Origin: Siphonodentalium dalli
Lineage: Eukaryota; Mollusca; Scaphopoda; Gadilida; Siphonodentaliidae
NCBI GenBank assembly: GCA_032622095.1
Contig: CP136064.1
Span: forward strand, 170,632,310 to 170,696,309
Length of the DNA stretch: 64,000 nt
Direction of reading: 5' to 3'
Position numbers and translations under genes: made by a program. Under the pieces are notes generated by a model, which was not told the DNA's origin, ran no database searches, and worked only from the letters and a program-made list of their open reading frames with translations. Positions within the stretch are counted from its first letter, which is position 1. Each line of letters begins with the position of its first letter. Below, piece by piece: positions 1 to 64,000 of the stretch.

Positions 1-216
1 CTGTTTGAATAAGACTGTTTTTTTTTATTTTTCCTTTCACTTTTGAGGACTAACTGTTCTGATAACGAATTGAAAGTCGAAAAATTACTGAAAACTTCCT
101 TGATTAGCCACTGCCTGTTTCCTCAAATAGATATTTTCTTGTATCTTTTATGCAAAAGTTTTACGTTGAAACTTGCTGACAGTGTGTCATTGCGTACATG
201 ATTTATGTCGCTTCAG
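1..216 (+). other. Intron end upstream of the first zinc-finger exon
   Basis: Non-coding sequence ending in a short pyrimidine stretch and CAG at 214-216. No shared upstream exon (for example a BTB domain) is visible, so the constant part of the gene must lie before the window. Confidence 0.5.
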
Positions 217-489
217 GGTGAAGTGTGCAGAATATGTGGGCGGACGTACACATCAAAAGACGGTTGCAACCAGCACATGATAAGGCGACACAAGCCCCTT
301 AATTTCGTCTGTGTTATTTGTAACAAATATTTCGCAACAAATTATGAGCTTCGCCGTCACGCAGCCTCCCACTCGGATGATTTGCCCTATCCTTGCAATA
401 AGTGTGACCGGAGTTTTCGAACAAATAACACTTTGTGGAAACACAAGAGAATTAAACACCAAACTGGTGGGGATTCTCGGCGATATTAA
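217..489 (+). CDS. Alternative terminal exon, three C2H2 zinc fingers
   Basis: The exon opens in phase 0 after CAG (216) with GGT GAA and ends at TAA 487-489, giving 90 residues. Finger 1 (about residues 4-25) is C-x2-C-x12-H-x4-H, finger 2 (about 33-53) has H-x3-H, finger 3 (about 61-82) has H-x4-H. Linkers are KPLNFV and SDDLPYP-like, not TGEKP. An in-frame ATG at 205 lies on the intron side of the acceptor and is probably not used. The fingers are expected to bind nucleic acid in the nucleus; the target is unknown. It is the only C2H2 exon upstream of the BED-like cluster. Confidence 0.8.
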   Translation, partial: GEVCRICGRTYTSKDGCNQHMIRRHKPLNFVCVICNKYFATNYELRRHAASHSDDLPYPCNKCDRSFRTNNTLWKHKRIKHQTGGDSRRY

Positions 490-674
490 CATGTTTATCT
501 AACGATGGTATGAGAGTATGCGTTTCATATTAATTTAATGTTATAGAGAATTATAGAGATTTTTTAGTAGCGATGTAGGCCTACCTCACCAGTATGTAAA
601 GTTGTACAGAACAGTATTCCTCCATGGATTTATGTTCAGACGACAGACATTTTAGAATTTTTAGATTGTGTGTT

Positions 675-709
<35 letters not shown>

Positions 710-1362
710 CCTCCCCCTATCTCCAGTGGAAGATTGTAGCAATCAACTTATCGAAAATCCAGCACATCGACTACTATTTTAGAGAACATAAAGTTTGAAC
801 TACGTAGAAATATAAATATTTACTACATTATTCAGGGCGAAATATTGGACATAAAAAAAAATATTACGGCAATGATTTCGCCAACAGTAGTCACTACATG
901 TATTTTGTTTTTAACAATGATGTTGTTTTCGACCTATTTTGATATAAAATTTATAAAAATAACTTATCTTGGCATCATTCTTTGTTATTCCGTCTGAACA
1001 GCTCAGCGGAGTGTTTCAAATCACTTTAAAATGATGGATCAGGTTCCTTTGCTCTCTGGTAAAATATGCCCTCCGAAGGATCATGGTCTTTTGCCAGCTA
1101 GTAATATGGGATATTGAAAGATGCTCTCTGATTGACTACTGGATTTATAGAGTTATATGCTGTTCAAAGGCCTTAAATTCCAAAAAAAATTGCGAGAATA
1201 AGAACATCGCATTTCTACTGGGATTCCAAGACTTTTTACGAGAATTAAAATGAGAATCATGATTCTTATTCTCGTCAATAGAGCCTTGTATGGAGTGTTC
1301 TCCCTTCTGTGAACATAGCCTCCTCCTATAGAGTACAGTAAGATATGTGGTTATATTTTCAG
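490..1362 (+). other. Intron with poly-C tract
   Basis: Holds a poly-C run at 676-719 and short inverted arms (cgagaataag near 1193, cttattctcg near 1264). No coding signal was seen. It ends in a T-rich tract and CAG at 1360-1362. Confidence 0.6.
676..719. repeat. Poly-C tract
   Basis: 31 consecutive C followed by interrupted C runs. Length in the assembly is likely unreliable. Confidence 0.9.
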
Positions 1363-1692
1363 AATAAACTTCAAGGAAGAGAAATACGAGGCACGCCTGT
1401 TTTTCTTTCGACTCTGGAAAGGTGGCCTATGAGTCATCAACTTGGATTTGAAACTGAGCTGATCAGAGGCAGAGAACTTGTGACGAAAGTGTGGTGCAAA
1501 GTTTGCTCTGAAAATTCCACTGAAATTCTCAGATGTTTGAAGATTGGAATGCGTGATCGAGAACCTTATATGGTCGGCACCAGATCTGTGCGGAAGTCCA
1601 ATATAGAGACTCATATGACATCAGCGGCTCATAAGAAAGGGATTGAAATTCTCAGAGAGAAGAAGCAGGCATTCTCGTTCACTTCTCCCTAG
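1363..1692 (+). CDS. Alternative terminal exon, BED/ZNF862-like zinc finger (copy 1)
   Basis: Phase-0 exon after TATATTTTCAG, 109 residues, stop TAG 1690-1692. Visible order: W-P at about residues 21-22, V-T-K-V-W then C-K-V-C (about 45-48), then Y-M-V-G-T-R and H-x5-H followed by K-K-G. The ligand pattern is C-x2-C-x35-H-x5-H. This resembles BED and ZNF862/C17orf113-type fingers, in which a W, a C-x2-C, a G-[ST] turn and a final H-x5-H form one zinc site. It has five paralogues downstream in the same phase. A nucleic-acid or protein-binding role is inferred from the family only. An ATG at 1345 lies in the intron side. Confidence 0.8.
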   Translation, partial: NKLQGREIRGTPVFLSTLERWPMSHQLGFETELIRGRELVTKVWCKVCSENSTEILRCLKIGMRDREPYMVGTRSVRKSNIETHMTSAAHKKGIEILREKKQAFSFTSP

Positions 1693-4661
1693 CCCAGTCT
1701 CACTTCTGAAGTGTGTACTTAGTAGTACTTCTGATGTAAACGTTTGAAACATTCCACGGACATGAAGAGATATTCTACTTTGAACACTTCGTAATTAGGA
1801 GCCAACAGCAGCTTGTGGATCTGCTTAGTTAGAAGAGTCTCACTTTAAAGTAATGTGAAACACTGCGGTAGTGTGATCCAATAGAAATGGAGAATAATCT
1901 TGCTCAAAGTACTTATTATTACAAATATTATATCCAAATTGGCAATGCACATCGTCATTCTTATATATTAATTGCTGTGATTCTCGAAGGTGAAATAGTT
2001 TATCGCAGATAATTGCATCCTGAATCGAGAAGTAAATATTTACAAATGAGGGTAGTTCAGACGATGTTTTATATGGAGTGGTACTGTCAATTTGCTTGAA
2101 ATTTTCGGCAATGTTACTTAAATGCTACATTCCCCCAGTTGACGTAGCACATGAATGCTAACTTATCAGGTTCACATACCCGAACAAGTCCATAATATGT
2201 CTTCAAAAGCAGTCAATTAGCATTCAAGCAATGTTTTATACTTGGATTTGTTGATCTTGTTGGATCTTTCTTGTTTGGTGGTTTATATGTACATTGGAGT
2301 TATTTCCCAAAGAATATAACCATCTGCACATTCTTTCCTCCACTTGTATATTAAACTGACATTGTGATCTGGTTTAGCTGCTGAAATGATAATAGACCCC
2401 ACATAAGCAAAACCTCTCAATGGATTATATCAGACCCCTATGTTAGATCAACCTCTCAGGACCTTTGAAAGATTTGTCACTAGAAACCTTGTGTTACATT
2501 TAATATTTATACCCCCCCCATCTCAAAAGATGAGGGGGGGGGTATACTGGATTACATGCTGTCCTCTCCGTCCGTCCACTCATATATCTCAACCATGGGT
2601 GATCTGATATCAATTAAATTTGGTATGCAGTTTTGGCATCATGAGGGCTTTCAAAAGAGGGTTCATTGACGTTGTTCACTTTTCCCATTCAAGAGTTATC
2701 CCTCTTTGTTTATTGTGTCCAATGATCGTTAGTATTGTCTAGTAATTTGTTTGTTCATCACATTTTTTTTCACAATTTGGTTTCCGACCTGTCCATATTT
2801 AAATTTTCACCATGTCTCAGCACCCGTGGTGTAACCTCTTGTTGTATATAGTAAGCAACTGGTGCAGGTAATTAATCATGCCTTTGGATCTTGGAAAAAA
2901 AACATATTTCCAGGAAATGAAATGGTCTTTCATTTTATGAATTTTACCCATCCATAGCTACTGCAACAACGTTAAGATTGTGTCAGCCTGACTTATATTT
3001 GTTTGTGAACGTGTATTGTCATATTAAATGCTTATTTGACATTTATGTTACATTACATTCTTTGTTTTTATAAGTGCAAAAAGTAGATGAAATGAATATG
3101 ATATGATAAACGGAGATCAACCCTGCTTGTGTAAAATTTTAACCTCAGACCTCTTATAAACACAATTTGTGTACAATGGTAGCTGTGAATTATTTGACTG
3201 ATGAGGCTTATTCCCACCACTAACTCCATGGGTAGGCTGGGATTATTACAGGATCCTGCTTGAGCAATGGTCTGAAGTCTGATATTGGATGTTTACGTAC
3301 ACTTATATTTTATATTATAATGGGCATTTAGACATTTTGCAAAAACATAATAGGCCTCGACCACCCACATGCATATGCTATAAATTTACCAAACGAAACT
3401 CACTATTAATAGTATTGACCGATTACACGCTATACGATATATGTCAACATTTTGCCATAATTTTGTTATTTTGACAAACTCTTTCGTTCGTTTCCACTTG
3501 AGTCATCTTTTACCTGATGAATATATTGTTATATCTGCATATTTACTATCATTGTTGAAATGAAATCAGCTGATCGGAAATTTACATATTGAATTGCTAC
3601 ATTGCTGCATTTTATCCAGTGGCAGTGAGAACACAATATTAGTACCGGTTCTGTCACCACAGGACTCGTTAGGTTTCTACAATTCAAGCCAAAATATGGA
3701 ATTGTGCCCAAATTAGGGAAGATGAAGACGTGTTTTTGAACATGAATTTGAGACTCCAGAAATTTTTCTTTTTAGCAGAAAAATTGTATTTTTTGGTTTC
3801 TTGAAGCAGGAATTGAGTCACCTTAAGCAAGGATTATTTCTTGTCATTTCAAATTTAAAAATGGTCTCATCGGTTTTTTGGTCCACCAGTGGCACCCCTG
3901 TATGTCCATATTAATGGAATCTAAAGACCTAGTTATCCCTAAATGATATGGGGATATTTTATCTTACCCGGCTTAAGTGTGAAGATTACCTTTGTAATAT
4001 TGGCTTTAAAATAATTGTTATATAGGATAATTCCTACTGAACAGTCACTTGAATTATAAGTCATAGTTCAAATAATCAGATAATCCCTCAGACTCTTTAA
4101 AAAGCCGATGATAATCTAAATAATATTTATGTCTCTTGATCTTCATTTCCAAATATGGAGCACATGCCTGGTGTGGTAAAACTTAGTAAGAATTGTAGTA
4201 TTCAGTAGTTACGAATAATGGATAATAAATATAAAAAAAACTTCAAAAGATATTGTCACCTGGATTGCGATGAGTATCACAAGTTATAAACATGTCGCCT
4301 GTGTTCTGTATTATAACATTTGAGTTCGCTATGCGTGTGGCAAATTTGTCACCACATTATTGACCTCTCGTCTCGCTACTTAAATGTCACCAATCATGAA
4401 GCAGTGTTTGTAATTGTTATAGGCTTTTTGAAGAGACCGGATTCCGCTTTTGCATGAGCTGTTGCATGCACAGCCAATGAAATAGTGCTCAGTTTGAGAT
4501 ATGACTAATGGAATGGAGGGAATCCCATCAATACAGAAATCACATCTGAATCGCAGTTCCAGAGACTTTAATCTGTTAAAATAATATCGTCAAGATTTTT
4601 TAAAAGATACTGGTAATCCCTGCATGAGCCTGCAACTTAGGGACTCTTATTTCAATTTCAG
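1693..4661 (+). other. Long intron, mostly unrecognised
   Basis: About 3 kb without a zinc-finger frame. The only structure seen is the poly-C/poly-G hairpin repeat near 2500-2712. It ends in TTCAATTTCAG. Confidence 0.5.
2500..2712. repeat. Dispersed repeat with poly-C/poly-G hairpin head
   Basis: Opens with a C8/G9-10 hairpin around TCTCAAAAGATGA, then TCCGTCCGTCC and a tail with GAGTTATCCCTCTTTG. A related arrangement recurs at 30280-30720, so this is an interspersed repeat and not a gene. Confidence 0.6.
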
Positions 4662-5021
4662 AAGAAACCGCATAAAGAAATCCTTGGATCACAAGTTCTT
4701 CTCAGGACTCTAAAAGCTTGGCCATGGAGTCACATTGTGGGATATGAAACTGCTTTATGTAGTGGTCCTGGTGGAAACCGTGATGTTGTGACAAAAGTTT
4801 GGTGTAAAGTTTGTGTGGAAAATATTGATGAAATTTCTCACCGAGCAAATCTAAGAGGGCGTCTCGTGAAGAGGAATGAAGAACCGTACATAATCGGGAC
4901 ACGGTCTGTGTCAAGATATAAATTTGGGCGACATGTCAAGAGCATTATACATCAGATAGGAGAGAAGATTATTTTAGAAAAAGAAAACGTTAGAAATGAT
5001 TGTTCTTCAGTTCAAAAGTAG
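4662..5021 (+). CDS. Alternative terminal exon, BED/ZNF862-like zinc finger (copy 2)
   Basis: Phase-0 exon after CAATTTCAG, starting AAG AAA CCG, 119 residues, stop TAG 5019-5021. It shows A-W-P-W, V-V-T-K-V-W, C-K-V-C, N-x-D-E-I, Y-I-I-G-T-R-S-V and R-H-x5-H-Q-I-G, so all four predicted zinc ligands are kept. It is closest to copies 1 and 3. A GTG or ATG start inside the exon would cut off the conserved W-P lead, which supports entry by splicing. Function is unknown beyond the finger. Confidence 0.8.
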   Translation, partial: KKPHKEILGSQVLLRTLKAWPWSHIVGYETALCSGPGGNRDVVTKVWCKVCVENIDEISHRANLRGRLVKRNEEPYIIGTRSVSRYKFGRHVKSIIHQIGEKIILEKENVRNDCSSVQK

Positions 5022-5416
5022 TCATTGAGAAGAAATTAGAAATGAGAAAAAGATCTGAAAAGGGTTCTTAAATTGAAAATGAAACAGATTAACTGGTGAA
5101 GGTGCGGGCAAGACAAAAAATATTACTATGACTCTTAACCTTTTATACATATGGAAACATGGGCATATTGAGAGGTACCCATTAACTCAACATGTTATTT
5201 TCATTCAAACATTATGGGATGATGGGCCTTGTTTGGATTGCCATTGCCTGAAGAGAGATTTTATGGATATAACCCTGGCTGATGACATATTTTGGACTCA
5301 TAGCTGTCTGGATGTGCAGTTCGCTGTTTTGTTGTGTTTCAAATATTGGCTGAATTTCAGTTCTTGGAAAGAGATGAGTGAAGCTGTATTGAGTTACGTG
5401 TTTGATTTTATTTCAG
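5022..5416 (+). other. Short intron between BED-like copies 2 and 3
   Basis: No repeat family or coding signal recognised. An open frame at 5128-5484 crosses the acceptor of the next exon in another frame and has no domain. Ends in GATTTTATTTCAG. Confidence 0.55.
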
Positions 5417-5740
5417 TTTACTCTGGAAAGAGCTCGAGGTCGACCAATTTCTCTCGCTGCTATGAAATGCTGGCCATTCATTAACCAACTTGGTTATGAA
5501 TCCATCACTGTTAATTGCAAGGAAGTAGTGACAAAAATTTGGTGCTTGGTTTGTTCCGAAAATGCCGACGAAATTATGAGAGATCCTCGTATGGGTGAGC
5601 GGCAAAAGGCATCGGAGCAATACATGATTGGAACAAAATTTGTGAAGAAGTGGACAGCAGAAAGACATTTAGACTCTAAGGCCCATGCCATTGGAATGGA
5701 AATTATGAGAAGAGATAACCAATACACTGAAGGAGACTAG
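5417..5740 (+). CDS. Alternative terminal exon, BED/ZNF862-like zinc finger (copy 3)
   Basis: Phase-0 exon after TTTTATTTCAG, 107 residues, stop TAG 5738-5740. It keeps C-W-P-F, V-V-T-K-I-W, C-L-V-C-S-E-N, the D-E-I motif, Y-M-I-G-T-K and R-H-x5-H-A-I-G. The short distance to copy 2 (395 bases) and shared motifs suggest a local tandem duplication. The tail after the last His is about 20 residues and polar. Confidence 0.8.
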   Translation, partial: FTLERARGRPISLAAMKCWPFINQLGYESITVNCKEVVTKIWCLVCSENADEIMRDPRMGERQKASEQYMIGTKFVKKWTAERHLDSKAHAIGMEIMRRDNQYTEGD

Positions 5741-6170
5741 TTCAAGTCATAACAGCAGAATTATGTTGTTTTTACAGGGCCAATAGACTACATATCTCAA
5801 AACTTATAATATAGCTTGCTTTATGTTTAACCCTTTCAGTGTCAAGTCCGATTTTTGTATCAACCCATATTTACTTGGATAATTTTTCAATTTTATTGAT
5901 TATAATAATGTGATACATTGATGGAAAGAGCTCTTAAATGTGCAGAATACTAGTTTTGCTCATTATGGAGGTGTCTGGCACTCTTGATTATTGTCCGCAC
6001 AACTAAATTTAGTAGCATTTATTAAGTACGTCTGTTGTATAACCCTTCCCCACTAGCACTGACCTTTTTCTGTAGGTAGGTAGGCTCGATTTGTGGGAAT
6101 ATTTTCTCATTTTCAACAAAGTCACCCATACTGTCTTGTATATGAATTACCCCCAATGTTCATTTGGAAT

Positions 6171-6565
6171 TAAAGGTACTCAATTCGATTAAGCACCCCT
6201 AAATTATGATTTATATGGCTTCGGTGTTAAAATAAATATTTGATTTGAGTCGAGGAAACCACCCTTCAAAGCTCAGAGTGATCAGATATCGATTTTTGAA
6301 GTAAGATGGATAACTCTAACATCAAGTGCTTATTATTGTTAATAGTAAGCACTTGATTTTAGAGTTATCCATCTTACACCCACAATTTGTCTGTTTGAGC
6401 GCCTGCAAGTGGACCACATCTCCAAAAAATAACATGCTTCAAAAATCGATATGTGATCACTCTGAGCTTTGAAGGGTGGGTTCCTCGACTCGAATCAAAT
6501 ATTTTTTACCCCCGAAGCCAAAGAAATAGTAATTTAGGGGTGCTTAATCGGATTGAGTACCTTTA
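6171..6565. mobile_element. 395 bp palindromic foldback element (PAL3)
   Basis: The left end TAAAGGTACTCAAT and right end ATTGAGTACCTTTA are inverted copies. Arms continue inward (gattaagcacccctaaatta; the GATTTGAGTCGAGG segment) to a central stem-loop at 6303-6376. Degenerate partial copies occur at 42161-42412 and 63341-63440. Non-autonomous. Confidence 0.8.
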
Positions 6566-7222
6566 TAGATTTTATGCAAAAAATGTTTACGATTAAGTCA
6601 AACATGGCCCATTGAGGCCAGCACCAATGTAAGGTTTTTTTATTAGCTCTTCTTTCACCTAAGTGATTGTCAGGTAAAGTGGGTGTCTGACCAGGTAACA
6701 AATTGTCAGGATAGGCGACCACAAACCTAGCACATTAGAATGACAGAGACCAAGTCAGAGTAATGCACTGGCTGGTCGACCAAAAGGCGTTTGGGTTAGG
6801 CTCAAAGCAGGTTTTAGTAAAAAGATTCAACAGCTTAAAATATATGTGTCATAAATGTTCCCAAATAAAATTGGTGATGCAAGAGGAGAGGGTCTGCAAA
6901 GCATATAAAGGAAGGGGTGTACAATTCAGTCAGGGTCCCAATCCACAAAAAATAAATTTAGAGCCTACAGACCAAAACAAGTTTTATGAATCAAAAGTTA
7001 AACCACATTTCTGAAATTTATAACATTTATCACTTTAAAACTATTCAAATTTGAAGACCATAGAAGTAAATTGCATTAAAAAAACCAAAGTTGGATTAAA
7101 GACAAATTTTACGTATTCAAAATTACTATTCATTGTTTTATAACTCAATAAAAGTCAAGTCGAATATTTGCAGGGCCCTTTCGGTAGGGAAACAACAACT
7201 ACAAGTTTATTTTTCTTCCGCA

Positions 7223-7488
7223 TACAGTAATGCCCTAATTAGTGGACTGCTTAACCACAGCAGAATTATGGGTAACTTTTCAGGATTTAGTCGGAAATAT
7301 GGCTTGTTACCATTCATCGGAAAGCTCTCCCAGAGAAATATGGCTTGTTTGTTGCCATTCATCGTAAAGCTCTCCCAGAGAGCTTTCCGATGAATGGCAA
7401 CAAGCCATATTTCCAACTAAATCCTGAAAAGTTACCCATAATTCTGCTGTGGTTATTAAAGCAGTCAATTAATTAGGGCATTACTGTA
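7223..7488. mobile_element. PAL1 palindromic MITE, copy 1
   Basis: TA-flanked element with ends TACAGTAATGCCCTAAT and ATTAGGGCATTACTGTA. The arms are near-perfect inverted copies containing CAGCAGAATTATGGGTAA and GGATTTAGTCGGAAATATGG. A duplicated inner segment (about 7300-7380) makes this copy longer than the usual 216 bp. TA flanks and short ends fit a Tc1/mariner-mobilised non-autonomous element. Confidence 0.85.
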
Positions 7489-7867
7489 AGTGATTGTGAA
7501 CACCAGGCAATTTAAAATCACAAAATCAGATTTTGTTAGGAATAAATCTTTCATAATGGGAGCTGCATACAATTTCAGGAAGCTCCAGTTATGGAAGGAT
7601 TAAATCTTTCTTTTGAATACCAGAAAGTGATTTTTAAATTCAATATTTTCCCCCCAATAACTAAGCGAGTGCTTGTACTATAAAGTGCTCCAGCTTTCCA
7701 ATTGACCCATTTGTTGAAAATGTAATTTGATTTCTAAATGAAATTTGGTTTTTGGACAAGTTGTCAGGACTGTCAGTGTTCAATAAGATACCTCTGCACC
7801 ACGTTTAGTTAGAATGAGCATTAGAATTCCATTGCTGTCGGAACCTTATCATTTCCCTTATTTTCAG

Positions 7868-8209
7868 GGAGCATATTGTTCTGCCGTGAAGCTTGATGGT
7901 GCTGTGCTTTTCTCAACATTTTCACGCTGGCCAACTGGGGGTCTTATAGGATGTAAAACCGAGCAGGACTCATTTGGCAGAAACTTAGTGAAAGAAGTCT
8001 GGTGTAATCTGTGTATCCAATATTCAGAGCAGATCCTTTCTGAAACGCGGAAATCTCGCCGGAATACCAAGGAGGCTGAAACATATATGAAGGGAACCAG
8101 TCGTTCTATCACAAAATTCAATGTGATGCGTCATTTATCATCTAAAGCCCATGCCATTGGTGTTAGATTGAGCAGTTGTGACCCGCAGCCGTTTGTCCTT
8201 GACGGTTAG
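7868..8209 (+). CDS. Alternative terminal exon, BED/ZNF862-like zinc finger (copy 4)
   Basis: Phase-0 exon after CCTTATTTTCAG, 113 residues, stop TAG 8207-8209. Motifs: F-S-R-W-P-T-G-G, L-V-K-E-V-W, C-N-L-C, Y-M-K-G-T-S-R and R-H-x5-H-A-I-G. The W-P-T-G-G and K-T-E segments link it to copies 5 and 6, while W-C and S-K-A-H-A-I-G link it to copy 3, so it is intermediate between the two subgroups. Confidence 0.8.
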   Translation, partial: GAYCSAVKLDGAVLFSTFSRWPTGGLIGCKTEQDSFGRNLVKEVWCNLCIQYSEQILSETRKSRRNTKEAETYMKGTSRSITKFNVMRHLSSKAHAIGVRLSSCDPQPFVLDG

Positions 8210-8236
8210 GCGGTTAGGCCAATATAAAAATACATG

Positions 8237-8318
8237 TACAGTAATACCTTAATTGTCTAGAAAAATTACCCATAATTCTGCTGTGGTTAAGGAGTCAATT
8301 ATTTTGGGCATTACTGTA
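8237..8318. mobile_element. PAL1 MITE, internally deleted copy 2
   Basis: Keeps the left end TACAGTAATACC and a nearly complete right arm ending GGGCATTACTGTA. Most of the left arm and loop are missing. Confidence 0.75.
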
Positions 8319-9885
8319 ACTGCTAGATTCTCACCCCCCCCCCCCCCCCCCCTTATTAAGTCTTTTCCGGTGGTGAATTCAATACCCCACCTTCAATGCC
8401 GGGATGTGACGGTGGAAGGTGGCTGAAGCAGGAAGGATTGGAACATTTTAGTGGTTTTCTCATGCCATAGCCTTCAAAGTACATTACAATGTCCCTTTAA
8501 TCATATATTTTTTATCAAATTGGGCAATTTAAATCACCTTGTATTGTATAAGGTAGGCTGCTGCTTCAATTTCCAGACTAATAATGACCATTTATGTGTC
8601 GAAGAATAAAATACAAAACATGAAATTTGCCCTTCTGCCCAATTTTCCAAAAAAGTTGGATGAGAATAGAGTAATTTATTTATATTGGCCTTATGGTAGG
8701 CTATCCAAAGTTAACTAATTGTTTGTTAGAAAGATCATTGAGGGAGGGAGGTTTAAATTTTTTTATTTATTATTTCAAACTATTAGGATGGTCCGTGGCT
8801 TTAATCTGCATGGTTACGTGGGAGCCAAAATTGATATACCACTACAGCACTTATAATTGGCTAAGGCAATCAGCAATTCCGAAGCAATTTTCTGAAGCAA
8901 ACTGGGCATGGCGAAGAGTTGCTGTAGCAGATTGTCGAAGCCAAACAATCTGAATTAAGAGGGGTGTTAGTTGAATTTGTTATATTTAGTTTTGTAATAA
9001 CCCAAAACAAATCAATAAATGAAGAAATAAATAGGAAATCCATTTAACTACACATCTACAAGTATCCTGCAATCAAATGGTCCTACAGTATAATTTAGTA
9101 ACAAGCAATTTCTGTTAATTAGTAGATATTTCTTGGCTTGCCCAGGCCAGAATGATTTCCTTGGCTAAAAACCTAGGATCCACACAATCTCTGCACATAA
9201 CTTCAGTTTACAATTGGAACTGTGGTCCATTATCATATCATGGCAGACTTTGGTTGGTACTGGCTTAGAATCGCTGATTATCAAGATAGTCTCAGTTGTC
9301 TTTGGCATTCAACAATGATTTTAGCTGTTTGCGCTACTTTCACAGTGTAGTACCAAGACTGCAGCAATTCTTTTAAATTTTGCACAAACCATTGGCAGGT
9401 TCTAAAATTTGTCTCTGCTATAAAAAAAATACCCAACAAATTTCTTTTTGCTTTGGCATTTGCCTCAGCTCAGCTGATGCCGGATGATATCAACAGAGCT
9501 GAACAAGTGATCTGGTAGCCACTATGAATTGAATGAGATCTACTTAACTGCTTTGTTTCACTTGGATACAATAAATTAGTTATTACTGATTCATTTACAT
9601 GTATTCAGTGCTCCAGACTCGTCATAGAGCCTCCTAAAATATAAAATAAAATATCCCTTTTTATGTGAATAGATACTATGAAGTTGTGCTATTTCCAGAT
9701 ATAGATTTATCAGATTGGTGAGTGTTGTATGTTCTTTGTATGATATTTTCCAAAATAAACTTCATTTGGTTCTCAATTGAGTTCTATATTATAGTTAATT
9801 TTATAGTTTTTGTCATGCTGCTGAATGGAACCCTAAATACATATTTCATTATGAACTAAGTAGTACACGTCACAACTTAAGGTTC

Positions 9886-10120
9886 AATTATTTACTAAAT
9901 ATTCACTGGCGAGTAGTTCCCTTAGGAAATGTTCAGATATTAAGGTCAACAAACGGCCATAACTTATCACCTGAACATTCCCCATCAAGGAAAATTAATC
10001 CATTTGCACTTCTATTATCTTTTTGCCTGTCTGTTGTCTGCTAATTTTTCCAGAACATCCCTCCAGAGGAATAATAGACCATTCCAATGTATACTTTCAT
10101 AACTGAATGGGTTTGGGTTG
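9886..10120 (+). mobile_element. PB-B dispersed element, copy 1
   Basis: Shares ATTCACTGGCGAGTAGTTCC, AAATGTTCAGAT, GAACATCCCTCCAGA and CCATTCCAATGTATACTTT with about nine other copies in the window. The ends are degraded here; better copies end in TTAA. Confidence 0.65.
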
Positions 10121-10158
10121 TCTTTCATTTAGTTAATTAGCTGTTTGTCTGGTTTCAG

Positions 10159-10545
10159 AATCAATCAGCTGTTAAACGTTCCACTGTAGCATTGTGGACT
10201 TTCAAGCGCTGGCCAACTGGGGGAACATTTGATTACAAAACCGAGACTACTCCCGGTGGAAAGATACTGGTTACTGAAGTGAGGTGTCAGATCTGTCGAA
10301 GATATTCTGACAAGATTCGATCTTCTGAAAAGATCAGAGGTCAAGCAAAACGCGAAGCAGAAGTATTTATGAGAGGCTCAAAACAGATCACAAAACATAG
10401 TTTACTGCGTCACATGATGTCAAAATCTCATTTATATGGTTTTGAATTAAATCGACAGGAGTTGAGACCAATAATTGTTATTACGGAAAATCTGCCAAAG
10501 TGTCTACCAAAGCCGAAAAAGAAGACAAAGAGGAAGAAAAATTGA
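10159..10545 (+). CDS. Alternative terminal exon, BED/ZNF862-like zinc finger (copy 5)
   Basis: Phase-0 exon after GTCTGGTTTCAG, 128 residues, stop TGA 10543-10545. It shows F-K-R-W-P-T-G-G-T-F-D-Y-K-T-E, T-E-V-R-C-Q-I-C, F-M-R-G-S-K-Q-I and R-H-x5-H-L-Y-G. W before the first Cys is replaced by R, as in copy 6. The C-terminal tail is long and strongly basic (lysine-rich, last 15 residues), which could act as a nuclear localisation or DNA-contacting segment; that is inference. Confidence 0.8.
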   Translation, partial: NQSAVKRSTVALWTFKRWPTGGTFDYKTETTPGGKILVTEVRCQICRRYSDKIRSSEKIRGQAKREAEVFMRGSKQITKHSLLRHMMSKSHLYGFELNRQELRPIIVITENLPKCLPKPKKKTKRKKN

Positions 10546-11463
10546 AATTCTTATCTTGAAGCATTAGTGCATTTAACCCTTCCATAACTGGTGCTCTCTG
10601 AAATTTGCAAAAACTCTGCCAATGCATTCTCTTACATATGTGAGTCTCCCATAGGGAGCCTCACATATATAAGAGAATTCATTGGCCTAACAACATTTAC
10701 CTTGATCTTGTAAGCCAGTGCATTCTCCAATATACCGGTATGCGAGGCTCTTTATGGCAGATATCATGCATTAATTACGAATAATGCATGATATCTGCAC
10801 TCAGTCACGATATCTCCAACAGTTTCGAGGAGATAGCGCGATTTAGTGATGCATGTCATCAAACAACATTGTGATGCCCTATAATATAAATATTGAATAG
10901 CTCCCCCCTCACAATGAAAAACCCTTTTCCACTGTTGCACACCATGTATTGTATTGTATAATTATGTATTATCTTCTCATAATATCATGTAACATGATTT
11001 ACTTGAGAAATAAAACATTTGAACTTTGGAGACTTACATACATGTATATATTAAGAGAATGCACTGCCACAGGGTCTTGATTAAATACTTTAACAGCGCA
11101 GCTCCTGTCATGAAAGGGTTAAGTTTTGATGGGATTCTGAATAAGAATGCAGACTTGTAAAAAAAACACTCATCCTTATTGTGTTTGATGGATAAGTGAT
11201 TTTAGCCCCAAGTGTCGGAACTCAAAAACTGAAGCCCAATAGAACTCCAAAACTGAAGCCTAATAGTGCATGGAAAATATGTTTTTAAATGTAAAAGTGT
11301 TTGCATATAATGCCAGATTTGGTGATTTTCCCCCCCCCCAAGTTTACTGATCAAGTAACCAGTATTCTTCCTTAATTTGAATGGCTTATATATTTTCCTG
11401 ATTTCTATAATAAACAACTACCAGCTTATTTGGCCTTCATACATGTCCGTCTATGGTTTTCAG
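10546..11463 (+). other. Intron largely filled by a PB-A element
   Basis: The PB-A element 10573-11122 occupies most of it. There is a short poly-C tract at about 11331-11339. Ends in CTATGGTTTTCAG. Confidence 0.6.
10573..11122. mobile_element. PB-A element, copy 1, carrying an insertion
   Basis: Starts TTAACCCTTCCATAACTGG and ends CATGAAAGGGTTAA, with the stem-loop unit ATGCATTCTCTTA inside. About 10760-11040 is foreign, including a short ATATCATGCATTA hairpin. TTAA at both ends with CCCTT/AAGGG inside resembles piggyBac-type target sites. Confidence 0.7.
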
Positions 11464-11832
11464 AGGAATCAGCCACCAGAAAAAGGTTCTAAAATATCGT
11501 TGCCAACCTTCAATCGCTGGGCAACAGGGGGAGTATTTGAATACAAGACTGAGAGAGCAGCAGATGGAAGGATATTGGTTTCTGAAGTCCGCTGCCGAAC
11601 TTGTAGGCGTTACTCAGACGAGATCTTACATCTGGCAGGCCATCGCTTCAAAGGGGAAGTGAAAAATTGTGTAGAGAATTATATGAAAGGGACAAGATTT
11701 GTCCACAAAGGGAATATAACCCGTCACTTAAGGTCAAAATTCCATTTACATGGAGTTGATCTCGGCAAGAAAGATTTCTATCTGACACCTATGTTTAACG
11801 CTGAGGAAAACAATACTTCAGATTATTGTTGA
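11464..11832 (+). CDS. Alternative terminal exon, BED/ZNF862-like zinc finger (copy 6)
   Basis: Phase-0 exon after TATGGTTTTCAG, 122 residues, stop TGA 11830-11832. Motifs: F-N-R-W-A-T-G-G-V-F-E-Y-K-T-E (P of W-P replaced by A), S-E-V-R-C-R-T-C-R-R-Y-S-D-E-I, Y-M-K-G-T-R-F-V and R-H-x5-H-L-H-G. It is the closest relative of copy 5. It is the last BED-like exon; every later exon is C2H2. Confidence 0.8.
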   Translation, partial: RNQPPEKGSKISLPTFNRWATGGVFEYKTERAADGRILVSEVRCRTCRRYSDEILHLAGHRFKGEVKNCVENYMKGTRFVHKGNITRHLRSKFHLHGVDLGKKDFYLTPMFNAEENNTSDYC

Positions 11833-12078
11833 TAGTTTCCATCCCTATTTTGAACTATTCTCTGAGGATGCTTTGATTTTGCTGAAGAAAAACTTGAGAT
11901 TTTTTTATGTTTTATAGGATGGTAAACATAGTGTATAATGTCCGGATTGACTGCTCGTCGTCCGTCCGCCTGTCTGTCTGTCCTTTTGTAAGGAAACTAA
12001 ACTAAAAAAGAAATAGAATCTATGTGAAGAAGTTTTATAATAAAAAAAACTTTCCAGAGAAGATGAGACCTACATTAA

Positions 12079-12171
12079 GCAGAATGAGGTCCTCAGAGAG
12101 TGAATTTGGTGATGCTAGCCCACTTTGTGGGATAGCATAACTAAATTCACCCTCTGGGGACCTCATTCTAC
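12079..12171. mobile_element. PAL2 palindromic element, copy 1
   Basis: About 93 bp palindrome: GCAGAATGAGGTCC, AGTGAATTTGGTGATGCTAG, then the inverted arm CACCCTCTGGGGACCTCATT. Seven copies lie in the window. Confidence 0.8.
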
Positions 12172-12215
12172 AAATGACAGGCACACTATTATATTAAAAC
12201 TCAGGCATGTCTCAT

Positions 12216-12434
12216 GTCAGTTATAAAATTATACATGTACTTGGGAATGGTAATATTATTCATTTGGAAGGATGTTTAGGTAATAAAGGCAGACGAAAAG
12301 CTAATACAAGTGCTGAAGGATTCATAATCTTTGGTGGGAAATATTCAGAGAATAAGTTCAACAAACAGCCTTATTATCCAAACATTTCCTATGGGAACTA
12401 CTCGTCAATGAGTATTTAGTAAAGAAAGAGTTAA
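12216..12434 (-). mobile_element. PB-B element, copy 2
   Basis: Inverted relative to copy 1: GGAAGGATGTTTAGG, GGTGGGAAATATTCAGA, GGGAACTACTCGTCAATG, ending AAAGAGTTAA. Confidence 0.65.
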
Positions 12435-13297
12435 ACACCAAACTTGATGCTTAATTGTATATAAAAATTGTTGACTACCATTTATTGGTAAATAATTTTT
12501 CCTATTTTAGTTCTAAAAATTTTAATTGGGAATTAACATTATTCATTTGTTGAGGAAGTTACAAACTTGTGGATATATAGCGTATGTCATTCATTAAATT
12601 TTCAGTTGTTGTGGTTGGAATTTTCCATAATCTTTAGTTGATAGCTACTTTCTACTAGTGGAGATCAAGTTCGGTTGCTATTAACTTATCGCTTTTGTTC
12701 ACTGAAGTAAGTCCATTATATGTTTTTAACATCCATGTCAGCTTATAATTTTATCCTGACATGAAATAAATTCAGCGACAACTGATCAGGGAGTATTTAT
12801 TTAACAAAACATGGGTGCAACTTTTCAGGCTTTGTGCTTTCTTCTATAACTTTTTCCATATTTAAATGTTCAATGAATAACTTAAAATTATTTGCTGTTC
12901 CTGCCTATTGATAAAAACAAACACCACAAAAGTATAATTTTTTGTGACATAAATTTTGCGAAGAAGATCTAAAAGATCTAACCTACTTTTTTCAGGCTTT
13001 TGTTTGCTATACATTTCGACTAGTCTTTTAGTCTTTATTAATGAGGTGATGGACTCAATGTGCTCCCTTTAAAATCTGATGGATAAATACCTATTTTCTG
13101 TTTCATGTATGGCAATGGCTTTAGAAATGATCTCTACTGATAACTGATAAGAGCAGTGTTATGTCACATTACAAGTAAATATCACATATTCAGGGTGAAA
13201 GAGAAGAAATCCTAATAAATGTTTGAAAATCATGAATTTCAACCACTGAATTCTGAGAAACTTGCCAAACTTATTTTTTTCTCTCTCTTGTCAACAG

Positions 13298-13498
13298 GGG
13301 AAGCTGAGGTGTTCACTCTGTTTGAGGGCATACACATCAACAAAAGCTTTTCAGGATCACATCATTCGCTATCACAAGAAACATAACTACAAGTGTGAAT
13401 GCGGATTAACGTTTCCGTTCAAATACGACCTGTATCGACATGTATCAAGAAGTGGGCATGGATATCAAAAAACAAAAGGGAACGGAGATTTATTATAA
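13298..13498 (+). CDS. Alternative terminal exon, two fingers with C-x1-C second knuckle (a)
   Basis: Phase-0 exon after TTGTCAACAG, starting GGG AAG CTG, 66 residues, stop TAA 13496-13498. Finger 1 (about residues 5-26) is C-x2-C-x12-H-x4-H. Finger 2 (about 33-52) reads Y-K-C-E-C-G, a C-x1-C pair, then x12-H-x5-H. The short knuckle is shared by the next two exons, so it is inherited, not a sequencing slip. Linker K-K-H-N. The polar tail has no known motif. Confidence 0.82.
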   Translation, partial: GKLRCSLCLRAYTSTKAFQDHIIRYHKKHNYKCECGLTFPFKYDLYRHVSRSGHGYQKTKGNGDLL

Positions 13499-13624
13499 AT
13501 AACATTCTGTATAATTCATCATAATTGTGTGGTTATTTAATAGAAAGAAATGACAAGATTGAAATTTTTTTGCTGACTTTAAATGCATCCAGAATCACAC
13601 TTATAATTTGTTAGATGTGGCAGG

Positions 13625-13846
13625 TACAGTAATGCCCAAAGTAATTGACCACTTAACCACAGCATAATTATGGGTAATTTTTCAGGATTTAGTCGGAAAT
13701 ATGGCTTGTTGCCATTCATCGGAAAGCTTTCGGCGAGAGCTTTCCGATGAATGGCAACAAGCCATATTTCCGACTAAATCTTGAAAAATTACCCATAATT
13801 CTGCTGTTGTTAAGTAAAGTGGTCAATTACTTTGGGCATTACTGTA
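13625..13846. mobile_element. PAL1 MITE, copy 3
   Basis: Full-length palindrome, TACAGTAATGCCCAAAG to CTTTGGGCATTACTGTA, with the GAAAGCTTTCGGCGAGAGC loop region. Confidence 0.85.
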
Positions 13847-14169
13847 GACATAGACGTTTTTTATAACTACCAGATTCGTACTGTGGTAGTCACTGCCTGT
13901 TCATTTGGTTTCTCTTATAAACCTCTATCACTGCACTTCATTAGTATGAAATTCTACATCTGCACATTATGGGGCATGGATAATATTATTCAATATTTGT
14001 GTCATCGAAAGACATTAGATTATTATAGGTACTATCCATATGTATCTGAAAGCTATTTACAATGTATTGACCTATGAAAGACAACCAGATCGGTCCTAAA
14101 ATAATTTTATTGCAATCCCAGGGCTTGAATTTTCAACCTGACCATAGGGCTACATTCAATATTTCAACT

Positions 14170-14376
14170 CTATATACTAAATATTCATAGTCGTTTGTTG
14201 AACTTATTTTCTGAAGATTTCCCATCAATGAATATGAATCATTCTGCTCTTGCATTATCTATTTCTCTGTCTGGCGACATCTTGTATTACCTAAACACCC
14301 CTCTAATTGAATAATACATTCTAATGTATGCTTTTATAACTGAGTGGGAGAATCTATTTAGTATAGATAGGGTTAA
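14170..14376 (+). mobile_element. PB-B element, copy 3
   Basis: CTAAATATTCATAGTCG at the left, GAGTGGGAGAATC and GGGTTAA at the right. The inner part is shortened and diverged. Confidence 0.55.
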
Positions 14377-14822
14377 ATTTTACTAAAATTCCCTACCTGT
14401 GTATCCGATGCTCTATCTCTTACCAGCTGTGTTTCCAACAACCAATTTCTATGAAACTCCTTTTCAGAGTCATACTGACATGCTGAATCGATCATTGTCT
14501 CGTCGAAATGTCATTTCCTGCAATCATGGTTCCCTCAAATTACGTCATACCTGTGTATCACTTTTATCTTGGAGCTACTAATAGTCCGTTCTGATTGGAG
14601 CCACTGACATGGAATCCCACAGTTCGGGAAATAGTCTATGAGAAGTAATCAGACCCACTATTTATATGGGCAGGTTTCAATTATTATTACCAAACACATA
14701 CAATTTGAAACATCTTGTATTGCAACTAATTCACAAATATGCTCCTTTTGTGGTGCTTATGTGAACATTTGTATGAAACTCTACCAAAGGTCTGAAAAGT
14801 GATATTTTTTCTCTTATCATAG

Positions 14823-15038
14823 GGCAAGCTGAGGTGTTCTCTCTGTTTGAGAGCATATGCATCAACAAGAGTGTTTCGGGAGCACATCGTTCGCTATCAC
14901 AAGAAACATAACTACAAATGTGAATGTGGAAAAACCTTTCCGTTCAAATACGACCTGTATCGGCATGAAATGAGAAGCTGTCATGGATCACAAAAATCAA
15001 AAAAAGGAAAATACAAAGAATTTTCTCCTGCATGTTGA
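14823..15038 (+). CDS. Alternative terminal exon, two fingers with C-x1-C second knuckle (b)
   Basis: Phase-0 exon after CTTATCATAG, starting GGC AAG CTG, 71 residues, stop TGA 15036-15038. It is very close to the exon at 13298: G-K-L-R-C-S-L-C-L-R-A-Y, K-K-H-N-Y-K-C-E-C-G and F-P-F-K-Y-D-L-Y-R-H are shared. Finger 1 is C-x2-C-x12-H-x4-H; finger 2 is C-x1-C-x12-H-x5-H. The in-frame TAG of the acceptor itself shows translation cannot come from upstream without splicing. The lysine-rich tail is longer than in copy a. Confidence 0.82.
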   Translation, partial: GKLRCSLCLRAYASTRVFREHIVRYHKKHNYKCECGKTFPFKYDLYRHEMRSCHGSQKSKKGKYKEFSPAC

Positions 15039-15488
15039 TGGTTTCAAGATATTAGCAAGATTCAGCTGTAACTTGTAACATGTGTACCATTGCCAACGAA
15101 AGTCTCCTGACTATTATTAAACGTGACCATTCTGCCTACGTATACAGTAATGCCCTAAATAATCGACTCCTTAACCAAAGCAGAATTATGGGTAATTTTC
15201 AGGATTTACCCAGTGACTCAGCCTGATCAATATTAGGCTTGGCCTGCGGCCTGACCTAATATTGATCTGACTTCGCCTCACATGACACCATATCCGACCA
15301 CTAAGCATCCCGTAACTTATAATATCCATCTGGTAATAAAAATAAAACCTGTCTGTACTGATTTGAAAAAAAAATCGCCCTTGACACAAAACATAAATTT
15401 TTGTTTTGGCCTAATGGCTTTAAATAGCCAGTCTGAGTCAATAGCAATAATATTTTCATCTTGAAAATTTTTATTTCTCTTACTGTAG
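15039..15488 (+). other. Short intron with half PAL1 and a hairpin
   Basis: PAL1 left half at 15143-15210. A stem-loop at about 15226-15274 has TCAATATTAGG and CCTAATATTGA arms. Ends in TTATTTCTCTTACTGTAG. Confidence 0.6.
15143..15210. mobile_element. PAL1 MITE, left arm only (copy 4)
   Basis: TACAGTAATGCCCTAAATAA through CAGGATTTA, then the homology stops. Confidence 0.7.
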
Positions 15489-15656
15489 GCGAAGCTGAAA
15501 TGTGGGCTGTGCTCCAGAACTTACACATCACGACAAGCATTCAAGAGGCACATCACTCGGTTTCACAGAAAGCATAAATTCAAATGTGAATGCGGGAAAA
15601 CATTCCCCTTCAAATATGAGCTATATCAACATAGAACAATGCGACATCGGAAATAG
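15489..15656 (+). CDS. Alternative terminal exon, two fingers with C-x1-C second knuckle (c)
   Basis: Phase-0 exon after CTCTTACTGTAG, starting GCG AAG CTG, 55 residues, stop TAG 15654-15656. Finger 1 is C-G-L-C-x12-H-x4-H and finger 2 is K-C-E-C-G-K-T-F-P-F-K-Y-E with H-x4-H, again a C-x1-C knuckle. It is the third member of the tandem group with 13298 and 14823 and has almost no tail (R-K after the last His). Confidence 0.8.
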   Translation, partial: AKLKCGLCSRTYTSRQAFKRHITRFHRKHKFKCECGKTFPFKYELYQHRTMRHRK

Positions 15657-17411
15657 GGAGGCATTCAGTTCTTGACATACATGTATCTTATATTTCTATG
15701 CCATAAACTTCAATACAAGTCACATCTGAATGTTTAAAGCCACATGGCAGTTTGTGCTCCAAAATACACCTTATAATGTTTTCTTTTGAATTTTCCCTGG
15801 TAATGAAATTGGTCAATTAATAACTGACCTACCTTTCTGAGCATTGTATGTCCCATTAGGACGCATTAAAGTCCTAAACAAATATATTGTGACATGTGTA
15901 TTCATTGAAATTCTGGATTTGAAAATGGAATAACATGTGACTTCCAGAAAAAGTATATTTCGTTATCTTAACATGAAACATTTAACAAACTTCACATGCT
16001 ACATTCTCTTTGATTTATTTGTCAAAATGATGTATTACCATAAATGGTTTAGAGCGGTGACAGATGTACCATGTTCTTCCCATGGTCTACATGTGCAGTT
16101 TTACGCAACAACCTTAAAAAGATTATATTGACATGATATCAAATTAATTTTCAGCATTATATTGACAAATTTGTTCGGAAATTTTCTGCGTATGTATGTT
16201 TTGAGAGCCCTCTATCCAAATTATGTATAGCATTGGGGTTTGAATAGGCCATGTCCATTTATTAAGTCTGAGATAGCTTAAAATAATTTTTGGACTATTC
16301 CACATGATCAAGTCCCTGGATAGATAGGATTGGTTTCATGATAAACAGATTTAATTTCTTAAACCGCAAAATATTTGTTTTGCTATATAAATAAAAATTC
16401 TATCCCAGATGATATATGTTTCAAAAGACCTTTTTATACTGGCATTGGCAATTTGGTCTATTTGAATTCATATTCAATGAGGTTCCCTGGGATACATGAT
16501 AACATATTGTGTTCCAAAAGTAGGTCTACCCCTTCAATGTTGGTATTAAGAATGATGCATCACTTCAACATCAAAATAGGTCAATGAGGAGTGTGAAATA
16601 CTTTTATACGAATTTATATCCCATGGAAAGACTAATTCACGTCATAGAATATATCACCACAGAAATATCTGACCTCTTTTTCTTCAGTATAAAGCAATAA
16701 AAGAGCATTCATTGCTAGTCTTTTTCTGATATGGTATTACATTACGGAGAATTTAACTTACTTCATTAAGGAAAATTGAAAAATGTCTGACTACAGTAAG
16801 CGTTTAGTACATTAAGACAGTATGTTTGTAATTGAGTACTTTTGTCGGCCTATTTTATCCCTCCTAATAAAGTATGGATACATAATTTAGAGCTTTAAAT
16901 GAGATATGTCCATAGATTGTAATAACATGTCCATAGATTGTAAGATGGTATCCACTGAGCTGAGCATGATTACGACTAAAAATATTCGAAGCTACCAAAC
17001 CTAATAAGCGCTGTTTCTGTTGTAAAGCACATCATTTCATGTCTTGATAATGATCTTGTGAGGAAAATACAGATAAATTATATACTTCATGCACAATTGC
17101 ATGTTTTTTGGATTAGAAAATATCTACAAGTTATAGAAATTTATCTGTCATCTGTAGTTTGTGCATCTGTAATTGGCATTGGTTGAGTATTTTATAGAGA
17201 GAAATCACTAAATTAAAATAAAATTTTCTGAAACAAATTTGTATAATCCCCCAATACATTTTAATCACAATATTGACTGAAAATCTTTTGAACTTATGTT
17301 GCTCTCCCAAAATATATACGATTATATTATATTATGTTTATATTGTTAGGTGTTCGAAATTAATGGTGTGCATTTAAAATAACTAAAATTCTCTGTTATT
17401 CTCATCGACAG
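15657..17411 (+). other. Intron without recognised elements
   Basis: A 22-base duplication (ATGTCCATAGATTGTAA) lies at about 16905-16945. Nothing else was recognised. Ends in TTATTCTCATCGACAG. Confidence 0.5.
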
Positions 17412-17606
17412 AAAATATGGTGCGAGCAATGTGGGCGTGGCTATACGAGTAGGAGGACTTTTCGTGAGCATAACTATCGTCACCACAGGCCCCGTAGCCA
17501 TATCTGTGAATTGTGCCAGAAGTCTTTCTTCTTCCAGTGGCAGCTTCGAAACCATCTGCGAGATAAGCATGATGCAGTGACGGTTGCTCCAACCGAGAAA
17601 AAATGA
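17412..17606 (+). CDS. Alternative terminal exon, two C2H2 fingers
   Basis: Phase-0 exon after CTCATCGACAG, starting AAA ATA TGG TGC, 64 residues, stop TGA 17604-17606. Finger 1 (about residues 4-25) C-E-Q-C-G-R-G-Y, H-x4-H; finger 2 (about 32-53) C-E-L-C-Q-K-S-F, H-x4-H. Finger 1 resembles the previous group (Y-T-S-R-x-x-F-R-E-H) but finger 2 has a normal C-x2-C. A bridge between groups 3 and 4. Confidence 0.8.
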   Translation, partial: KIWCEQCGRGYTSRRTFREHNYRHHRPRSHICELCQKSFFFQWQLRNHLRDKHDAVTVAPTEKK

Positions 17607-19265
17607 AAATTCTGTCTATATGTCTTTATTGTCCCCTGTAGCTATGTTTATGAATCTCTGGTATTTAAAGGGCGAATATGCCAATGTAAAAAAATTCCCA
17701 TTAATAACAATGATCTAATATCAATATTATATGGGAAAATAAGTAATTTGAGTCGAAGATGTCTTCTGTAAACATTGTGGTTAACAGGTTTAATCTTAAA
17801 ATCGAAGTTAGTATTTGATATAAATTTTATTTTGGCTTGGGCCTCGGGCCATAAAATAAATTACTAATTTTAGTGTGTAGGACGTAATCAAATTAATTTA
17901 CGGAAAGTGGATTGGGCAACAAGTGGGACATATGTTCTTGTAAAAAATTATGTTGATACTTCTCAATTTTCAATGTGATTTTTGTCAGTGCTAGTTCCTT
18001 TCAGTATTATAAAAATTCACCATCAGTTACATGAACTGTGCATTGGTGAAAACTTTGGATAATTACTGTTGTAATTTATAATAGACTTTTCAATTACTAC
18101 CACTGTAGTGGGTACAAGAGCAAAATCATACATGATAGACTCCAGGTCGCCGGAACTATTGTTAGGTCATTAGATTCCGGCAAACCAACATGGGGTGATG
18201 CTTTGTGTGAGAAAACTTTGAAATTTAACATTTAAAAAAAAAAGCAATTTCTTACATCTGGGGGGGGGGCTCAAATCCTGCTCAAAGAATCCTTAACAAA
18301 ATGCTAAAATGATTTTAAATATCTAAAATTAAATTCGTATACATGATGAAGGCATTCTTTCATTTAGGTTTTTTAGGAGACAATTCTAATTTTTTGGGCA
18401 CACCCTTTTCAGACTTGAATTTGGGGGAAATTTAAAGGTGTTTAAGAGAGTTTTAACTGAACCAAAGTTTCAGCTTACAATCTTTTACTTAAGAAATGAA
18501 TGTAGTTTGAGTGTTTTTTTAAGGGTATATTGCTGTGGCCATTGGGCACATTGTGTGAACTGCGTGCTCCAAATGCCACAGTGGTTAGTGTTATGTTGTG
18601 TTTTATTGGGATATGAAATGCATGACCTAATTGGCAGTTGACCAATCACCAAACTGGATTTGGTGTAACACACACTATAAATATAACCTCTAAAAGGCTC
18701 TCAAAACATCGGCAATGTGAATAGAAAGTTATTGAATTTTCCCCGATCAACTCTGATCAACTGAGAAATAATATTTTGTGTGAATGATACCATATTAGCA
18801 CGTATCACCTAAGATCATTTTCTGCTTCTCCAGGAGGCAAAACTTGACTCATAATACAGTATTTACCAGAATATTTATGTAAAGTGCTATAAACTCATGT
18901 TTTCTTTTGTTTTAATACCAAGATAGTAACTGTTCAAAGTCACCACAACTGATCATAATCAGCGTTATTAGTAATTTATAGTTATTTTCCATTCTAAAAA
19001 TGTAAACATTACTGTCTATTAAAGCTACGTATTTCAACATGCAGAACCTCATCACTGGAGGATTATTAATAATGAAAGCAAGATTAAATTCCTTCTATTT
19101 TTTCGCATTCTTTGTAATAAAGGTTTAAAAATGTGAAGATTTTTCAGTTGTGCTGACCACGAACGCCTACCGTAGCTTTAATTAAAGACAATTTGTATAT
19201 GATGTCCTGTGGTAATAGGGAGTACAGTCTGATTATTAACTAGCTGTTGATGAATCTGCTATCAG
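17607..19265 (+). other. Intron without recognised elements
   Basis: A short poly-G run lies near 18261-18269. An open frame at 18438-18641 has several Cys but no finger spacing. Ends in GATGAATCTGCTATCAG, a weak pyrimidine tract. Confidence 0.5.
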
Positions 19266-19565
19266 GACAAAAAGCCTTTTACATGCCGCGAATGCAGTGC
19301 TGTGTTTCTTAACAAGATGTCTTTGGAGCATCATGAACCCACTCATGGGAAGAAAATGTGTGAACGCTGTGGCAAGTCATTCACAAGTAACTTTGTTCTG
19401 GCCGCCCATCTTTTGAGTCATATGAAACAAACTGGGCGAGGATCATACCCCTGCGAAATATGTGGCAAAAAGTACTTTGTGAAGTCTGAGTTTATAAATC
19501 ACATCAAAGGCCACCTGGATGGTGATGAAGGGAAAAAGAAGAAAAAGTCATGCCTAGTATACTAG
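19266..19565 (+). CDS. Alternative terminal exon, three C2H2 fingers with basic tail
   Basis: Phase-0 exon after CTGCTATCAG, starting GAC AAA AAG, 99 residues, stop TAG 19563-19565. Fingers at about residues 7-27 (C-R-E-C, H-x3-H), 32-52 (C-E-R-C, H-x3-H) and 63-83 (C-E-I-C, H-x3-H). The lead K-P-F-T-C resembles the end of a classical linker. The tail has five consecutive Lys. The acceptor's weak pyrimidine tract is the poorest of the array, so exact entry is slightly less certain. Confidence 0.78.
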   Translation, partial: DKKPFTCRECSAVFLNKMSLEHHEPTHGKKMCERCGKSFTSNFVLAAHLLSHMKQTGRGSYPCEICGKKYFVKSEFINHIKGHLDGDEGKKKKKSCLVY

Positions 19566-19732
19566 AAAAACTAAGAACTGAAGAAAAAAATGTTCCTTTC
19601 TTTGAATTTGAATGCAATTTCCTCCTACATGTAAATTTCAAAGGCATATTTATCAAATAGTACCAGCAACATTCAATTGAATGAACATTTACTAGTATTG
19701 CCATCTGGTGTCTCAGCCGAGCATTCCATTAT

Positions 19733-19914
19733 TACTCTCAGGTGCCTAATAGTGTCAGCCCGATTATCAATTTTTGAGAACTCCAGACAATCACTATTAT
19801 TTGGCATTGAGACATAGAGTGAAATTGTCATCACTATTACATGTATTAATTTCAGCCTAAATCCTCACCCATTTCTGTTATCAGGCCATCATGATTATTA
19901 GGCACCTGAGAGTA
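19733..19914. mobile_element. 182 bp TA-flanked inverted-repeat element
   Basis: Ends TACTCTCAGGTGCCTAATA and TATTAGGCACCTGAGAGTA are perfect 19-base inverted copies that include a TA on each side. The size and TA site fit a Tc1/mariner-type MITE. One copy seen. Confidence 0.8.
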
Positions 19915-20059
19915 GGAATCAATTGTCTTTCTGCCTTTCATTTCCCACCCACCAGGAACAAACATCAGAGCCTATACAGAGGTGATACCATATTGTAACT
20001 GATGCTAAATGGTAGACAAGATACATTCAACCAAGTTTTATCTATCATATACTCTTTAT

Positions 20060-20971
20060 CAGGGATTCCGCTATACCGGCAGGGGGTCCCTTTGGCGGCC
20101 CCCGTTCCCCTAGCCAAGTTTTCCTCTGAGTTTTCCCCTGACGCATTCCCCTCCCAGGGCCCTTGAACCCCTTGTTTTAATGCAAACTCCTTGAAAACCC
20201 TGGAATTTCGTGTAACCGTAAAACCCTCAGTATATCGATTCGTAATATATAGCCGGAAACGATATATTTTGTGTACGATGCGAATGCGATATTTGTGACG
20301 TAACTCTACCAATGAAGCGTCATAGCTTCGTTCGTTACCAAGTATATATCTTTCCCGCCGATAGCAATACTCTCGAGTCAATTTCAATTGTGTGACCCCC
20401 ACCCCCCACCCAATGAAGCTTCATAGCTAACACTTTCCCGCCGATAGCAGCAATTCTTTTGAGGTAATTTCAATTGTGCGACCCCCAAATGATTGAATGC
20501 GACAACAAAATAGTTCCAAGCTTTTTAAACCAGTGTTTGTAGATCAAATTAATTTTTAAAAGACGAGTGAATGTTACTGTTGGTCATGAACTTCATGCGA
20601 ACAGTATAGTTGAATTTTAACTGGTACGAAATATCATAGTACATTTAATTATTCTACCCACTGGAAATAAAAAATAAATCTGAAGCTAGTCTCAGTTAAA
20701 AGTTCGTTTTTATTTCACTCAGTTCAATCACAATAATGTGGTTAATTGACTGACTGTTGTATCACATAAACGATGTAAATTGTTACATTTCTTGTTTTAA
20801 TTTTGAGAATGTATACATACCGGTACCAGAATTATAATCGTAATTCGCGTTCTGGGTGTGCTGGACAATGCATTTCTAGTGTTGTACTTTTCTAAATTTT
20901 CGAAGCAGGTGTTCGTGTTTTCCCCTATCTACAAACAGGCCCCATTCCCCTACCCCCTAGCGGAAACCCTG
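20060..20971. mobile_element. hAT-like non-autonomous element
   Basis: Left end CAGGGATTCCGCT and right end AGCGGAAACCCTG are inverted copies with one mismatch, flanked by TCTTTAT on both sides (7 of an expected 8 bases). CAGGG ends and about 8 bp target duplications are typical of hAT. Inside is an imperfect direct duplication (about 20310-20400 and 20409-20490). No transposase was recognised. Confidence 0.7.
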
Positions 20972-21506
20972 TCTTTATATAAATTTGAGCAATTAGACAT
21001 TGTGGTAATTGCACTAATTAAATCTAGACATTTCAACACATTTCATTTGTCTCCATTACTGCTCAATGAGACTGGAGGGTTCAGATTACTATGTTTTCAG
21101 ATTTTTGTAGTTTTGTACCAGGAACCAGTCTATTCCACAAGACATTGAGTGCACGCATATAAACATTATTATATATCAACATTGAGACGAAAGTTTGTTA
21201 TCAAAATGTACTTTTACTTTCATGAAGTAGAAAATTTGACTGTTGCCAAATTTCATGCATTAGACCGGTCCTTGCCCCAATCGAACCAGCTGCCTGATTC
21301 ATAGTAACCTGACTCGATAAGACTTTTGATATATTACATTACCTGTATAACATTTTTATTCAAAGTAAATATGAAATAATTGATGAATTTGTTTGAAGTT
21401 TTATTGAAGTAATAAAATATATTTTCCCTATTTACGAATTATCTCCATATTTCTCCGGTGGGGAACTTCCTCTGTAATGGTATCATCTTGTTAGTTGATT
21501 GGATTT

Positions 21507-21682
21507 TACAGTAATGCCCTAAATAACAGGAGAATTATGGGTAATTTTTCATGATTTATTCGGAAATATGGCTTATTGCCATTCATCGTGAAAGCTCACA
21601 AGCCATATTTCCGACTACATCCTGAAAAGTTACCCATAATTCTCCTGTTGTTAAGGAGTCGATTATTTAGGGCATTACTGTA
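21507..21682. mobile_element. PAL1 MITE, copy 5
   Basis: TACAGTAATGCCCTAAATAA to TTTAGGGCATTACTGTA with part of the left arm and the loop deleted. Confidence 0.8.
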
Positions 21683-21831
21683 TATTGTCTTCTGTAATCG
21701 TGACATTCTCATAGTGAAATTATTCTCAGTATTATAACTATTTTGTTCATAAATCATCGGAACAGTAGTAACTAGGTTTGGCAATAATTGTTTAAATGGC
21801 CTGCGACTGATTTAAGATAGCAGTGCTTAAG

Positions 21832-22048
21832 TACAGTAATGCTCTAATTAATCGACCCCTTAACCACAGCAGAATTATGGGTAACTTTTCAGGATTTAGT
21901 CGGAAATATGGCTTGTTGCCATTCATCGGAAAGCTCTCGGGGAGAGCTTTCCGATGAATGGCAACAAGCCATATTTCCGACTAAATCCTGAAAAGTTACC
22001 CATAATTCTGCTGTGTTTAAGGAGTCGATTAATTAGAGCATTACTGTA
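21832..22048. mobile_element. PAL1 MITE, copy 6, near-perfect palindrome
   Basis: TACAGTAATGCTCTAATTAA to TTAATTAGAGCATTACTGTA. The two arms match almost throughout around the loop CTCTCGGGGAGAG. Even the end variant GCTCT/AGAGC is paired in both arms. Confidence 0.88.
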
Positions 22049-22165
22049 TGTCAATTTTCTAGGATCAAAAATAGGTCTATATACACATGAAATACTGTTA
22101 TTTGGACTTCAATTTGGTCATTTAAATTAATTCTTATACACTGCAAACAATATAATCTATTATCA

Positions 22166-22250
22166 GAACATGGTCCCTCCGAATGAATAATAGATCATTG
22201 TGATGTGTAATTTTATAAATGAATGTGAGAATCCATTTGGCAAAGAAAAT
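22166..22250 (+). mobile_element. PB-B fragment
   Basis: Right part only: GAACATGGTCCCTCCGAATG, AATAATAGATCATT, GAGAATCCATTTGG. Confidence 0.5.
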
Positions 22251-22522
22251 GACTTATTCTATAGATTCAAAACAAGAAAAGTCATGATGTATATGCTTAG
22301 TTAAAGTTAGTTGCCATATGTGTTGGGGCTTGCATGTGTTGAAAATAGAATCTCTCCATTCAATGGGTCGGTTTTTGGATAAAACGAAATCGATGCATTG
22401 CAGCCATCTAAATGCCTTGGTGCTATCGCCTGTATTCCAATTTCAACACATCTCACAAACGCATCTTCGGTCATTTTAACATTCAATGTGCATCAAACCG
22501 GAATTTTGTGTGTCTGACATTT

Positions 22523-22585
22523 GCAGAATGAGGTCCCCAGAGGGTGAATTTAGTGATGCTAGCCTTCTGGGGGACCTCATTCTGC
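22523..22585. mobile_element. PAL2 element, deleted copy 2
   Basis: GCAGAATGAGGTCCCCAGAG to GGGGGACCTCATTCTGC with most of the right arm missing. Confidence 0.75.
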
Positions 22586-23111
22586 TTCTTCTGGGAAGAA
22601 TATATAGCCTCAAATTATTGAAATTAACATTGTTTTAGTTACTTTTTATACGCCCTTTTGAAAAAAGTTTGTATTATGTCCGTCCGTTAAAATTTTTGGT
22701 TTCTGATTGGATTATTTGATTTGACCCAAAGTTGGTATGTGTATTTCCTAGCTAAAGATACAGGCCAAGTTTGAATATAGGTTCTGTCGAAATTATTTTC
22801 GCATGAGTTACGGCCATTTTTCGACTTAGAATTTGGACTGCATTTTGGCAATTAAATTAGGAGTATATCAGATAACCTTTTAAGCTCAAGTTATTATTTT
22901 ATTTTGTGGTACATGTAGTACAATTCAAAATGGCTAAATGGCATATTTTGCCACTCCCTAGCCATGCTCTTGTTCCCTTCTGTCAGTTTCTATATCCCCT
23001 ACTTTGCAGAAGATAAAAAGCATAATAGAGGTGACCAATGGGTGAACATCACCAATTTCAACTGGAGGACTTCAATCTAATCATCAGTCTCCCATAGCAG
23101 TCGAGACCTAA

Positions 23112-23204
23112 GCAGAATGAGGTTCCCAGAGGGTGAATTTGGTGATGCTAGCCCACTATGCACGGTAGTTTAACTAAATTCACACTCTGGGGACCTCATT
23201 CTGC
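23112..23204. mobile_element. PAL2 element, copy 3
   Basis: GCAGAATGAGGTTCCCAGAG to TGGGGACCTCATTCTGC, full length, 65 bases before the next exon. Confidence 0.8.
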
Positions 23205-23269
23205 AAATGTCAGAGACTATATTCAGCCTTGATGTACATCAAATTTATGCACACTACCTATAATTGCAG

Positions 23270-23515
23270 GCAGTTCGTCAGCAGAATGCGATCATACATT
23301 ACCAGATGACCGGTGAGATGTTCCAATGCACGCTTTGTGGGCGACATTTCAAATGCAAGCAGTATCTGACAACTCACATGTCTCGTCACGCCGAGCGCTT
23401 CCAACATTTCTGTGAGATGTGTGGGAAAGGATTCAAATTTTATACAAATTTACGTAGACATATTCGTGAAAAAAATCATTCATCAAAGCCAAGGATGAAT
23501 CAGCCAAGAATATAA
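23270..23515 (+). CDS. Alternative terminal exon, two C2H2 fingers, possible lost first finger
   Basis: Phase-0 exon after TATAATTGCAG, starting GCA GTT CGT, 81 residues, stop TAA 23513-23515. Finger 1 (about residues 20-40) C-T-L-C-G-R-H-F, Y-L-x2-H-M-S-R-H. Finger 2 (about 49-71) C-E-M-C-G-K-G-F-K-F-Y-T, H-x5-H. Both match fingers 2 and 3 of the exons at 34030-37462. The 19-residue lead ends T-G-E-M-F-Q, like a TGEKPF linker, and may be the remnant of a lost first finger. Confidence 0.8.
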   Translation, partial: AVRQQNAIIHYQMTGEMFQCTLCGRHFKCKQYLTTHMSRHAERFQHFCEMCGKGFKFYTNLRRHIREKNHSSKPRMNQPRI

Positions 23516-23596
23516 CTTGTACTAATACAACGATATCATATGAATATCGTTAAAATGACTGAAATAATCCACATGAAACTTGTGTCAGGCGTTGAC

Positions 23597-23781
23597 TACA
23601 GTAAAGCCCGAAGTATATCACCCTTTAACCACAGCAGAATTATGGGAGATTTTTCAGGATTTAGTCGGAAATATGGTTTGTTGCCATTCATCAGAAAGCT
23701 CTCACCGAGCAACAAGCCATATCTCTGATTAAATCCTGAAAAATTTCCCATAATTCTGCTGTGGTTTAGGACATTATTGTA
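23597..23781. mobile_element. PAL1 MITE, copy 7
   Basis: TACAGTAAAGCCCGAAGTAT to GTGGTTTAGGACATTATTGTA. The right loop side is shortened. Confidence 0.75.
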
Positions 23782-24481
23782 TATAATATAGTAAATTTCT
23801 TCACTAAATAGATTCTCTGATCAGTTACAAAAGTATATACACAGAATGACATGAGTGTGTTACTGGGTTTGTTGATATGGCACAAGTGTTGGCGCAGAAG
23901 TATAGAATGAGAGGGCAGCCTCCGCAATGGCACAAGTTCCGTATCAACAAACCTGTTAACACAATTGTTGTTCTGTGTTTATTACACGTCGCCCATCCTA
24001 GAATCCATGCATTAAACAGTACAGGCTTACAAGGTTTATTTAGGGCTTGTTTTGTCATGTGTGATGATGCTTTTATTTATTAGTTAAGTTCATGGTTGAG
24101 GCATAGGTCATGTATGTCATTTGACATCAAGATATGTATGGAAAGTATGTTCCATACGGATTTGTAAATATGGACAGCCAATAACCGGGTTCTTCTAGGA
24201 ACAAGCCTGTAATAAACATTGGAATGGAATAATTATCTGGTCAAGTCCTGTTTTTTTTGTGTGCAAAATTGAAACATATTGCTGCAGATATTGTCTTTAT
24301 AGTGTCATACTATGGAATTCTGCAGACAGCAAAAATTAATTGTTGAATACCAAGGACTACTGATATAACAATTACTACACATGTATCTTGATTAGCAGCA
24401 ATTATTAATAGAGTCTGCCATGATAATGGACCAAGTTTAATTGTAAACTGAAGTTATACATGTGTGTTTAGAGCATGCAAC

Positions 24482-24698
24482 TACAGTAATGTCCTAATTA
24501 ATCGACTTCTTAACCACAGCAGAATTATGGGTAACTTTTCAGGATTTAGTCGGAAATATGGCTTGTTGCCATTCATTGGAAAGCTCTCCCCGAGAGCTTT
24601 CCGATGAATTTCAACAAGCCATATTTCCGACTAAATCCTGAAAAGTTACCAATAATTCTGCTGTGGTTAAAGAGTCGATTAATTAGGGCATTACTGTT
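24482..24698. mobile_element. PAL1 MITE, copy 8
   Basis: TACAGTAATGTCCTAATTAA to TTAATTAGGGCATTACTGTT. The right TA is changed to TT. Confidence 0.85.
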
Positions 24699-24785
24699 TG
24701 TGGATCCTAGGCTTTTTAGCTGAGGAAATATTTCTGACCTTGGGGGATTTTGTTTTAGCTTTATAGGCAAATTATTGCTAATTGA

Positions 24786-24942
24786 CAGGGCTGTCTGGAG
24801 GGATGTTTAGGAAAGATAAGCAGACAGACCAGCATATAATATAAGTGCAGCTGGATTCTTACACATTGGTGGGAAATGTTCAGATAATAAGTTCTTCAGA
24901 CTACTCGACAATGAGTATATACTTAAGAAAAGCTAGGTTAAT
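24786..24942 (-). mobile_element. PB-B element, copy 4
   Basis: Inverted: CTGGAGGGATGTTTAGG, GGTGGGAAATGTTCAGATAA, CTACTCGACAATGAG. Shortened. Confidence 0.6.
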
Positions 24943-25049
24943 AGCTTACTTATCTCAAGAATCAGCTGTAAGTTTTATCCAGGTTAATTGCTGAACCATT
25001 AACTTCAATGGCCACACAGACAGGCCTCAAAATATGGTGCTGGTCATTA

Positions 25050-25143
25050 GCAGAATGAGGTCCACAGAGGGTGAATTTGGTGACTACCCCACACAGTGGG
25101 CTAGCATAACTAAATTCACCCTCTAGGGAGGACCTCATTCTGC
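25050..25143. mobile_element. PAL2 element, copy 4
   Basis: GCAGAATGAGGTCCACAGAG to GGAGGACCTCATTCTGC. Confidence 0.8.
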
Positions 25144-25304
25144 ATGGCCTCATCTTCTCAGGAAAGTATCTTTGTTATCAAATGAGAACAAGTTGTTTTA
25201 GTTTTTTTTCAGAAACTTCTTCACAATCACACATGCACATCACCGTCTTCACCATCTAGGAACTTAAATCTGTGTCAAGGTCTTCTATTTCAGAGGAGGC
25301 CATA

Positions 25305-25396
25305 CAGAATGAGGTCCCCAGATGATGAAATTGGTGATGCTAGCCTGCTGTGTGAGGTAGCGTCATTAAATTCATCCTCTGGGGACCTCATTCTGC
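25305..25396. mobile_element. PAL2 element, copy 5
   Basis: CAGAATGAGGTCCCCAGAT to CTGGGGACCTCATTCTGC. Confidence 0.8.
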
Positions 25397-25537
25397 AAAT
25401 GACCAGCACCATATTTTGATTATCGAATTGGAACAGCCGTCTCAGTTGGTAGCTTTGATTGCGATTTCGTGAAATATACTCATGACACAACATCACGCAA
25501 GCCTTCTATTATTATAAACAGATTGCTTTTTATGGAT

Positions 25538-25760
25538 TCTACCATTTAGTTATAAAAGTATACATGGAACATTCTATTATTCACTTGGATGGGGGGGGGG
25601 GTGTTTCAATAATGCAAATACAGAAGACATGGGATTCCTATTCAATCATTTGGAGGGAACTTTCAGATGGCTGTTTTTTTTAACTTATTATCTGAACGTT
25701 CCCTAAGTGAACTACATTCATACTTGTCCGAAAATAGTTCAATAATCATTAAAGGGTTAA
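25538..25760 (-). mobile_element. PB-B element, copy 5
   Basis: Inverted: TTTAGTTATAAAAGTATACA, GGGAACTTTCAGAT, ending AAAGGGTTAA. Contains a poly-G run near 25590. Confidence 0.6.
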
Positions 25761-25891
25761 AGTACCCCATCTCATGCAACATCCATCTGCAAAATGATTT
25801 CTAATTGTAGTGAGTGTGTGTGCATCTGCGCTGATAAGCCAAAAATCTATTCAATATAAAGATTACAGGCTTCTTAACAATTTACTTGCAG

Positions 25892-26110
25892 GTGTATCCA
25901 GAGCAATTAGACACAAATTATAGTGAAGTTCATTGGAAAAACAACCAAGATAACAGTTGTCAAATTTGTGGTAAAGTGTGCAGCGATAGATATCTGCTGA
26001 AAAGTCACATATTGGTGCACTCTCGTAAGCTGGAACAAATTTGTACAAGTTGTGGAGCATCTTTCAGATTCAGAAATCAGTTACGTCGCCACAAAATCAA
26101 ATACCACTGA
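25892..26110 (+). CDS. Alternative terminal exon, two C2H2 fingers (pair member 1)
   Basis: Phase-0 exon after TTTACTTGCAG, starting GTG TAT CCA, 72 residues, stop TGA 26108-26110. A 22-residue acidic/polar lead precedes finger 1 (C-Q-I-C-G-K-V-C, H-x3-H; the usual aromatic after G-K-x is a Cys). Finger 2 is C-T-S-C-G-A-S-F-R-F-R, H-x4-H, ending at the stop. Its partner is the exon at 27490, with which it shares V-Y lead, C-G-K-[VI]-C and C-G-A-S-F. Confidence 0.82.
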   Translation: MYPEQLDTNYSEVHWKNNQDNSCQICGKVCSDRYLLKSHILVHSRKLEQICTSCGASFRFRNQLRRHKIKYH

Positions 26111-26583
26111 GAAATTACTATAGGCTTACTGCTAGGTGGATATATGGTTTATTCGAAACACTTCCGCTTATTAATTAGAAGTAATGTCTCCCCAAAAAAT
26201 GCTTCCCATGAACCTAATTATTGGCTAAACTGCTTCGTCTCACTTTAAACCTAGTGATTGCAAGCTTTTGGTGTATTCCGGAGATAATAATAGGTTGATA
26301 AAAACTTTAAAATAATTATACTGACCTCATCTTCTATGGGAAAACTTATGTAAACGAACGAAATTATAAACTCAAAATGAAAACAAAAACAGATCCAATT
26401 TTCTGTGGCATGCCATGTCAGAATATTCTGTTGCAAGTAGTTTTTTGCTATATTGTAAATATGAGCATATTTTATGTTTTATTTTTGGTTTGTGATTATC
26501 ACGTATCGCATGAGAGCAGATGGCGTAAGAATATCACAAGTATTCTGTATTAGTCATCGGGAAGGGTATAGAGCCTATATATA

Positions 26584-26837
26584 TTAACCCTTTATTTATG
26601 AAATACTCATTGACCGGTAGTTCCCTAGGAAATACTCAGATAATAAGTTCAACAAATGGCCGTTTATTCAGCTGGTTATCTAAACATTTCCATCCAATGA
26701 AATGAATGGGAATACTTCTGCACGTCAGTCTCACTTATGCTATTACTCTGTTAACATCCCTCCAGATAAATAGTGGATCATTCCAATGCATACCTTTATA
26801 ACTGATGGGAGAATCCATTTAGGAAAGAAACAGTTAA
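26584..26837 (+). mobile_element. PB-B element, copy 6, well preserved
   Basis: Starts TTAACCCTTTATTTATG and ends AGAAACAGTTAA, with ATACTCATTGACCGGTAGTT, AACATCCCTCCAGA and TGGGAGAATCCATTTAGG. TTAA at both ends and the CCCTTT inner end resemble piggyBac-type non-autonomous elements. Confidence 0.75.
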
Positions 26838-27135
26838 AGTATTTCTTATCTATAAAATGTTTTGATCCTCTGGTCATCACAAAGGTGTCCCATTACTTTG
26901 TTTAATTTGAGGATAGAATATTTATGTCCCTTTAGTTAGGGGAGTTTCAGACACGGATCTATTATTTCCTTTCTCTGCTACCTTTCTTCACTTTTCATGA
27001 TAACGCTCGAGTTGAATTAGATTGGGGAAACAACATCCTTGTGCATGTGTTATGGGTAAAAGATTGGCCTGAAACTTGAAAGTTTGACACAGTATGGTCT
27101 AATTATCAAGCCTGCAATTATTGTGTCTGTCTTTT

Positions 27136-27227
27136 GCAGAATGAGGTCCCCAGAGTGTGAATTTAGTAATGCTATCTCCCATGGTGGGCTAGCATCACTG
27201 AATTTACCATTGGGAACCTCATTCTGC
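27136..27227. mobile_element. PAL2 element, copy 6
   Basis: GCAGAATGAGGTCCCCAGAG to GGGAACCTCATTCTGC. Confidence 0.78.
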
Positions 27228-27388
27228 TATTGGAGACCTAGGATCAGATTGAAGTTCCCCAGTTGAAGTTGATGTTCACCCATTAGTCACCTTGATTATG
27301 CATTTTATCTTCTGCAAATTATGGGATATAGTAACTGAAAACAAAGTTAATTTGAAACTATAGATACTTCCCAGATGATGAGGCCTAA

Positions 27389-27436
27389 GCAGAATGAGGT
27401 TCCCAGAGGGTGAATTTGATGATGCCACTCCACTGA
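27389..27436. mobile_element. PAL2 element, left half (copy 7)
   Basis: GCAGAATGAGGTTCCCAGAG through TTTGATGATGCCA; the right arm is absent. Lies 53 bases before the next exon. Confidence 0.7.
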
Positions 27437-27489
27437 CAGACACCATTTGCAGTCTTGAGTATGGTCTAATTATGTGATGTGTCTTGCAG

Positions 27490-27696
27490 GTTTACTTCAA
27501 TATGACACATGGAAAGGACCAAACTGTCAACTGTCGAGTGTGTGGCAAGATATGTCAATCAAAAGGGATCCTCAAAGATCATATGTTGCTGCACTCTGAT
27601 TACTTGGGACGAATTTGCTCGTTTTGTGGAGCTTCATTCAAGTTCAGGAGCCAGTTGAGCCGACATAAATTGAAATTCCACAGTTCTCATTCATAG
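27490..27696 (+). CDS. Alternative terminal exon, two C2H2 fingers (pair member 2)
   Basis: Phase-0 exon after GTGTCTTGCAG, starting GTT TAC TTC, 68 residues, stop TAG 27694-27696. Finger 1 C-R-V-C-G-K-I-C with H-x3-H; finger 2 C-S-F-C-G-A-S-F-K-F-R with H-x4-H. Again Cys stands where the aromatic core residue of finger 1 is normal. This supports duplication with 25892 after that change. Confidence 0.82.
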   Translation, partial: VYFNMTHGKDQTVNCRVCGKICQSKGILKDHMLLHSDYLGRICSFCGASFKFRSQLSRHKLKFHSSHS

Positions 27697-28861
27697 TCGT
27701 ATCAAAACAGTTGTTCCTCATGTTAGCCCAGATAGATGCAATGAATATTTTCTGTTGGGCCATAGTCCACGATGTCTCTCATTAACCCACTGAAGATTTG
27801 ATGTTCTGCCTTCAGATAATTAGCATGTGAGAACAGGCCTGCTAAATTTCCCATGTATGTTGTAAATAGTTTTGTTGAGTAGTCACATGGCATGGCAAGC
27901 TGACTCATATCATTGCAGTAATATAATTTCAATGTTTGACACACTTGTTTCCATGGCTCAGTTGGTAAGCTTCATGGTGCATGAGGCCAACATATTAAGC
28001 AGTCCAATGATGGCAAAACTATTTTGAATTCCGATGATTGGAGGTTAACCTGGTTCGTGTATCTGGGCAAGTTTGTTAGTTTCTTTCTGCAGGTTGTGGT
28101 TTCTACATGTAGTGTAGTGATATCTCTGTAAAATTAACCCTCTGTGCAGTTGTTCCTCCATCCATAAGACTGACATGTCGTGATATGATCCAGTTGCTGA
28201 AAATAAGATAAACTCTAGTAAACCCAAACGCTTGCTTGTAAGTTTCCACTTGAGTCGACCTTTACTGATTAACCTATTGTTATTTTGTGACTCCTAGATT
28301 GGCCATTATTGGGACTGATTGATTTGATCCTGAATCTATATCATTTTGCTGCAATGCTGGGTTGTTTCAAGTCAGCCGGGGCAGTGGGAAGATTACATTA
28401 TAAACGATACAGTGCATTTGATATTACCCGATTAAAAAAAAAACACTAAGAACATACCAAACATAAACAAAAACAGACTGGCCTGCTTCATCCCCAGAAC
28501 TATTAATCTGATATAAAACAGGGAATTTGATGAGGTTAACCTAAATTGTCTACTCCAATGCAAGATGCCAACATACATGTAAAAGCCTATTACCACTCTG
28601 AACTTTTGTTGCATTTATCTGATAAACAACATGTTTAAATTTATTTTTCGGCATCCCAAAACCTTTCACTTAGAAATATGCTACTCTTTGGTTTTGATGT
28701 GTGTTTTTCCAGTATATTTGTTCTTTATGTGATGTGAGGTTTAAAAGTTTGTATTAATTCTATGAAAGAAATGTTTAGGGTACATGTAGTTGTTTAAAGT
28801 AAGGTCGGTAGACTCTGTTTCCTCAGATTTTTAACTCGTATATTATTAATTTATTTTGCAG
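27697..28861 (+). other. Intron without recognised elements
   Basis: A tRNA-like A-box stretch (TGGCTCAGTTGGTAAGC) at 27954-27970 has no B box nearby. Ends in TTAATTTATTTTGCAG. Confidence 0.5.
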
Positions 28862-29176
28862 TTTCATAATGAGAGAGCTAGATCTTCTGATTTTTCCTGC
28901 ATTGTTTGTAAGATGAGGTTCAACAACTCGTCACTTTTGCAACAACACATCAAGACTCATGGCAGTCACGAAGCACATAATTGTTATGAATGTGGGAAGG
29001 TCTTTGCTTCGAAATTCCAATTACAGAGCCATATGAGTATACATTCAGATCACCTGAGATGGATCTGTCCAATTTGTGGTAAAGGTTTCCGACATAATAC
29101 ACAGATGCTGAGACACAGGAAGAGGTATCACCCTGATGTTAACATATTTCATTCTCTAAATGTTGCTTTGGAATGA
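28862..29176 (+). CDS. Alternative terminal exon, three C2H2 fingers
   Basis: Phase-0 exon after TTATTTTGCAG, starting TTT CAT AAT, 104 residues, stop TGA 29174-29176. Fingers at about residues 13-33 (C-I-V-C, H-x3-H), 41-61 (C-Y-E-C, H-x3-H) and 69-90 (C-P-I-C, H-x4-H). Linkers G-S-H-E-A-H-N and S-D-H-L-R-W-I. The S-D-[HY]-L linker and the last finger link it to 25892/27490, which look like two-finger versions. An AATAAA lies 19 bases past the stop. Confidence 0.85.
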   Translation, partial: FHNERARSSDFSCIVCKMRFNNSSLLQQHIKTHGSHEAHNCYECGKVFASKFQLQSHMSIHSDHLRWICPICGKGFRHNTQMLRHRKRYHPDVNIFHSLNVALE

Positions 29177-29195
29177 TTACAAGTGGAGATAGTAT

Positions 29196-29201
29196 AATAA
29201 A
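29196..29201 (+). terminator. Candidate poly(A) signal AATAAA
   Basis: Lies 19 bases after the stop of the exon at 28862, as expected for a terminal exon with a short 3' UTR. Confidence 0.5.
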
Positions 29202-30279
29202 CCAAAGACATCAGCCAAAAAATACCACATACATGTAGTTCTGACCTTCAGGCCCTGCAAATCTAGAGTTGTTTTGAGTCAAACCTTGAATTTTCCATAG
29301 ATTAGTAAGTAAACAACTCTTGACAGTCAATGTTGATTTGAATCAGCTGAATTGAATTGGGAAGTTAGACTTGATATGGCCCTGCAAATCTGAAATTGGA
29401 AGGGGGTGGTAGTAGGGCCTTTAGTGGGAAAACCCGACTCAGAAAATTGAAAGTATTGCATTGTCAGATTCAAAATCAAATTGAATTGATATATTGCATT
29501 GTGAAAAGTCCTTGGTTCTACAGGGGGGGGGGGGGTGTCAAAAAAACATTTTCAGGCACGTATGCTGATTTTTATCTTTCGACCCTTGTTGGGACCCACC
29601 CACCCCCGCATCCAAAAATATTTCCAACCATTTTTGGACACCCTTTTAACACTAAAACAGAGATTTGCTGGGGGGAAATTCACTGTAAACAGCTGTATAT
29701 GAATTTCTGTGCATACTATTTGCCATGGATGTTAACATTGACATGTAAATAGGAACGAGTCATTTTGGGGTCATTCGGCCAAAAACACATGGCTGCCAGC
29801 GGCCATCTTGGATTTCAAAATTTGCAACAAAATATACAACACGATAACTGCCTGCAGTCAGTTTAGCAGTAGAATTACAATATTTCTTTTATTCTGAGGT
29901 ATTTTGAGCCAAACTCATTGCAAAAACAGTCAAAAAATCTGCAGTAAATTCTTGGAAATCCATCATATATCTTCTCTTACTGCATTAAAGACCCACTTAA
30001 TTTTCAAACCCCCAGATTACATTATATAAAATGTATACCATATTATAGACCATTTGAAAGCGGGCGCTCCAAAACATTGTATTATCAACTTATCCGGTGT
30101 AATAAACTGAATATGTTGTTTTGGTAGAGGTACCAATGTGTTTTTTTGTGCTTAAGTTTCATCTGGTTTGTACTGCAAAGTCTATTATTTTATTATTTCA
30201 ATGGAAGGGGAATAACTCTATCTTAATTTGAATTCTGTTGCATTCTGGTAGCAAGACAGGGGAAATGTTTATGATTATA

Positions 30280-30720
30280 CCCCCCCCCCCCCCCCGCAAC
30301 GATGTTAGGGGGGGGGGGGTTTACTGGAATCAGCTTGTCCGTCGGTGGACACAAATTTGTCCGGAGTTTTTCTGTCATTTTTTGATCAATTTCCATGAAT
30401 CTTGGCACAGACATCAACCACCATGGGAACCTGTTCACCTGCGATTATGACGTCTGTTTTGGTGGAGTTATCCCCCCTTTTTCGACTTAGAAAATTTTCG
30501 CAACATGTATAATTTTGTCCGAGCTTTTATTCCTACATTTTTAGGTCAATTTTTTTTAACTTGGCACAGATATTTAGTACCATGGGAACCTGTGCACCTG
30601 CGATTATGACGTCTGTCTGACTGTTTTTTTGTGGAGTTATTCCCCTTTTTCGACTTAGAACATTTTCACCACATGCATAATTTTGTCCGAGCTTTTATTC
30701 CTACATTTTTCGGCCAATAG
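30280..30720. repeat. Dispersed repeat with poly-C/poly-G head and tandem units
   Basis: C and G runs around AACGATGTTA, then about 2.2 units of roughly 180 bases sharing CATGGGAACCTGT, CACCTGCGATTATGACGTCT and TTTTCGACTTAGAA. Related to 2500-2712. Confidence 0.7.
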
Positions 30721-30809
30721 GTTAAAGATCACCTACAATGGGAACTGTTATTTTATTATTTTAACTAAATGTTTACTGACATGTGAAACATTTTAGTATT
30801 TTAAAAACA

Positions 30810-30810
<1 letters not shown>

Positions 30811-30840
<30 letters not shown>
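30811..30840. repeat. Poly-G tract
   Basis: Thirty consecutive G. Confidence 0.9.
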
Positions 30841-30842
<2 letters not shown>

Positions 30843-31738
30843 GATGAATTATAGTAGTTTAATCATATTTTATGTCATAGACTGTTATTAAATCTATATA
30901 TCGAGGCACTATAAAAACAATAATCGGTCGGTGACTCGGAAAATTAAATGGGGCCATTAATCAAGATTTATCTTTCTCAAGTTGATTTATGTTGTTGATT
31001 TCTTTCACCTCCAGCATTATATTTTGCAACACCTTATTGACACATTGTTAAATGATATAACTTGTATTCATATCATGTAAATACAATCACTCATACCTAT
31101 AACAAATATTTGAAGGGAGGGACCTGGTTGAATTTCTGATCAAACCTTGTATTATATATTGTGGAAATCTGTAATGCAATAGATGCTGTGGAACAAAGTC
31201 GCTTTCAGCAGAAAATAAGCTACTAGAAGCAAGAAGTAGCTATTTTATGAGGGGGGAGGTTTGAAGAAAGCAATTAACTATATACTTATAATTGAAATAT
31301 GTACATGTAGATGGTGTAACACCTTATGTTTATTGAAGAACAAGCTTCAGGTTTAACTTTCTTCAAGTTCTCAAAAGGATTTTGTTGTTGTGAACCAGAG
31401 GAAGCCGAAAGCTCATTCATCATTTAATACTGTATACCCCCCCCCCCCCATCAGTAAGCCCAAACCTGAGGATAAGTACAGTCTGTTTTGCCTCCAAACA
31501 AATCATGGGGTGGTCCTCCCAAGATAAGACCACCCCATTTTTAGAACTTAGAGGGCGAGTATAAATTTATGTCGGGTCAACTCTGAATGAAGATGACAAA
31601 ACTTCATGCACAAGAATAGCATTACTCCATCTATTTTCGATTGCAAACTCATTAATACTACCTGCCCATTGTGTTTCACAATGATGTATTATAAAGTTAT
31701 TATACAGTGTTGTGTACAATGTTTTTCTCTTGTAATCA

Positions 31739-31810
31739 TCCAAGTTGTGGTGAAAAGTCATATTGGATGTAGCATCGAGTCCAATATGACTTTAATCACC
31801 ACAACCTGGA
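31739..31810. repeat. Short inverted repeat
   Basis: GTTGTGGTGAAAAGTCATAT and the inverse ATATGACTTTAATCACCACA flank a GCATCGAG loop. A related AGTCATATTGGACTCGA stretch recurs near 31927. Confidence 0.7.
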
Positions 31811-33155
31811 CGAGTACCAGTACAAGAAAACACATACCGTAGACACCATTGTATAATGACATTTTTCTTATCCATCTGTATGTTTATCCAAATGACCACC
31901 ATGAGTCCTGATATTTTTTTATAAAAGTCATATTGGACTCGATTCGGGAGTCCAATATTACTATTTCCCGGATTATCATGTGACAGATTTTTTGTCTAAT
32001 CAGAAATAGTGTTGTTAAGGAACGGATAATAATAGAATATATAAGATGATATTTTGTGTCTTATTTTAAACATTTTTCTAACATAATAAAACACAAAACA
32101 AATTATTTTCATTAAATAAGATAATATACATGTTGATGATGATTCATATAAAACATGATATTAGTTAAGCACTATGAACGCAAACTGAGATTTTGCATGT
32201 GGGGGTCCTCGACTGTAAGCCCCGTCCAAAAATAATTCACAGGCCCCAGGCTTATACTGATGGGTGTATACAGTATTAAAGCATATTTTAGGTCTGTACA
32301 GTGTTGTTACTCTGTATTGAATACCCACCATATATATACAATGTCCAGACCGGAACAGTTACTTAAAGAATTATGTTTGAAATATAGATCTATAAACTAT
32401 CATTTCTCACCTGCCGACTTTAAGACCTCTCCATTAATCTATGAATCTATTTTGAATAAGCTTTTGGATGATGTATAAATTAATTTCGACATTGAAGCTG
32501 GACCTCTCTTTTGAATTTGTATAGTGTAAAGAAATTTGATTTACAAATTTTTCTTAAGCATTCCACTAAAGAGTCATGCTATTGTAATTGTACTGTCTTT
32601 TATCAGATTCACAATGGTGATTAGTATTATTAAAGTTATGATTTGCAATAAATTTGTGTCATCTTTCTTTTCACATTATCTTGGTTTAGTAAGGTTGACA
32701 AGGCCTGGACGTGTCTTAAACTGTTCTATGATCTGTGTTTGGTTAGATCCTACATCAAATCAAAAACACAATGAAACTAATTTAGAAATCAAGGGATGGG
32801 GTTATTCCTGTGAGGGATAATGCATGTTCGAGGTAATTATCTGCCCTCATACACAGTTGTCAACTTTTTCTTTTGGACTGTCACGAGCTGAACATTAACC
32901 TACCATTCTTTAGGCAATAACTGCATTGTTTTGACAATAGCTATGCGTTATTTGGCCTAGAGGTAAAAACTTTTCAAGGAATGGTCTGATAATATATCAA
33001 GCACATTTATAAGAGGTTAAAACACAGTCCATTTTTCTCCCTCTCATATTATTTCACAGAATGGAAATTTATACAACGTTGAGCTATTACCATATGAATG
33101 CAGAGCTATTATTTTATGAATGAATATTTATTGTCCAAATAATGCAGTTGTTGCC

Positions 33156-33433
33156 TTAACCACTTTCATAGATGGGAGTTGTGCTGGTTCAGCATCATTA
33201 AGACCCCACAGGGTCTTAATGATGCTGAACCAGCACAATGCATTCTGTTATATATGAGGCTCGCATATATAAGAAAATGCACTGGTTTACAAGGTAGATA
33301 TTGTTAAGCCAATGTACGCTCTTATATATGCGAGGCTCCCTATAGGAGACTCGCATATATAAGAGAATGCATTTCCATATGGTTTTTGCAAAAATTATGG
33401 AAGCTCCAGTCAGTCATGGAAGGGGTAGGTTAA
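33156..33433. mobile_element. PB-A element, copy 2, with extra perfect hairpin
   Basis: Starts TTAACCACTTTCAT and ends GGGTAGGTTAA. Near the left end (33181-33236) there is a perfect hairpin with 26-base arms (GTGCTGGTTCAGCATCATTA and inverse), followed by the family's ATGC-ATTCT stems. Confidence 0.7.
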
Positions 33434-34029
33434 TGTTTCGCTCAGCATTTTGCTCCCTATGATTATCACGATCAGCATTAAAGATGTATTCTGAATTAAA
33501 AATGACATGTACATTGCCCTCTGAGCATCCAGAACTCCTCGCCCCTAGTGTTCAGACCATTAGAGAACCCGTCTGGTTAACCCGACACTAAAAGATTACG
33601 GTACACAAATTATATACAGTTTTCTGGGACTACTGAAATTTAATAGCCTGGTTTGCGAACACACCCTACAACTTTTCCCCCATATTCAGCCATATTGTAG
33701 AAAAATAAAAATAAGTATTGCTTGGATTATGATCATGTTGACTAAAATAGGAAGCAGAGTCTTTTCCTTTGCTGTCTCCCTTTTCCCCCCATCATTTAAA
33801 TTATTTTATTGGAAGAAGTCTCTCAGTTTATTTCTACATTGTGAATAAAACATATTAAATGGTTTCAAAAATCTTACGAATTTCATGTATATTTACACTG
33901 TCAATATTCTGGACTGTGGTGAATATTTTTTAAATTTAAATTTCTTTTCCTGCATTTTTTTTCCCAACCTGATATTCGTAACCAGGCTATTAATAATATA
34001 GTGACAACTGATTTTGTTGTCCATTTCAG

Positions 34030-34296
34030 GGTGGGCTTTCCTCGCAGTATAGATGTGATATTTGTGGACGCTCCTACACTGCCGCATCATCTCTGACCAG
34101 GCACAAAAACGTACACATGGATGTAGGAAAATACCCTTGCCAATTGTGTGGACGAAGATTTCCCTTATTGGATTATTTAAAAGCGCACATGTCTAGTCAT
34201 TCAGCTGCTCGGCACTTTAAGTGTCAACATTGTGGTAAAGGCTTCCGATACTACACTCATCTCAGGAAGCATGTTCGCGAGACTCATCTAACTTAA
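34030..34296 (+). CDS. Alternative terminal exon, three C2H2 fingers (group 5a)
   Basis: Phase-0 exon after TGTCCATTTCAG, starting GGT GGG CTT, 88 residues, stop TAA 34294-34296. Fingers: C-D-I-C-G-R-S-Y (H-x3-H), C-Q-L-C-G-R-R-F-P-L-L-D-Y-L (H-M-S-S-H), C-Q-H-C-G-K-G-F-R-Y-Y-T (H-x4-H). The fixed spacing of three fingers and H-M-S-S-H in the middle one are shared with 36292 and 37196. Linkers are M-D-V-G-K-Y-P and S-A-A-R-H-F-K, not TGEKP. Confidence 0.83.
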   Translation, partial: GGLSSQYRCDICGRSYTAASSLTRHKNVHMDVGKYPCQLCGRRFPLLDYLKAHMSSHSAARHFKCQHCGKGFRYYTHLRKHVRETHLT

Positions 34297-34320
34297 CCTC
34301 TTTACTGCTATACATCTGTA

Positions 34321-34433
34321 CTGAGAGCTTTCCGATGAATGGCAACAAGCCATATTTCCGACTAAATCCTGAAAAGTTACCCATAATTCTGCTGTGGTTA
34401 ATATGGAGTTGATTATTTAGGGTATTTACTGTA
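34321..34433. mobile_element. PAL1 MITE, right half (copy 9)
   Basis: From CTGAGAGCTTTCCGATGAAT to GGGTATTTACTGTA. It would fall in the 3' UTR of the exon at 34030 if that UTR is longer than 25 bases. Confidence 0.8.
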
Positions 34434-34722
34434 TCTGTTTCCGTTGCCTGGCCAGGCCTGGTTGGAATATTCTTGCTGGGCTGCCAATTTTTGCTCCACT
34501 GGCAGTCAGTTTATTCAGTAATTTATAGACAACTCATGTTGAACAATCGGATGAGACTAGAATAATTCAATTTAAACAACTATCAGTTATGTAAACGACA
34601 ACAAAGGGGTTACTGCATCACCAATCAAACATGTGTGAGACATGGCAATAAACATCGGTGTAGTTGCATGTGCATGGCATGCGCTTTGTTGTTACCAACA
34701 ATGATACAAACATATTAACAAC

Positions 34723-34900
34723 TACAGTAATGCCCTAATTAATCAACTTCTTAACCACAGCAGAATTATGGGCAACTTTTCAGGATTTAGCCCGAGAGCT
34801 TTCCGATGAATGGCAACAAGCCATATTTCCGACTAAATCCTGAAAAGTTACCCATAATTCTGCTGTGGTTAAGAAGTCGATTAATTAGGGCATTACTGTA
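34723..34900. mobile_element. PAL1 MITE, copy 10, loop-side deletion
   Basis: TACAGTAATGCCCTAATTAA to TTAATTAGGGCATTACTGTA. The left arm lacks about 40 bases next to the loop. Confidence 0.85.
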
Positions 34901-34930
34901 TTAACAACTATCACTTCTGATGTCCAGATC

Positions 34931-35122
34931 TTAGCCCTTCCATGACTGGAGCTTCCTGAATATTTTTGCGAAAACCCTGTGTCAGTACATTATCTTATAT
35001 ATGCGAGTCTCCCATAGGGAGCCTTGCATATATATGAGAATGCATTGGCCTAACAATATTTACCTTGGCCTTGTAAGCCAATGCATTCTCTTAATATATG
35101 CAACGTTCCATATGGGAGATAC
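34931..35122. mobile_element. PB-A element, truncated copy 3
   Basis: TTAGCCCTTCCATGACTGGA left end, then paired TTATATATGCGAG stems; the right end is missing. Confidence 0.65.
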
Positions 35123-36291
35123 AGGACTTTGTCGAGTTTACACTCAGATGGTAACTGAATCTGATATAGAATCAGAACAATGCTCAAATAATGACGAAAA
35201 GGCCTAATGACTAAAATGACTAATGACACACATAGCCCACCATTGACCAAAATATATGATACAACTGTGCAGCATGTAATGTGTGATGGCTGTTGTAAGA
35301 ATACAGATGCCATGTGATGCGGTATGTGAATTGTCCTAATTTCGAGACAGTAACGTTATTTCAAATGTAAACTCAAGTGATTTTATTTGATGGTCCAAGT
35401 TATATATTACATAATAACAATGGGGGTCTGTGGAAGACATAGCTTGAAGGAGAAAGCCACATAATAAATATAATAATGAACATAAACTGAGTGCAGGTGC
35501 AAGAGAAGAAGAAAAATAGGGGGACAGTTGTCATGGTTCATTATTGGTTGTAGGTTTTGGGGGAAGGGGTAGGAGTGTGCATAACATGTTGGGGATATGC
35601 TCATCATATAAAGCAATAAAATATATATCAATATAAATCCAAGAACAATTTAATTAAGTCTTAAGTGAATGTGTAAGGATGTGACTGTTCAATCAGTGGA
35701 CCTCATTTGATTACAGTTAAAATATGTCTGCAATATTCAGGGAGGCTATTCCACATTGCTCTGGCTGTTTGATTGAGATTGTGCTTTTTAAGTTTTTGGT
35801 CCTTTCACTCAGTTGATTCACATATGCTTTATTGATATTGTTAGAACTTTATTTAGTCGATGTAATTTAAAACTTTAACATAACCAGAACAACATGGATG
35901 AGTGCACTAGGTTACAATAAAGCTTATAAGCTGTTATCTTGAAAACATAGTAACATTTGTAATGAAAGGCATGCTGTATGGGGAATGTTAAAACCTGTTA
36001 GAATGTCATCTATTATAGAGGACAAGGCGTTGAATTTGACCGATATAGTCCTTTGCTAGTCCTTGAATCAAATTGTGAAAATCCTGTATGTACCTTGCAA
36101 TATGTTGTATACACCAGGCGGGTGACTGGCCTAGTTGAGGATTATCGCTAATGCAGCTATACTTGTTTCTTCAAAAAGTTGTGAAAATATTCGCTCTAAT
36201 AAATACATCCAGCAGTTACTGAGCGTTTGGATATAATTCCCTGTCTGGGCATATGGCTTCAATCTTCAAGTGACTCTTTGTTTTCTTCCAG

Positions 36292-36567
36292 GCAGTTTGG
36301 AACTCTGAACTTGGCTGTGAAATCTGCGGAAAGTGTTTTTCAAGAAAAGGGTCCTACCAGAGACACATAAAAAGTCATGTGAATGTGGGAAAATATATGT
36401 GCGAAATATGCTACCGAAGCTTCTCTCGCCAGGATTATCTACAATCCCATATGTCTTCTCACTCAATTACAAAAATGTTTCAGTGCAAATTCTGTTCCAA
36501 CTCATTCAAATTCTATACTCAACTTAGGAAGCACATACGTCATACCCATGTGACAAAAGAGTATTGA
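36292..36567 (+). CDS. Alternative terminal exon, three C2H2 fingers (group 5b)
   Basis: Phase-0 exon after GTTTTCTTCCAG, starting GCA GTT TGG, 91 residues, stop TGA 36565-36567. Fingers: C-E-I-C-G-K-C-F (H-x3-H), C-E-I-C-Y-R-S-F-S-R-Q-D-Y-L (H-M-S-S-H), C-K-F-C-S-N-S-F-K-F-Y-T (H-x4-H). The linker N-V-G-K-Y is shared with 34030. An internal ATG further in would miss finger 1, so splice entry gives the better product. Confidence 0.85.
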   Translation, partial: AVWNSELGCEICGKCFSRKGSYQRHIKSHVNVGKYMCEICYRSFSRQDYLQSHMSSHSITKMFQCKFCSNSFKFYTQLRKHIRHTHVTKEY

Positions 36568-37195
36568 TTTTTGTTTCTAGGTGGACACTAGTTCACCATC
36601 TTAGTGCTCAAGATATGATAGGATGAGGTCCAAATGAGCAGAATTATCTAAATCCAACCCCTTTCTTGAAAGACTGTTGCTATTGTCTAAACTATAGAGC
36701 ATCTGTAGAGTTTTCAATACAGGGCCCAATGCTGGCCATTATAAGGCACACTGGGATCAAGTAGATCCACCACCCAATTTGTCCAGGATTTTTTTGTTGC
36801 CACATCCGTGACTCCTTCGCCACAGTAGGTATCTTTAACTTGTGCATATTGTTGCATACGGGGCAGCCATTTATCGTCGGCTCCCGATCCGACTGTGTGC
36901 CCAGCCTAATATCATCCCTGGTCATGGTACTAAGAGTGTGCTCAACTTATTTGAGGGTTTACATGTATTATGCAAGTCCCCCCTCACCCCTGCTGGATTG
37001 GACAAGCTTGATAGGATTACATTTATTTTCAAGAAGGATTTACCAGTGACACTGATGGATTTACCAAATGTATTTGGTAAATCCAGCTCTGTGCGACTTT
37101 CAACTATAGTATCAATAATGGTCGTCCGTAAATGAATCGTGACCCTTAAATATAAAATAAAAGCACTCAGCAGAACTTTCCTCCTACTTTTGCAG
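36568..37195 (+). other. Short intron, unrecognised
   Basis: No repeat family seen; open frames on both strands have no domain. Ends in CTCCTACTTTTGCAG. Confidence 0.5.
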
Positions 37196-37462
37196 GTTGA
37201 GGCTCCTGTCTACTGTGAAATTTGTGGACGGGGATACAGCTCCAGATCGTCATTAAAGCGGCATAAACAAGTTCATGGCAATGTGCCTAAATACTCATGT
37301 GAAATATGTGGCCGAGGCTTCCCTCTGTTGGGTTACCTACAAACTCACATGTCAAGTCATGCATCTCACCGACAGCATAAATGCACTTTCTGTAGCAAAG
37401 AATTCAAGTTCTATACATCGTATAGAAAACATATTCGAGACATGCACTTAAAGGGGAATTAA
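37196..37462 (+). CDS. Alternative terminal exon, three C2H2 fingers (group 5c)
   Basis: Phase-0 exon after CTACTTTTGCAG, starting GTT GAG GCT, 88 residues, stop TAA 37460-37462. Fingers: C-E-I-C-G-R-G-Y (H-x3-H), C-E-I-C-G-R-G-F-P-L-L-G-Y-L (H-M-S-S-H), C-T-F-C-S-K-E-F-K-F-Y-T (H-x4-H). Finger 2 is close to 34030 and finger 3 to 36292. An AATAAA starts 36 bases past the stop. Confidence 0.85.
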   Translation, partial: VEAPVYCEICGRGYSSRSSLKRHKQVHGNVPKYSCEICGRGFPLLGYLQTHMSSHASHRQHKCTFCSKEFKFYTSYRKHIRDMHLKGN

Positions 37463-37497
37463 ACTCACAAGTAATCAATCAACATACATGCTTTAAT

Positions 37498-37503
37498 AAT
37501 AAA
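37498..37503 (+). terminator. Candidate poly(A) signal AATAAA
   Basis: Starts 36 bases after the stop of the exon at 37196. Confidence 0.45.
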
Positions 37504-37726
37504 CCAATCGAAGGACTAAAAGCTGAATAACAAAATTTGAGATAGAAAAATGTGGACAGTTTATGACACAATGTTTTAAAAAATGTCATGGGAATGTTAA
37601 TTCAGGTTTGTGAATCATGTCTAACTTTAGTATAAAGAATAATATTTTGTGCTTCAAGTAGGAGTTTCTGGTTTCTGACTGTAAATTCCTGACAACTGCT
37701 TCAAACTGACTTTTGTTATTTTCTCC

Positions 37727-37960
37727 CTGCTAGTGATATTATTTTTTTCATGTGCGTCCTGTAGTTATTTTTCTTTTCATTTTTGCTCTGCTAGTGATGG
37801 GATATAGTAATTTTTGCCCTGTTACTGACTTGTTTTTTTTATTTTGCCATGCCCCTTCCATTTATTGATAGAATTTTTGCCCTGCTAGTGATATGATTTT
37901 GTCATTTTCGCCCAGTTAATGATGTTTTTGTCTTTCCATGATACGATTTTGTCACTTCTG
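37727..37960. repeat. Degenerate tandem repeat
   Basis: Four or so loose units with GCTAGTGAT and TTTTTGCCCTG, separated by T-rich spacers of variable length. Confidence 0.55.
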
Positions 37961-38029
37961 CCCAAACCTGAAAATCAGGTTCAATAGAAACTAAGACCAA
38001 CGACTGCAATAATTCATTTCTGCTTTCAG

Positions 38030-38212
38030 ATGCGCATGCATACATGTGACATTTGTGGAAAGTCATATCTTCACCACCGGAACCTGGTTCGACATAAATG
38101 GTCTCATCGCCCAACATCCAACTTCACTTGCCAATTGTGCGGCAAAACGTTCTCAAGAAGTGATCATTATAAATGTCACATGGACAAACACAGAAAGCAC
38201 AATCAGATTTGA
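38030..38212 (+). CDS. Alternative terminal exon, two C2H2 fingers (group 6a)
   Basis: Phase-0 exon after TTCTGCTTTCAG, starting ATG CGC ATG, 60 residues, stop TGA 38210-38212. Finger 1 C-D-I-C-G-K-S-Y, R-N-L-V-R-H-x3-H; finger 2 C-Q-L-C-G-K-T-F-S-R-S-D-H-Y, H-x3-H. It happens to begin with ATG, but the acceptor and paralogy indicate splice entry. R-S-D-x-Y in finger 2 is the hallmark of group 6. Basic tail R-K-H-N. Confidence 0.83.
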   Translation: MRMHTCDICGKSYLHHRNLVRHKWSHRPTSNFTCQLCGKTFSRSDHYKCHMDKHRKHNQI

Positions 38213-38746
38213 ATAGAGGAACTGTAATACTCTTAAAAAAAATTGAAGAGCATGACAAGTATGAATAGTATGGCGTTAGCTAGGAATTTTCTCATATATA
38301 CAAAACAACGTAACCATCTAATAGTGTCAACTTTACATTGTTTCTTTGAAATTTGGTAATAAATTTTTGCCTGACTTTTATATAAAATCCGTGAATTGTC
38401 AATCTGCTGAAAATTGTATCCATTCAGGGTGTTAGGATGAGCAATCCAATCATATGCAACCATCAAGTCATTACATGACTCGGGTTTACGACTCTATTTC
38501 ATGGAATAATATCCACGATTATGTTGATAGATAGATATCAGGAGGCAGTAACTTCGTGTTTCAACTATTGTATGATTATCTTTCTAATTGATAACATTAA
38601 ATATTCCAAGTTTCTCCTTTCTGGAGCGAGGACACTTACTGTAATTTCCTCTTTTAAATTTTCTGTGCTAGAATGTTTTTCGCTCCATCTTAAATTTGTT
38701 AAAATAGCAGTAACCAGTCTTAACCTCGTTTCCTTCTTGCTTTCAG
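38213..38746 (+). other. Short intron, unrecognised
   Basis: No repeat family seen. Ends in TTTCCTTCTTGCTTTCAG, a strong pyrimidine tract. Confidence 0.5.
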
Positions 38747-38914
38747 GTCCCTCCATATATTTGTGAAATGTGTGGACGGTCCTATCTGCAAAAACGAAAC
38801 TTGATTCGGCACAAATGGTCTCATCGAAGCCACTGGAAGTTTATTTGCGAGTTATGTGGCAAACGATTCCCGAGGAGTGACCAGTACTCAGCACACATGA
38901 GGGTTCCCCATTGA
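38747..38914 (+). CDS. Alternative terminal exon, two C2H2 fingers (group 6b)
   Basis: Phase-0 exon after CTTGCTTTCAG, starting GTC CCT CCA, 55 residues, stop TGA 38912-38914. Finger 1 C-E-M-C-G-R-S-Y-L-Q-K-R-N-L, H-x3-H; finger 2 C-E-L-C-G-K-R-F-P-R-S-D-Q-Y, H-x4-H with the last His as final residue before the stop. Shares H-K-W-S-H with 38030. Linker R-S-H-W-K-F-I. Confidence 0.82.
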   Translation, partial: VPPYICEMCGRSYLQKRNLIRHKWSHRSHWKFICELCGKRFPRSDQYSAHMRVPH

Positions 38915-38965
38915 CCGACTTGAAGATGCTGCGTTGCTTACTTTGAATTTAGAATATGAAATTAG

Positions 38966-38971
38966 AATAAA
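38966..38971 (+). terminator. Candidate poly(A) signal AATAAA
   Basis: Starts 52 bases after the stop of the exon at 38747. Confidence 0.4.
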
Positions 38972-39106
38972 TGAATTCATAACTTACAGTATTAGGTGTG
39001 AGCTCACCATTGAAACCTCCAATGTACATGTAGCTTGTGAAATAGTTCTCAAATCAGTCAATTCATGATGCTATCGGTACAGGGAATGGGGATGTCTGTA
39101 TATTGC

Positions 39107-39204
39107 CCAATTGATGATACGCTGTCGGATGCGAATCCCTCTGCTTTAAAGGTCTATCTCAAAGCTAGTCAGCCCACTAACCAACTGAGCTACTCACACT
39201 TGTA
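39107..39204 (-). repeat. tRNA-derived SINE-like head
   Basis: On the minus strand: A-box-like TAGCTCAGTTGGTTAG and B-box-like GGATTCGCATCC at tRNA-like spacing. The sequence does not close into a clean tRNA cloverleaf by eye, so a SINE head or tRNA relic is more likely than a working tRNA. Confidence 0.5.
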
Positions 39205-40354
39205 TCTTGATTCAAATAGAAATATGACAGAATTGTTTGTATCACTCATAAATCATGATGGGCATTTAGGTAGCTATATAAATATAAACCAACACTTCTA
39301 AATTTATTTAGAAAATGACAGGTTAGGATCCTTACCATAGTATATGAATTTTGTTGTTTGTTTTTAACAAATTTGAGTTATGATTTGGTTTGGTCCACTG
39401 ACGAATATCTAAAAAATCTCATGCCATTTGATGTACGATCTTGTCGCATATTGTTTTTAAATAAAGTGTACTGGCTCTGGGTGAAACTCCTCACGAACTA
39501 ATTGTATTTTCAACTAAAGATTGATTACTCATGGACAGTTATGGCTCACATTTGTAAAACATTGTTTCTCACAATGGGTTATATTATCAGCTGTGTGTGG
39601 TAAGGCCAAAGCAAATTAAATGGGTAGTTGAGGTTACAAGTCAGAAAAAATTTGGGTCATGTAGGCTTAAATAAAAAAAAAAAATTAATTCAATTTTTTT
39701 TTTATTTAGACATACCGGTTTTCTGATGGCTTTTCATGTCATATTTTGTTTACACGATGGAGCTATAGAGATAAATTTGAGTTATCTTTGTATAAATATG
39801 CCATCAACATCATTTTTTGATGAGTGTATAGATGTATCAGTAGACTAACAACATACTGTATTATTTCGCGAATTCTACCGGAATTCTCTTTCCGCGCTTT
39901 CTCGTCATACGTGACATCATGTGGGGCGATGGTTAGACTCACCCGTTTTTCTTGAAGTATAACTACATGAGGTGACTAACCACTGCAACATCTGTATACT
40001 CATAGATCAAATCGTGCATTAGAATAAACGAAAATAGTTGCAAATATACTGCAATAAACTCAATTCTTTGACTGGGAAATCCACCCTCTTGAGACAAAAA
40101 AAGTCTTATTTTTAGTCGAAAGTTTTACATGAAAGTTTTGAAAGATTTTCTTAAATACCATGAAAAAAATCTCTGGGGTAGGGGGTTTTGAATAGGGTTA
40201 GACTGTAGGGAAACCCCAACCACATATATCTTTTTCTTTGGCCTTAATCTATTGTAGACCTAATCTGCTGCACAGTATTTAGAGTTGAATATGTGATCAC
40301 TCGATTTCGCCATGCAGGTTCACTGTGTCACATTACGTTTTCTCTTGATTTCAG

Positions 40355-40543
40355 ACTGGCTATTATCCGTGCAGTATTTGTGGGCGGTCTTACCAGCACA
40401 GAGTGAACCTGAGGCGACATGAGCGCTCTCATAAAGCTCAGTGGAAATTCAACTGTCCTCTTTGTGGAAAAATGTTTTTCAGATCTGACCAATACAAGTT
40501 ACATATGAAAGGTCACAAAAGAGATAACCCGCTCTCACACTGA
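40355..40543 (+). CDS. Alternative terminal exon, two C2H2 fingers (group 6c)
   Basis: Phase-0 exon after CTTGATTTCAG, starting ACT GGC TAT, 62 residues, stop TGA 40541-40543. Finger 1 C-S-I-C-G-R-S-Y-Q-H-R-V-N-L, H-x3-H; finger 2 C-P-L-C-G-K-M-F-F-R-S-D-Q-Y, H-x3-H. Linker K-A-Q-W-K-F-N carries the Q-W seen throughout group 7, so it links groups 6 and 7. Confidence 0.82.
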   Translation, partial: TGYYPCSICGRSYQHRVNLRRHERSHKAQWKFNCPLCGKMFFRSDQYKLHMKGHKRDNPLSH

Positions 40544-41749
40544 AATATTTTATTAGAACTTAGCAAAGTTATTATTTACAATAAGCCCAATATAGGTGTT
40601 AAGGCAGAAAATTATTTCTATTTTATAGACAATAATATGCAAGGAGACATGTGCAAAATTTGAGCACGGCCGTTAATTAGTTCATTTTTGAGAATTTTGA
40701 TCGCAATAGCACAATAATATTGGCAAAGCCGGTGCACAGGAGAATACCGTGAATCAGCCAATTTTGCTTTATAATTTCATAGTGCAGGGCTTAAAATCCA
40801 ATGAGAATCAGAATCATTATTCTTAGTTTGATTCCCGTAAAAGCAGCTAATTCCCTGTAGAAACACTATATTTTGATTCTTGCAAAATTTTATGGATTTT
40901 AATGCCTGTAACGTCCTGCATGTCTTTTCTTATGCAATTAACCAACTATGCACATACTCAGAATCGCATAATACCCCCTACCCATGATATTGTTCACAGA
41001 ATCAGTCTATAGATCTCTTTGTCATCGCTATGGTTTATATTTATCCTAGGGCTTTCATTAATAAATAAATGAGGTCAAATTCACTTATAAAACAATTGGA
41101 ACACCCTGAAGTGTGTGATTATATATTGTTTTTGTGAACATGAGGGCCACAAAAAGAAAATAAATAAAAACTTTGATTAACGAACACATTGACGTGTTAC
41201 CAATCATCCCAGTTGTTGGTTTGTTTTGGAATATTTTCAGCAATTTTAGTATGCAATAAACTGGAATATCTCATGATCTCTATGCAAATAAATGGGTAAA
41301 AACTAGTATTTAAAAAAAAGAAATGGTTTGGTGTATGCTACTTTTATACAAATACCCATAATACGCATTTAAGTGATACTCCATTAACTGAAATTGACTG
41401 GATTTGGTTCGTCAGACTTCCTTAGCAGTGTTGTGTATGATTGCCAGTCACAATTAATGCATTTTCGTTTGAAGCCCATGTTTGGCATAGCTATCGAAAC
41501 TCAACCCGCATCTCCTCACTGATTCTTGTTACTTAATTTTTTTCTTCAGAATCAGCATTTATGAGTATCCCTGGTTCATTAATCATGTTATTATTTAAAA
41601 TAGGCTTACAAATATGAAGATTGCCATCTGTACAAATGTTAAAATACATTTCTTGGGTGTCCCTATGCCTTAGCTGATTTTAATTGGGGAATATTAAGAT
41701 TTTTACATATTTGTGGTTTTTACCAGTAAATTTTATTTGTTTTTTTCAG
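40544..41749 (+). other. Intron, unrecognised
   Basis: No repeat family identified. A short stretch near 40803 (GAGAATCAGAATCATTATTC) resembles 1249-1270. Ends in TTATTTGTTTTTTTCAG. Confidence 0.5.
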
Positions 41750-41914
41750 ATATCTCGATTTGTTTGTGGAATTTGTGGTCGGTCATATCAGGCAAAGAAA
41801 AATTTGCTGCGACATGAACGGTTGCACCAGGGTTGGAAATTATCATGTCCTTTTTGTGGGAAAGTTTTCTTTAGAACTGATGTGTTTAAAAAGCATATGA
41901 AAATACATCAGTGA
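41750..41914 (+). CDS. Alternative terminal exon, two C2H2 fingers (group 6d)
   Basis: Phase-0 exon after TTGTTTTTTTCAG, starting ATA TCT CGA, 54 residues, stop TGA 41912-41914. Finger 1 C-G-I-C-G-R-S-Y-Q-A-K-K-N-L, H-x3-H; finger 2 C-P-F-C-G-K-V-F-F-R-T-D-V-F, H-x3-H. Linker Q-G-W-K-L-S is one residue shorter than in its neighbours. The only tail is one Gln. Confidence 0.82.
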   Translation: MSRFVCGICGRSYQAKKNLLRHERLHQGWKLSCPFCGKVFFRTDVFKKHMKIHQ

Positions 41915-42928
41915 AAGATACCCTATCATTTTGTCATGCTGTTTACTTAAAGGGACACAATCCGATCAGACGGTCTCCATATTATCAAGTTACAACAACA
42001 TTTCTTCAAAATACGCTTTTGTTATCAGAATCGATTAATTACAATAATGATAACCACTTTCAACTATGGGATAAATTTCCCAAAACAAGTTATTTATAAA
42101 CATGTTCAACGAAATATGCCATATTATCACTTGCCTATCACAAAATTTGGCCATATTACCACTTGATTTTAGAGTTATCCATCTTCATCCGCAATTTTGT
42201 CCGAGACAATCGGTTTGACGACTCGTTTCTGGGCCACAACTAATTACATGTTTCAAGAAATAACAAATTAAAAAAAATTGATATTTGATCACTCTGATCT
42301 TTGATGGGTGGGTTCCTCAACTCGAATCAAATATTTTTCACCCCCGAACCTGCCCGAAGCCAAAGAAATAGTCATTTGGGAGTGTTAATTCGGATTATGC
42401 ATCTTTAAGGAATGACTTGCAGATCGATTGGGATCATTGGATTTTGACCAGCGGAGTAATTACAAATTAAGTAACATATTGTTCAAATTCCAACACAGTC
42501 TCCAAATAACAACATGCAGTGAGCGCGTGCACACGATCGGCTTGAAGTGATGCATAGGCATTTCGTTCATCAACCACAACCAATAACTGAAGGGTCGACT
42601 TCAGTCATTGGTTTGTGAACATTTGAAACATTCATGTACTGATTCCTACAGGAGCTAATTGTGTGAATGTAGAGGGTATGTGATTATATGATGTTGATAC
42701 TTACCTTAATAATTCTGCCTCAATTTCAGGGTGCATTTTTATAAATTTCACGGAACTTAAAAAGTAAAATGCTCAGACGTGAGCACTCTATTCCCCATTC
42801 TGATTACGCCATTATAGGGCCAATGTAGTCGATATTGACACTAAAAGAGTTATTAGCCTGTATGGAATTTTGGATTCCATTTTCTAAATGAACCAATCAG
42901 TGACCAGTTTTGTGTTTTCTGCTTTCAG
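41915..42928 (+). other. Intron with a partial PAL3 element
   Basis: PAL3-related sequence at 42161-42412. The rest is unrecognised. Ends in TTTTCTGCTTTCAG. Confidence 0.55.
42161..42412. mobile_element. PAL3 element, right half
   Basis: ACTTGATTTTAGAGTTATCC, GATGGGTGGGTTCCTCAACT, AATCAAATATTTTTCACCCC and AAGCCAAAGAAATAGTCATT match the right arm of 6171-6565; the left arm is missing. Confidence 0.75.
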
Positions 42929-43174
42929 ATTGGTCCATTTCGTTGTGAAATATGTGGGAAAGCATATGCACAAAAGGTGAATTTATGTCGACACAAAAGG
43001 TCACACAGTGATTCATGGAAATTCACTTGTAAATACTGTGGCAAAGTGTACAACAGGAGTGACCATTATAAATTACATATAATGAGACATGAACACAGAA
43101 GGCAGGGGTGTAATAACTCTCTTATTGCAAATTCCGACAAGATTGATGTAATGTATTTAGGGCCACAGACATAG
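42929..43174 (+). CDS. Alternative terminal exon, two C2H2 fingers with longer tail (group 6e)
   Basis: Phase-0 exon after TTCTGCTTTCAG, starting ATT GGT CCA, 81 residues, stop TAG 43172-43174. Finger 1 C-E-I-C-G-K-A-Y-A-Q-K-V-N-L, H-x3-H; finger 2 C-K-Y-C-G-K-V-Y-N-R-S-D-H-Y, H-x3-H. The roughly 30-residue tail is longest of group 6 and has no known motif, which may reflect loss of the ancestral stop after the last finger. Linker S-D-S-W-K-F-T. Confidence 0.82.
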   Translation: MGPFRCEICGKAYAQKVNLCRHKRSHSDSWKFTCKYCGKVYNRSDHYKLHIMRHEHRRQGCNNSLIANSDKIDVMYLGPQT

Positions 43175-43345
43175 GGCTTCAATGTGACAATATATAGGCC
43201 CAATTTCGGAAGTTTATGTTGGTGCAACAATACAAAACAATCAACTCAAAATTATGTGTAAAGCAGCGCTCAGATGAATCTGTTGTGTTGGTCTGTCCTT
43301 TGCAATTACACAATCCATTTGATGTGTCAAACAGTTCACAGTATT

Positions 43346-43665
43346 TTTTCTTTCGTCTCAAAGACAGCCGCCATATTTTATCAATTGAAAGGAAGAAAAG
43401 TCAAGACTGATTGTGTTAAACAGTTCACATGGGTGCGTACATTGTGTTATAACGCAGAGCTTCCGATTAATAATTACAGCTAATATGTTCAATATTGGAA
43501 TAAATGCAATATTGCAAATCAATCTTTACATAATAAATTAATTCTATGATAATGTCAAATCCCAACAATTAACATTTTATTGACATAAATATAAGTATAT
43601 TTTTCTTTCGCCTCAAAGACCGCCGCCATATTTTATCAATTGAAAGGAAGAAATGTCAAGATGCA
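43346..43665 (+). repeat. Pair of 65-70 bp direct repeats
   Basis: TTTCTTTCGTCTCAAAGAC and GCCATATTTTATCAATTGAA occur at about 43346-43410 and again at 43600-43665 with a few differences. Confidence 0.75.
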
Positions 43666-43670
43666 TTGCA

Positions 43671-44025
43671 TTAAAGGTGGTACTGTACACCAAATCAGGC
43701 CATTTATGGGACCATGTCCTTTTACACTCAACAGATTATATGCAACAAACGAATGAATTTGAGCAATAGATTAGTGCAAAATACACTCATTTGCTCTATG
43801 AATGATGCAAACAACTTTGTAATTATAATGAAAATGAATTTATGGCTGGAGTCATAAATTCATTTTCGTTATAGTTACCCTGTTGTTTGTATCGTTCATA
43901 CAGTAAATGAGTGTTTTTTGCACTCATCCATGGCTCAAATTCATTCATTTGTTTCATATATTCTGTTGAGTATAAAAGGACATGGTCCCAAAAATGGCCG
44001 GATTTAGTGTACAGTCCCCCTTTTA
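43671..44025. mobile_element. 355 bp palindromic foldback element (PAL4)
   Basis: The left arm has GGTACTGTACACCAAATC, ATGGGACCATGTCCTTTTA; the right arm has the inverse forms up to TTTAGTGTACAGTCCCCC. The centre is AATGAATTTATGGCTGGAGT around 43850. One copy seen. Confidence 0.8.
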
Positions 44026-44168
44026 AAATAGAATCTCTCATGCGTGCGTTAATTGATACACCGTAACAGACTCATCACAGCCGTCTGAACACCTTTATTA
44101 GTGGTATTGTCTTTCAATGCAACGCATGCAACAGACTCGTCTGAACATTACTTCATCAAAGTAATTTC

Positions 44169-44301
44169 ATGTAATGTCCTAAATAATCGACCCCTAAACC
44201 ACAGCAGAATTATGGGGAAATTTTTCAGGAATTACTAAATCCTGAAAAATTTCCCATAATTCTGCTGTGGTTAAGGGTCATATACTTCGGGCATTACTGT
44301 A
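44169..44301. mobile_element. PAL1 MITE, short copy 11
   Basis: Only the outer arms remain: CACAGCAGAATTATGGGGAA and TTCCCATAATTCTGCTGTGG, right end GGGCATTACTGTA. Confidence 0.8.
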
Positions 44302-44717
44302 TACATGTAAGTTTTATAGCCAAATTGGCAGCATATGTCAATTATATGCACCCGCTCTTAATAACCTTGATGAATCATTGCCATTTGTTTTTAATTTTGG
44401 GATCAATTCATCCATGAAATAATGACTCTCAGGCCAATATAAACAAATTGCTAGATTTACATCACCTCCCGGCAGCTCCCGACCCTATTTTCAGTTCCCT
44501 TATCAATTTTTTTTTTATTTTGATATCTTTAATGTAAACTTTTTTCTCATGCATTAACCATTAAATTACATTTCAATGACCCATTATTAATCAGTCTATT
44601 TTGATCAGATTTGACAATCTAAATTACCTTGTATTAAAAGATAGGATACTGCTTCAATATAATCCAGAACTGTCCATGAACTTTTATGTTATGAAGAATA
44701 AAATATAAAATAGGCCC

Positions 44718-44735
44718 TCCCCCCCCCCCCCCCCC
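44718..44735. repeat. Poly-C tract
   Basis: Uninterrupted C run. Confidence 0.9.
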
Positions 44736-44804
44736 AAACTTTTCTGAAAAAGTTGGATGTAAATCTAGCAATTTATTTATATTGGCCTTATGTATAATTG
44801 TATA

Positions 44805-45019
44805 TATAGTAATGCCTGAAGTATATGACCCTTTAACCACAACAGAATTTTGGGAATTTTTTCAGGATATAGTGGGAAATATGGCTTGCTGCCATTCATC
44901 GGAAGGCTCTCGGTGAGAGCTTTCTGATGAATGGCAAGAAGCCATATTTCCGACTAAATCCTGAAAAATTTCCCATAATTCTGCTGTGGTTTAGGGGTCG
45001 ATTATTTAGGAATTCTGTA
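44805..45019. mobile_element. PAL1 MITE, diverged copy 12
   Basis: TATAGTAATGCCTGAAGTAT to TTAGGAATTCTGTA with GGAAGGCTCTCGGTGAGAGC in the loop. Both ends are degraded. Confidence 0.75.
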
Positions 45020-45745
45020 GTTCAGATGTTGTGTTTTCTGAAATGGTATCAATGATCAATGTGGTTGGAGTTTTAGGCAATACATGTATCAGTTGAATGC
45101 TATATTCTTCTAATGGGCATTGTTCTGGTACTTACTAATTTAGATCCACTGAAATTAGCACACGAGAATAACACTCTGAAAGCTATAAGTCACTTTATGT
45201 GATTATTTGCCTGAATTACCTGTGTATTGTTATGGAGCTTGGCTTTTATTATTGATATTCTGTATGAATATTTCTTGTACAAATTCTTTTAATTGTATAC
45301 AAATTAGTGACAGGCTGGTGCTGTCGATATGTATATATATTTGTGTGAGATAGTTGATTAATTTTTGTAAAGAAATACAAGTAATAAAGAATTTTCAGCA
45401 AATATTTCTGTTTTTGTCTAATGTTGGGATTCACAAGTTGTCACACAAATGTTGGGATTCCTAAGTTAAAGGGGCACATGGTGTTCACAACTTCAAATTT
45501 AACCCTTATAAAAGTATATATTGGAATACCTTACTCATATTTAAATTTGTGCGGTACTTTTTCGCACACCCGTAGGTGTGCGAATTTAAAAATGAGCGAA
45601 AAATAGTTTGACTATTAATTTAAAATATACCACAGGGAAAATAAGAGGGTTCTGTTGATGAGTTACATACATTACGAAACGTTGAACACTGAATAGGTAA
45701 TTATGCCTATACATGTTCGTGTAGGCCTATATTTACATTCGGTCA

Positions 45746-45845
45746 NNNNNNNNNNNNNNNNNNNNNNNNNNNNNNNNNNNNNNNNNNNNNNNNNNNNNNN
45801 NNNNNNNNNNNNNNNNNNNNNNNNNNNNNNNNNNNNNNNNNNNNN
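45746..45845. other. Assembly gap (100 N)
   Basis: Exactly 100 undetermined bases, probably a placeholder of unknown true length. Confidence 0.98.
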
Positions 45846-45984
45846 GATTTCCATTAGGATGGAAAAATTGGTCATCTCAGCGCCAGCTTTAACAGTGACC
45901 AGGGATTGCTCCTACCCTGATGGGTAACTCAAGGATCATGGGTGTGCCTGTCTAGGCTTCAAGCGGTGTGCATTTAGCCACGTA

Positions 45985-46189
45985 TAAGTAATGCTCTAAA
46001 TAATCGACTCCTTAACCACAGCAGAATATGGGTAACTTTTCAGGATTTAGTCGGAAATATGGATTGTTGCCACTCATTGGAAAGCTCTCACTGAGATGAA
46101 TGCCAACAGCCATATTACTGACTGAATCCTGAAAAGTTACCCATAATTCTGCTGTGGTTAAGGATTCGATTATTTAGAGCATTACTGTA
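45985..46189. mobile_element. PAL1 MITE, copy 13
   Basis: AAGTAATGCTCTAAATAATC to TTATTTAGAGCATTACTGTA. The loop side of the right arm is shortened. Confidence 0.78.
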
Positions 46190-46481
46190 TAAGCAATAGT
46201 AATGTTTCAACAGTCTCAGAATTCATTCACTGGCCTCGATCTGATGTTCTCTTAAATAAGGAAACTCTGTTGTCTCAAATCGCTCATGCATGCATTTAGC
46301 AAGTATAAGTCAGCTTGTCATACTGATGAAATGTGCTGAACAAACCAGAGCAGCACCTGTTGAAAGGCTGCAGTTTGGTCCATTAATGGTTAGGCACAAA
46401 GTACTGCGAAAATGGTGTGATGTTTAAAAGTGTCCATGGATGCAGAACCGAACATTATTGTTATGTGTTTTCGCATTTCAG

Positions 46482-46652
46482 GCTGTTGATCTGCAGTGCC
46501 GGAATTGTGGGAAACAATACACTAACAGATCGAGTTACTCAAGACATATGCTACAGCATGAACAATGGAAATATCCGTGCTCTATTTGTGGAAGAAAGTT
46601 CTACAGGCGTGATATGTTGCTACGTCACTATCGCTCACATAATAGGAACTAA
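46482..46652 (+). CDS. Alternative terminal exon, two C2H2 fingers (group 7a)
   Basis: Phase-0 exon after TTCGCATTTCAG, starting GCT GTT GAT, 56 residues, stop TAA 46650-46652. Finger 1 C-R-N-C-G-K-Q-Y-T-N-R-S-S-Y, R-H-x3-H; finger 2 C-S-I-C-G-R-K-F-Y-R-R-D, R-H-x3-H. The linker E-Q-W-K-Y-P and F-Y-R-R-D in finger 2 define group 7. Tail is N-R-N. Confidence 0.83.
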   Translation, partial: AVDLQCRNCGKQYTNRSSYSRHMLQHEQWKYPCSICGRKFYRRDMLLRHYRSHNRN

Positions 46653-47445
46653 TTTCACTGATTGAAAAATTTATTTTTGGAGGATATAGTTTTCTGTGAA
46701 CTTTAATATGCCATTTCCAACACGTGGATAAGGCATGTATGATTTGACTTGATGGAATATCCCAAAACCTGACTCGACAGCTCTTTATTGCATCTGATGG
46801 ATTTCATCAATAAAAACGAGTAGCAGAGCTTACCATGAACCAGCCTGCATGACAACAATAATAAATAATAATCAATCCATTTAATATATAACACATTATA
46901 CAGTGAATAAGTGTCAATGCACTTTGCATCAATTATCATCTCGGCCATAAATAATAATGACAGTTTTATATAGCTATTAACCAAAAAACTTCCTCTAACA
47001 CGCTTTTAAACAGTCATTGTGTACAAGCCAACCAATGAACCGGCTGCAGTCATTTCAGTCACTGCTCTAGTTTGATCAGAACATGCTCCGGTACTCAACA
47101 GTATGACAATCTGACTGGTACTCGTTTAACGCATGAGTGGTGCGAAGACGACACAGTATGAGCGACTTTGCTCAAGGGTCACAACTTGGCGTGGGATTTG
47201 TAACAGCGAACAATCTGACAATTGCACATTGCTGAAAGTGGCCAAGCAACAGCTGTGTGAAGACTCACAATAGACCAGTGACGCACTGCAAACTCATACC
47301 ACTATGTGTACAGCTAATACAAGTCCGACACGCTAACCGCTGATCTCCTCAAAGCTATAAAGTACATGACATCATTGTCAGTTCCATCCTGCAATGAGTA
47401 ATCAACCCAAACTGCAATCAATTCATGCCAATATCAAGGTTAGCA

Positions 47446-47605
47446 TACTGTAATGCCCTAAGTAATCGGACTCTTTAACTACAGCAAAATTTTGGATAAC
47501 TTGTCAGGATTTAGTTGGAAATATGGCTTGTTGCCATTCTAATCCTGAAAAGTTACACATAATTCTGCTGTATTTAAAGAGTCGATTACTTAGGGCATTA
47601 CTGTA
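47446..47605. mobile_element. PAL1 MITE, copy 14
   Basis: TACTGTAATGCCCTAAGTAA to TTACTTAGGGCATTACTGTA. The loop region and much of the right arm are deleted. Confidence 0.8.
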
Positions 47606-48315
47606 CTGACAAGATCTATCAACACCTGGCATGAGTGGTTCTAAGTACTCACCGGTACCAGTATCTTTTCCCAAGGCTCTCAACTAGGGTTGCCATGATT
47701 ATTCGATTAATCTTCGACAGGTGTGGTAGTCGATGTTTATTGTCGTTCATCGACGAATCGCCAGAGGGGTGGGGGGTGTGTTTGTTTGTGTGTGTAAGCA
47801 GGACTATGCACAGATGTCATGCATGGAAGTAACAGTTAACAGCATATGCAATGCAGCACCCGACAGCCTGTTCTCTTGTTAGACTGTTATTGTGTGTGCA
47901 GTTTGCAGAAACATCAGTTTCATTGGCAATCCTGGGCAGTATTTATTAGTAAGGGCATGTTTTATAACTACATCGGGATGAATGCATTAAGTAGTCCTGG
48001 TTGTTTATGAAATAAAACACAGAACACTGACAGTTTATAACTGTGTTCAGAATGGATGTAAAGTAGTTATCGTAATTTCGATTTATCACTTGTTTACCTG
48101 GATGTAATATAGGGTGCATATATGAACGATTCATTGACTAACAGTGTGCTATATAAACTGTTGTTAGTCGATTTTGAAAACTCATAGTCGTGGCAACCCA
48201 AGTCTCAACTAGAAGCACAATTAAACAGCACATAACTCTACTGTCACACTCCACTTAAGAAACCTAGTGAAACTGTGAAACTCAGCAGTCCGCTGGTAAG
48301 CATCAAACTCATATC

Positions 48316-48400
48316 TTGACAGTGACTACCAAGTCGAATCGCTGTGTTGACAGTAACTACCAAGTTGAATCACTGTGTTGACAGTGACTACAAGTCAGTA
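48316..48400 (+). repeat. 31 bp tandem repeat, about 2.7 units
   Basis: Units begin TTGACAGTGACTACCAAGT at 48316, 48347 and 48378. Confidence 0.8.
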
Positions 48401-48404
48401 GCCG

Positions 48405-48480
48405 AGAGGTAGCTTACTGGTCTCTCGTGCTAGCAGACATTGGATCGCAACCTGGTCAGGGTATTCTGACAAAAATCAGA
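48405..48480 (+). repeat. tRNA-derived SINE-like head
   Basis: A-box-like TAGCCGAGAGGTAGC and B-box-like GGATCGCAACC at tRNA-like spacing, followed by unstructured sequence and the conserved-looking GTGCACGTTAAAGAA near 48652. More likely a SINE than a working tRNA gene. Confidence 0.45.
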
Positions 48481-48563
48481 ACTCAGTCAGATACCAAGTT
48501 TGTCAGGCTGAAAAGTCTCATTCGAGATCACTGAATAAAGATCCGAATGCAAAATGCCGACTC

Positions 48564-48585
48564 CCCCCCCCCCCCCCCCCCCCCC
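48564..48585. repeat. Poly-C tract
   Basis: Uninterrupted C run. Confidence 0.9.
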
Positions 48586-49158
48586 AAACCATTACAACAT
48601 TATGTTGCATTATGCTGGCAGATCACTGATCTATGTACACGCCTCGGTGTGTGCACGTTAAAGAACAGAATCAACACAGGGTTATAAAGTTACTCGGCCG
48701 TGGTAGCACCTGACCAGTGTGTCTATAAGCATAATTGGTTCCCGCACTTGAATATCTAGATACAGACACTCTTTAACTGCTGTGTTAGCAAGGTCCACAT
48801 TTACAACATGTCGCTTTAATCTCATCAAAATCCTGTGATTGGTGCGGTGCGCCAGTAGTGCACATTATTTTATACATACCTTTGCCAATATTCACTCATC
48901 TGCTCACTACTGCATTCCTCAAGAAACACCTGCTCTTTTATGTCACTTCCATTCAGGGACCTGCCTAATAGAGGGAGACGTGGGAGATATCTTCTCCCTC
49001 CAATGTGTCACTTCTCCCTCTCTTTGCCCTTGGGAGAAGAAACATCTCTGTTATTCTAGCATGCAGATGTCCAATAAGTGTATCAAGACTGTATTTGCTG
49101 ATCATAGTGGTGTATTTTCTTATTATAAATGGATTAATATGAATGGCTTCTTGTAACG

Positions 49159-49330
49159 TACAGTAATGATGGCCAAACTATATGATACTTTAACCACAAA
49201 AAAAATCAGGATTTAGTCGGAAATATGGCTTATTGCCATTTATCGGAAAGCCATATTTCCGACTAAATCCTGAAAAATATCCCATAATTCTGCTGTCATT
49301 TAGGGGTTGATTATTTAGGACATTACTGTG
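49159..49330. mobile_element. PAL1 MITE, diverged copy 15
   Basis: TACAGTAATGATGGCCAAAC to TTATTTAGGACATTACTGT. The left arm is strongly degraded. Confidence 0.75.
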
Positions 49331-49708
49331 GTATTATTTATTTTATCACTGAAGGTTAATTTTGGGAGTGTAAATTGAACCTCAACTTTTATGAGCTCTT
49401 AATAACAAGTCTACTTTTCCCTAATTGTCTAACAAGGAGAAGTGACTTCTCCCAATTTGAAACCCCAAGACTGGTCCCCTGCTTCCATCTCATCCAGGAT
49501 GTACAACTCTATTTACTCAACAGTCACACTCACATTAACACCTAAAACATGACTGATTGCCATGTTTGTTGCAGAGAAGTTGATGGGTTGATAACCTCCA
49601 TGAATAATTTGGTTGGACTAGCTGGTTGGATATTATGTTTTTGTAATTAGATATTTGTACTGAAAACATGAATTCTTGGGACTTCATATCTGTTTTGTCG
49701 CTTTTCAG

Positions 49709-49894
49709 GTTTACAATCCATCATCATACATGTGCCAGCTCTGTGGGAAAGAATATAAGCTAAGAGACAGCTACACCAGACATATGCGAGCGCACAAACA
49801 ATGGCGACACAAATGCTCAATTTGTGGCAAGCTATTCTATAGGGCGGACGAATTGAAAAATCACATGAACAGACATAAGTTAAATGCGACTTAG
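49709..49894 (+). CDS. Alternative terminal exon, two C2H2 fingers (group 7b)
   Basis: Phase-0 exon after GTCGCTTTTCAG, starting GTT TAC AAT, 61 residues, stop TAG 49892-49894. Finger 1 C-Q-L-C-G-K-E-Y-K-L-R-D-S-Y, R-H-x3-H; finger 2 C-S-I-C-G-K-L-F-Y-R-A-D-E, H-x3-H. Linker K-Q-W-R-H-K. Finger 2 with F-Y-R-A-D-E is the best match to the broken exon at about 52019-52070. Confidence 0.83.
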   Translation, partial: VYNPSSYMCQLCGKEYKLRDSYTRHMRAHKQWRHKCSICGKLFYRADELKNHMNRHKLNAT

Positions 49895-49977
49895 AAGGAA
49901 GTGTTGACATAATTTGCTTTTTAATTTTGACTTCTTCTATTAGGGTAGCATCTCACTGACTACCAGAGGGAAGGGTG

Positions 49978-49997
49978 GGGGGGGGGGGGGGGGGGGT
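49978..49997. repeat. Poly-G tract
   Basis: Uninterrupted G run. Confidence 0.9.
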
Positions 49998-51344
49998 AAT
50001 CCTACATACCAAATAAGAAATTACAGAATTTTACACTACCAAAATTATATTTTTCATTCCTCTGCTGGCTGTTGAAGCAATGACCTTAATATCAGTATAT
50101 ATATCAGAATCTATCATTTGGCACAACAAATACTGCGCTCTTAAAAGTTGCATATGTACCAGCCGTTTGTCGAATTTGGAATATTGAGTAAATTATGCAT
50201 ATGAACACCGAGTACCAGTTAATGGGGGATATGAATCATGCATGGCAATTACTCGGCACCCAGAAAATAGAGGTGACAGCTTATTCTATGCTGGCTGGAA
50301 AAATTATTCTTTTTTTTTTTTGCTCAGCCTCTCTGGCAGTTGTTGATTTCCATTGCAGTGACCTGTTAATCTTTCACTACCTCCCAAATAACAGGGCTTA
50401 TCTTACCATTTTGCAATTGCTGATTGTTAAATAAATTTTGTGCATTGGCATTGGAAGAACTTGTATGTGCTATATTTTCAACATATATGTAAACAGGTTG
50501 CAGTTTCAGTGACAATTAAGATATTATATTTGCAAATTCTGATAAACATCTATCATGTGCAATGCAGGTCTCGTCTCATCTGCCACAATGAAGAAAATGT
50601 GAAATATACTGAAATTATTTTGTTCTTCCTTCATCACTGTATCTGTAGGAACTAGTCTATACTGCTGTCAGTGTTTACTATATTGAGTATGTACAAACTG
50701 TTATTTCTTACTTTACATGTGAACTGCAGTTGTAAATGATGTACAGGTGTTGCTGTTTGACATTTGTGTTAATTTTCATAGTTCTCAATATTAAATCTTT
50801 TTGCTATGCTAATCGTTAGTATTCAAATCCAATAGTTACCAGACACATAGGATCTGGGTATGGCATCACTAGTAGCATAGTACAAAATTATACAGGACTG
50901 ATTGACTCCCAAAGAAAACGAATATTCATGGAACCAGACTAAGTCATAGTCTCAGAGTCTGCCAAAAGTATTGAGTAGTCTGCAGTCTTCCATATCCATT
51001 TAGACCTCTCACATCATTCATTAAAATTGATCCCAGGATTTAGTAGCTGCCTGGTATTTTTTTCCAACCCTACCATGTCCATTTATATTGCTGTTACAAT
51101 GGGAGTTGTCCATTTATAATGATGTACCTGTGAGTGGTGGCCATTTGTAGTGCTCTATGAGCCTCTAACCAAGGGTAGTGTCTATTGTCTTGTTGCTGAA
51201 TTTGTACATTTCTGTTGTGAAAGCGCAGTGTCCAACTTTTGTTTTTCAACTGGACTGGACCCTGTTTTCAATAAAGTTGAAATGATCAAATTCTGACTTG
51301 GACGTTTCTATTATATTTCTATTATTTTCATGCTTGACTTCCCA

Positions 51345-52080
51345 AATCTGAAATTATAGCTCACCATTTGGTAGACCAAGTCTTCTCAATCCACAACAGC
51401 TTGGGATATCGTGGGTTGACACTGTTTTTGGACCAAGTCCTGCCCCCTCTGCTCTTCAATAACGGACATTCATTCAAAAGACGTACACAGGGAGCTCGGG
51501 TATTCCCGTAAACCCTTGAATGGGATGGGTTACCTGACATGTCCGCGATTAAGATTTCTTCAAAATGATATGTCATCTACCATGATAGAAAAAGGTATAG
51601 TGATGATACAATCGTTTATTGCATTGTTTACATGCATTTTCTGATAGCGCGACAAATCAAAATTCACTTAAAAACAAGGCTTTGTTTACTTATAAATCTT
51701 GTTTCTTTGACATTTAACAGACCTCTGATATATGTATATTTGATATCATCATATTTTTTGGGAAAGGTTACCCTCTATGTTAATATACGAAAAGCTTCCA
51801 TTTGACCTAATCCGATGACATACAAGCAAGATAACTCCTGCCCACGATTCTGGGTGTAAAGTCTGTTATAGAAGAGTAACGGGATGGGACTTGGTAAAAA
51901 AACAGTATCAACCCAACCGATATCCCAAGCTGTTGTGAACCCAGATGACTTGGTCTATCTAACCATTTGGAAGCAGCAGACCCAAACAGCTACACGAGGC
52001 ATTTACGTAAACAGATAATGGCCATGCAGTTGTCATATTTGCAGCAAAGAATTCTATAGGGCTGATGAATAGAAAAAACT
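51345..52080 (+). pseudogene. Relic group-7 zinc-finger exon interrupted by an insertion
   Basis: The left piece (TAGCTCACCATTTGG, about 51357-51371) and the right piece from 51971 (AAGCAGCAGACC) join to resemble the finger-1 start of the exon at 52715 (CAG CTC TGT GGA AAG CAG). After the join, N-S-Y-T-R-H-L-R is readable at 51985-52008, then a frame change, then W-P-C-S-C-H-I-C-S-K-E-F-Y-R-A-D-E and TAG from 52019 to 52072. The first knuckle is degraded, the inter-finger His is lost and finger 2 stops early. It cannot give a working module. Confidence 0.75.
51372..51961. mobile_element. 590 bp insertion with long terminal inverted repeats
   Basis: The left arm TAGACCAAGTC, CACAACAGCTTGGGATATCG and the right arm CGATATCCCAAGCTGTTGTG, GACTTGGTCTA are inverted copies, with similarity running about 120 bases inward. 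ACCATTTGG flanks both sides (51363-51371 and 51962-51970), an 8-9 base target duplication as made by hAT- or P-type transposases. No transposase frame was seen. Confidence 0.8.
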
Positions 52081-52714
52081 TGTTCAAGGACAAGAAATTG
52101 TCTTCAAAGTGATGAATCTGTTGTTTGGCTGGCTTCGTCAGAAATTGTGCTGGGTTGAATTATAAATGAAACTGTTCAAGAAATGTGGGTGTAGATGTTA
52201 AGGCCCATAGAGACGCGATTTCTGCATCAATGGTGCAAAAATATTCTCGTTGAGGATTCTTATCCTTTATTTGGGTTTTCAAATGGCAGCTTTGCAGCAA
52301 GTCATCACATATTGTATATGTGGTAGTTTTCACTGCTTCAATTATATTACTAGTATGTTTGTCCCAATTGACAATTGATGCAGAATTCGCATCGCCGTCT
52401 GCATGGGCCTTTATTCATGGATTGTACAGGGAATGTGTATTCATCAGAAGAAATATGGGTTGGGGGGGGGGGGAAGGGACCCAAAGTGGTAACCTCTGCA
52501 CCATTTAATAGCAGAAACCCTGCAGGCTTTACCAATATGATCATAGAACAAAATGGTTGCCAAATATTTTGACCCACACCTGACATTCATGCGAGACCAG
52601 CCCCTAGAGATCCCTTGAACAAAAGATTTGCCAAACCAAAATATCGAGAAAGCGCCTGCATTTGATAGTAGAGCATTTGGTGAAATACGTTGAAACTACG
52701 TTTTTACGTTGCAG

Positions 52715-52930
52715 GTTAAATTTCATCAGTGTCAGCTCTGTGGAAAGCAGTATGAACATCGAGGCAGCTTTACAAGGCATCTCCGACAGCACAAACAGTG
52801 GAAATATGCTTGTGAAATTTGCGACAAACCATACTATAGAATCGACAATTTCTTGCGTCATTTGGCTGCACACAAGAGACAAACAGCAGCTTCTAAAAGC
52901 GTTGTGTTATCCACTTCTGGCACTGAATAA
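52715..52930 (+). CDS. Alternative terminal exon, two C2H2 fingers (group 7c)
   Basis: Phase-0 exon after TTTTACGTTGCAG, starting GTT AAA TTT, 71 residues, stop TAA 52928-52930. Finger 1 C-Q-L-C-G-K-Q-Y-E-H-R-G-S-F, R-H-x3-H; finger 2 C-E-I-C-D-K-P-Y-Y-R-I-D-N, R-H-x3-H. Linker K-Q-W-K-Y-A. The tail of about 18 residues is Ser/Thr-rich. It is the intact exon closest in position to the relic at 51345-52080. Confidence 0.83.
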   Translation, partial: VKFHQCQLCGKQYEHRGSFTRHLRQHKQWKYACEICDKPYYRIDNFLRHLAAHKRQTAASKSVVLSTSGTE

Positions 52931-53126
52931 GAACAAATATAATACCATTGAGACTTTCACATGGCTGCAGTATGCCTAATTGCTAAAGTGGTGATTTAGT
53001 AGTCAGATGAGATACCAGTAGTTAATTAGTTACTGTGTATTGCCTCTATCGATGATTAGTCCAGGCTTTTGTCCCAAGCTCCTTTTGTCCCAAGCCATTA
53101 TATCATATCATATTGTGTCATGTGGG

Positions 53127-53373
53127 TACAGTAATGCCCTAAATAATTGATTCCTTAATCACAGAAGACTTATGGGTAACTTCCTTAATCACAGAAGATT
53201 TATGGGTAACTTATCTGGATTTAGTCAGAAATATGGCTTGTTGCCATTCATCGGAAAGCTTGCACTGAGAGGTTTCTGATGAATGGCAACAAGCAATATT
53301 TCCGACTAAATCCTGAAAAGTTACCCATAATTCTGCTGTGGTTATGGAGTCGATTACTTAGGACATTACTGTA
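53127..53373. mobile_element. PAL1 MITE, copy 16 with internal duplication
   Basis: TACAGTAATGCCCTAAATAA to TTACTTAGGACATTACTGTA. The segment CCTTAATCACAGAAGA.TTATGGGTAACT is repeated in the left arm. Confidence 0.82.
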
Positions 53374-53478
53374 TATGTAACTTCGGCAGTGTGCACATAC
53401 CTTTTCGATAAGATCGACACAAGCCTGCAAGTCCATACCGAAGTCAATGAACTCCCACTGGATACCCTCCTTGGCATA

Positions 53479-53535
53479 AAAGTTACCCATAATTCTGCTG
53501 TTGTTAAGGGGTTGATTATTTAGGGCATTACTGTA
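53479..53535. mobile_element. Stray PAL1 right arm
   Basis: AAAGTTACCCATAATTCTGC to TTATTTAGGGCATTACTGTA, without a left partner, 105 bases after copy 16. Confidence 0.75.
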
Positions 53536-53608
53536 TATCATATCATGTGGGAATGTAATGACAGTGAGTGGGGTGTTTTACTACCTCTCTCAATTAGAGT
53601 CCATAAAG

Positions 53609-53866
53609 TTAACCATTCCATGACTGGAGCTGCCTGAAATTTTGTGAAAAACCCTGTGCCAATGCATTCTCTAAAATATCCGAGTCTCCCAGAGGGAGCA
53701 TCGCATATATAAGAGAACGCATTGGCCTAACAATATTTACCTTGACTGTGTAAGCCGATGCATTCTCTTATATATGAGTGTTATATAACCAATTATGTAT
53801 AAGGAAATGCACTGACATAGGATCTTTAATGCTGCACCAGTGCAGCTCCAATCATGAAAGGGTTAA
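53609..53866. mobile_element. PB-A element, copy 4
   Basis: Starts TTAACCATTCCATGACTGGA, ends CAATCATGAAAGGGTTAA, with CCAATGCATTCTCT stems between. Confidence 0.75.
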
Positions 53867-54112
53867 CAGTTGGGACATCCTTTATGTATGGAACAACATG
53901 CCTGAAATTCGAAGTTAGATCTACACCACCCCACCACCCACAGCCCCAAATCAGTTCTGCCATGTTTTAGTTATCAGCCAGAGTGTTATTATATAACCAA
54001 TCTATAAATTTGCAATATCATGTGGTATTACAATACATGAAAGGCAACAAATCGTACTTGATGGTATCATGATGACCATTGAGCCTCTGTTATTATAATA
54101 ATGAATAATGTG

Positions 54113-54323
54113 TGTTCAGATAATAAGTTCAACAAACGACCATAACTTTATGATAGCCATATCAATTGAACAATTCCCACCAATGAATAAAATACTTCTG
54201 AACCTGTATATTCTGTCTGTCTTCTGCTTTCCTGAACATACCTCCAGATGAATATCAACAGACCATTCCAAGCTATATGTTTACACCTGAATAGGGGCAT
54301 CTGATCTGTAAAGAAAGGGTTAA
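54113..54323 (+). mobile_element. PB-B element, copy 7
   Basis: GTTCAGATAATAAGTTCAAC, GAACATACCTCCAGATGAAT, ending AAAGAAAGGGTTAA. Confidence 0.65.
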
Positions 54324-55526
54324 ATTTTGTTCGCCTAGACAAATGATATGTATATAATCTAAGATATGTGGATATGATTATTCCTATATTAAATACTTAA
54401 TGTGAATGTGAAGAGATTTCTGAGTATCTTGTCAGGCTATTAAAGTGCTTAAAGGTGGATTATCTCTTCTGCAACATTATCTATATAGTTTCTTTGGTAG
54501 GGTATAATAAATATTACTTGAAGACCACTGTCCGGAAATGTGTCTATTAATTAATAATGATTTTATTCTTTTTGGTATAACATAACTCTTTTCCATTCAA
54601 TAATGGTCCCTGATATTCACGACTGTCTTTTTTTATTTGCATTTATTGGTTAATTTAAGTATAGAAAATAGGTATATAATATGTATCTAGGACTTATCTA
54701 CTTTATTCGCAATTAATATTACAATAAATACAAAACTTTTGGAGACAGTTTGCAGCTCACATTCGTTCAGAGCACCACACTGGAGGCCTCTATCTAAAAG
54801 TTCTATATATAGAAAAAATAAGTGTCCCATTAATTGATACTTTATTTAGAACACTATAATAAAATAAAATCAACAATAATAGATAGAATTATTTACCGGG
54901 CAGGGATTTCAAACTCATACCTATTATTTCACACCCAGGAAACTATCTAAAATGTGCTATTTAAAGAGATAATCCATCTTTAAAATGTAAACATACATAG
55001 TGCAGTGTTGTGTATAAATGACTTACTCAGATGAATTGCATGGTTTTTGCAGATGAGGCATTTGAAGTGTCTTTGAATTTTTGTTGTCATGGGCATCTAA
55101 AACGACAGCTGTCGCTTTCTGTGAAATTACATTGCTATTCACACAGCGATCTGTGGCAAAAATCGTGATTGTACATTACATGTACTAGAATTATTTCTTT
55201 ATCAGAAATATCTTGCTTGACCATGCTTATTTACTTAATATGTGACAATGACTATATTTGTTACTCGGTATTGGTTATTCATGCAATTCTTTATACAAGC
55301 ACATCGCTTGTCTGTATGGGTTTCATTATGACCCCGCTGAATAAATTTTGTTTAATGAAACCAGTTAAGACATCATGACATGCCTCATGCCATCATTACG
55401 TCATTGGATTGCAGGCCAAAATCCAGACAAGACAAGATTCATCTCCAGGCAACTTATTTCGACTCACTAGACTAGACCATATGCAGACAATCTTCAATTA
55501 CTCCAGACATTCACACCGGTACCATA

Positions 55527-55744
55527 TACAGTAATGCTCTAAGTAAGCGACTTCTTAACCACAGCAGAATTATGGGTAAGTTTTCAGGATTTAGTCGGAA
55601 ATATGGCTTGTTGCCATTCATTGGAAAGGCTCTCCCCGAGAGCTTTCCGATGAATGGCAACAAGCCATATTTCCGACTAAATCCTGAAAACTTACCCATA
55701 ATTCTGCTGTGGTTAAGAAGTCGCTTACTTAGAGCATTACTGTA
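55527..55744. mobile_element. PAL1 MITE, copy 17, near-perfect palindrome
   Basis: TACAGTAATGCTCTAAGTAA to TTACTTAGAGCATTACTGTA. Arms pair almost throughout, including a GTAAGTTTTC/GAAAACTTAC variant present on both arms. Confidence 0.88.
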
Positions 55745-56000
55745 TGTATAAATCCTCCTTTCTATTTAAGTACATGTATGTACTCAACGAAGTGCCTCTG
55801 TTGAAGTCTAAACTGAAGCTACAAGCATTTGCATTACCACGCATTAATTAGACCTATTAAAATAGGTTCATGGCACGATTCTTCCTGAGGTTCTTTCCCT
55901 TTATAACATTGTATCGGAATTTGTCTATATGCCATGCATATTAACATATTATGACTATCATGCTTGAGATAAAGGGGCATTCTTCACTGTCTTATTTCAG

Positions 56001-56219
56001 ATGATCATTTGTATGGTCTGTAGTAAAGTCTACAGAAATAAAGATAGCTACAACAGACATAAACGCCAACACCAGCAGTGGGACTTCAAGTGCGCAATTT
56101 GTGACAAACTGTTTTATAGGCGAGACCACTGGAACCTTCACATGAAGGGGAAACACGGCGTAGTAGATCCCCACATGCATATGTCCAGAGGAGGTGATAG
56201 AGGACAAGAATTTCCATAG
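56001..56219 (+). CDS. Alternative terminal exon, two C2H2 fingers (group 7d)
   Basis: Phase-0 exon after CTGTCTTATTTCAG, starting ATG ATC ATT, 72 residues, stop TAG 56217-56219. Finger 1 C-M-V-C-S-K-V-Y-R-N-K-D-S-Y, R-H-x3-H; finger 2 C-A-I-C-D-K-L-F-Y-R-R-D, H-x4-H. Linker Q-Q-W-D-F-K. Its acceptor region and fingers are very like those of 58755, its sister copy. The tail is His/Gly-rich and longer than in the sister. Confidence 0.84.
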   Translation: MIICMVCSKVYRNKDSYNRHKRQHQQWDFKCAICDKLFYRRDHWNLHMKGKHGVVDPHMHMSRGGDRGQEFP

Positions 56220-56796
56220 GCAGACTCGATCAATCATCAACATAATCATATTGGTCAATTATCTACCTTGTTCCAAGCACTTTTTGTACCCAATATAAAA
56301 TAACTCTGTTTAACAGAACATGTTTGCCTGAAGGTGTCATCCCCAACTGTCTTATATATCGTTATTTGGTGGAGTTACCAGTTACTTGCCAATGGCACAT
56401 GGTCGATTATTCTATCATCCATTGAAATCGCTATTAGATTAGCTGTAAGTGCATGGATTTCCTCCACCACTAAATCTGGCTATGTCTGATATGGCCTTAG
56501 TTAAATGTAAATGACATTAAAACCCAATCAATCAATCAACCCACCATCTTATATGCTATAATTGGGTAATTTTTAAGAGAGAAACACAATTGGCATAACC
56601 CTGATTAACTGGTTCACAGGATACATACACCCTTAAACCTGGACATTCCAATCAGAAGCTATGAACTTAAAAATATTTCAGCAGACATTTGATGCCAAAA
56701 TTAAAATAATGTAAATGATGGCAACTTCCGAATGGCAAAAGGATGCAACACTGGGCAAGAATTTCCATCATTATGAGTCTATCATGTTCCTTTATA

Positions 56797-57056
56797 CCCT
56801 TTCTTTACTGAATGGATTCTCCCATTCAGTTATAAAAGTATACATCAGAATAGTCGACTATTCATCTCCAGGAATGTTCAGGAAATATAAGCAGACAACA
56901 GACAGCAAACAAGTAATCCTATGCAGAAGGATTCATATATATTGGTGGGAAATGTTCAGATGATATGACCTATGGCAGTTCGTTGACATTACAATCTGAA
57001 CATTTTCTAAGGGAACTACTCGTCAATGTTTGAGTAAATATTAAAGAAAGGGTTTA
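56797..57056 (-). mobile_element. PB-B element, copy 8
   Basis: Inverted: CTTTACTGAATGGATTCTCC, ATCTCCAGGAATGTTCAGG, GGGAACTACTCGTCAATG, ending AGAAAGGGTTTAG. Confidence 0.65.
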
Positions 57057-57109
57057 GCTTCTTTTTATTATTAGAATATTTTGCACCCAATTAATATAAA
57101 ATAACCCTG

Positions 57110-57499
57110 TTAACCCTTTACCCAACAGAACGGCCCTGTGCCAATGCATTCTCTTATATATGCGAGTCGACCATAGGTAGCCTCGCATATATAAGAGAAT
57201 GCATTGGCTGAACACATTAAAAATTATAAAATTGTTAAAGAATGTAAGAAAAAATGGTAAAAAAAGTTTTTTTTTAGGCCAATGCATTCTCTTATATATG
57301 CGAGGCGACCTATGGTCGACTCGCATATATAAGAGAATGCATTGGCACAGGGCATAACTGTAACTATCACAATGTGGTCAAGGAGCCGGTTCCAATGATA
57401 TCCATATTTGTATGGTTCTATTGAGACAGACCGAAGATATTTTAGGCTGTTGAAGCTTTATTTGGCCGGTTTTGGCCGGTTTGTTGGGTAAAGGGTTAA
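57110..57499. mobile_element. PB-A variant, recent copy 1 (390 bp)
   Basis: Perfect 18-base inverted ends TTAACCCTTTACCCAACA / TGTTGGGTAAAGGGTTAA with TTAA at each border. Two internal hairpins carry CCAATGCATTCTCTTATATA and inverse arms. The piggyBac-like TTAA target is inferred from the ends. Confidence 0.85.
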
Positions 57500-58200
57500 T
57501 GAAAAACCCTTTACTGGTTTGCGAGTTTTAGGTGATTTTTGGAACTCATGCACTGTTAAATGAACTGAAGTTGTAAACTGTAAAGACATTGCAGGGTTCA
57601 TTCTGGCCCAAAATTTCCTTTTTATTTTATTTTATTTTTCAATAAATAATTTTGATACTTTCATTCGAAAATGAGAACTCACTTAACAAAACTTCTGCCA
57701 AATGAAAGTCATTTTTGCCAAATGTGATTTATTTTTCCTTTTGATAACTTAGACTAGCAGCAGCGCGAACCCTGTGCGTTGAACCTTCCACATGATATAT
57801 ATCGTATGCCTTGTATTTTATTTTGGTGCAGCATGTGGTGTATTAATGTGGACCAGCAAAGTTATTGAGTTGACTGGGATTCAAAATTTGAATATTTGTT
57901 CAATCAAATCAGTAAAATAGTGATGGAAACAGGTGACTAATTAACTCTTTTTCTCTCTTTATCTCTGGAAACGATCCTCAGGTTAACTCTTATAACATCT
58001 GTGAGACCATCAAGATTACGGCTTATATTGTTATGGAGGCTTCCTGGGTGACTTGAGATTCAGATTTAATGAAACCAGATTTATAGACCGGAAAGGGGTG
58101 GAACATCTTTTATGCATCCACCTGGCCCATTAAACTCTAACCAGCATGGGGTGGAGAATCACTGGGTGACTGGGATTCAGACCAGGGTTCAAATGGGGTC

Positions 58201-58601
58201 TTAACCCTTTAACCAACAGAAGGGCCCTGTGCCAATGCATTCTCTTATATATGCGAGTCGACCATAGGTCGCCTCGCATATATAAGAGAATGCATTGGCT
58301 TAACACATTAAAAATTATAAAATTGTTAAAGAATGTAAGAAAAAATGGTAAAAAGTGTTAAAAAAAGATTTTTGTTTAGGCCAATGCATTCTCTTATATA
58401 TGCGAGGCGACCTATGGTCGACTCGCATATATAAGAGAATGCATTGGCACAGGGCATAACTGTAACTATCACAATGTGGTCAAGGAGCCGGTTCCAATGA
58501 TATCCATATTTGTATGGTTCTATTGAGACAGACCGAAGATATTTTAGGCTGTTGAAGCTTTATTTGGCCGGTTTTGGCCGGTTTGTTGGGTAAAGGGTTA
58601 A
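58201..58601. mobile_element. PB-A variant, recent copy 2 (401 bp)
   Basis: Nearly identical to 57110-57499 apart from a few bases and a short extra GTGTTAAAAA-like segment in the spacer. The left end reads TTAACCCTTTAACCAACA. Lies 153 bases before the next exon. Confidence 0.85.
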
Positions 58602-58754
58602 TGTTGGAAGCCCCTATTAGAGCATCTGATCTAAATCTGACTATTACCTTCGTATCTGCTTTCTGTTAGCATGTGCTGTTGTGTCGTACAGTTCTCACAA
58701 TATTAACATGGGTATTGACATGTCGTAAAAGAGTGCTTCACTGTCTTGTTTCAG

Positions 58755-58928
58755 ATGATCATGTGTAGGGTGTGTAGGAAGGTCTACAAAAACAGAGATA
58801 GCTACAACAGGCATAAACGTCAGCACCGACAATGGGACTTTCTTTGCCACATATGCAACAAACCGTTCTACAGGCGAGATGCCTGGAATGTTCACATGAA
58901 GTCGAAACATGGTATTGGACCCGAGTGA
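58755..58928 (+). CDS. Alternative terminal exon, two C2H2 fingers (group 7e)
   Basis: Phase-0 exon after CTGTCTTGTTTCAG, starting ATG ATC ATG, 57 residues, stop TGA 58926-58928. Finger 1 C-R-V-C-R-K-V-Y-K-N-R-D-S-Y-N-R-H, x3-H; finger 2 C-H-I-C-N-K-P-F-Y-R-R-D-A-W-N, H-x4-H. Linker R-Q-W-D-F-L. It is the sister of 56001; finger-2 helix residues differ (H-W-N-L against A-W-N-V), so the two could differ in binding preference. Confidence 0.84.
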   Translation: MIMCRVCRKVYKNRDSYNRHKRQHRQWDFLCHICNKPFYRRDAWNVHMKSKHGIGPE

Positions 58929-59500
58929 TACTTAGCCAAACAATTTTGGTTGAGTCACCGACGAGGAAATTACCTCTATTAAACATGTGCTCACATTTAT
59001 CCAATTTAGCCCGATTAAACTAAATTTATAACTCGTTTAACTAAATATATTCTCCCGCCAGTTATAAAAGTATAATTTTGAATGGTCTAAGTGATGACCA
59101 AGTAATAAAAAATAAATTACCTATTAATGCAGACAAAATATCGTAGTCAAATTCAAATGCATTAGCATGAAAAAAGTGTTCAATGCAAGCGCATAGCCGT
59201 GAAATCACATACCAAATATGACTACGACTACATGTATGAAGCGCGCGGGTGTAGTGTCACCATTTCACAGATGAACTCTTCATGAAATAGGGGTATAGCT
59301 CAATCAGAAGGCGGGAAAGTCATGTGAGATACAAAATAGTTTAATAGTACATGTATTGTACATTATGAATCTCACTTGAAACAGAAATTCTATTGACGAT
59401 AGTTATTTAAAGGAATTCAAAAATATTTGTTTCTTTATATTATTTTCTCCCACTATGAACCTGACCAATATGGGCTACATGTATTTTCGTCTTTTTCTAG
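58929..59500 (+). other. Short intron, unrecognised
   Basis: No repeat family seen. Ends in ATTTTCGTCTTTTTCTAG, a strong pyrimidine tract with a TAG acceptor. Confidence 0.5.
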
Positions 59501-59653
59501 AAGTGTGGAAGGATGTACTCAAATCGGAGAAGCTACAACCGACACATACAGCAGCACAAACAGTGGCAGTACGAGTGCCCAATCTGCTATAGGAAATTCT
59601 ATAGAAGTGATGGCCTCGCCAATCATATGAAGTGTCATGGTGACAAACCTTGA
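59501..59653 (+). CDS. Last terminal exon, finger 1 lacks its first Cys (group 7f)
   Basis: Exon after TTTTTCTAG, starting AAG TGT GGA AGG, 50 residues, stop TGA 59651-59653. The remaining finger-1 part is K-C-G-R-M-Y-S-N-R-R-S-Y-N-R-H-x3-H: the Cys that should stand three residues earlier is cut off by the acceptor, whose TAG is in frame. Finger 2 is complete: C-P-I-C-Y-R-K-F-Y-R-S-D, H-x3-H (N-H-M-K-C-H). Linker K-Q-W-Q-Y-E. Either finger 1 is broken, the exon before supplies a Cys, or another acceptor is used. AATAAA follows the stop. Confidence 0.7.
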   Translation, partial: KCGRMYSNRRSYNRHIQQHKQWQYECPICYRKFYRSDGLANHMKCHGDKP

Positions 59654-59654
59654 A

Positions 59655-59755
59655 TTAAATGGTCCATCATGGTCAATAAATCAAGCCTGGAAATATCTGG
59701 TCCATCATGGTCAATAAATCAAGCCTTGAAATAAATGCTCCATCATGGTCAACAA
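59655..59755 (+). repeat. Tandem repeat in the probable 3' UTR, about 2.4 units
   Basis: Units of about 40 bases share TCCATCATGGTCAATAAATC and AAGCC. Each unit brings its own AATAAA, so the poly(A) signal has been duplicated. Confidence 0.8.
59675..59680 (+). terminator. Candidate poly(A) signal AATAAA
   Basis: 22 bases after the stop of the last exon; a second AATAAA at 59713-59718 lies in the next repeat unit. Confidence 0.55.
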
Positions 59756-60678
59756 AACGACAGACAGTCTAGTTGATTTGTGCTGGTTATAATAATTTTG
59801 TGTCTGTCAAATAAGTTTTCATGAAGTATTTGCTATGTGTTACGGGATGTTCGTAGTCCACCAAATATAAAATAACCTCATTCCCGATAAGTCTGCTTAG
59901 ATGAACTGCGATTGGATAAAAAAGAAATGTGCGATCTTGTTTGTTTTCTTTCTTGGATACACAAGCAACACAGAAGCAAATACAATTTTATATCTTGCAC
60001 AAACGTAATAGGCAAAAAATATCAGCATTTAGTATCTGCATAAGAGATAAATCGAAACCGGTCATAATGACAGGCACAAACAATCATGCATTGTCAATAG
60101 GATATTTTGGCCGGTTATTGACCATGACTGGATGCTTTAATATTTGCCTGACTTGATGGTCATTGGCAGGTTGAATGAAACCTTACAAAAATTGCATCAT
60201 GTCTGGCTCAAATCATTTTCACTTGTCATTGTGACAGAACCTGATTTAAAGTGATGTTTAATATGTACTTTAATATTAACCTTCATAATATGACATATGC
60301 TATTAACAGAGCTTAGAACAGATAAAATGGATATTATATATAAAAAATTAGCCACCAAGATTGCCACAGTTTAGAAAAAAACATACTATCTAAAATTTCA
60401 TCCGTTGGACTTTGTGGTGCACTGGGGTCGCTTCCACGCTTCTGGTTAGTCACTGATCCAGGTGAGTGACATCGGTTCAATTATGTTTTGTCTTCATGCT
60501 CTGGAAAGGAATGATGATGGCTCAAAATTTGGGGTATATACCAGCATATACGTTTACTTAAATCTTGTTATTGAGTTAACATTTTATTCTGAAATAACAG
60601 GTCTTGAGTGTAGATATTTCGCTTGGACTAATAAACAAATTCGATATCGGAACTATTAATATTTGATGAACAGGATTG

Positions 60679-60924
60679 TTAACCCTTTTATGATGTGAGC
60701 TATGCTGTTGTTGCATTAAAGATCCTGTGCCAGTGTATTCTCTTATATATGCGAGGCTCCCTATAAGAGTATGCATTGGATTACAAGGTCAAGGTAAACA
60801 TTGTTTGGCCATTGTATTCTCTTGTATATGTGAGGCTTCCTATGGGAGACTTGCATACATAAGAGAATGCATTGGCACAGGGTTTTTCGTAAATTTCACG
60901 ATGCTCCAGTCATGGTAGGGTTAA
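60679..60924. mobile_element. PB-A element, copy 5
   Basis: Starts TTAACCCTTTTATGATG, ends CCAGTCATGGTAGGGTTAA, with paired TTATATATGCGAGGC stems. Confidence 0.75.
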
Positions 60925-61169
60925 CAATCACTTTAACAGAAGATCAAATGTGATAGATTGGATGCCTGTATGCAGATGAAATAATAACTGGAACACGGAG
61001 CACATAAATTTCACTCAGTCTGAGTACTTTTGAATGTTCCTTAATATGCTTTCATGGAGTTCCTTTCAATGCACATTCAAACATAATGCTTACTCTAACA
61101 GAAAGAAATTGCAATGGAGTTATTCTCAAAGCGTAATTTGCATATACTGTTCTGTTGTCTTTCTAAACC

Positions 61170-61413
61170 TTAACCTTGAATGGAGCTTCTTGCAATTTTG
61201 TGAAAACCCTGTGCCAATGCATTCTCTTATATATGTGAGACTCCCATAGGGAGCCTCGCATATATAAGAGAATTAATTGGCCTAACATTATTTACCTTGA
61301 TCTTGTAAGCCAGTGCATTCTCTTATATATCAAAGGCTGCCTATGGGACACTCGCATATTTAAGAGAATGTACTGGCACAGGACCAGTGCAGCTCCAGTC
61401 ATGAAAGGGTTGA
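61170..61413. mobile_element. PB-A element, copy 6
   Basis: Starts TTAACCTTGAATGGAGC, ends CCAGTCATGAAAGGGTTGA, with two internal stem-loops. Confidence 0.72.
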
Positions 61414-61614
61414 CTAACTCTTTACCAAATACTCATTGACGAGTAGTTTCCTTAGGAAACATTTTCCACCAATGAATAGGAATACTTCTGCACTTGTATT
61501 AACGTCCGCTTATATTTCCTGAACATCCCTCTTGATGCATGCACAAATTATAGACTATTCCAATGTATACTTTTTTAAGTGAATGGGAGAATCCATTATG
61601 TAAAGAAGGGTTTA
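61414..61614 (+). mobile_element. PB-B element, copy 9
   Basis: ATACTCATTGACGAGTAGTT, GAACATCCCTCTTGATG, AATGGGAGAATCCATTATG. It directly abuts the preceding PB-A copy. Confidence 0.68.
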
Positions 61615-62703
61615 TAACAGATCCGTAGATGCTGGTGTTAAATCTCTAAGACATCTCAGTCAATTCCCTTTGTTAATATCCCCATCGGTATGAACATATT
61701 GTTATTATATCTTTCCATTTTTCTTCAGCAAAAAAACTGGAGAAACCATTTATATGCTAAAGAATGTCATAAAGCTGTCCGTATTTTTGTATGAAGTAGA
61801 CCTGTAACCTTTGCAGTAGGGCTTTAATGATTCATTGTGAATTCAAGAATTCAATTTATCATGATACACTTTAAAACAAGAGGTGTGTCATATCGCGTCA
61901 TGTGTATCATGTGTAAAAGTGCAAAGCCTGCAATGTTCTCTCAAGTTCACATGTTGATTATGTAATTGACTCATCTAGCTAACTATTAAATTTTTTTTTT
62001 AAATTAACTTTAAAATCTCCAGTAATAAAGATATTGGTTCTGATAATTCAGGTGGTAAATTATTTAATAAGAACACTAATTTTGCCTATTGTGTTATGTA
62101 TCAAACTGTTGATCATATATCATGATTCGTATTGTGTCATGACCAAGTGTATTGTTACAGCCCTACTTTGTAGAGTTTATAAATATAGCTCATAATATCT
62201 TATCTTATCTGTTTGAATAAATAATTGACCTGCGGACAATGTTTCTTCATCATTCTTGCTAGTAAAGGTGATCGGGGTATTGTCACAAGCACCAATCATA
62301 TTCATTGCCAGCTGTTCAAATCGATAAGAAGTGTAACCAGCTTTTTACAGGTGATCACATTCGTAACTAGATTTTCAAATTCCATTGTTTTATGATGCGA
62401 CATATGACGTCATCACGTTCGCGACTAAATTATTGATGTCATTCTCCAAAAATGTGTTAATTTATTAAGTTATAGGAATGGAACTTGAGCAATTTCCCAA
62501 CATTGATTGAAAATCGTAGGTATATAAAGGATAAACTTAATATTTAATTTATTTTCTTCCCTTATGAAAGTTGTTTTTAGCTCAACTTTACTTTTTTATT
62601 CATCTACTCAAGGATGTGATCAGCCTAACTTGTCTCATTCATTAGGCCTACCACATCAATTTGAAAAGCTGGCTACGAATATAATCGCCCTTGAGTAGCT
62701 AGC

Positions 62704-62920
62704 TACAGTAATGCCCTAAGTAATCGACTCCTTGACCACAGCAGAATTATGGGTAACTTTTCAGGATTTAGTCGGAAATATGGCTTGTTGCCATTCATCG
62801 GAAAGCTCTCGGGGAGAGCTTTCCGATGAATGGCAACAAGCCATATTTCCGACTAAATCCTGAAAAGTTACCCACAATTCAGCTCTGGTTAACGAGTCGA
62901 TTACTTAGGGCATTGATGTA
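62704..62920. mobile_element. PAL1 MITE, copy 18, near-perfect palindrome
   Basis: TACAGTAATGCCCTAAGTAA to TTACTTAGGGCATTGATGTA. Arms pair almost throughout around CTCTCGGGGAGAG, with a few changes in the right outer arm. Confidence 0.87.
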
Positions 62921-63340
62921 GCTACACTTGTGACCAATTTGAAAAGCTGGCTACGAATATGATTGATGCCTTGTGACAGCGTTAGTAAACAGACTGGATG
63001 ACATTAAATGAGATCAGTTTGATGATCAGAATGTGTTTTCACATTCAATATCTAGAAAAATATGAATATTCATGTTTCACTTCAATAATCATCATTTTCA
63101 AACATATATTGAGTTCAAATCAATACTTGATCCAAAAATATTAATGATAAACAATGTAGATGCAATGCATTCAAGCGAATATTGAAAATCAACTATTGAT
63201 TGAAAAATTTACATCAAAAGTTCGGATTGATGACTATTGAAGAGAAACATGACCTCGACTGTTGATATGGCTAATATGGAATTTGAAATAATTCTTATAA
63301 GATAAGTGATGGATTGAAAACCTCAGATACATATACCGAT

Positions 63341-63440
63341 TTAATGCCCCTAAATTACTATTTCTTTAGCTTCGGGGGTAGAAATTATTTTATTTGAGTC
63401 CACGAACTCACCAAAGCTCAGTTATCATATTTTTCACCAC
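63341..63440. mobile_element. PAL3 element, fragment
   Basis: TAATGCCCCTAAATTACTAT, CTTTAGCTTCGGGGGT, TTTGAGTCCACGAACTCACC match one arm of 6171-6565. Confidence 0.6.
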
Positions 63441-64000
63441 ATCGAATATTTGCGGCAAGCAAAAATTCCAGTGATATTTTTCCAGAAATATATGGACATG
63501 TGCAGACGCCGACGCGAGAGTTCGAAAGGTTATGCAATGTCAAGTTCACTGTGACTTTGCATTGTGATCAGTGCTATAGAAAATTAATTTTGGAATAAAG
63601 AAGAAAAGTAACGCCATCAACAACAAATAAGCTAACTTGTGATAGTCAACATGTGGATACATACATATACTTATTTATGAATCGTTAATCATGTATTTGT
63701 CATGCAAATAGACATGTTATATATCAGCATTCCAGTAACACGTGGAAATATGTTTGTTTACAATTGTGATGACACTTGTTGGGGAATTCCACTAAAACTA
63801 TAGGCATCACCATATATGGAAGTTGCAAACCACACTCACTCATCGTACCGGCGGAACTGCCAAGAAAAAATGGTATTGTAGGACATTTTTGGAAAATATG
63901 ATATCCTGCTTGGTATTGTTGTGAGTATTATTACACTGATTTGGATAATTAAATAGGCTTTTGATGAATACCGTTGTTGTTAAACGGGATGAAACGGGGA

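Follow-up and report, generated by a model that had tools for sequence, protein, structure and literature searches.

The question raised by the 64,000-nt stretch of Siphonodentalium dalli DNA analysed here (the window, taken as a whole) is whether a long series of finger-encoding reading frames makes up the alternative ends of one regulator gene.

Finger modules in the window

We confirmed 30 of 30 finger modules between positions 217 and 59653 (Table 1); all are on the + strand, and each has a splice acceptor that opens a phase-0 frame ending in a stop codon. HMMs made from these modules and searched against 2,191 reading frames of at least 20 aa on both strands recovered exactly 24 C2H2 modules and six modules with another finger; all remaining matches had E values of at least 0.13. 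The strict C2H2 pattern occurred 47 times on the + strand and never on the − strand of the window, and was absent from 40 Markov-shuffled windows. Phase 0 was the best-scoring acceptor phase in all 30 modules, the preceding in-frame triplet was CAG (n = 27) or TAG (n = 3, M09, M10, and M30), and only three modules open with ATG (M20, M28, and M29). These results agree with an earlier, sequence-only reading of the window, which had described about 30 same-strand modules with an acceptor, a phase-0 frame and a stop, mostly without an initial ATG and in some cases with TAG in frame at the acceptor. It had also assigned one finger module to each exon. These modules are not all of one kind: M02–M07 encode C-x2-C...H-x5-H rather than C2H2 fingers, and the second finger of M08–M10 is a C-x-C variant. 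Most C2H2 modules contain two or three fingers; across the window's 24 C2H2 modules, six columns of Cys or His never vary and a seventh hardly does. Acceptor-like sites with a frame of at least 40 aa behind them were also found outside the modules (14 on the + and 7 on the − strand), so that an acceptor plus an open frame alone proves nothing; at the level of sequence, the case for the modules is carried by finger homology and uniform phase.

Table 1. Exons and modules of the locus. M01–M30 are given in window positions, all other features in positions on contig C4 (window base 1 is C4:170632310).
Feature	Position	Strand	Remarks
E1	C4:170596376-170596530	+	ATG at 170596402; phase-0 donor
E2	C4:170599005-170599816	+	phase-0 acceptor; phase-2 donor
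E3	C4:170608415-170608697	+	ends at phase-0 donor GAG/GTAGGT
m00	C4:170630910-170631188	+	module upstream of window
M01	217..489	+	predicted alternative terminal exon; 3 C2H2 fingers
M02	1363..1692	+	C-x2-C...H-x5-H finger; zf-C17orf113-like, below Pfam cut-off
M03	4662..5021	+	finger type of M02
M04	5417..5740	+	finger type of M02
M05	7868..8209	+	finger type of M02
M06	10159..10545	+	finger type of M02
M07	11464..11832	+	finger type of M02
M08	13298..13498	+	one C2H2 finger + C-x-C variant
M09	14823..15038	+	one C2H2 finger + C-x-C variant; in-frame TAG acceptor
M10	15489..15656	+	one C2H2 finger + C-x-C variant; in-frame TAG acceptor
M11	17412..17606	+	2 fingers
M12	19266..19565	+	3 fingers; weakest acceptor, score 0.5
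M13	23270..23515	+	2 fingers
M14	25892..26110	+	2 fingers
M15	27490..27696	+	2 fingers
M16	28862..29176	+	3 fingers
M17	34030..34296	+	3 fingers
M18	36292..36567	+	3 fingers
M19	37196..37462	+	3 fingers
M20	38030..38212	+	2 fingers; ATG at start
M21	38747..38914	+	2 fingers
M22	40355..40543	+	2 fingers
M23	41750..41914	+	2 fingers
M24	42929..43174	+	2 fingers
M25	46482..46652	+	2 fingers
M26	49709..49894	+	2 fingers
M27	52715..52930	+	2 fingers
M28	56001..56219	+	2 fingers; ATG at start
M29	58755..58928	+	2 fingers; ATG at start
M30	59501..59653	+	finger 1 without its first Cys, finger 2 intact; in-frame TAG acceptor
m31-m50	C4:170697845-170795131	+	modules downstream of window
Degraded module copy	C4:170715752		outside window

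Extent of the locus and its constant exons

A search of the species' own genome (2.23 Gb, nine contigs) placed the whole window (1..64000, + strand) within a larger locus with 51 intact modules over 164 kb. The array limits of 217 and 59653 proposed earlier are wrong, as one further module lies just upstream and 20 lie downstream; the array itself stands, but the expected number of about 30 isoforms gives way to about 51 modules. All 51 are single frames closed by a stop and are preceded by CAG (n = 47) or TAG (n = 4). In a competition among all AGs between a point 90 nt upstream of the assigned site and the first Cys, phase 0 gave the best acceptor in 51 of 51 modules, and on a hand-made scoring scale 50 of 51 acceptors scored at least 2.3, as compared to 5% of all AGs. 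Strict C2H2 patterns over 244 kb numbered 93 on the + strand and none on the − strand. M30, which is without a zinc ligand, and the one further copy that is degraded indicate that not every exon need be used.

Three constant exons (E1–E3), encoding a BTB domain and a linker (408 aa), lie on the same strand 24–36 kb upstream of the window, where the sequence-only reading had placed the constant part and had suggested looking for a BTB domain ending in a phase-0 donor. The BTB domain was matched by Pfam with an E value of 2e-11, and E1, E2, E3, and M01 joined in silico give one 498-aa frame. In the 254 kb examined, tblastn found E1, E2, and E3 once each, a point against separate genes. The E2 donor scores lowest (2.2, versus 3.9 for E1 and 4.6 for E3), which counts against this exon chain; its phase is the same in two of the three paralogues read and ambiguous in the third. 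The same three constant exons recur, followed by the start of a separate module array, at a paralogous locus 0.5 Mb away. Phase 0 gave the best acceptor in three of four modules tested there; the best acceptor of the fourth (C4:171122121, a several-finger run) is in phase 2, which counts against a common phase. A phase-2 acceptor at this position would suit the E2 donor, not the E3 donor.

A predicted choice among terminal exons

We infer that the upstream BTB exons and the modules form one gene, and that the window is very probably the variable 3′ part of a BTB–zinc-finger transcription-regulator gene with one of ~51 terminal exons per mRNA. The earlier proposal of a variable 3′ half of one regulator gene is thereby supported, through the BTB exons upstream, the phase match and the single-copy E1–E3. 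The constant half, with its BTB pairing domain and acidic linker, would close with the single phase-0 donor of E3, which splicing, in cis or in trans, would join to one of ~51 downstream acceptors. Each acceptor would start one terminal exon complete with finger module and stop, one module entering each mRNA. The pairing domain would be common to all isoforms, which would differ in the end predicted to read DNA (or nucleic acid). Points that count against this reading are the 22-kb intron between E3 and m00, the link from E3 to the modules by phase and position only, and donor-like sites within two of the 51 modules (M13 and M24).

Trans-splicing of the mod(mdg4) kind, in which modules, single or grouped, would be transcribed from their own promoters and attached in trans to the constant RNA, appears rather unlikely. 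It is known for mod(mdg4) and partly for lola, as far as extracts of the sources go (PMC12692577, PMC1947980), and would fit the four of 51 modules that open with ATG and the distance of the last module from E3 (186 kb, a point against the one-gene reading as well). All 51 modules nevertheless share the strand of the constant exons, so that cis splicing would need nothing special, and the intron beside E3 resembles its paralogue for only ~55 nt beyond the donor. Exon anatomy would be identical in cis and in trans; the source of the RNA would differ.

That most modules are dead exons, i.e. decaying copies of which few are in use, is improbable. The degraded copy, the Cys missing from M30 and the weak acceptor of M12 point in this direction, but open frames, acceptors and phase are kept in 51 modules, the Cys/His columns of the 24 C2H2 modules are conserved as described above, and dN was lower than dS in every one of the 12 module pairs that could be measured (e.g. 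0.12 versus 0.42 for M08/M09 and 0.16 versus 2.3 for M28/M29), dS being saturated in the other 15 of the 27 pairs examined. Tandem clusters of zinc-finger genes are common and four modules have an ATG at the start, but separate genes with their own start and promoter are a highly improbable explanation for an array in which 47 of 51 modules lack an initial ATG, four are immediately preceded by an in-frame TAG, all 51 share phase 0, gaps are as small as 395 bp and no copy of the single-copy constant exons lies between modules.

Comparison with lola, mod(mdg4), and vertebrate BTB genes

The plan itself is already known from Drosophila lola and mod(mdg4), and its sequence elements were found here: upstream BTB exons, one donor of matching phase, and modules with their own stop and fingers. 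In lola, a constant BTB half is joined to one of 20 last exons, 17 of them with fingers (PMC10551640, PMC11426971, both in part). The S. dalli locus resembles lola in its constant BTB half and its many alternative last exons, most of them with zinc fingers, and differs in having 51 modules, six of them with fingers akin to that of a dispersed element, in a BTB domain nearest to BACH1/ZBTB17, rather than to a TTK type, in the search made, and in a host genome in which no sign of an arthropod was found. The gene mod(mdg4) likewise has BTB constant exons and alternative 3′ exons, with >30 isoforms (PMC12692577, in part), but these mostly have FLYWCH domains (PMC11426971, in part) and are joined in trans, whereas the S. 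dalli modules share one strand and encode C2H2 or C-x2-C...H-x5-H fingers.

In a PDB search (27 chains), the BTB domain matched a ZBTB17–BCL6 fusion chain (1e-10), BACH1 as the best single domain (4e-9) and ZBTB17 alone (4e-7); the TTK-type CG6765 was matched with 2.9e-5 over residues 41–116 only. The TTK N-terminal motif is presumably absent from the S. dalli BTB. Vertebrate ZBTB genes and BACH1 have a related BTB domain, and ZBTB genes also have C-terminal fingers; to our knowledge, these genes have one DNA-binding end each and no array of alternative last exons. The term "lola-like" used in the earlier reading is apt for the plan (constant BTB exons, phases, stops), but descent from lola is not supported by a BTB nearest to BACH1/ZBTB17. 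Its description of the host as a non-insect is weakly borne out, as the arthropod cuticle domain PF00379 had no match in 2.2 Gb but none in the control genomes either. The TTK BTB is reported from Arthropoda only, according to extracts of PMC11426971.

New here are the larger number of endings, a front domain that looks different and the six endings with a finger related to a dispersed repeat. Among the matches listed, no open-access title or abstract start described such a locus outside arthropods. Regulated choices of last exons studied so far have been binary, and choice among dozens is an open matter, according to extracts of PMC10551640. By switching last exons, one gene could supply dozens of regulators with differing DNA targets. 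As a larger case, apparently from outside the arthropods and represented by two paralogous loci of a single genome, the S. dalli array would provide an independent comparison and separate what the plan needs (shared donor, uniform phase, one strand) from incidentals (TTK BTB, trans-splicing, FLYWCH).

Probable local duplication and putative finger capture

The farther apart two of the window's 24 C2H2 modules lie in the array, the less similar they tend to be (Spearman −0.55, permutation p 0.0002), and supported clades mostly unite neighbouring modules; the array was probably enlarged largely via local duplication of terminal exons. M02–M07 are homologous to residues 2–81 of the 852-aa frame of a dispersed multicopy element (E 2e-13), possibly of the hAT kind. 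Outside both arrays, 51 matches to this finger type are spread over all nine contigs, 18 of them in frames of at least 450 aa. Pfam detected no transposase domain in the 852-aa frame, and the 4.5 kb read held no convincing terminal repeats. Assignment of M02–M07 to zf-C17orf113 (PF25431) was not supported, the best score of 19.3 bits being below the curated cut-off of 29.5, with matches in three of the six modules at E values up to 10.

The six exons with the element-like finger are best read as a putative capture of a transposase finger. The host–transposase fusions SETMAR and KRABINER likewise unite a transposon DNA-binding domain with a host regulatory domain (PMC12062965, in part), but in the S. 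dalli locus it would be one choice among a large set of exons, with six copies in a row. M02–M07 would thus offer a view of transposon fingers entering a regulator via alternative last exons. On a broader scale we propose, tentatively and as a reading somewhat less likely than not, a non-arthropod lola-like library of at least 51 exons on an independently recruited BTB class and fed by mobile elements, with transposase fingers captured as last exons and then tandemly multiplied. The locus would be one member of a BTB family of ~25 genes that share an exon boundary, in which two loci 0.5 Mb apart have arrays starting in similar order (C2H2, then transposase-like) and constant exons kept alike. 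The BTB exon (E2) was matched at 27 places in the genome, with arrays seen at two loci only; if many other family members also had arrays, ~25 genes could give hundreds to a thousand BTB regulators.

Array of candidate terminal zinc-finger exons

C2H2 fingers of the window were sought by a six-frame scan, and the six modules with another finger type (M02–M07) were taken from the open-frame list. All 30 candidate terminal exons (M01–M30) lie on the plus strand. A simple hand-made scale for acceptors and donors was used to score, in each module and whatever their phase, the acceptor-like AGs between the frame start and roughly the first cysteine. The best acceptor was in phase 0 in 30/30, and the composite signal was of the textbook, pyrimidine-rich type (CAG, n = 27; TAG, n = 3), with A or G as the first exon base in 28. 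The sequence-only reading, which had described one-stranded modules entered in phase 0, some with TAG in frame, is thus borne out. The strict C2H2 pattern occurred 47 times on the plus strand and neither on the minus strand nor in 40 shuffles. HMMs of the modules (24 C2H2, six other) gave no additional match below E 0.13 among 2,191 window frames.

DNA was read for 70 kb on either side of the window and on to C4:170816309. Up to C4:170806309, the module HMMs picked out 53 frames at E 0.01, every one of them on the plus strand. A degraded copy and a partial frame upstream of the constant exons were left out of the module count. Intact modules number 51 (m00–m50), from C4:170630910 to C4:170795131, and the last 21 kb read contained none; the earlier figure of about 30 holds for the window and falls short of the whole array. 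The modules encode 50–128 aa (median 87) and are separated by 395–14,046 bp. Their acceptors are CAG (n = 47) or TAG (n = 4), and phase 0 won in 51/51 when the competition was among all AGs between a point 90 nt upstream of the assigned site and the first cysteine. Only four begin with ATG, in line with the reading that most lack one. The strict C2H2 pattern was found 93 times on the plus strand of the 244 kb and never on the minus strand. It is very likely, judging from sequence, that the locus would be one BTB–zinc-finger gene whose constant half is joined, in cis or in trans, to one of about 51 terminal exons; our confidence is slightly lowered by a phase-2 exon in a paralogous locus.

M30 enters its first finger downstream of the first cysteine of that finger, and no convincing private exon was found upstream to supply it. 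Donor-like sites within two of the 51 modules, M13 and M24, could add to the splicing pattern. A module could also be absent from the assembly at a gap between M24 and M25.

Constant exons and a putative BTB family

In the genome (2.2267 Gb, 9 contigs), the window occupies C4:170632310-170696309. The genome has at least 144 BTB matches (150 of 226 candidates scored), one of which, at C4:170598999, shares the strand of the modules and lies 33 kb upstream of the window. Its exon, E2, has entry phase 0 and exit phase 2. E1, 2.5 kb upstream of E2, encodes the first BTB part and has an ATG and a phase-0 donor. E3 was located without prior assumption by blastn of the locus against the paralogous locus 0.5 Mb downstream, in which three collinear blocks stood out from numerous repeat matches (identity 90% for E1, 94% for E2, 87% for E3). 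The first base of E3 completes the split codon of E2, and E3 ends in phase 0 with GAG/GTAGGT in both loci. A BTB part ending in a phase-0 donor, which the sequence-only reading had proposed to look for upstream, is therefore present, on the same strand. E1–E3 comprise 408 codons and, joined in silico to M01, give a 498-aa frame to the stop of M01. The BTB domain was called by Pfam (E 2e-11). Against solved structures, BACH1 was the best single domain (4e-9), a ZBTB17–BCL6 fusion chain scored 1e-10 spanning two domains, and a TTK-type domain (CG6765) scored 2.9e-5.

The locus would work like lola and mod(mdg4), as their modes of action are described in PMC10551640, PMC11426971, PMC12692577 and PMC1947980. 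Its BTB domain appears to be of a different class by the structure search made. The likeness is one of way of working, and we claim orthology to neither. The arthropod marker PF00379 had 0 matches in the genome in a search without positive control, and the CpG depletion (0.51) points to no particular group.

E2 has 27 genome matches including itself, 20 of them on C4 and C6. The exon boundary (query residue 1 or 2) is the start of 26, and a weak match at C3:187667961 starts at residue 20; on this basis the family may comprise some 25 genes. Two of its loci were seen to carry arrays. A further family BTB exon lies about 55 kb upstream of E1 on the opposite strand; no modules occur in the 5 kb downstream of it, which says little because the first module is 17–22 kb from E3 in both known loci. 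On C6, three family BTB exons share one strand at a spacing of about 150 kb, with room for an array after each.

Paralogous locus

The paralogous array begins with a C2H2 module nearest to m00/m01, followed by a second C2H2 exon and four matches of the M02 kind. This order is similar to the array start of the first locus, and the array is therefore probably older than the split of the two loci. Among four paralogous modules tested, phase 0 gave the best acceptor in three. The fourth, a multi-finger exon, scored best in phase 2, which would fit the donor of E2 and not that of E3; E2 might be joined to it directly, with E3 skipped. Compared between the two loci, the constant exons have a dS of only 0.17–0.29 and protein identities of 84–98%. 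In contrast, between E1 and E3 only one 78-bp stretch and repeats align beyond the constant exons, and identity between modules does not exceed 49%, which does not fit a simple split of the loci. Exchange (gene conversion) between the constant exons would explain the pattern.

Origin and divergence of the modules

Similarity among the C2H2 modules of the window drops with distance. A tree of the complete set of 45 C2H2 modules had 42 inner branches, of which 12 were well supported and 20 were open. Supported small clades consist of neighbours (m08–m10, m14–m15, m28–m29, m31–m34, m38–m40, m43–m45), with the exception of m25 with m30; m00–m01 cluster with m08–m11 across the six odd modules. Of 27 module pairs with at least 50% identity, dS was saturated in 15, and dN was below dS in all 12 others. 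Helix positions -1, 2, 3 and 6 usually set the DNA preference of C2H2 fingers. These positions vary among the modules, and the second finger of every module from M20 to M30 has R at -1 and D at 2.

The odd modules M02–M07 have C-x2-C and H-x5-H ligands about 35 residues apart, a confidently predicted fold (pLDDT 84.5) and a Pfam match to zf-C17orf113 under the cut-off. M02 has at least 61 genome matches (150 of 217 candidates scored); of those 61, six fall in its own array, four in the array of the paralogous locus, and the remaining 51 outside both arrays, spread over all 9 contigs. Frames of 450–863 aa (five exactly 858 aa) contain 18 of these 51. One such frame was read: it has 852 aa from its ATG, and residues 2–81 match M02 (E 2e-13). 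Pfam found no transposase domain in it, and searches of PDB and NCBIfam gave nothing of note; its C-terminal stretch presumably resembles hAT transposases. Since the finger stands at the start of this single multicopy frame, we infer that it would have passed from element to gene.

Repeats around the array

Copies of a palindromic, MITE-like repeat of about 220 bp, which match each other and in several cases also themselves, are scattered between the modules. Between E3 and the first module, the intron carries tandemly repeated units of roughly 160 bp, a period judged from the spacing of BLAST matches, and a related repeat lies downstream of the paralogous E3. A stretch of about 400 bp upstream of M29 is directly duplicated at 96% identity, and the region is therefore still undergoing rearrangement.

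Coordinates of features in and around the array (positions without a contig name are window positions)
Feature	Position	Strand	Remark
E1–E3	C4:170596376-170608697	+	
E1–E3, paralogous locus	C4:171092195-171101420		
Multi-finger exon, paralogous locus	C4:171122121-171122549		best acceptor 171122138
Family BTB exon	C4:170541146-170541685	-	
Family BTB exons	C6:59348489, 59493572, 59659702	+	
Partial frame	C4:170593719	+	
Degraded module copy	C4:170715752	+	
M30	59501-59653	+	
Donor-like sites	23313 (M13), 42977 (M24)		
Assembly gap	45746-45845		100 N
Repeat of about 220 bp	13625-13846, 21832-22051, 24482-24701, 44798-45019, 45983-46190, 55526-55745, 62700-62924	both	
Direct duplication	57110-57501, 58201-58603		
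Tandem repeat	C4:170624024-170627308		upstream of window
Related repeat	C4:171106917-171108279
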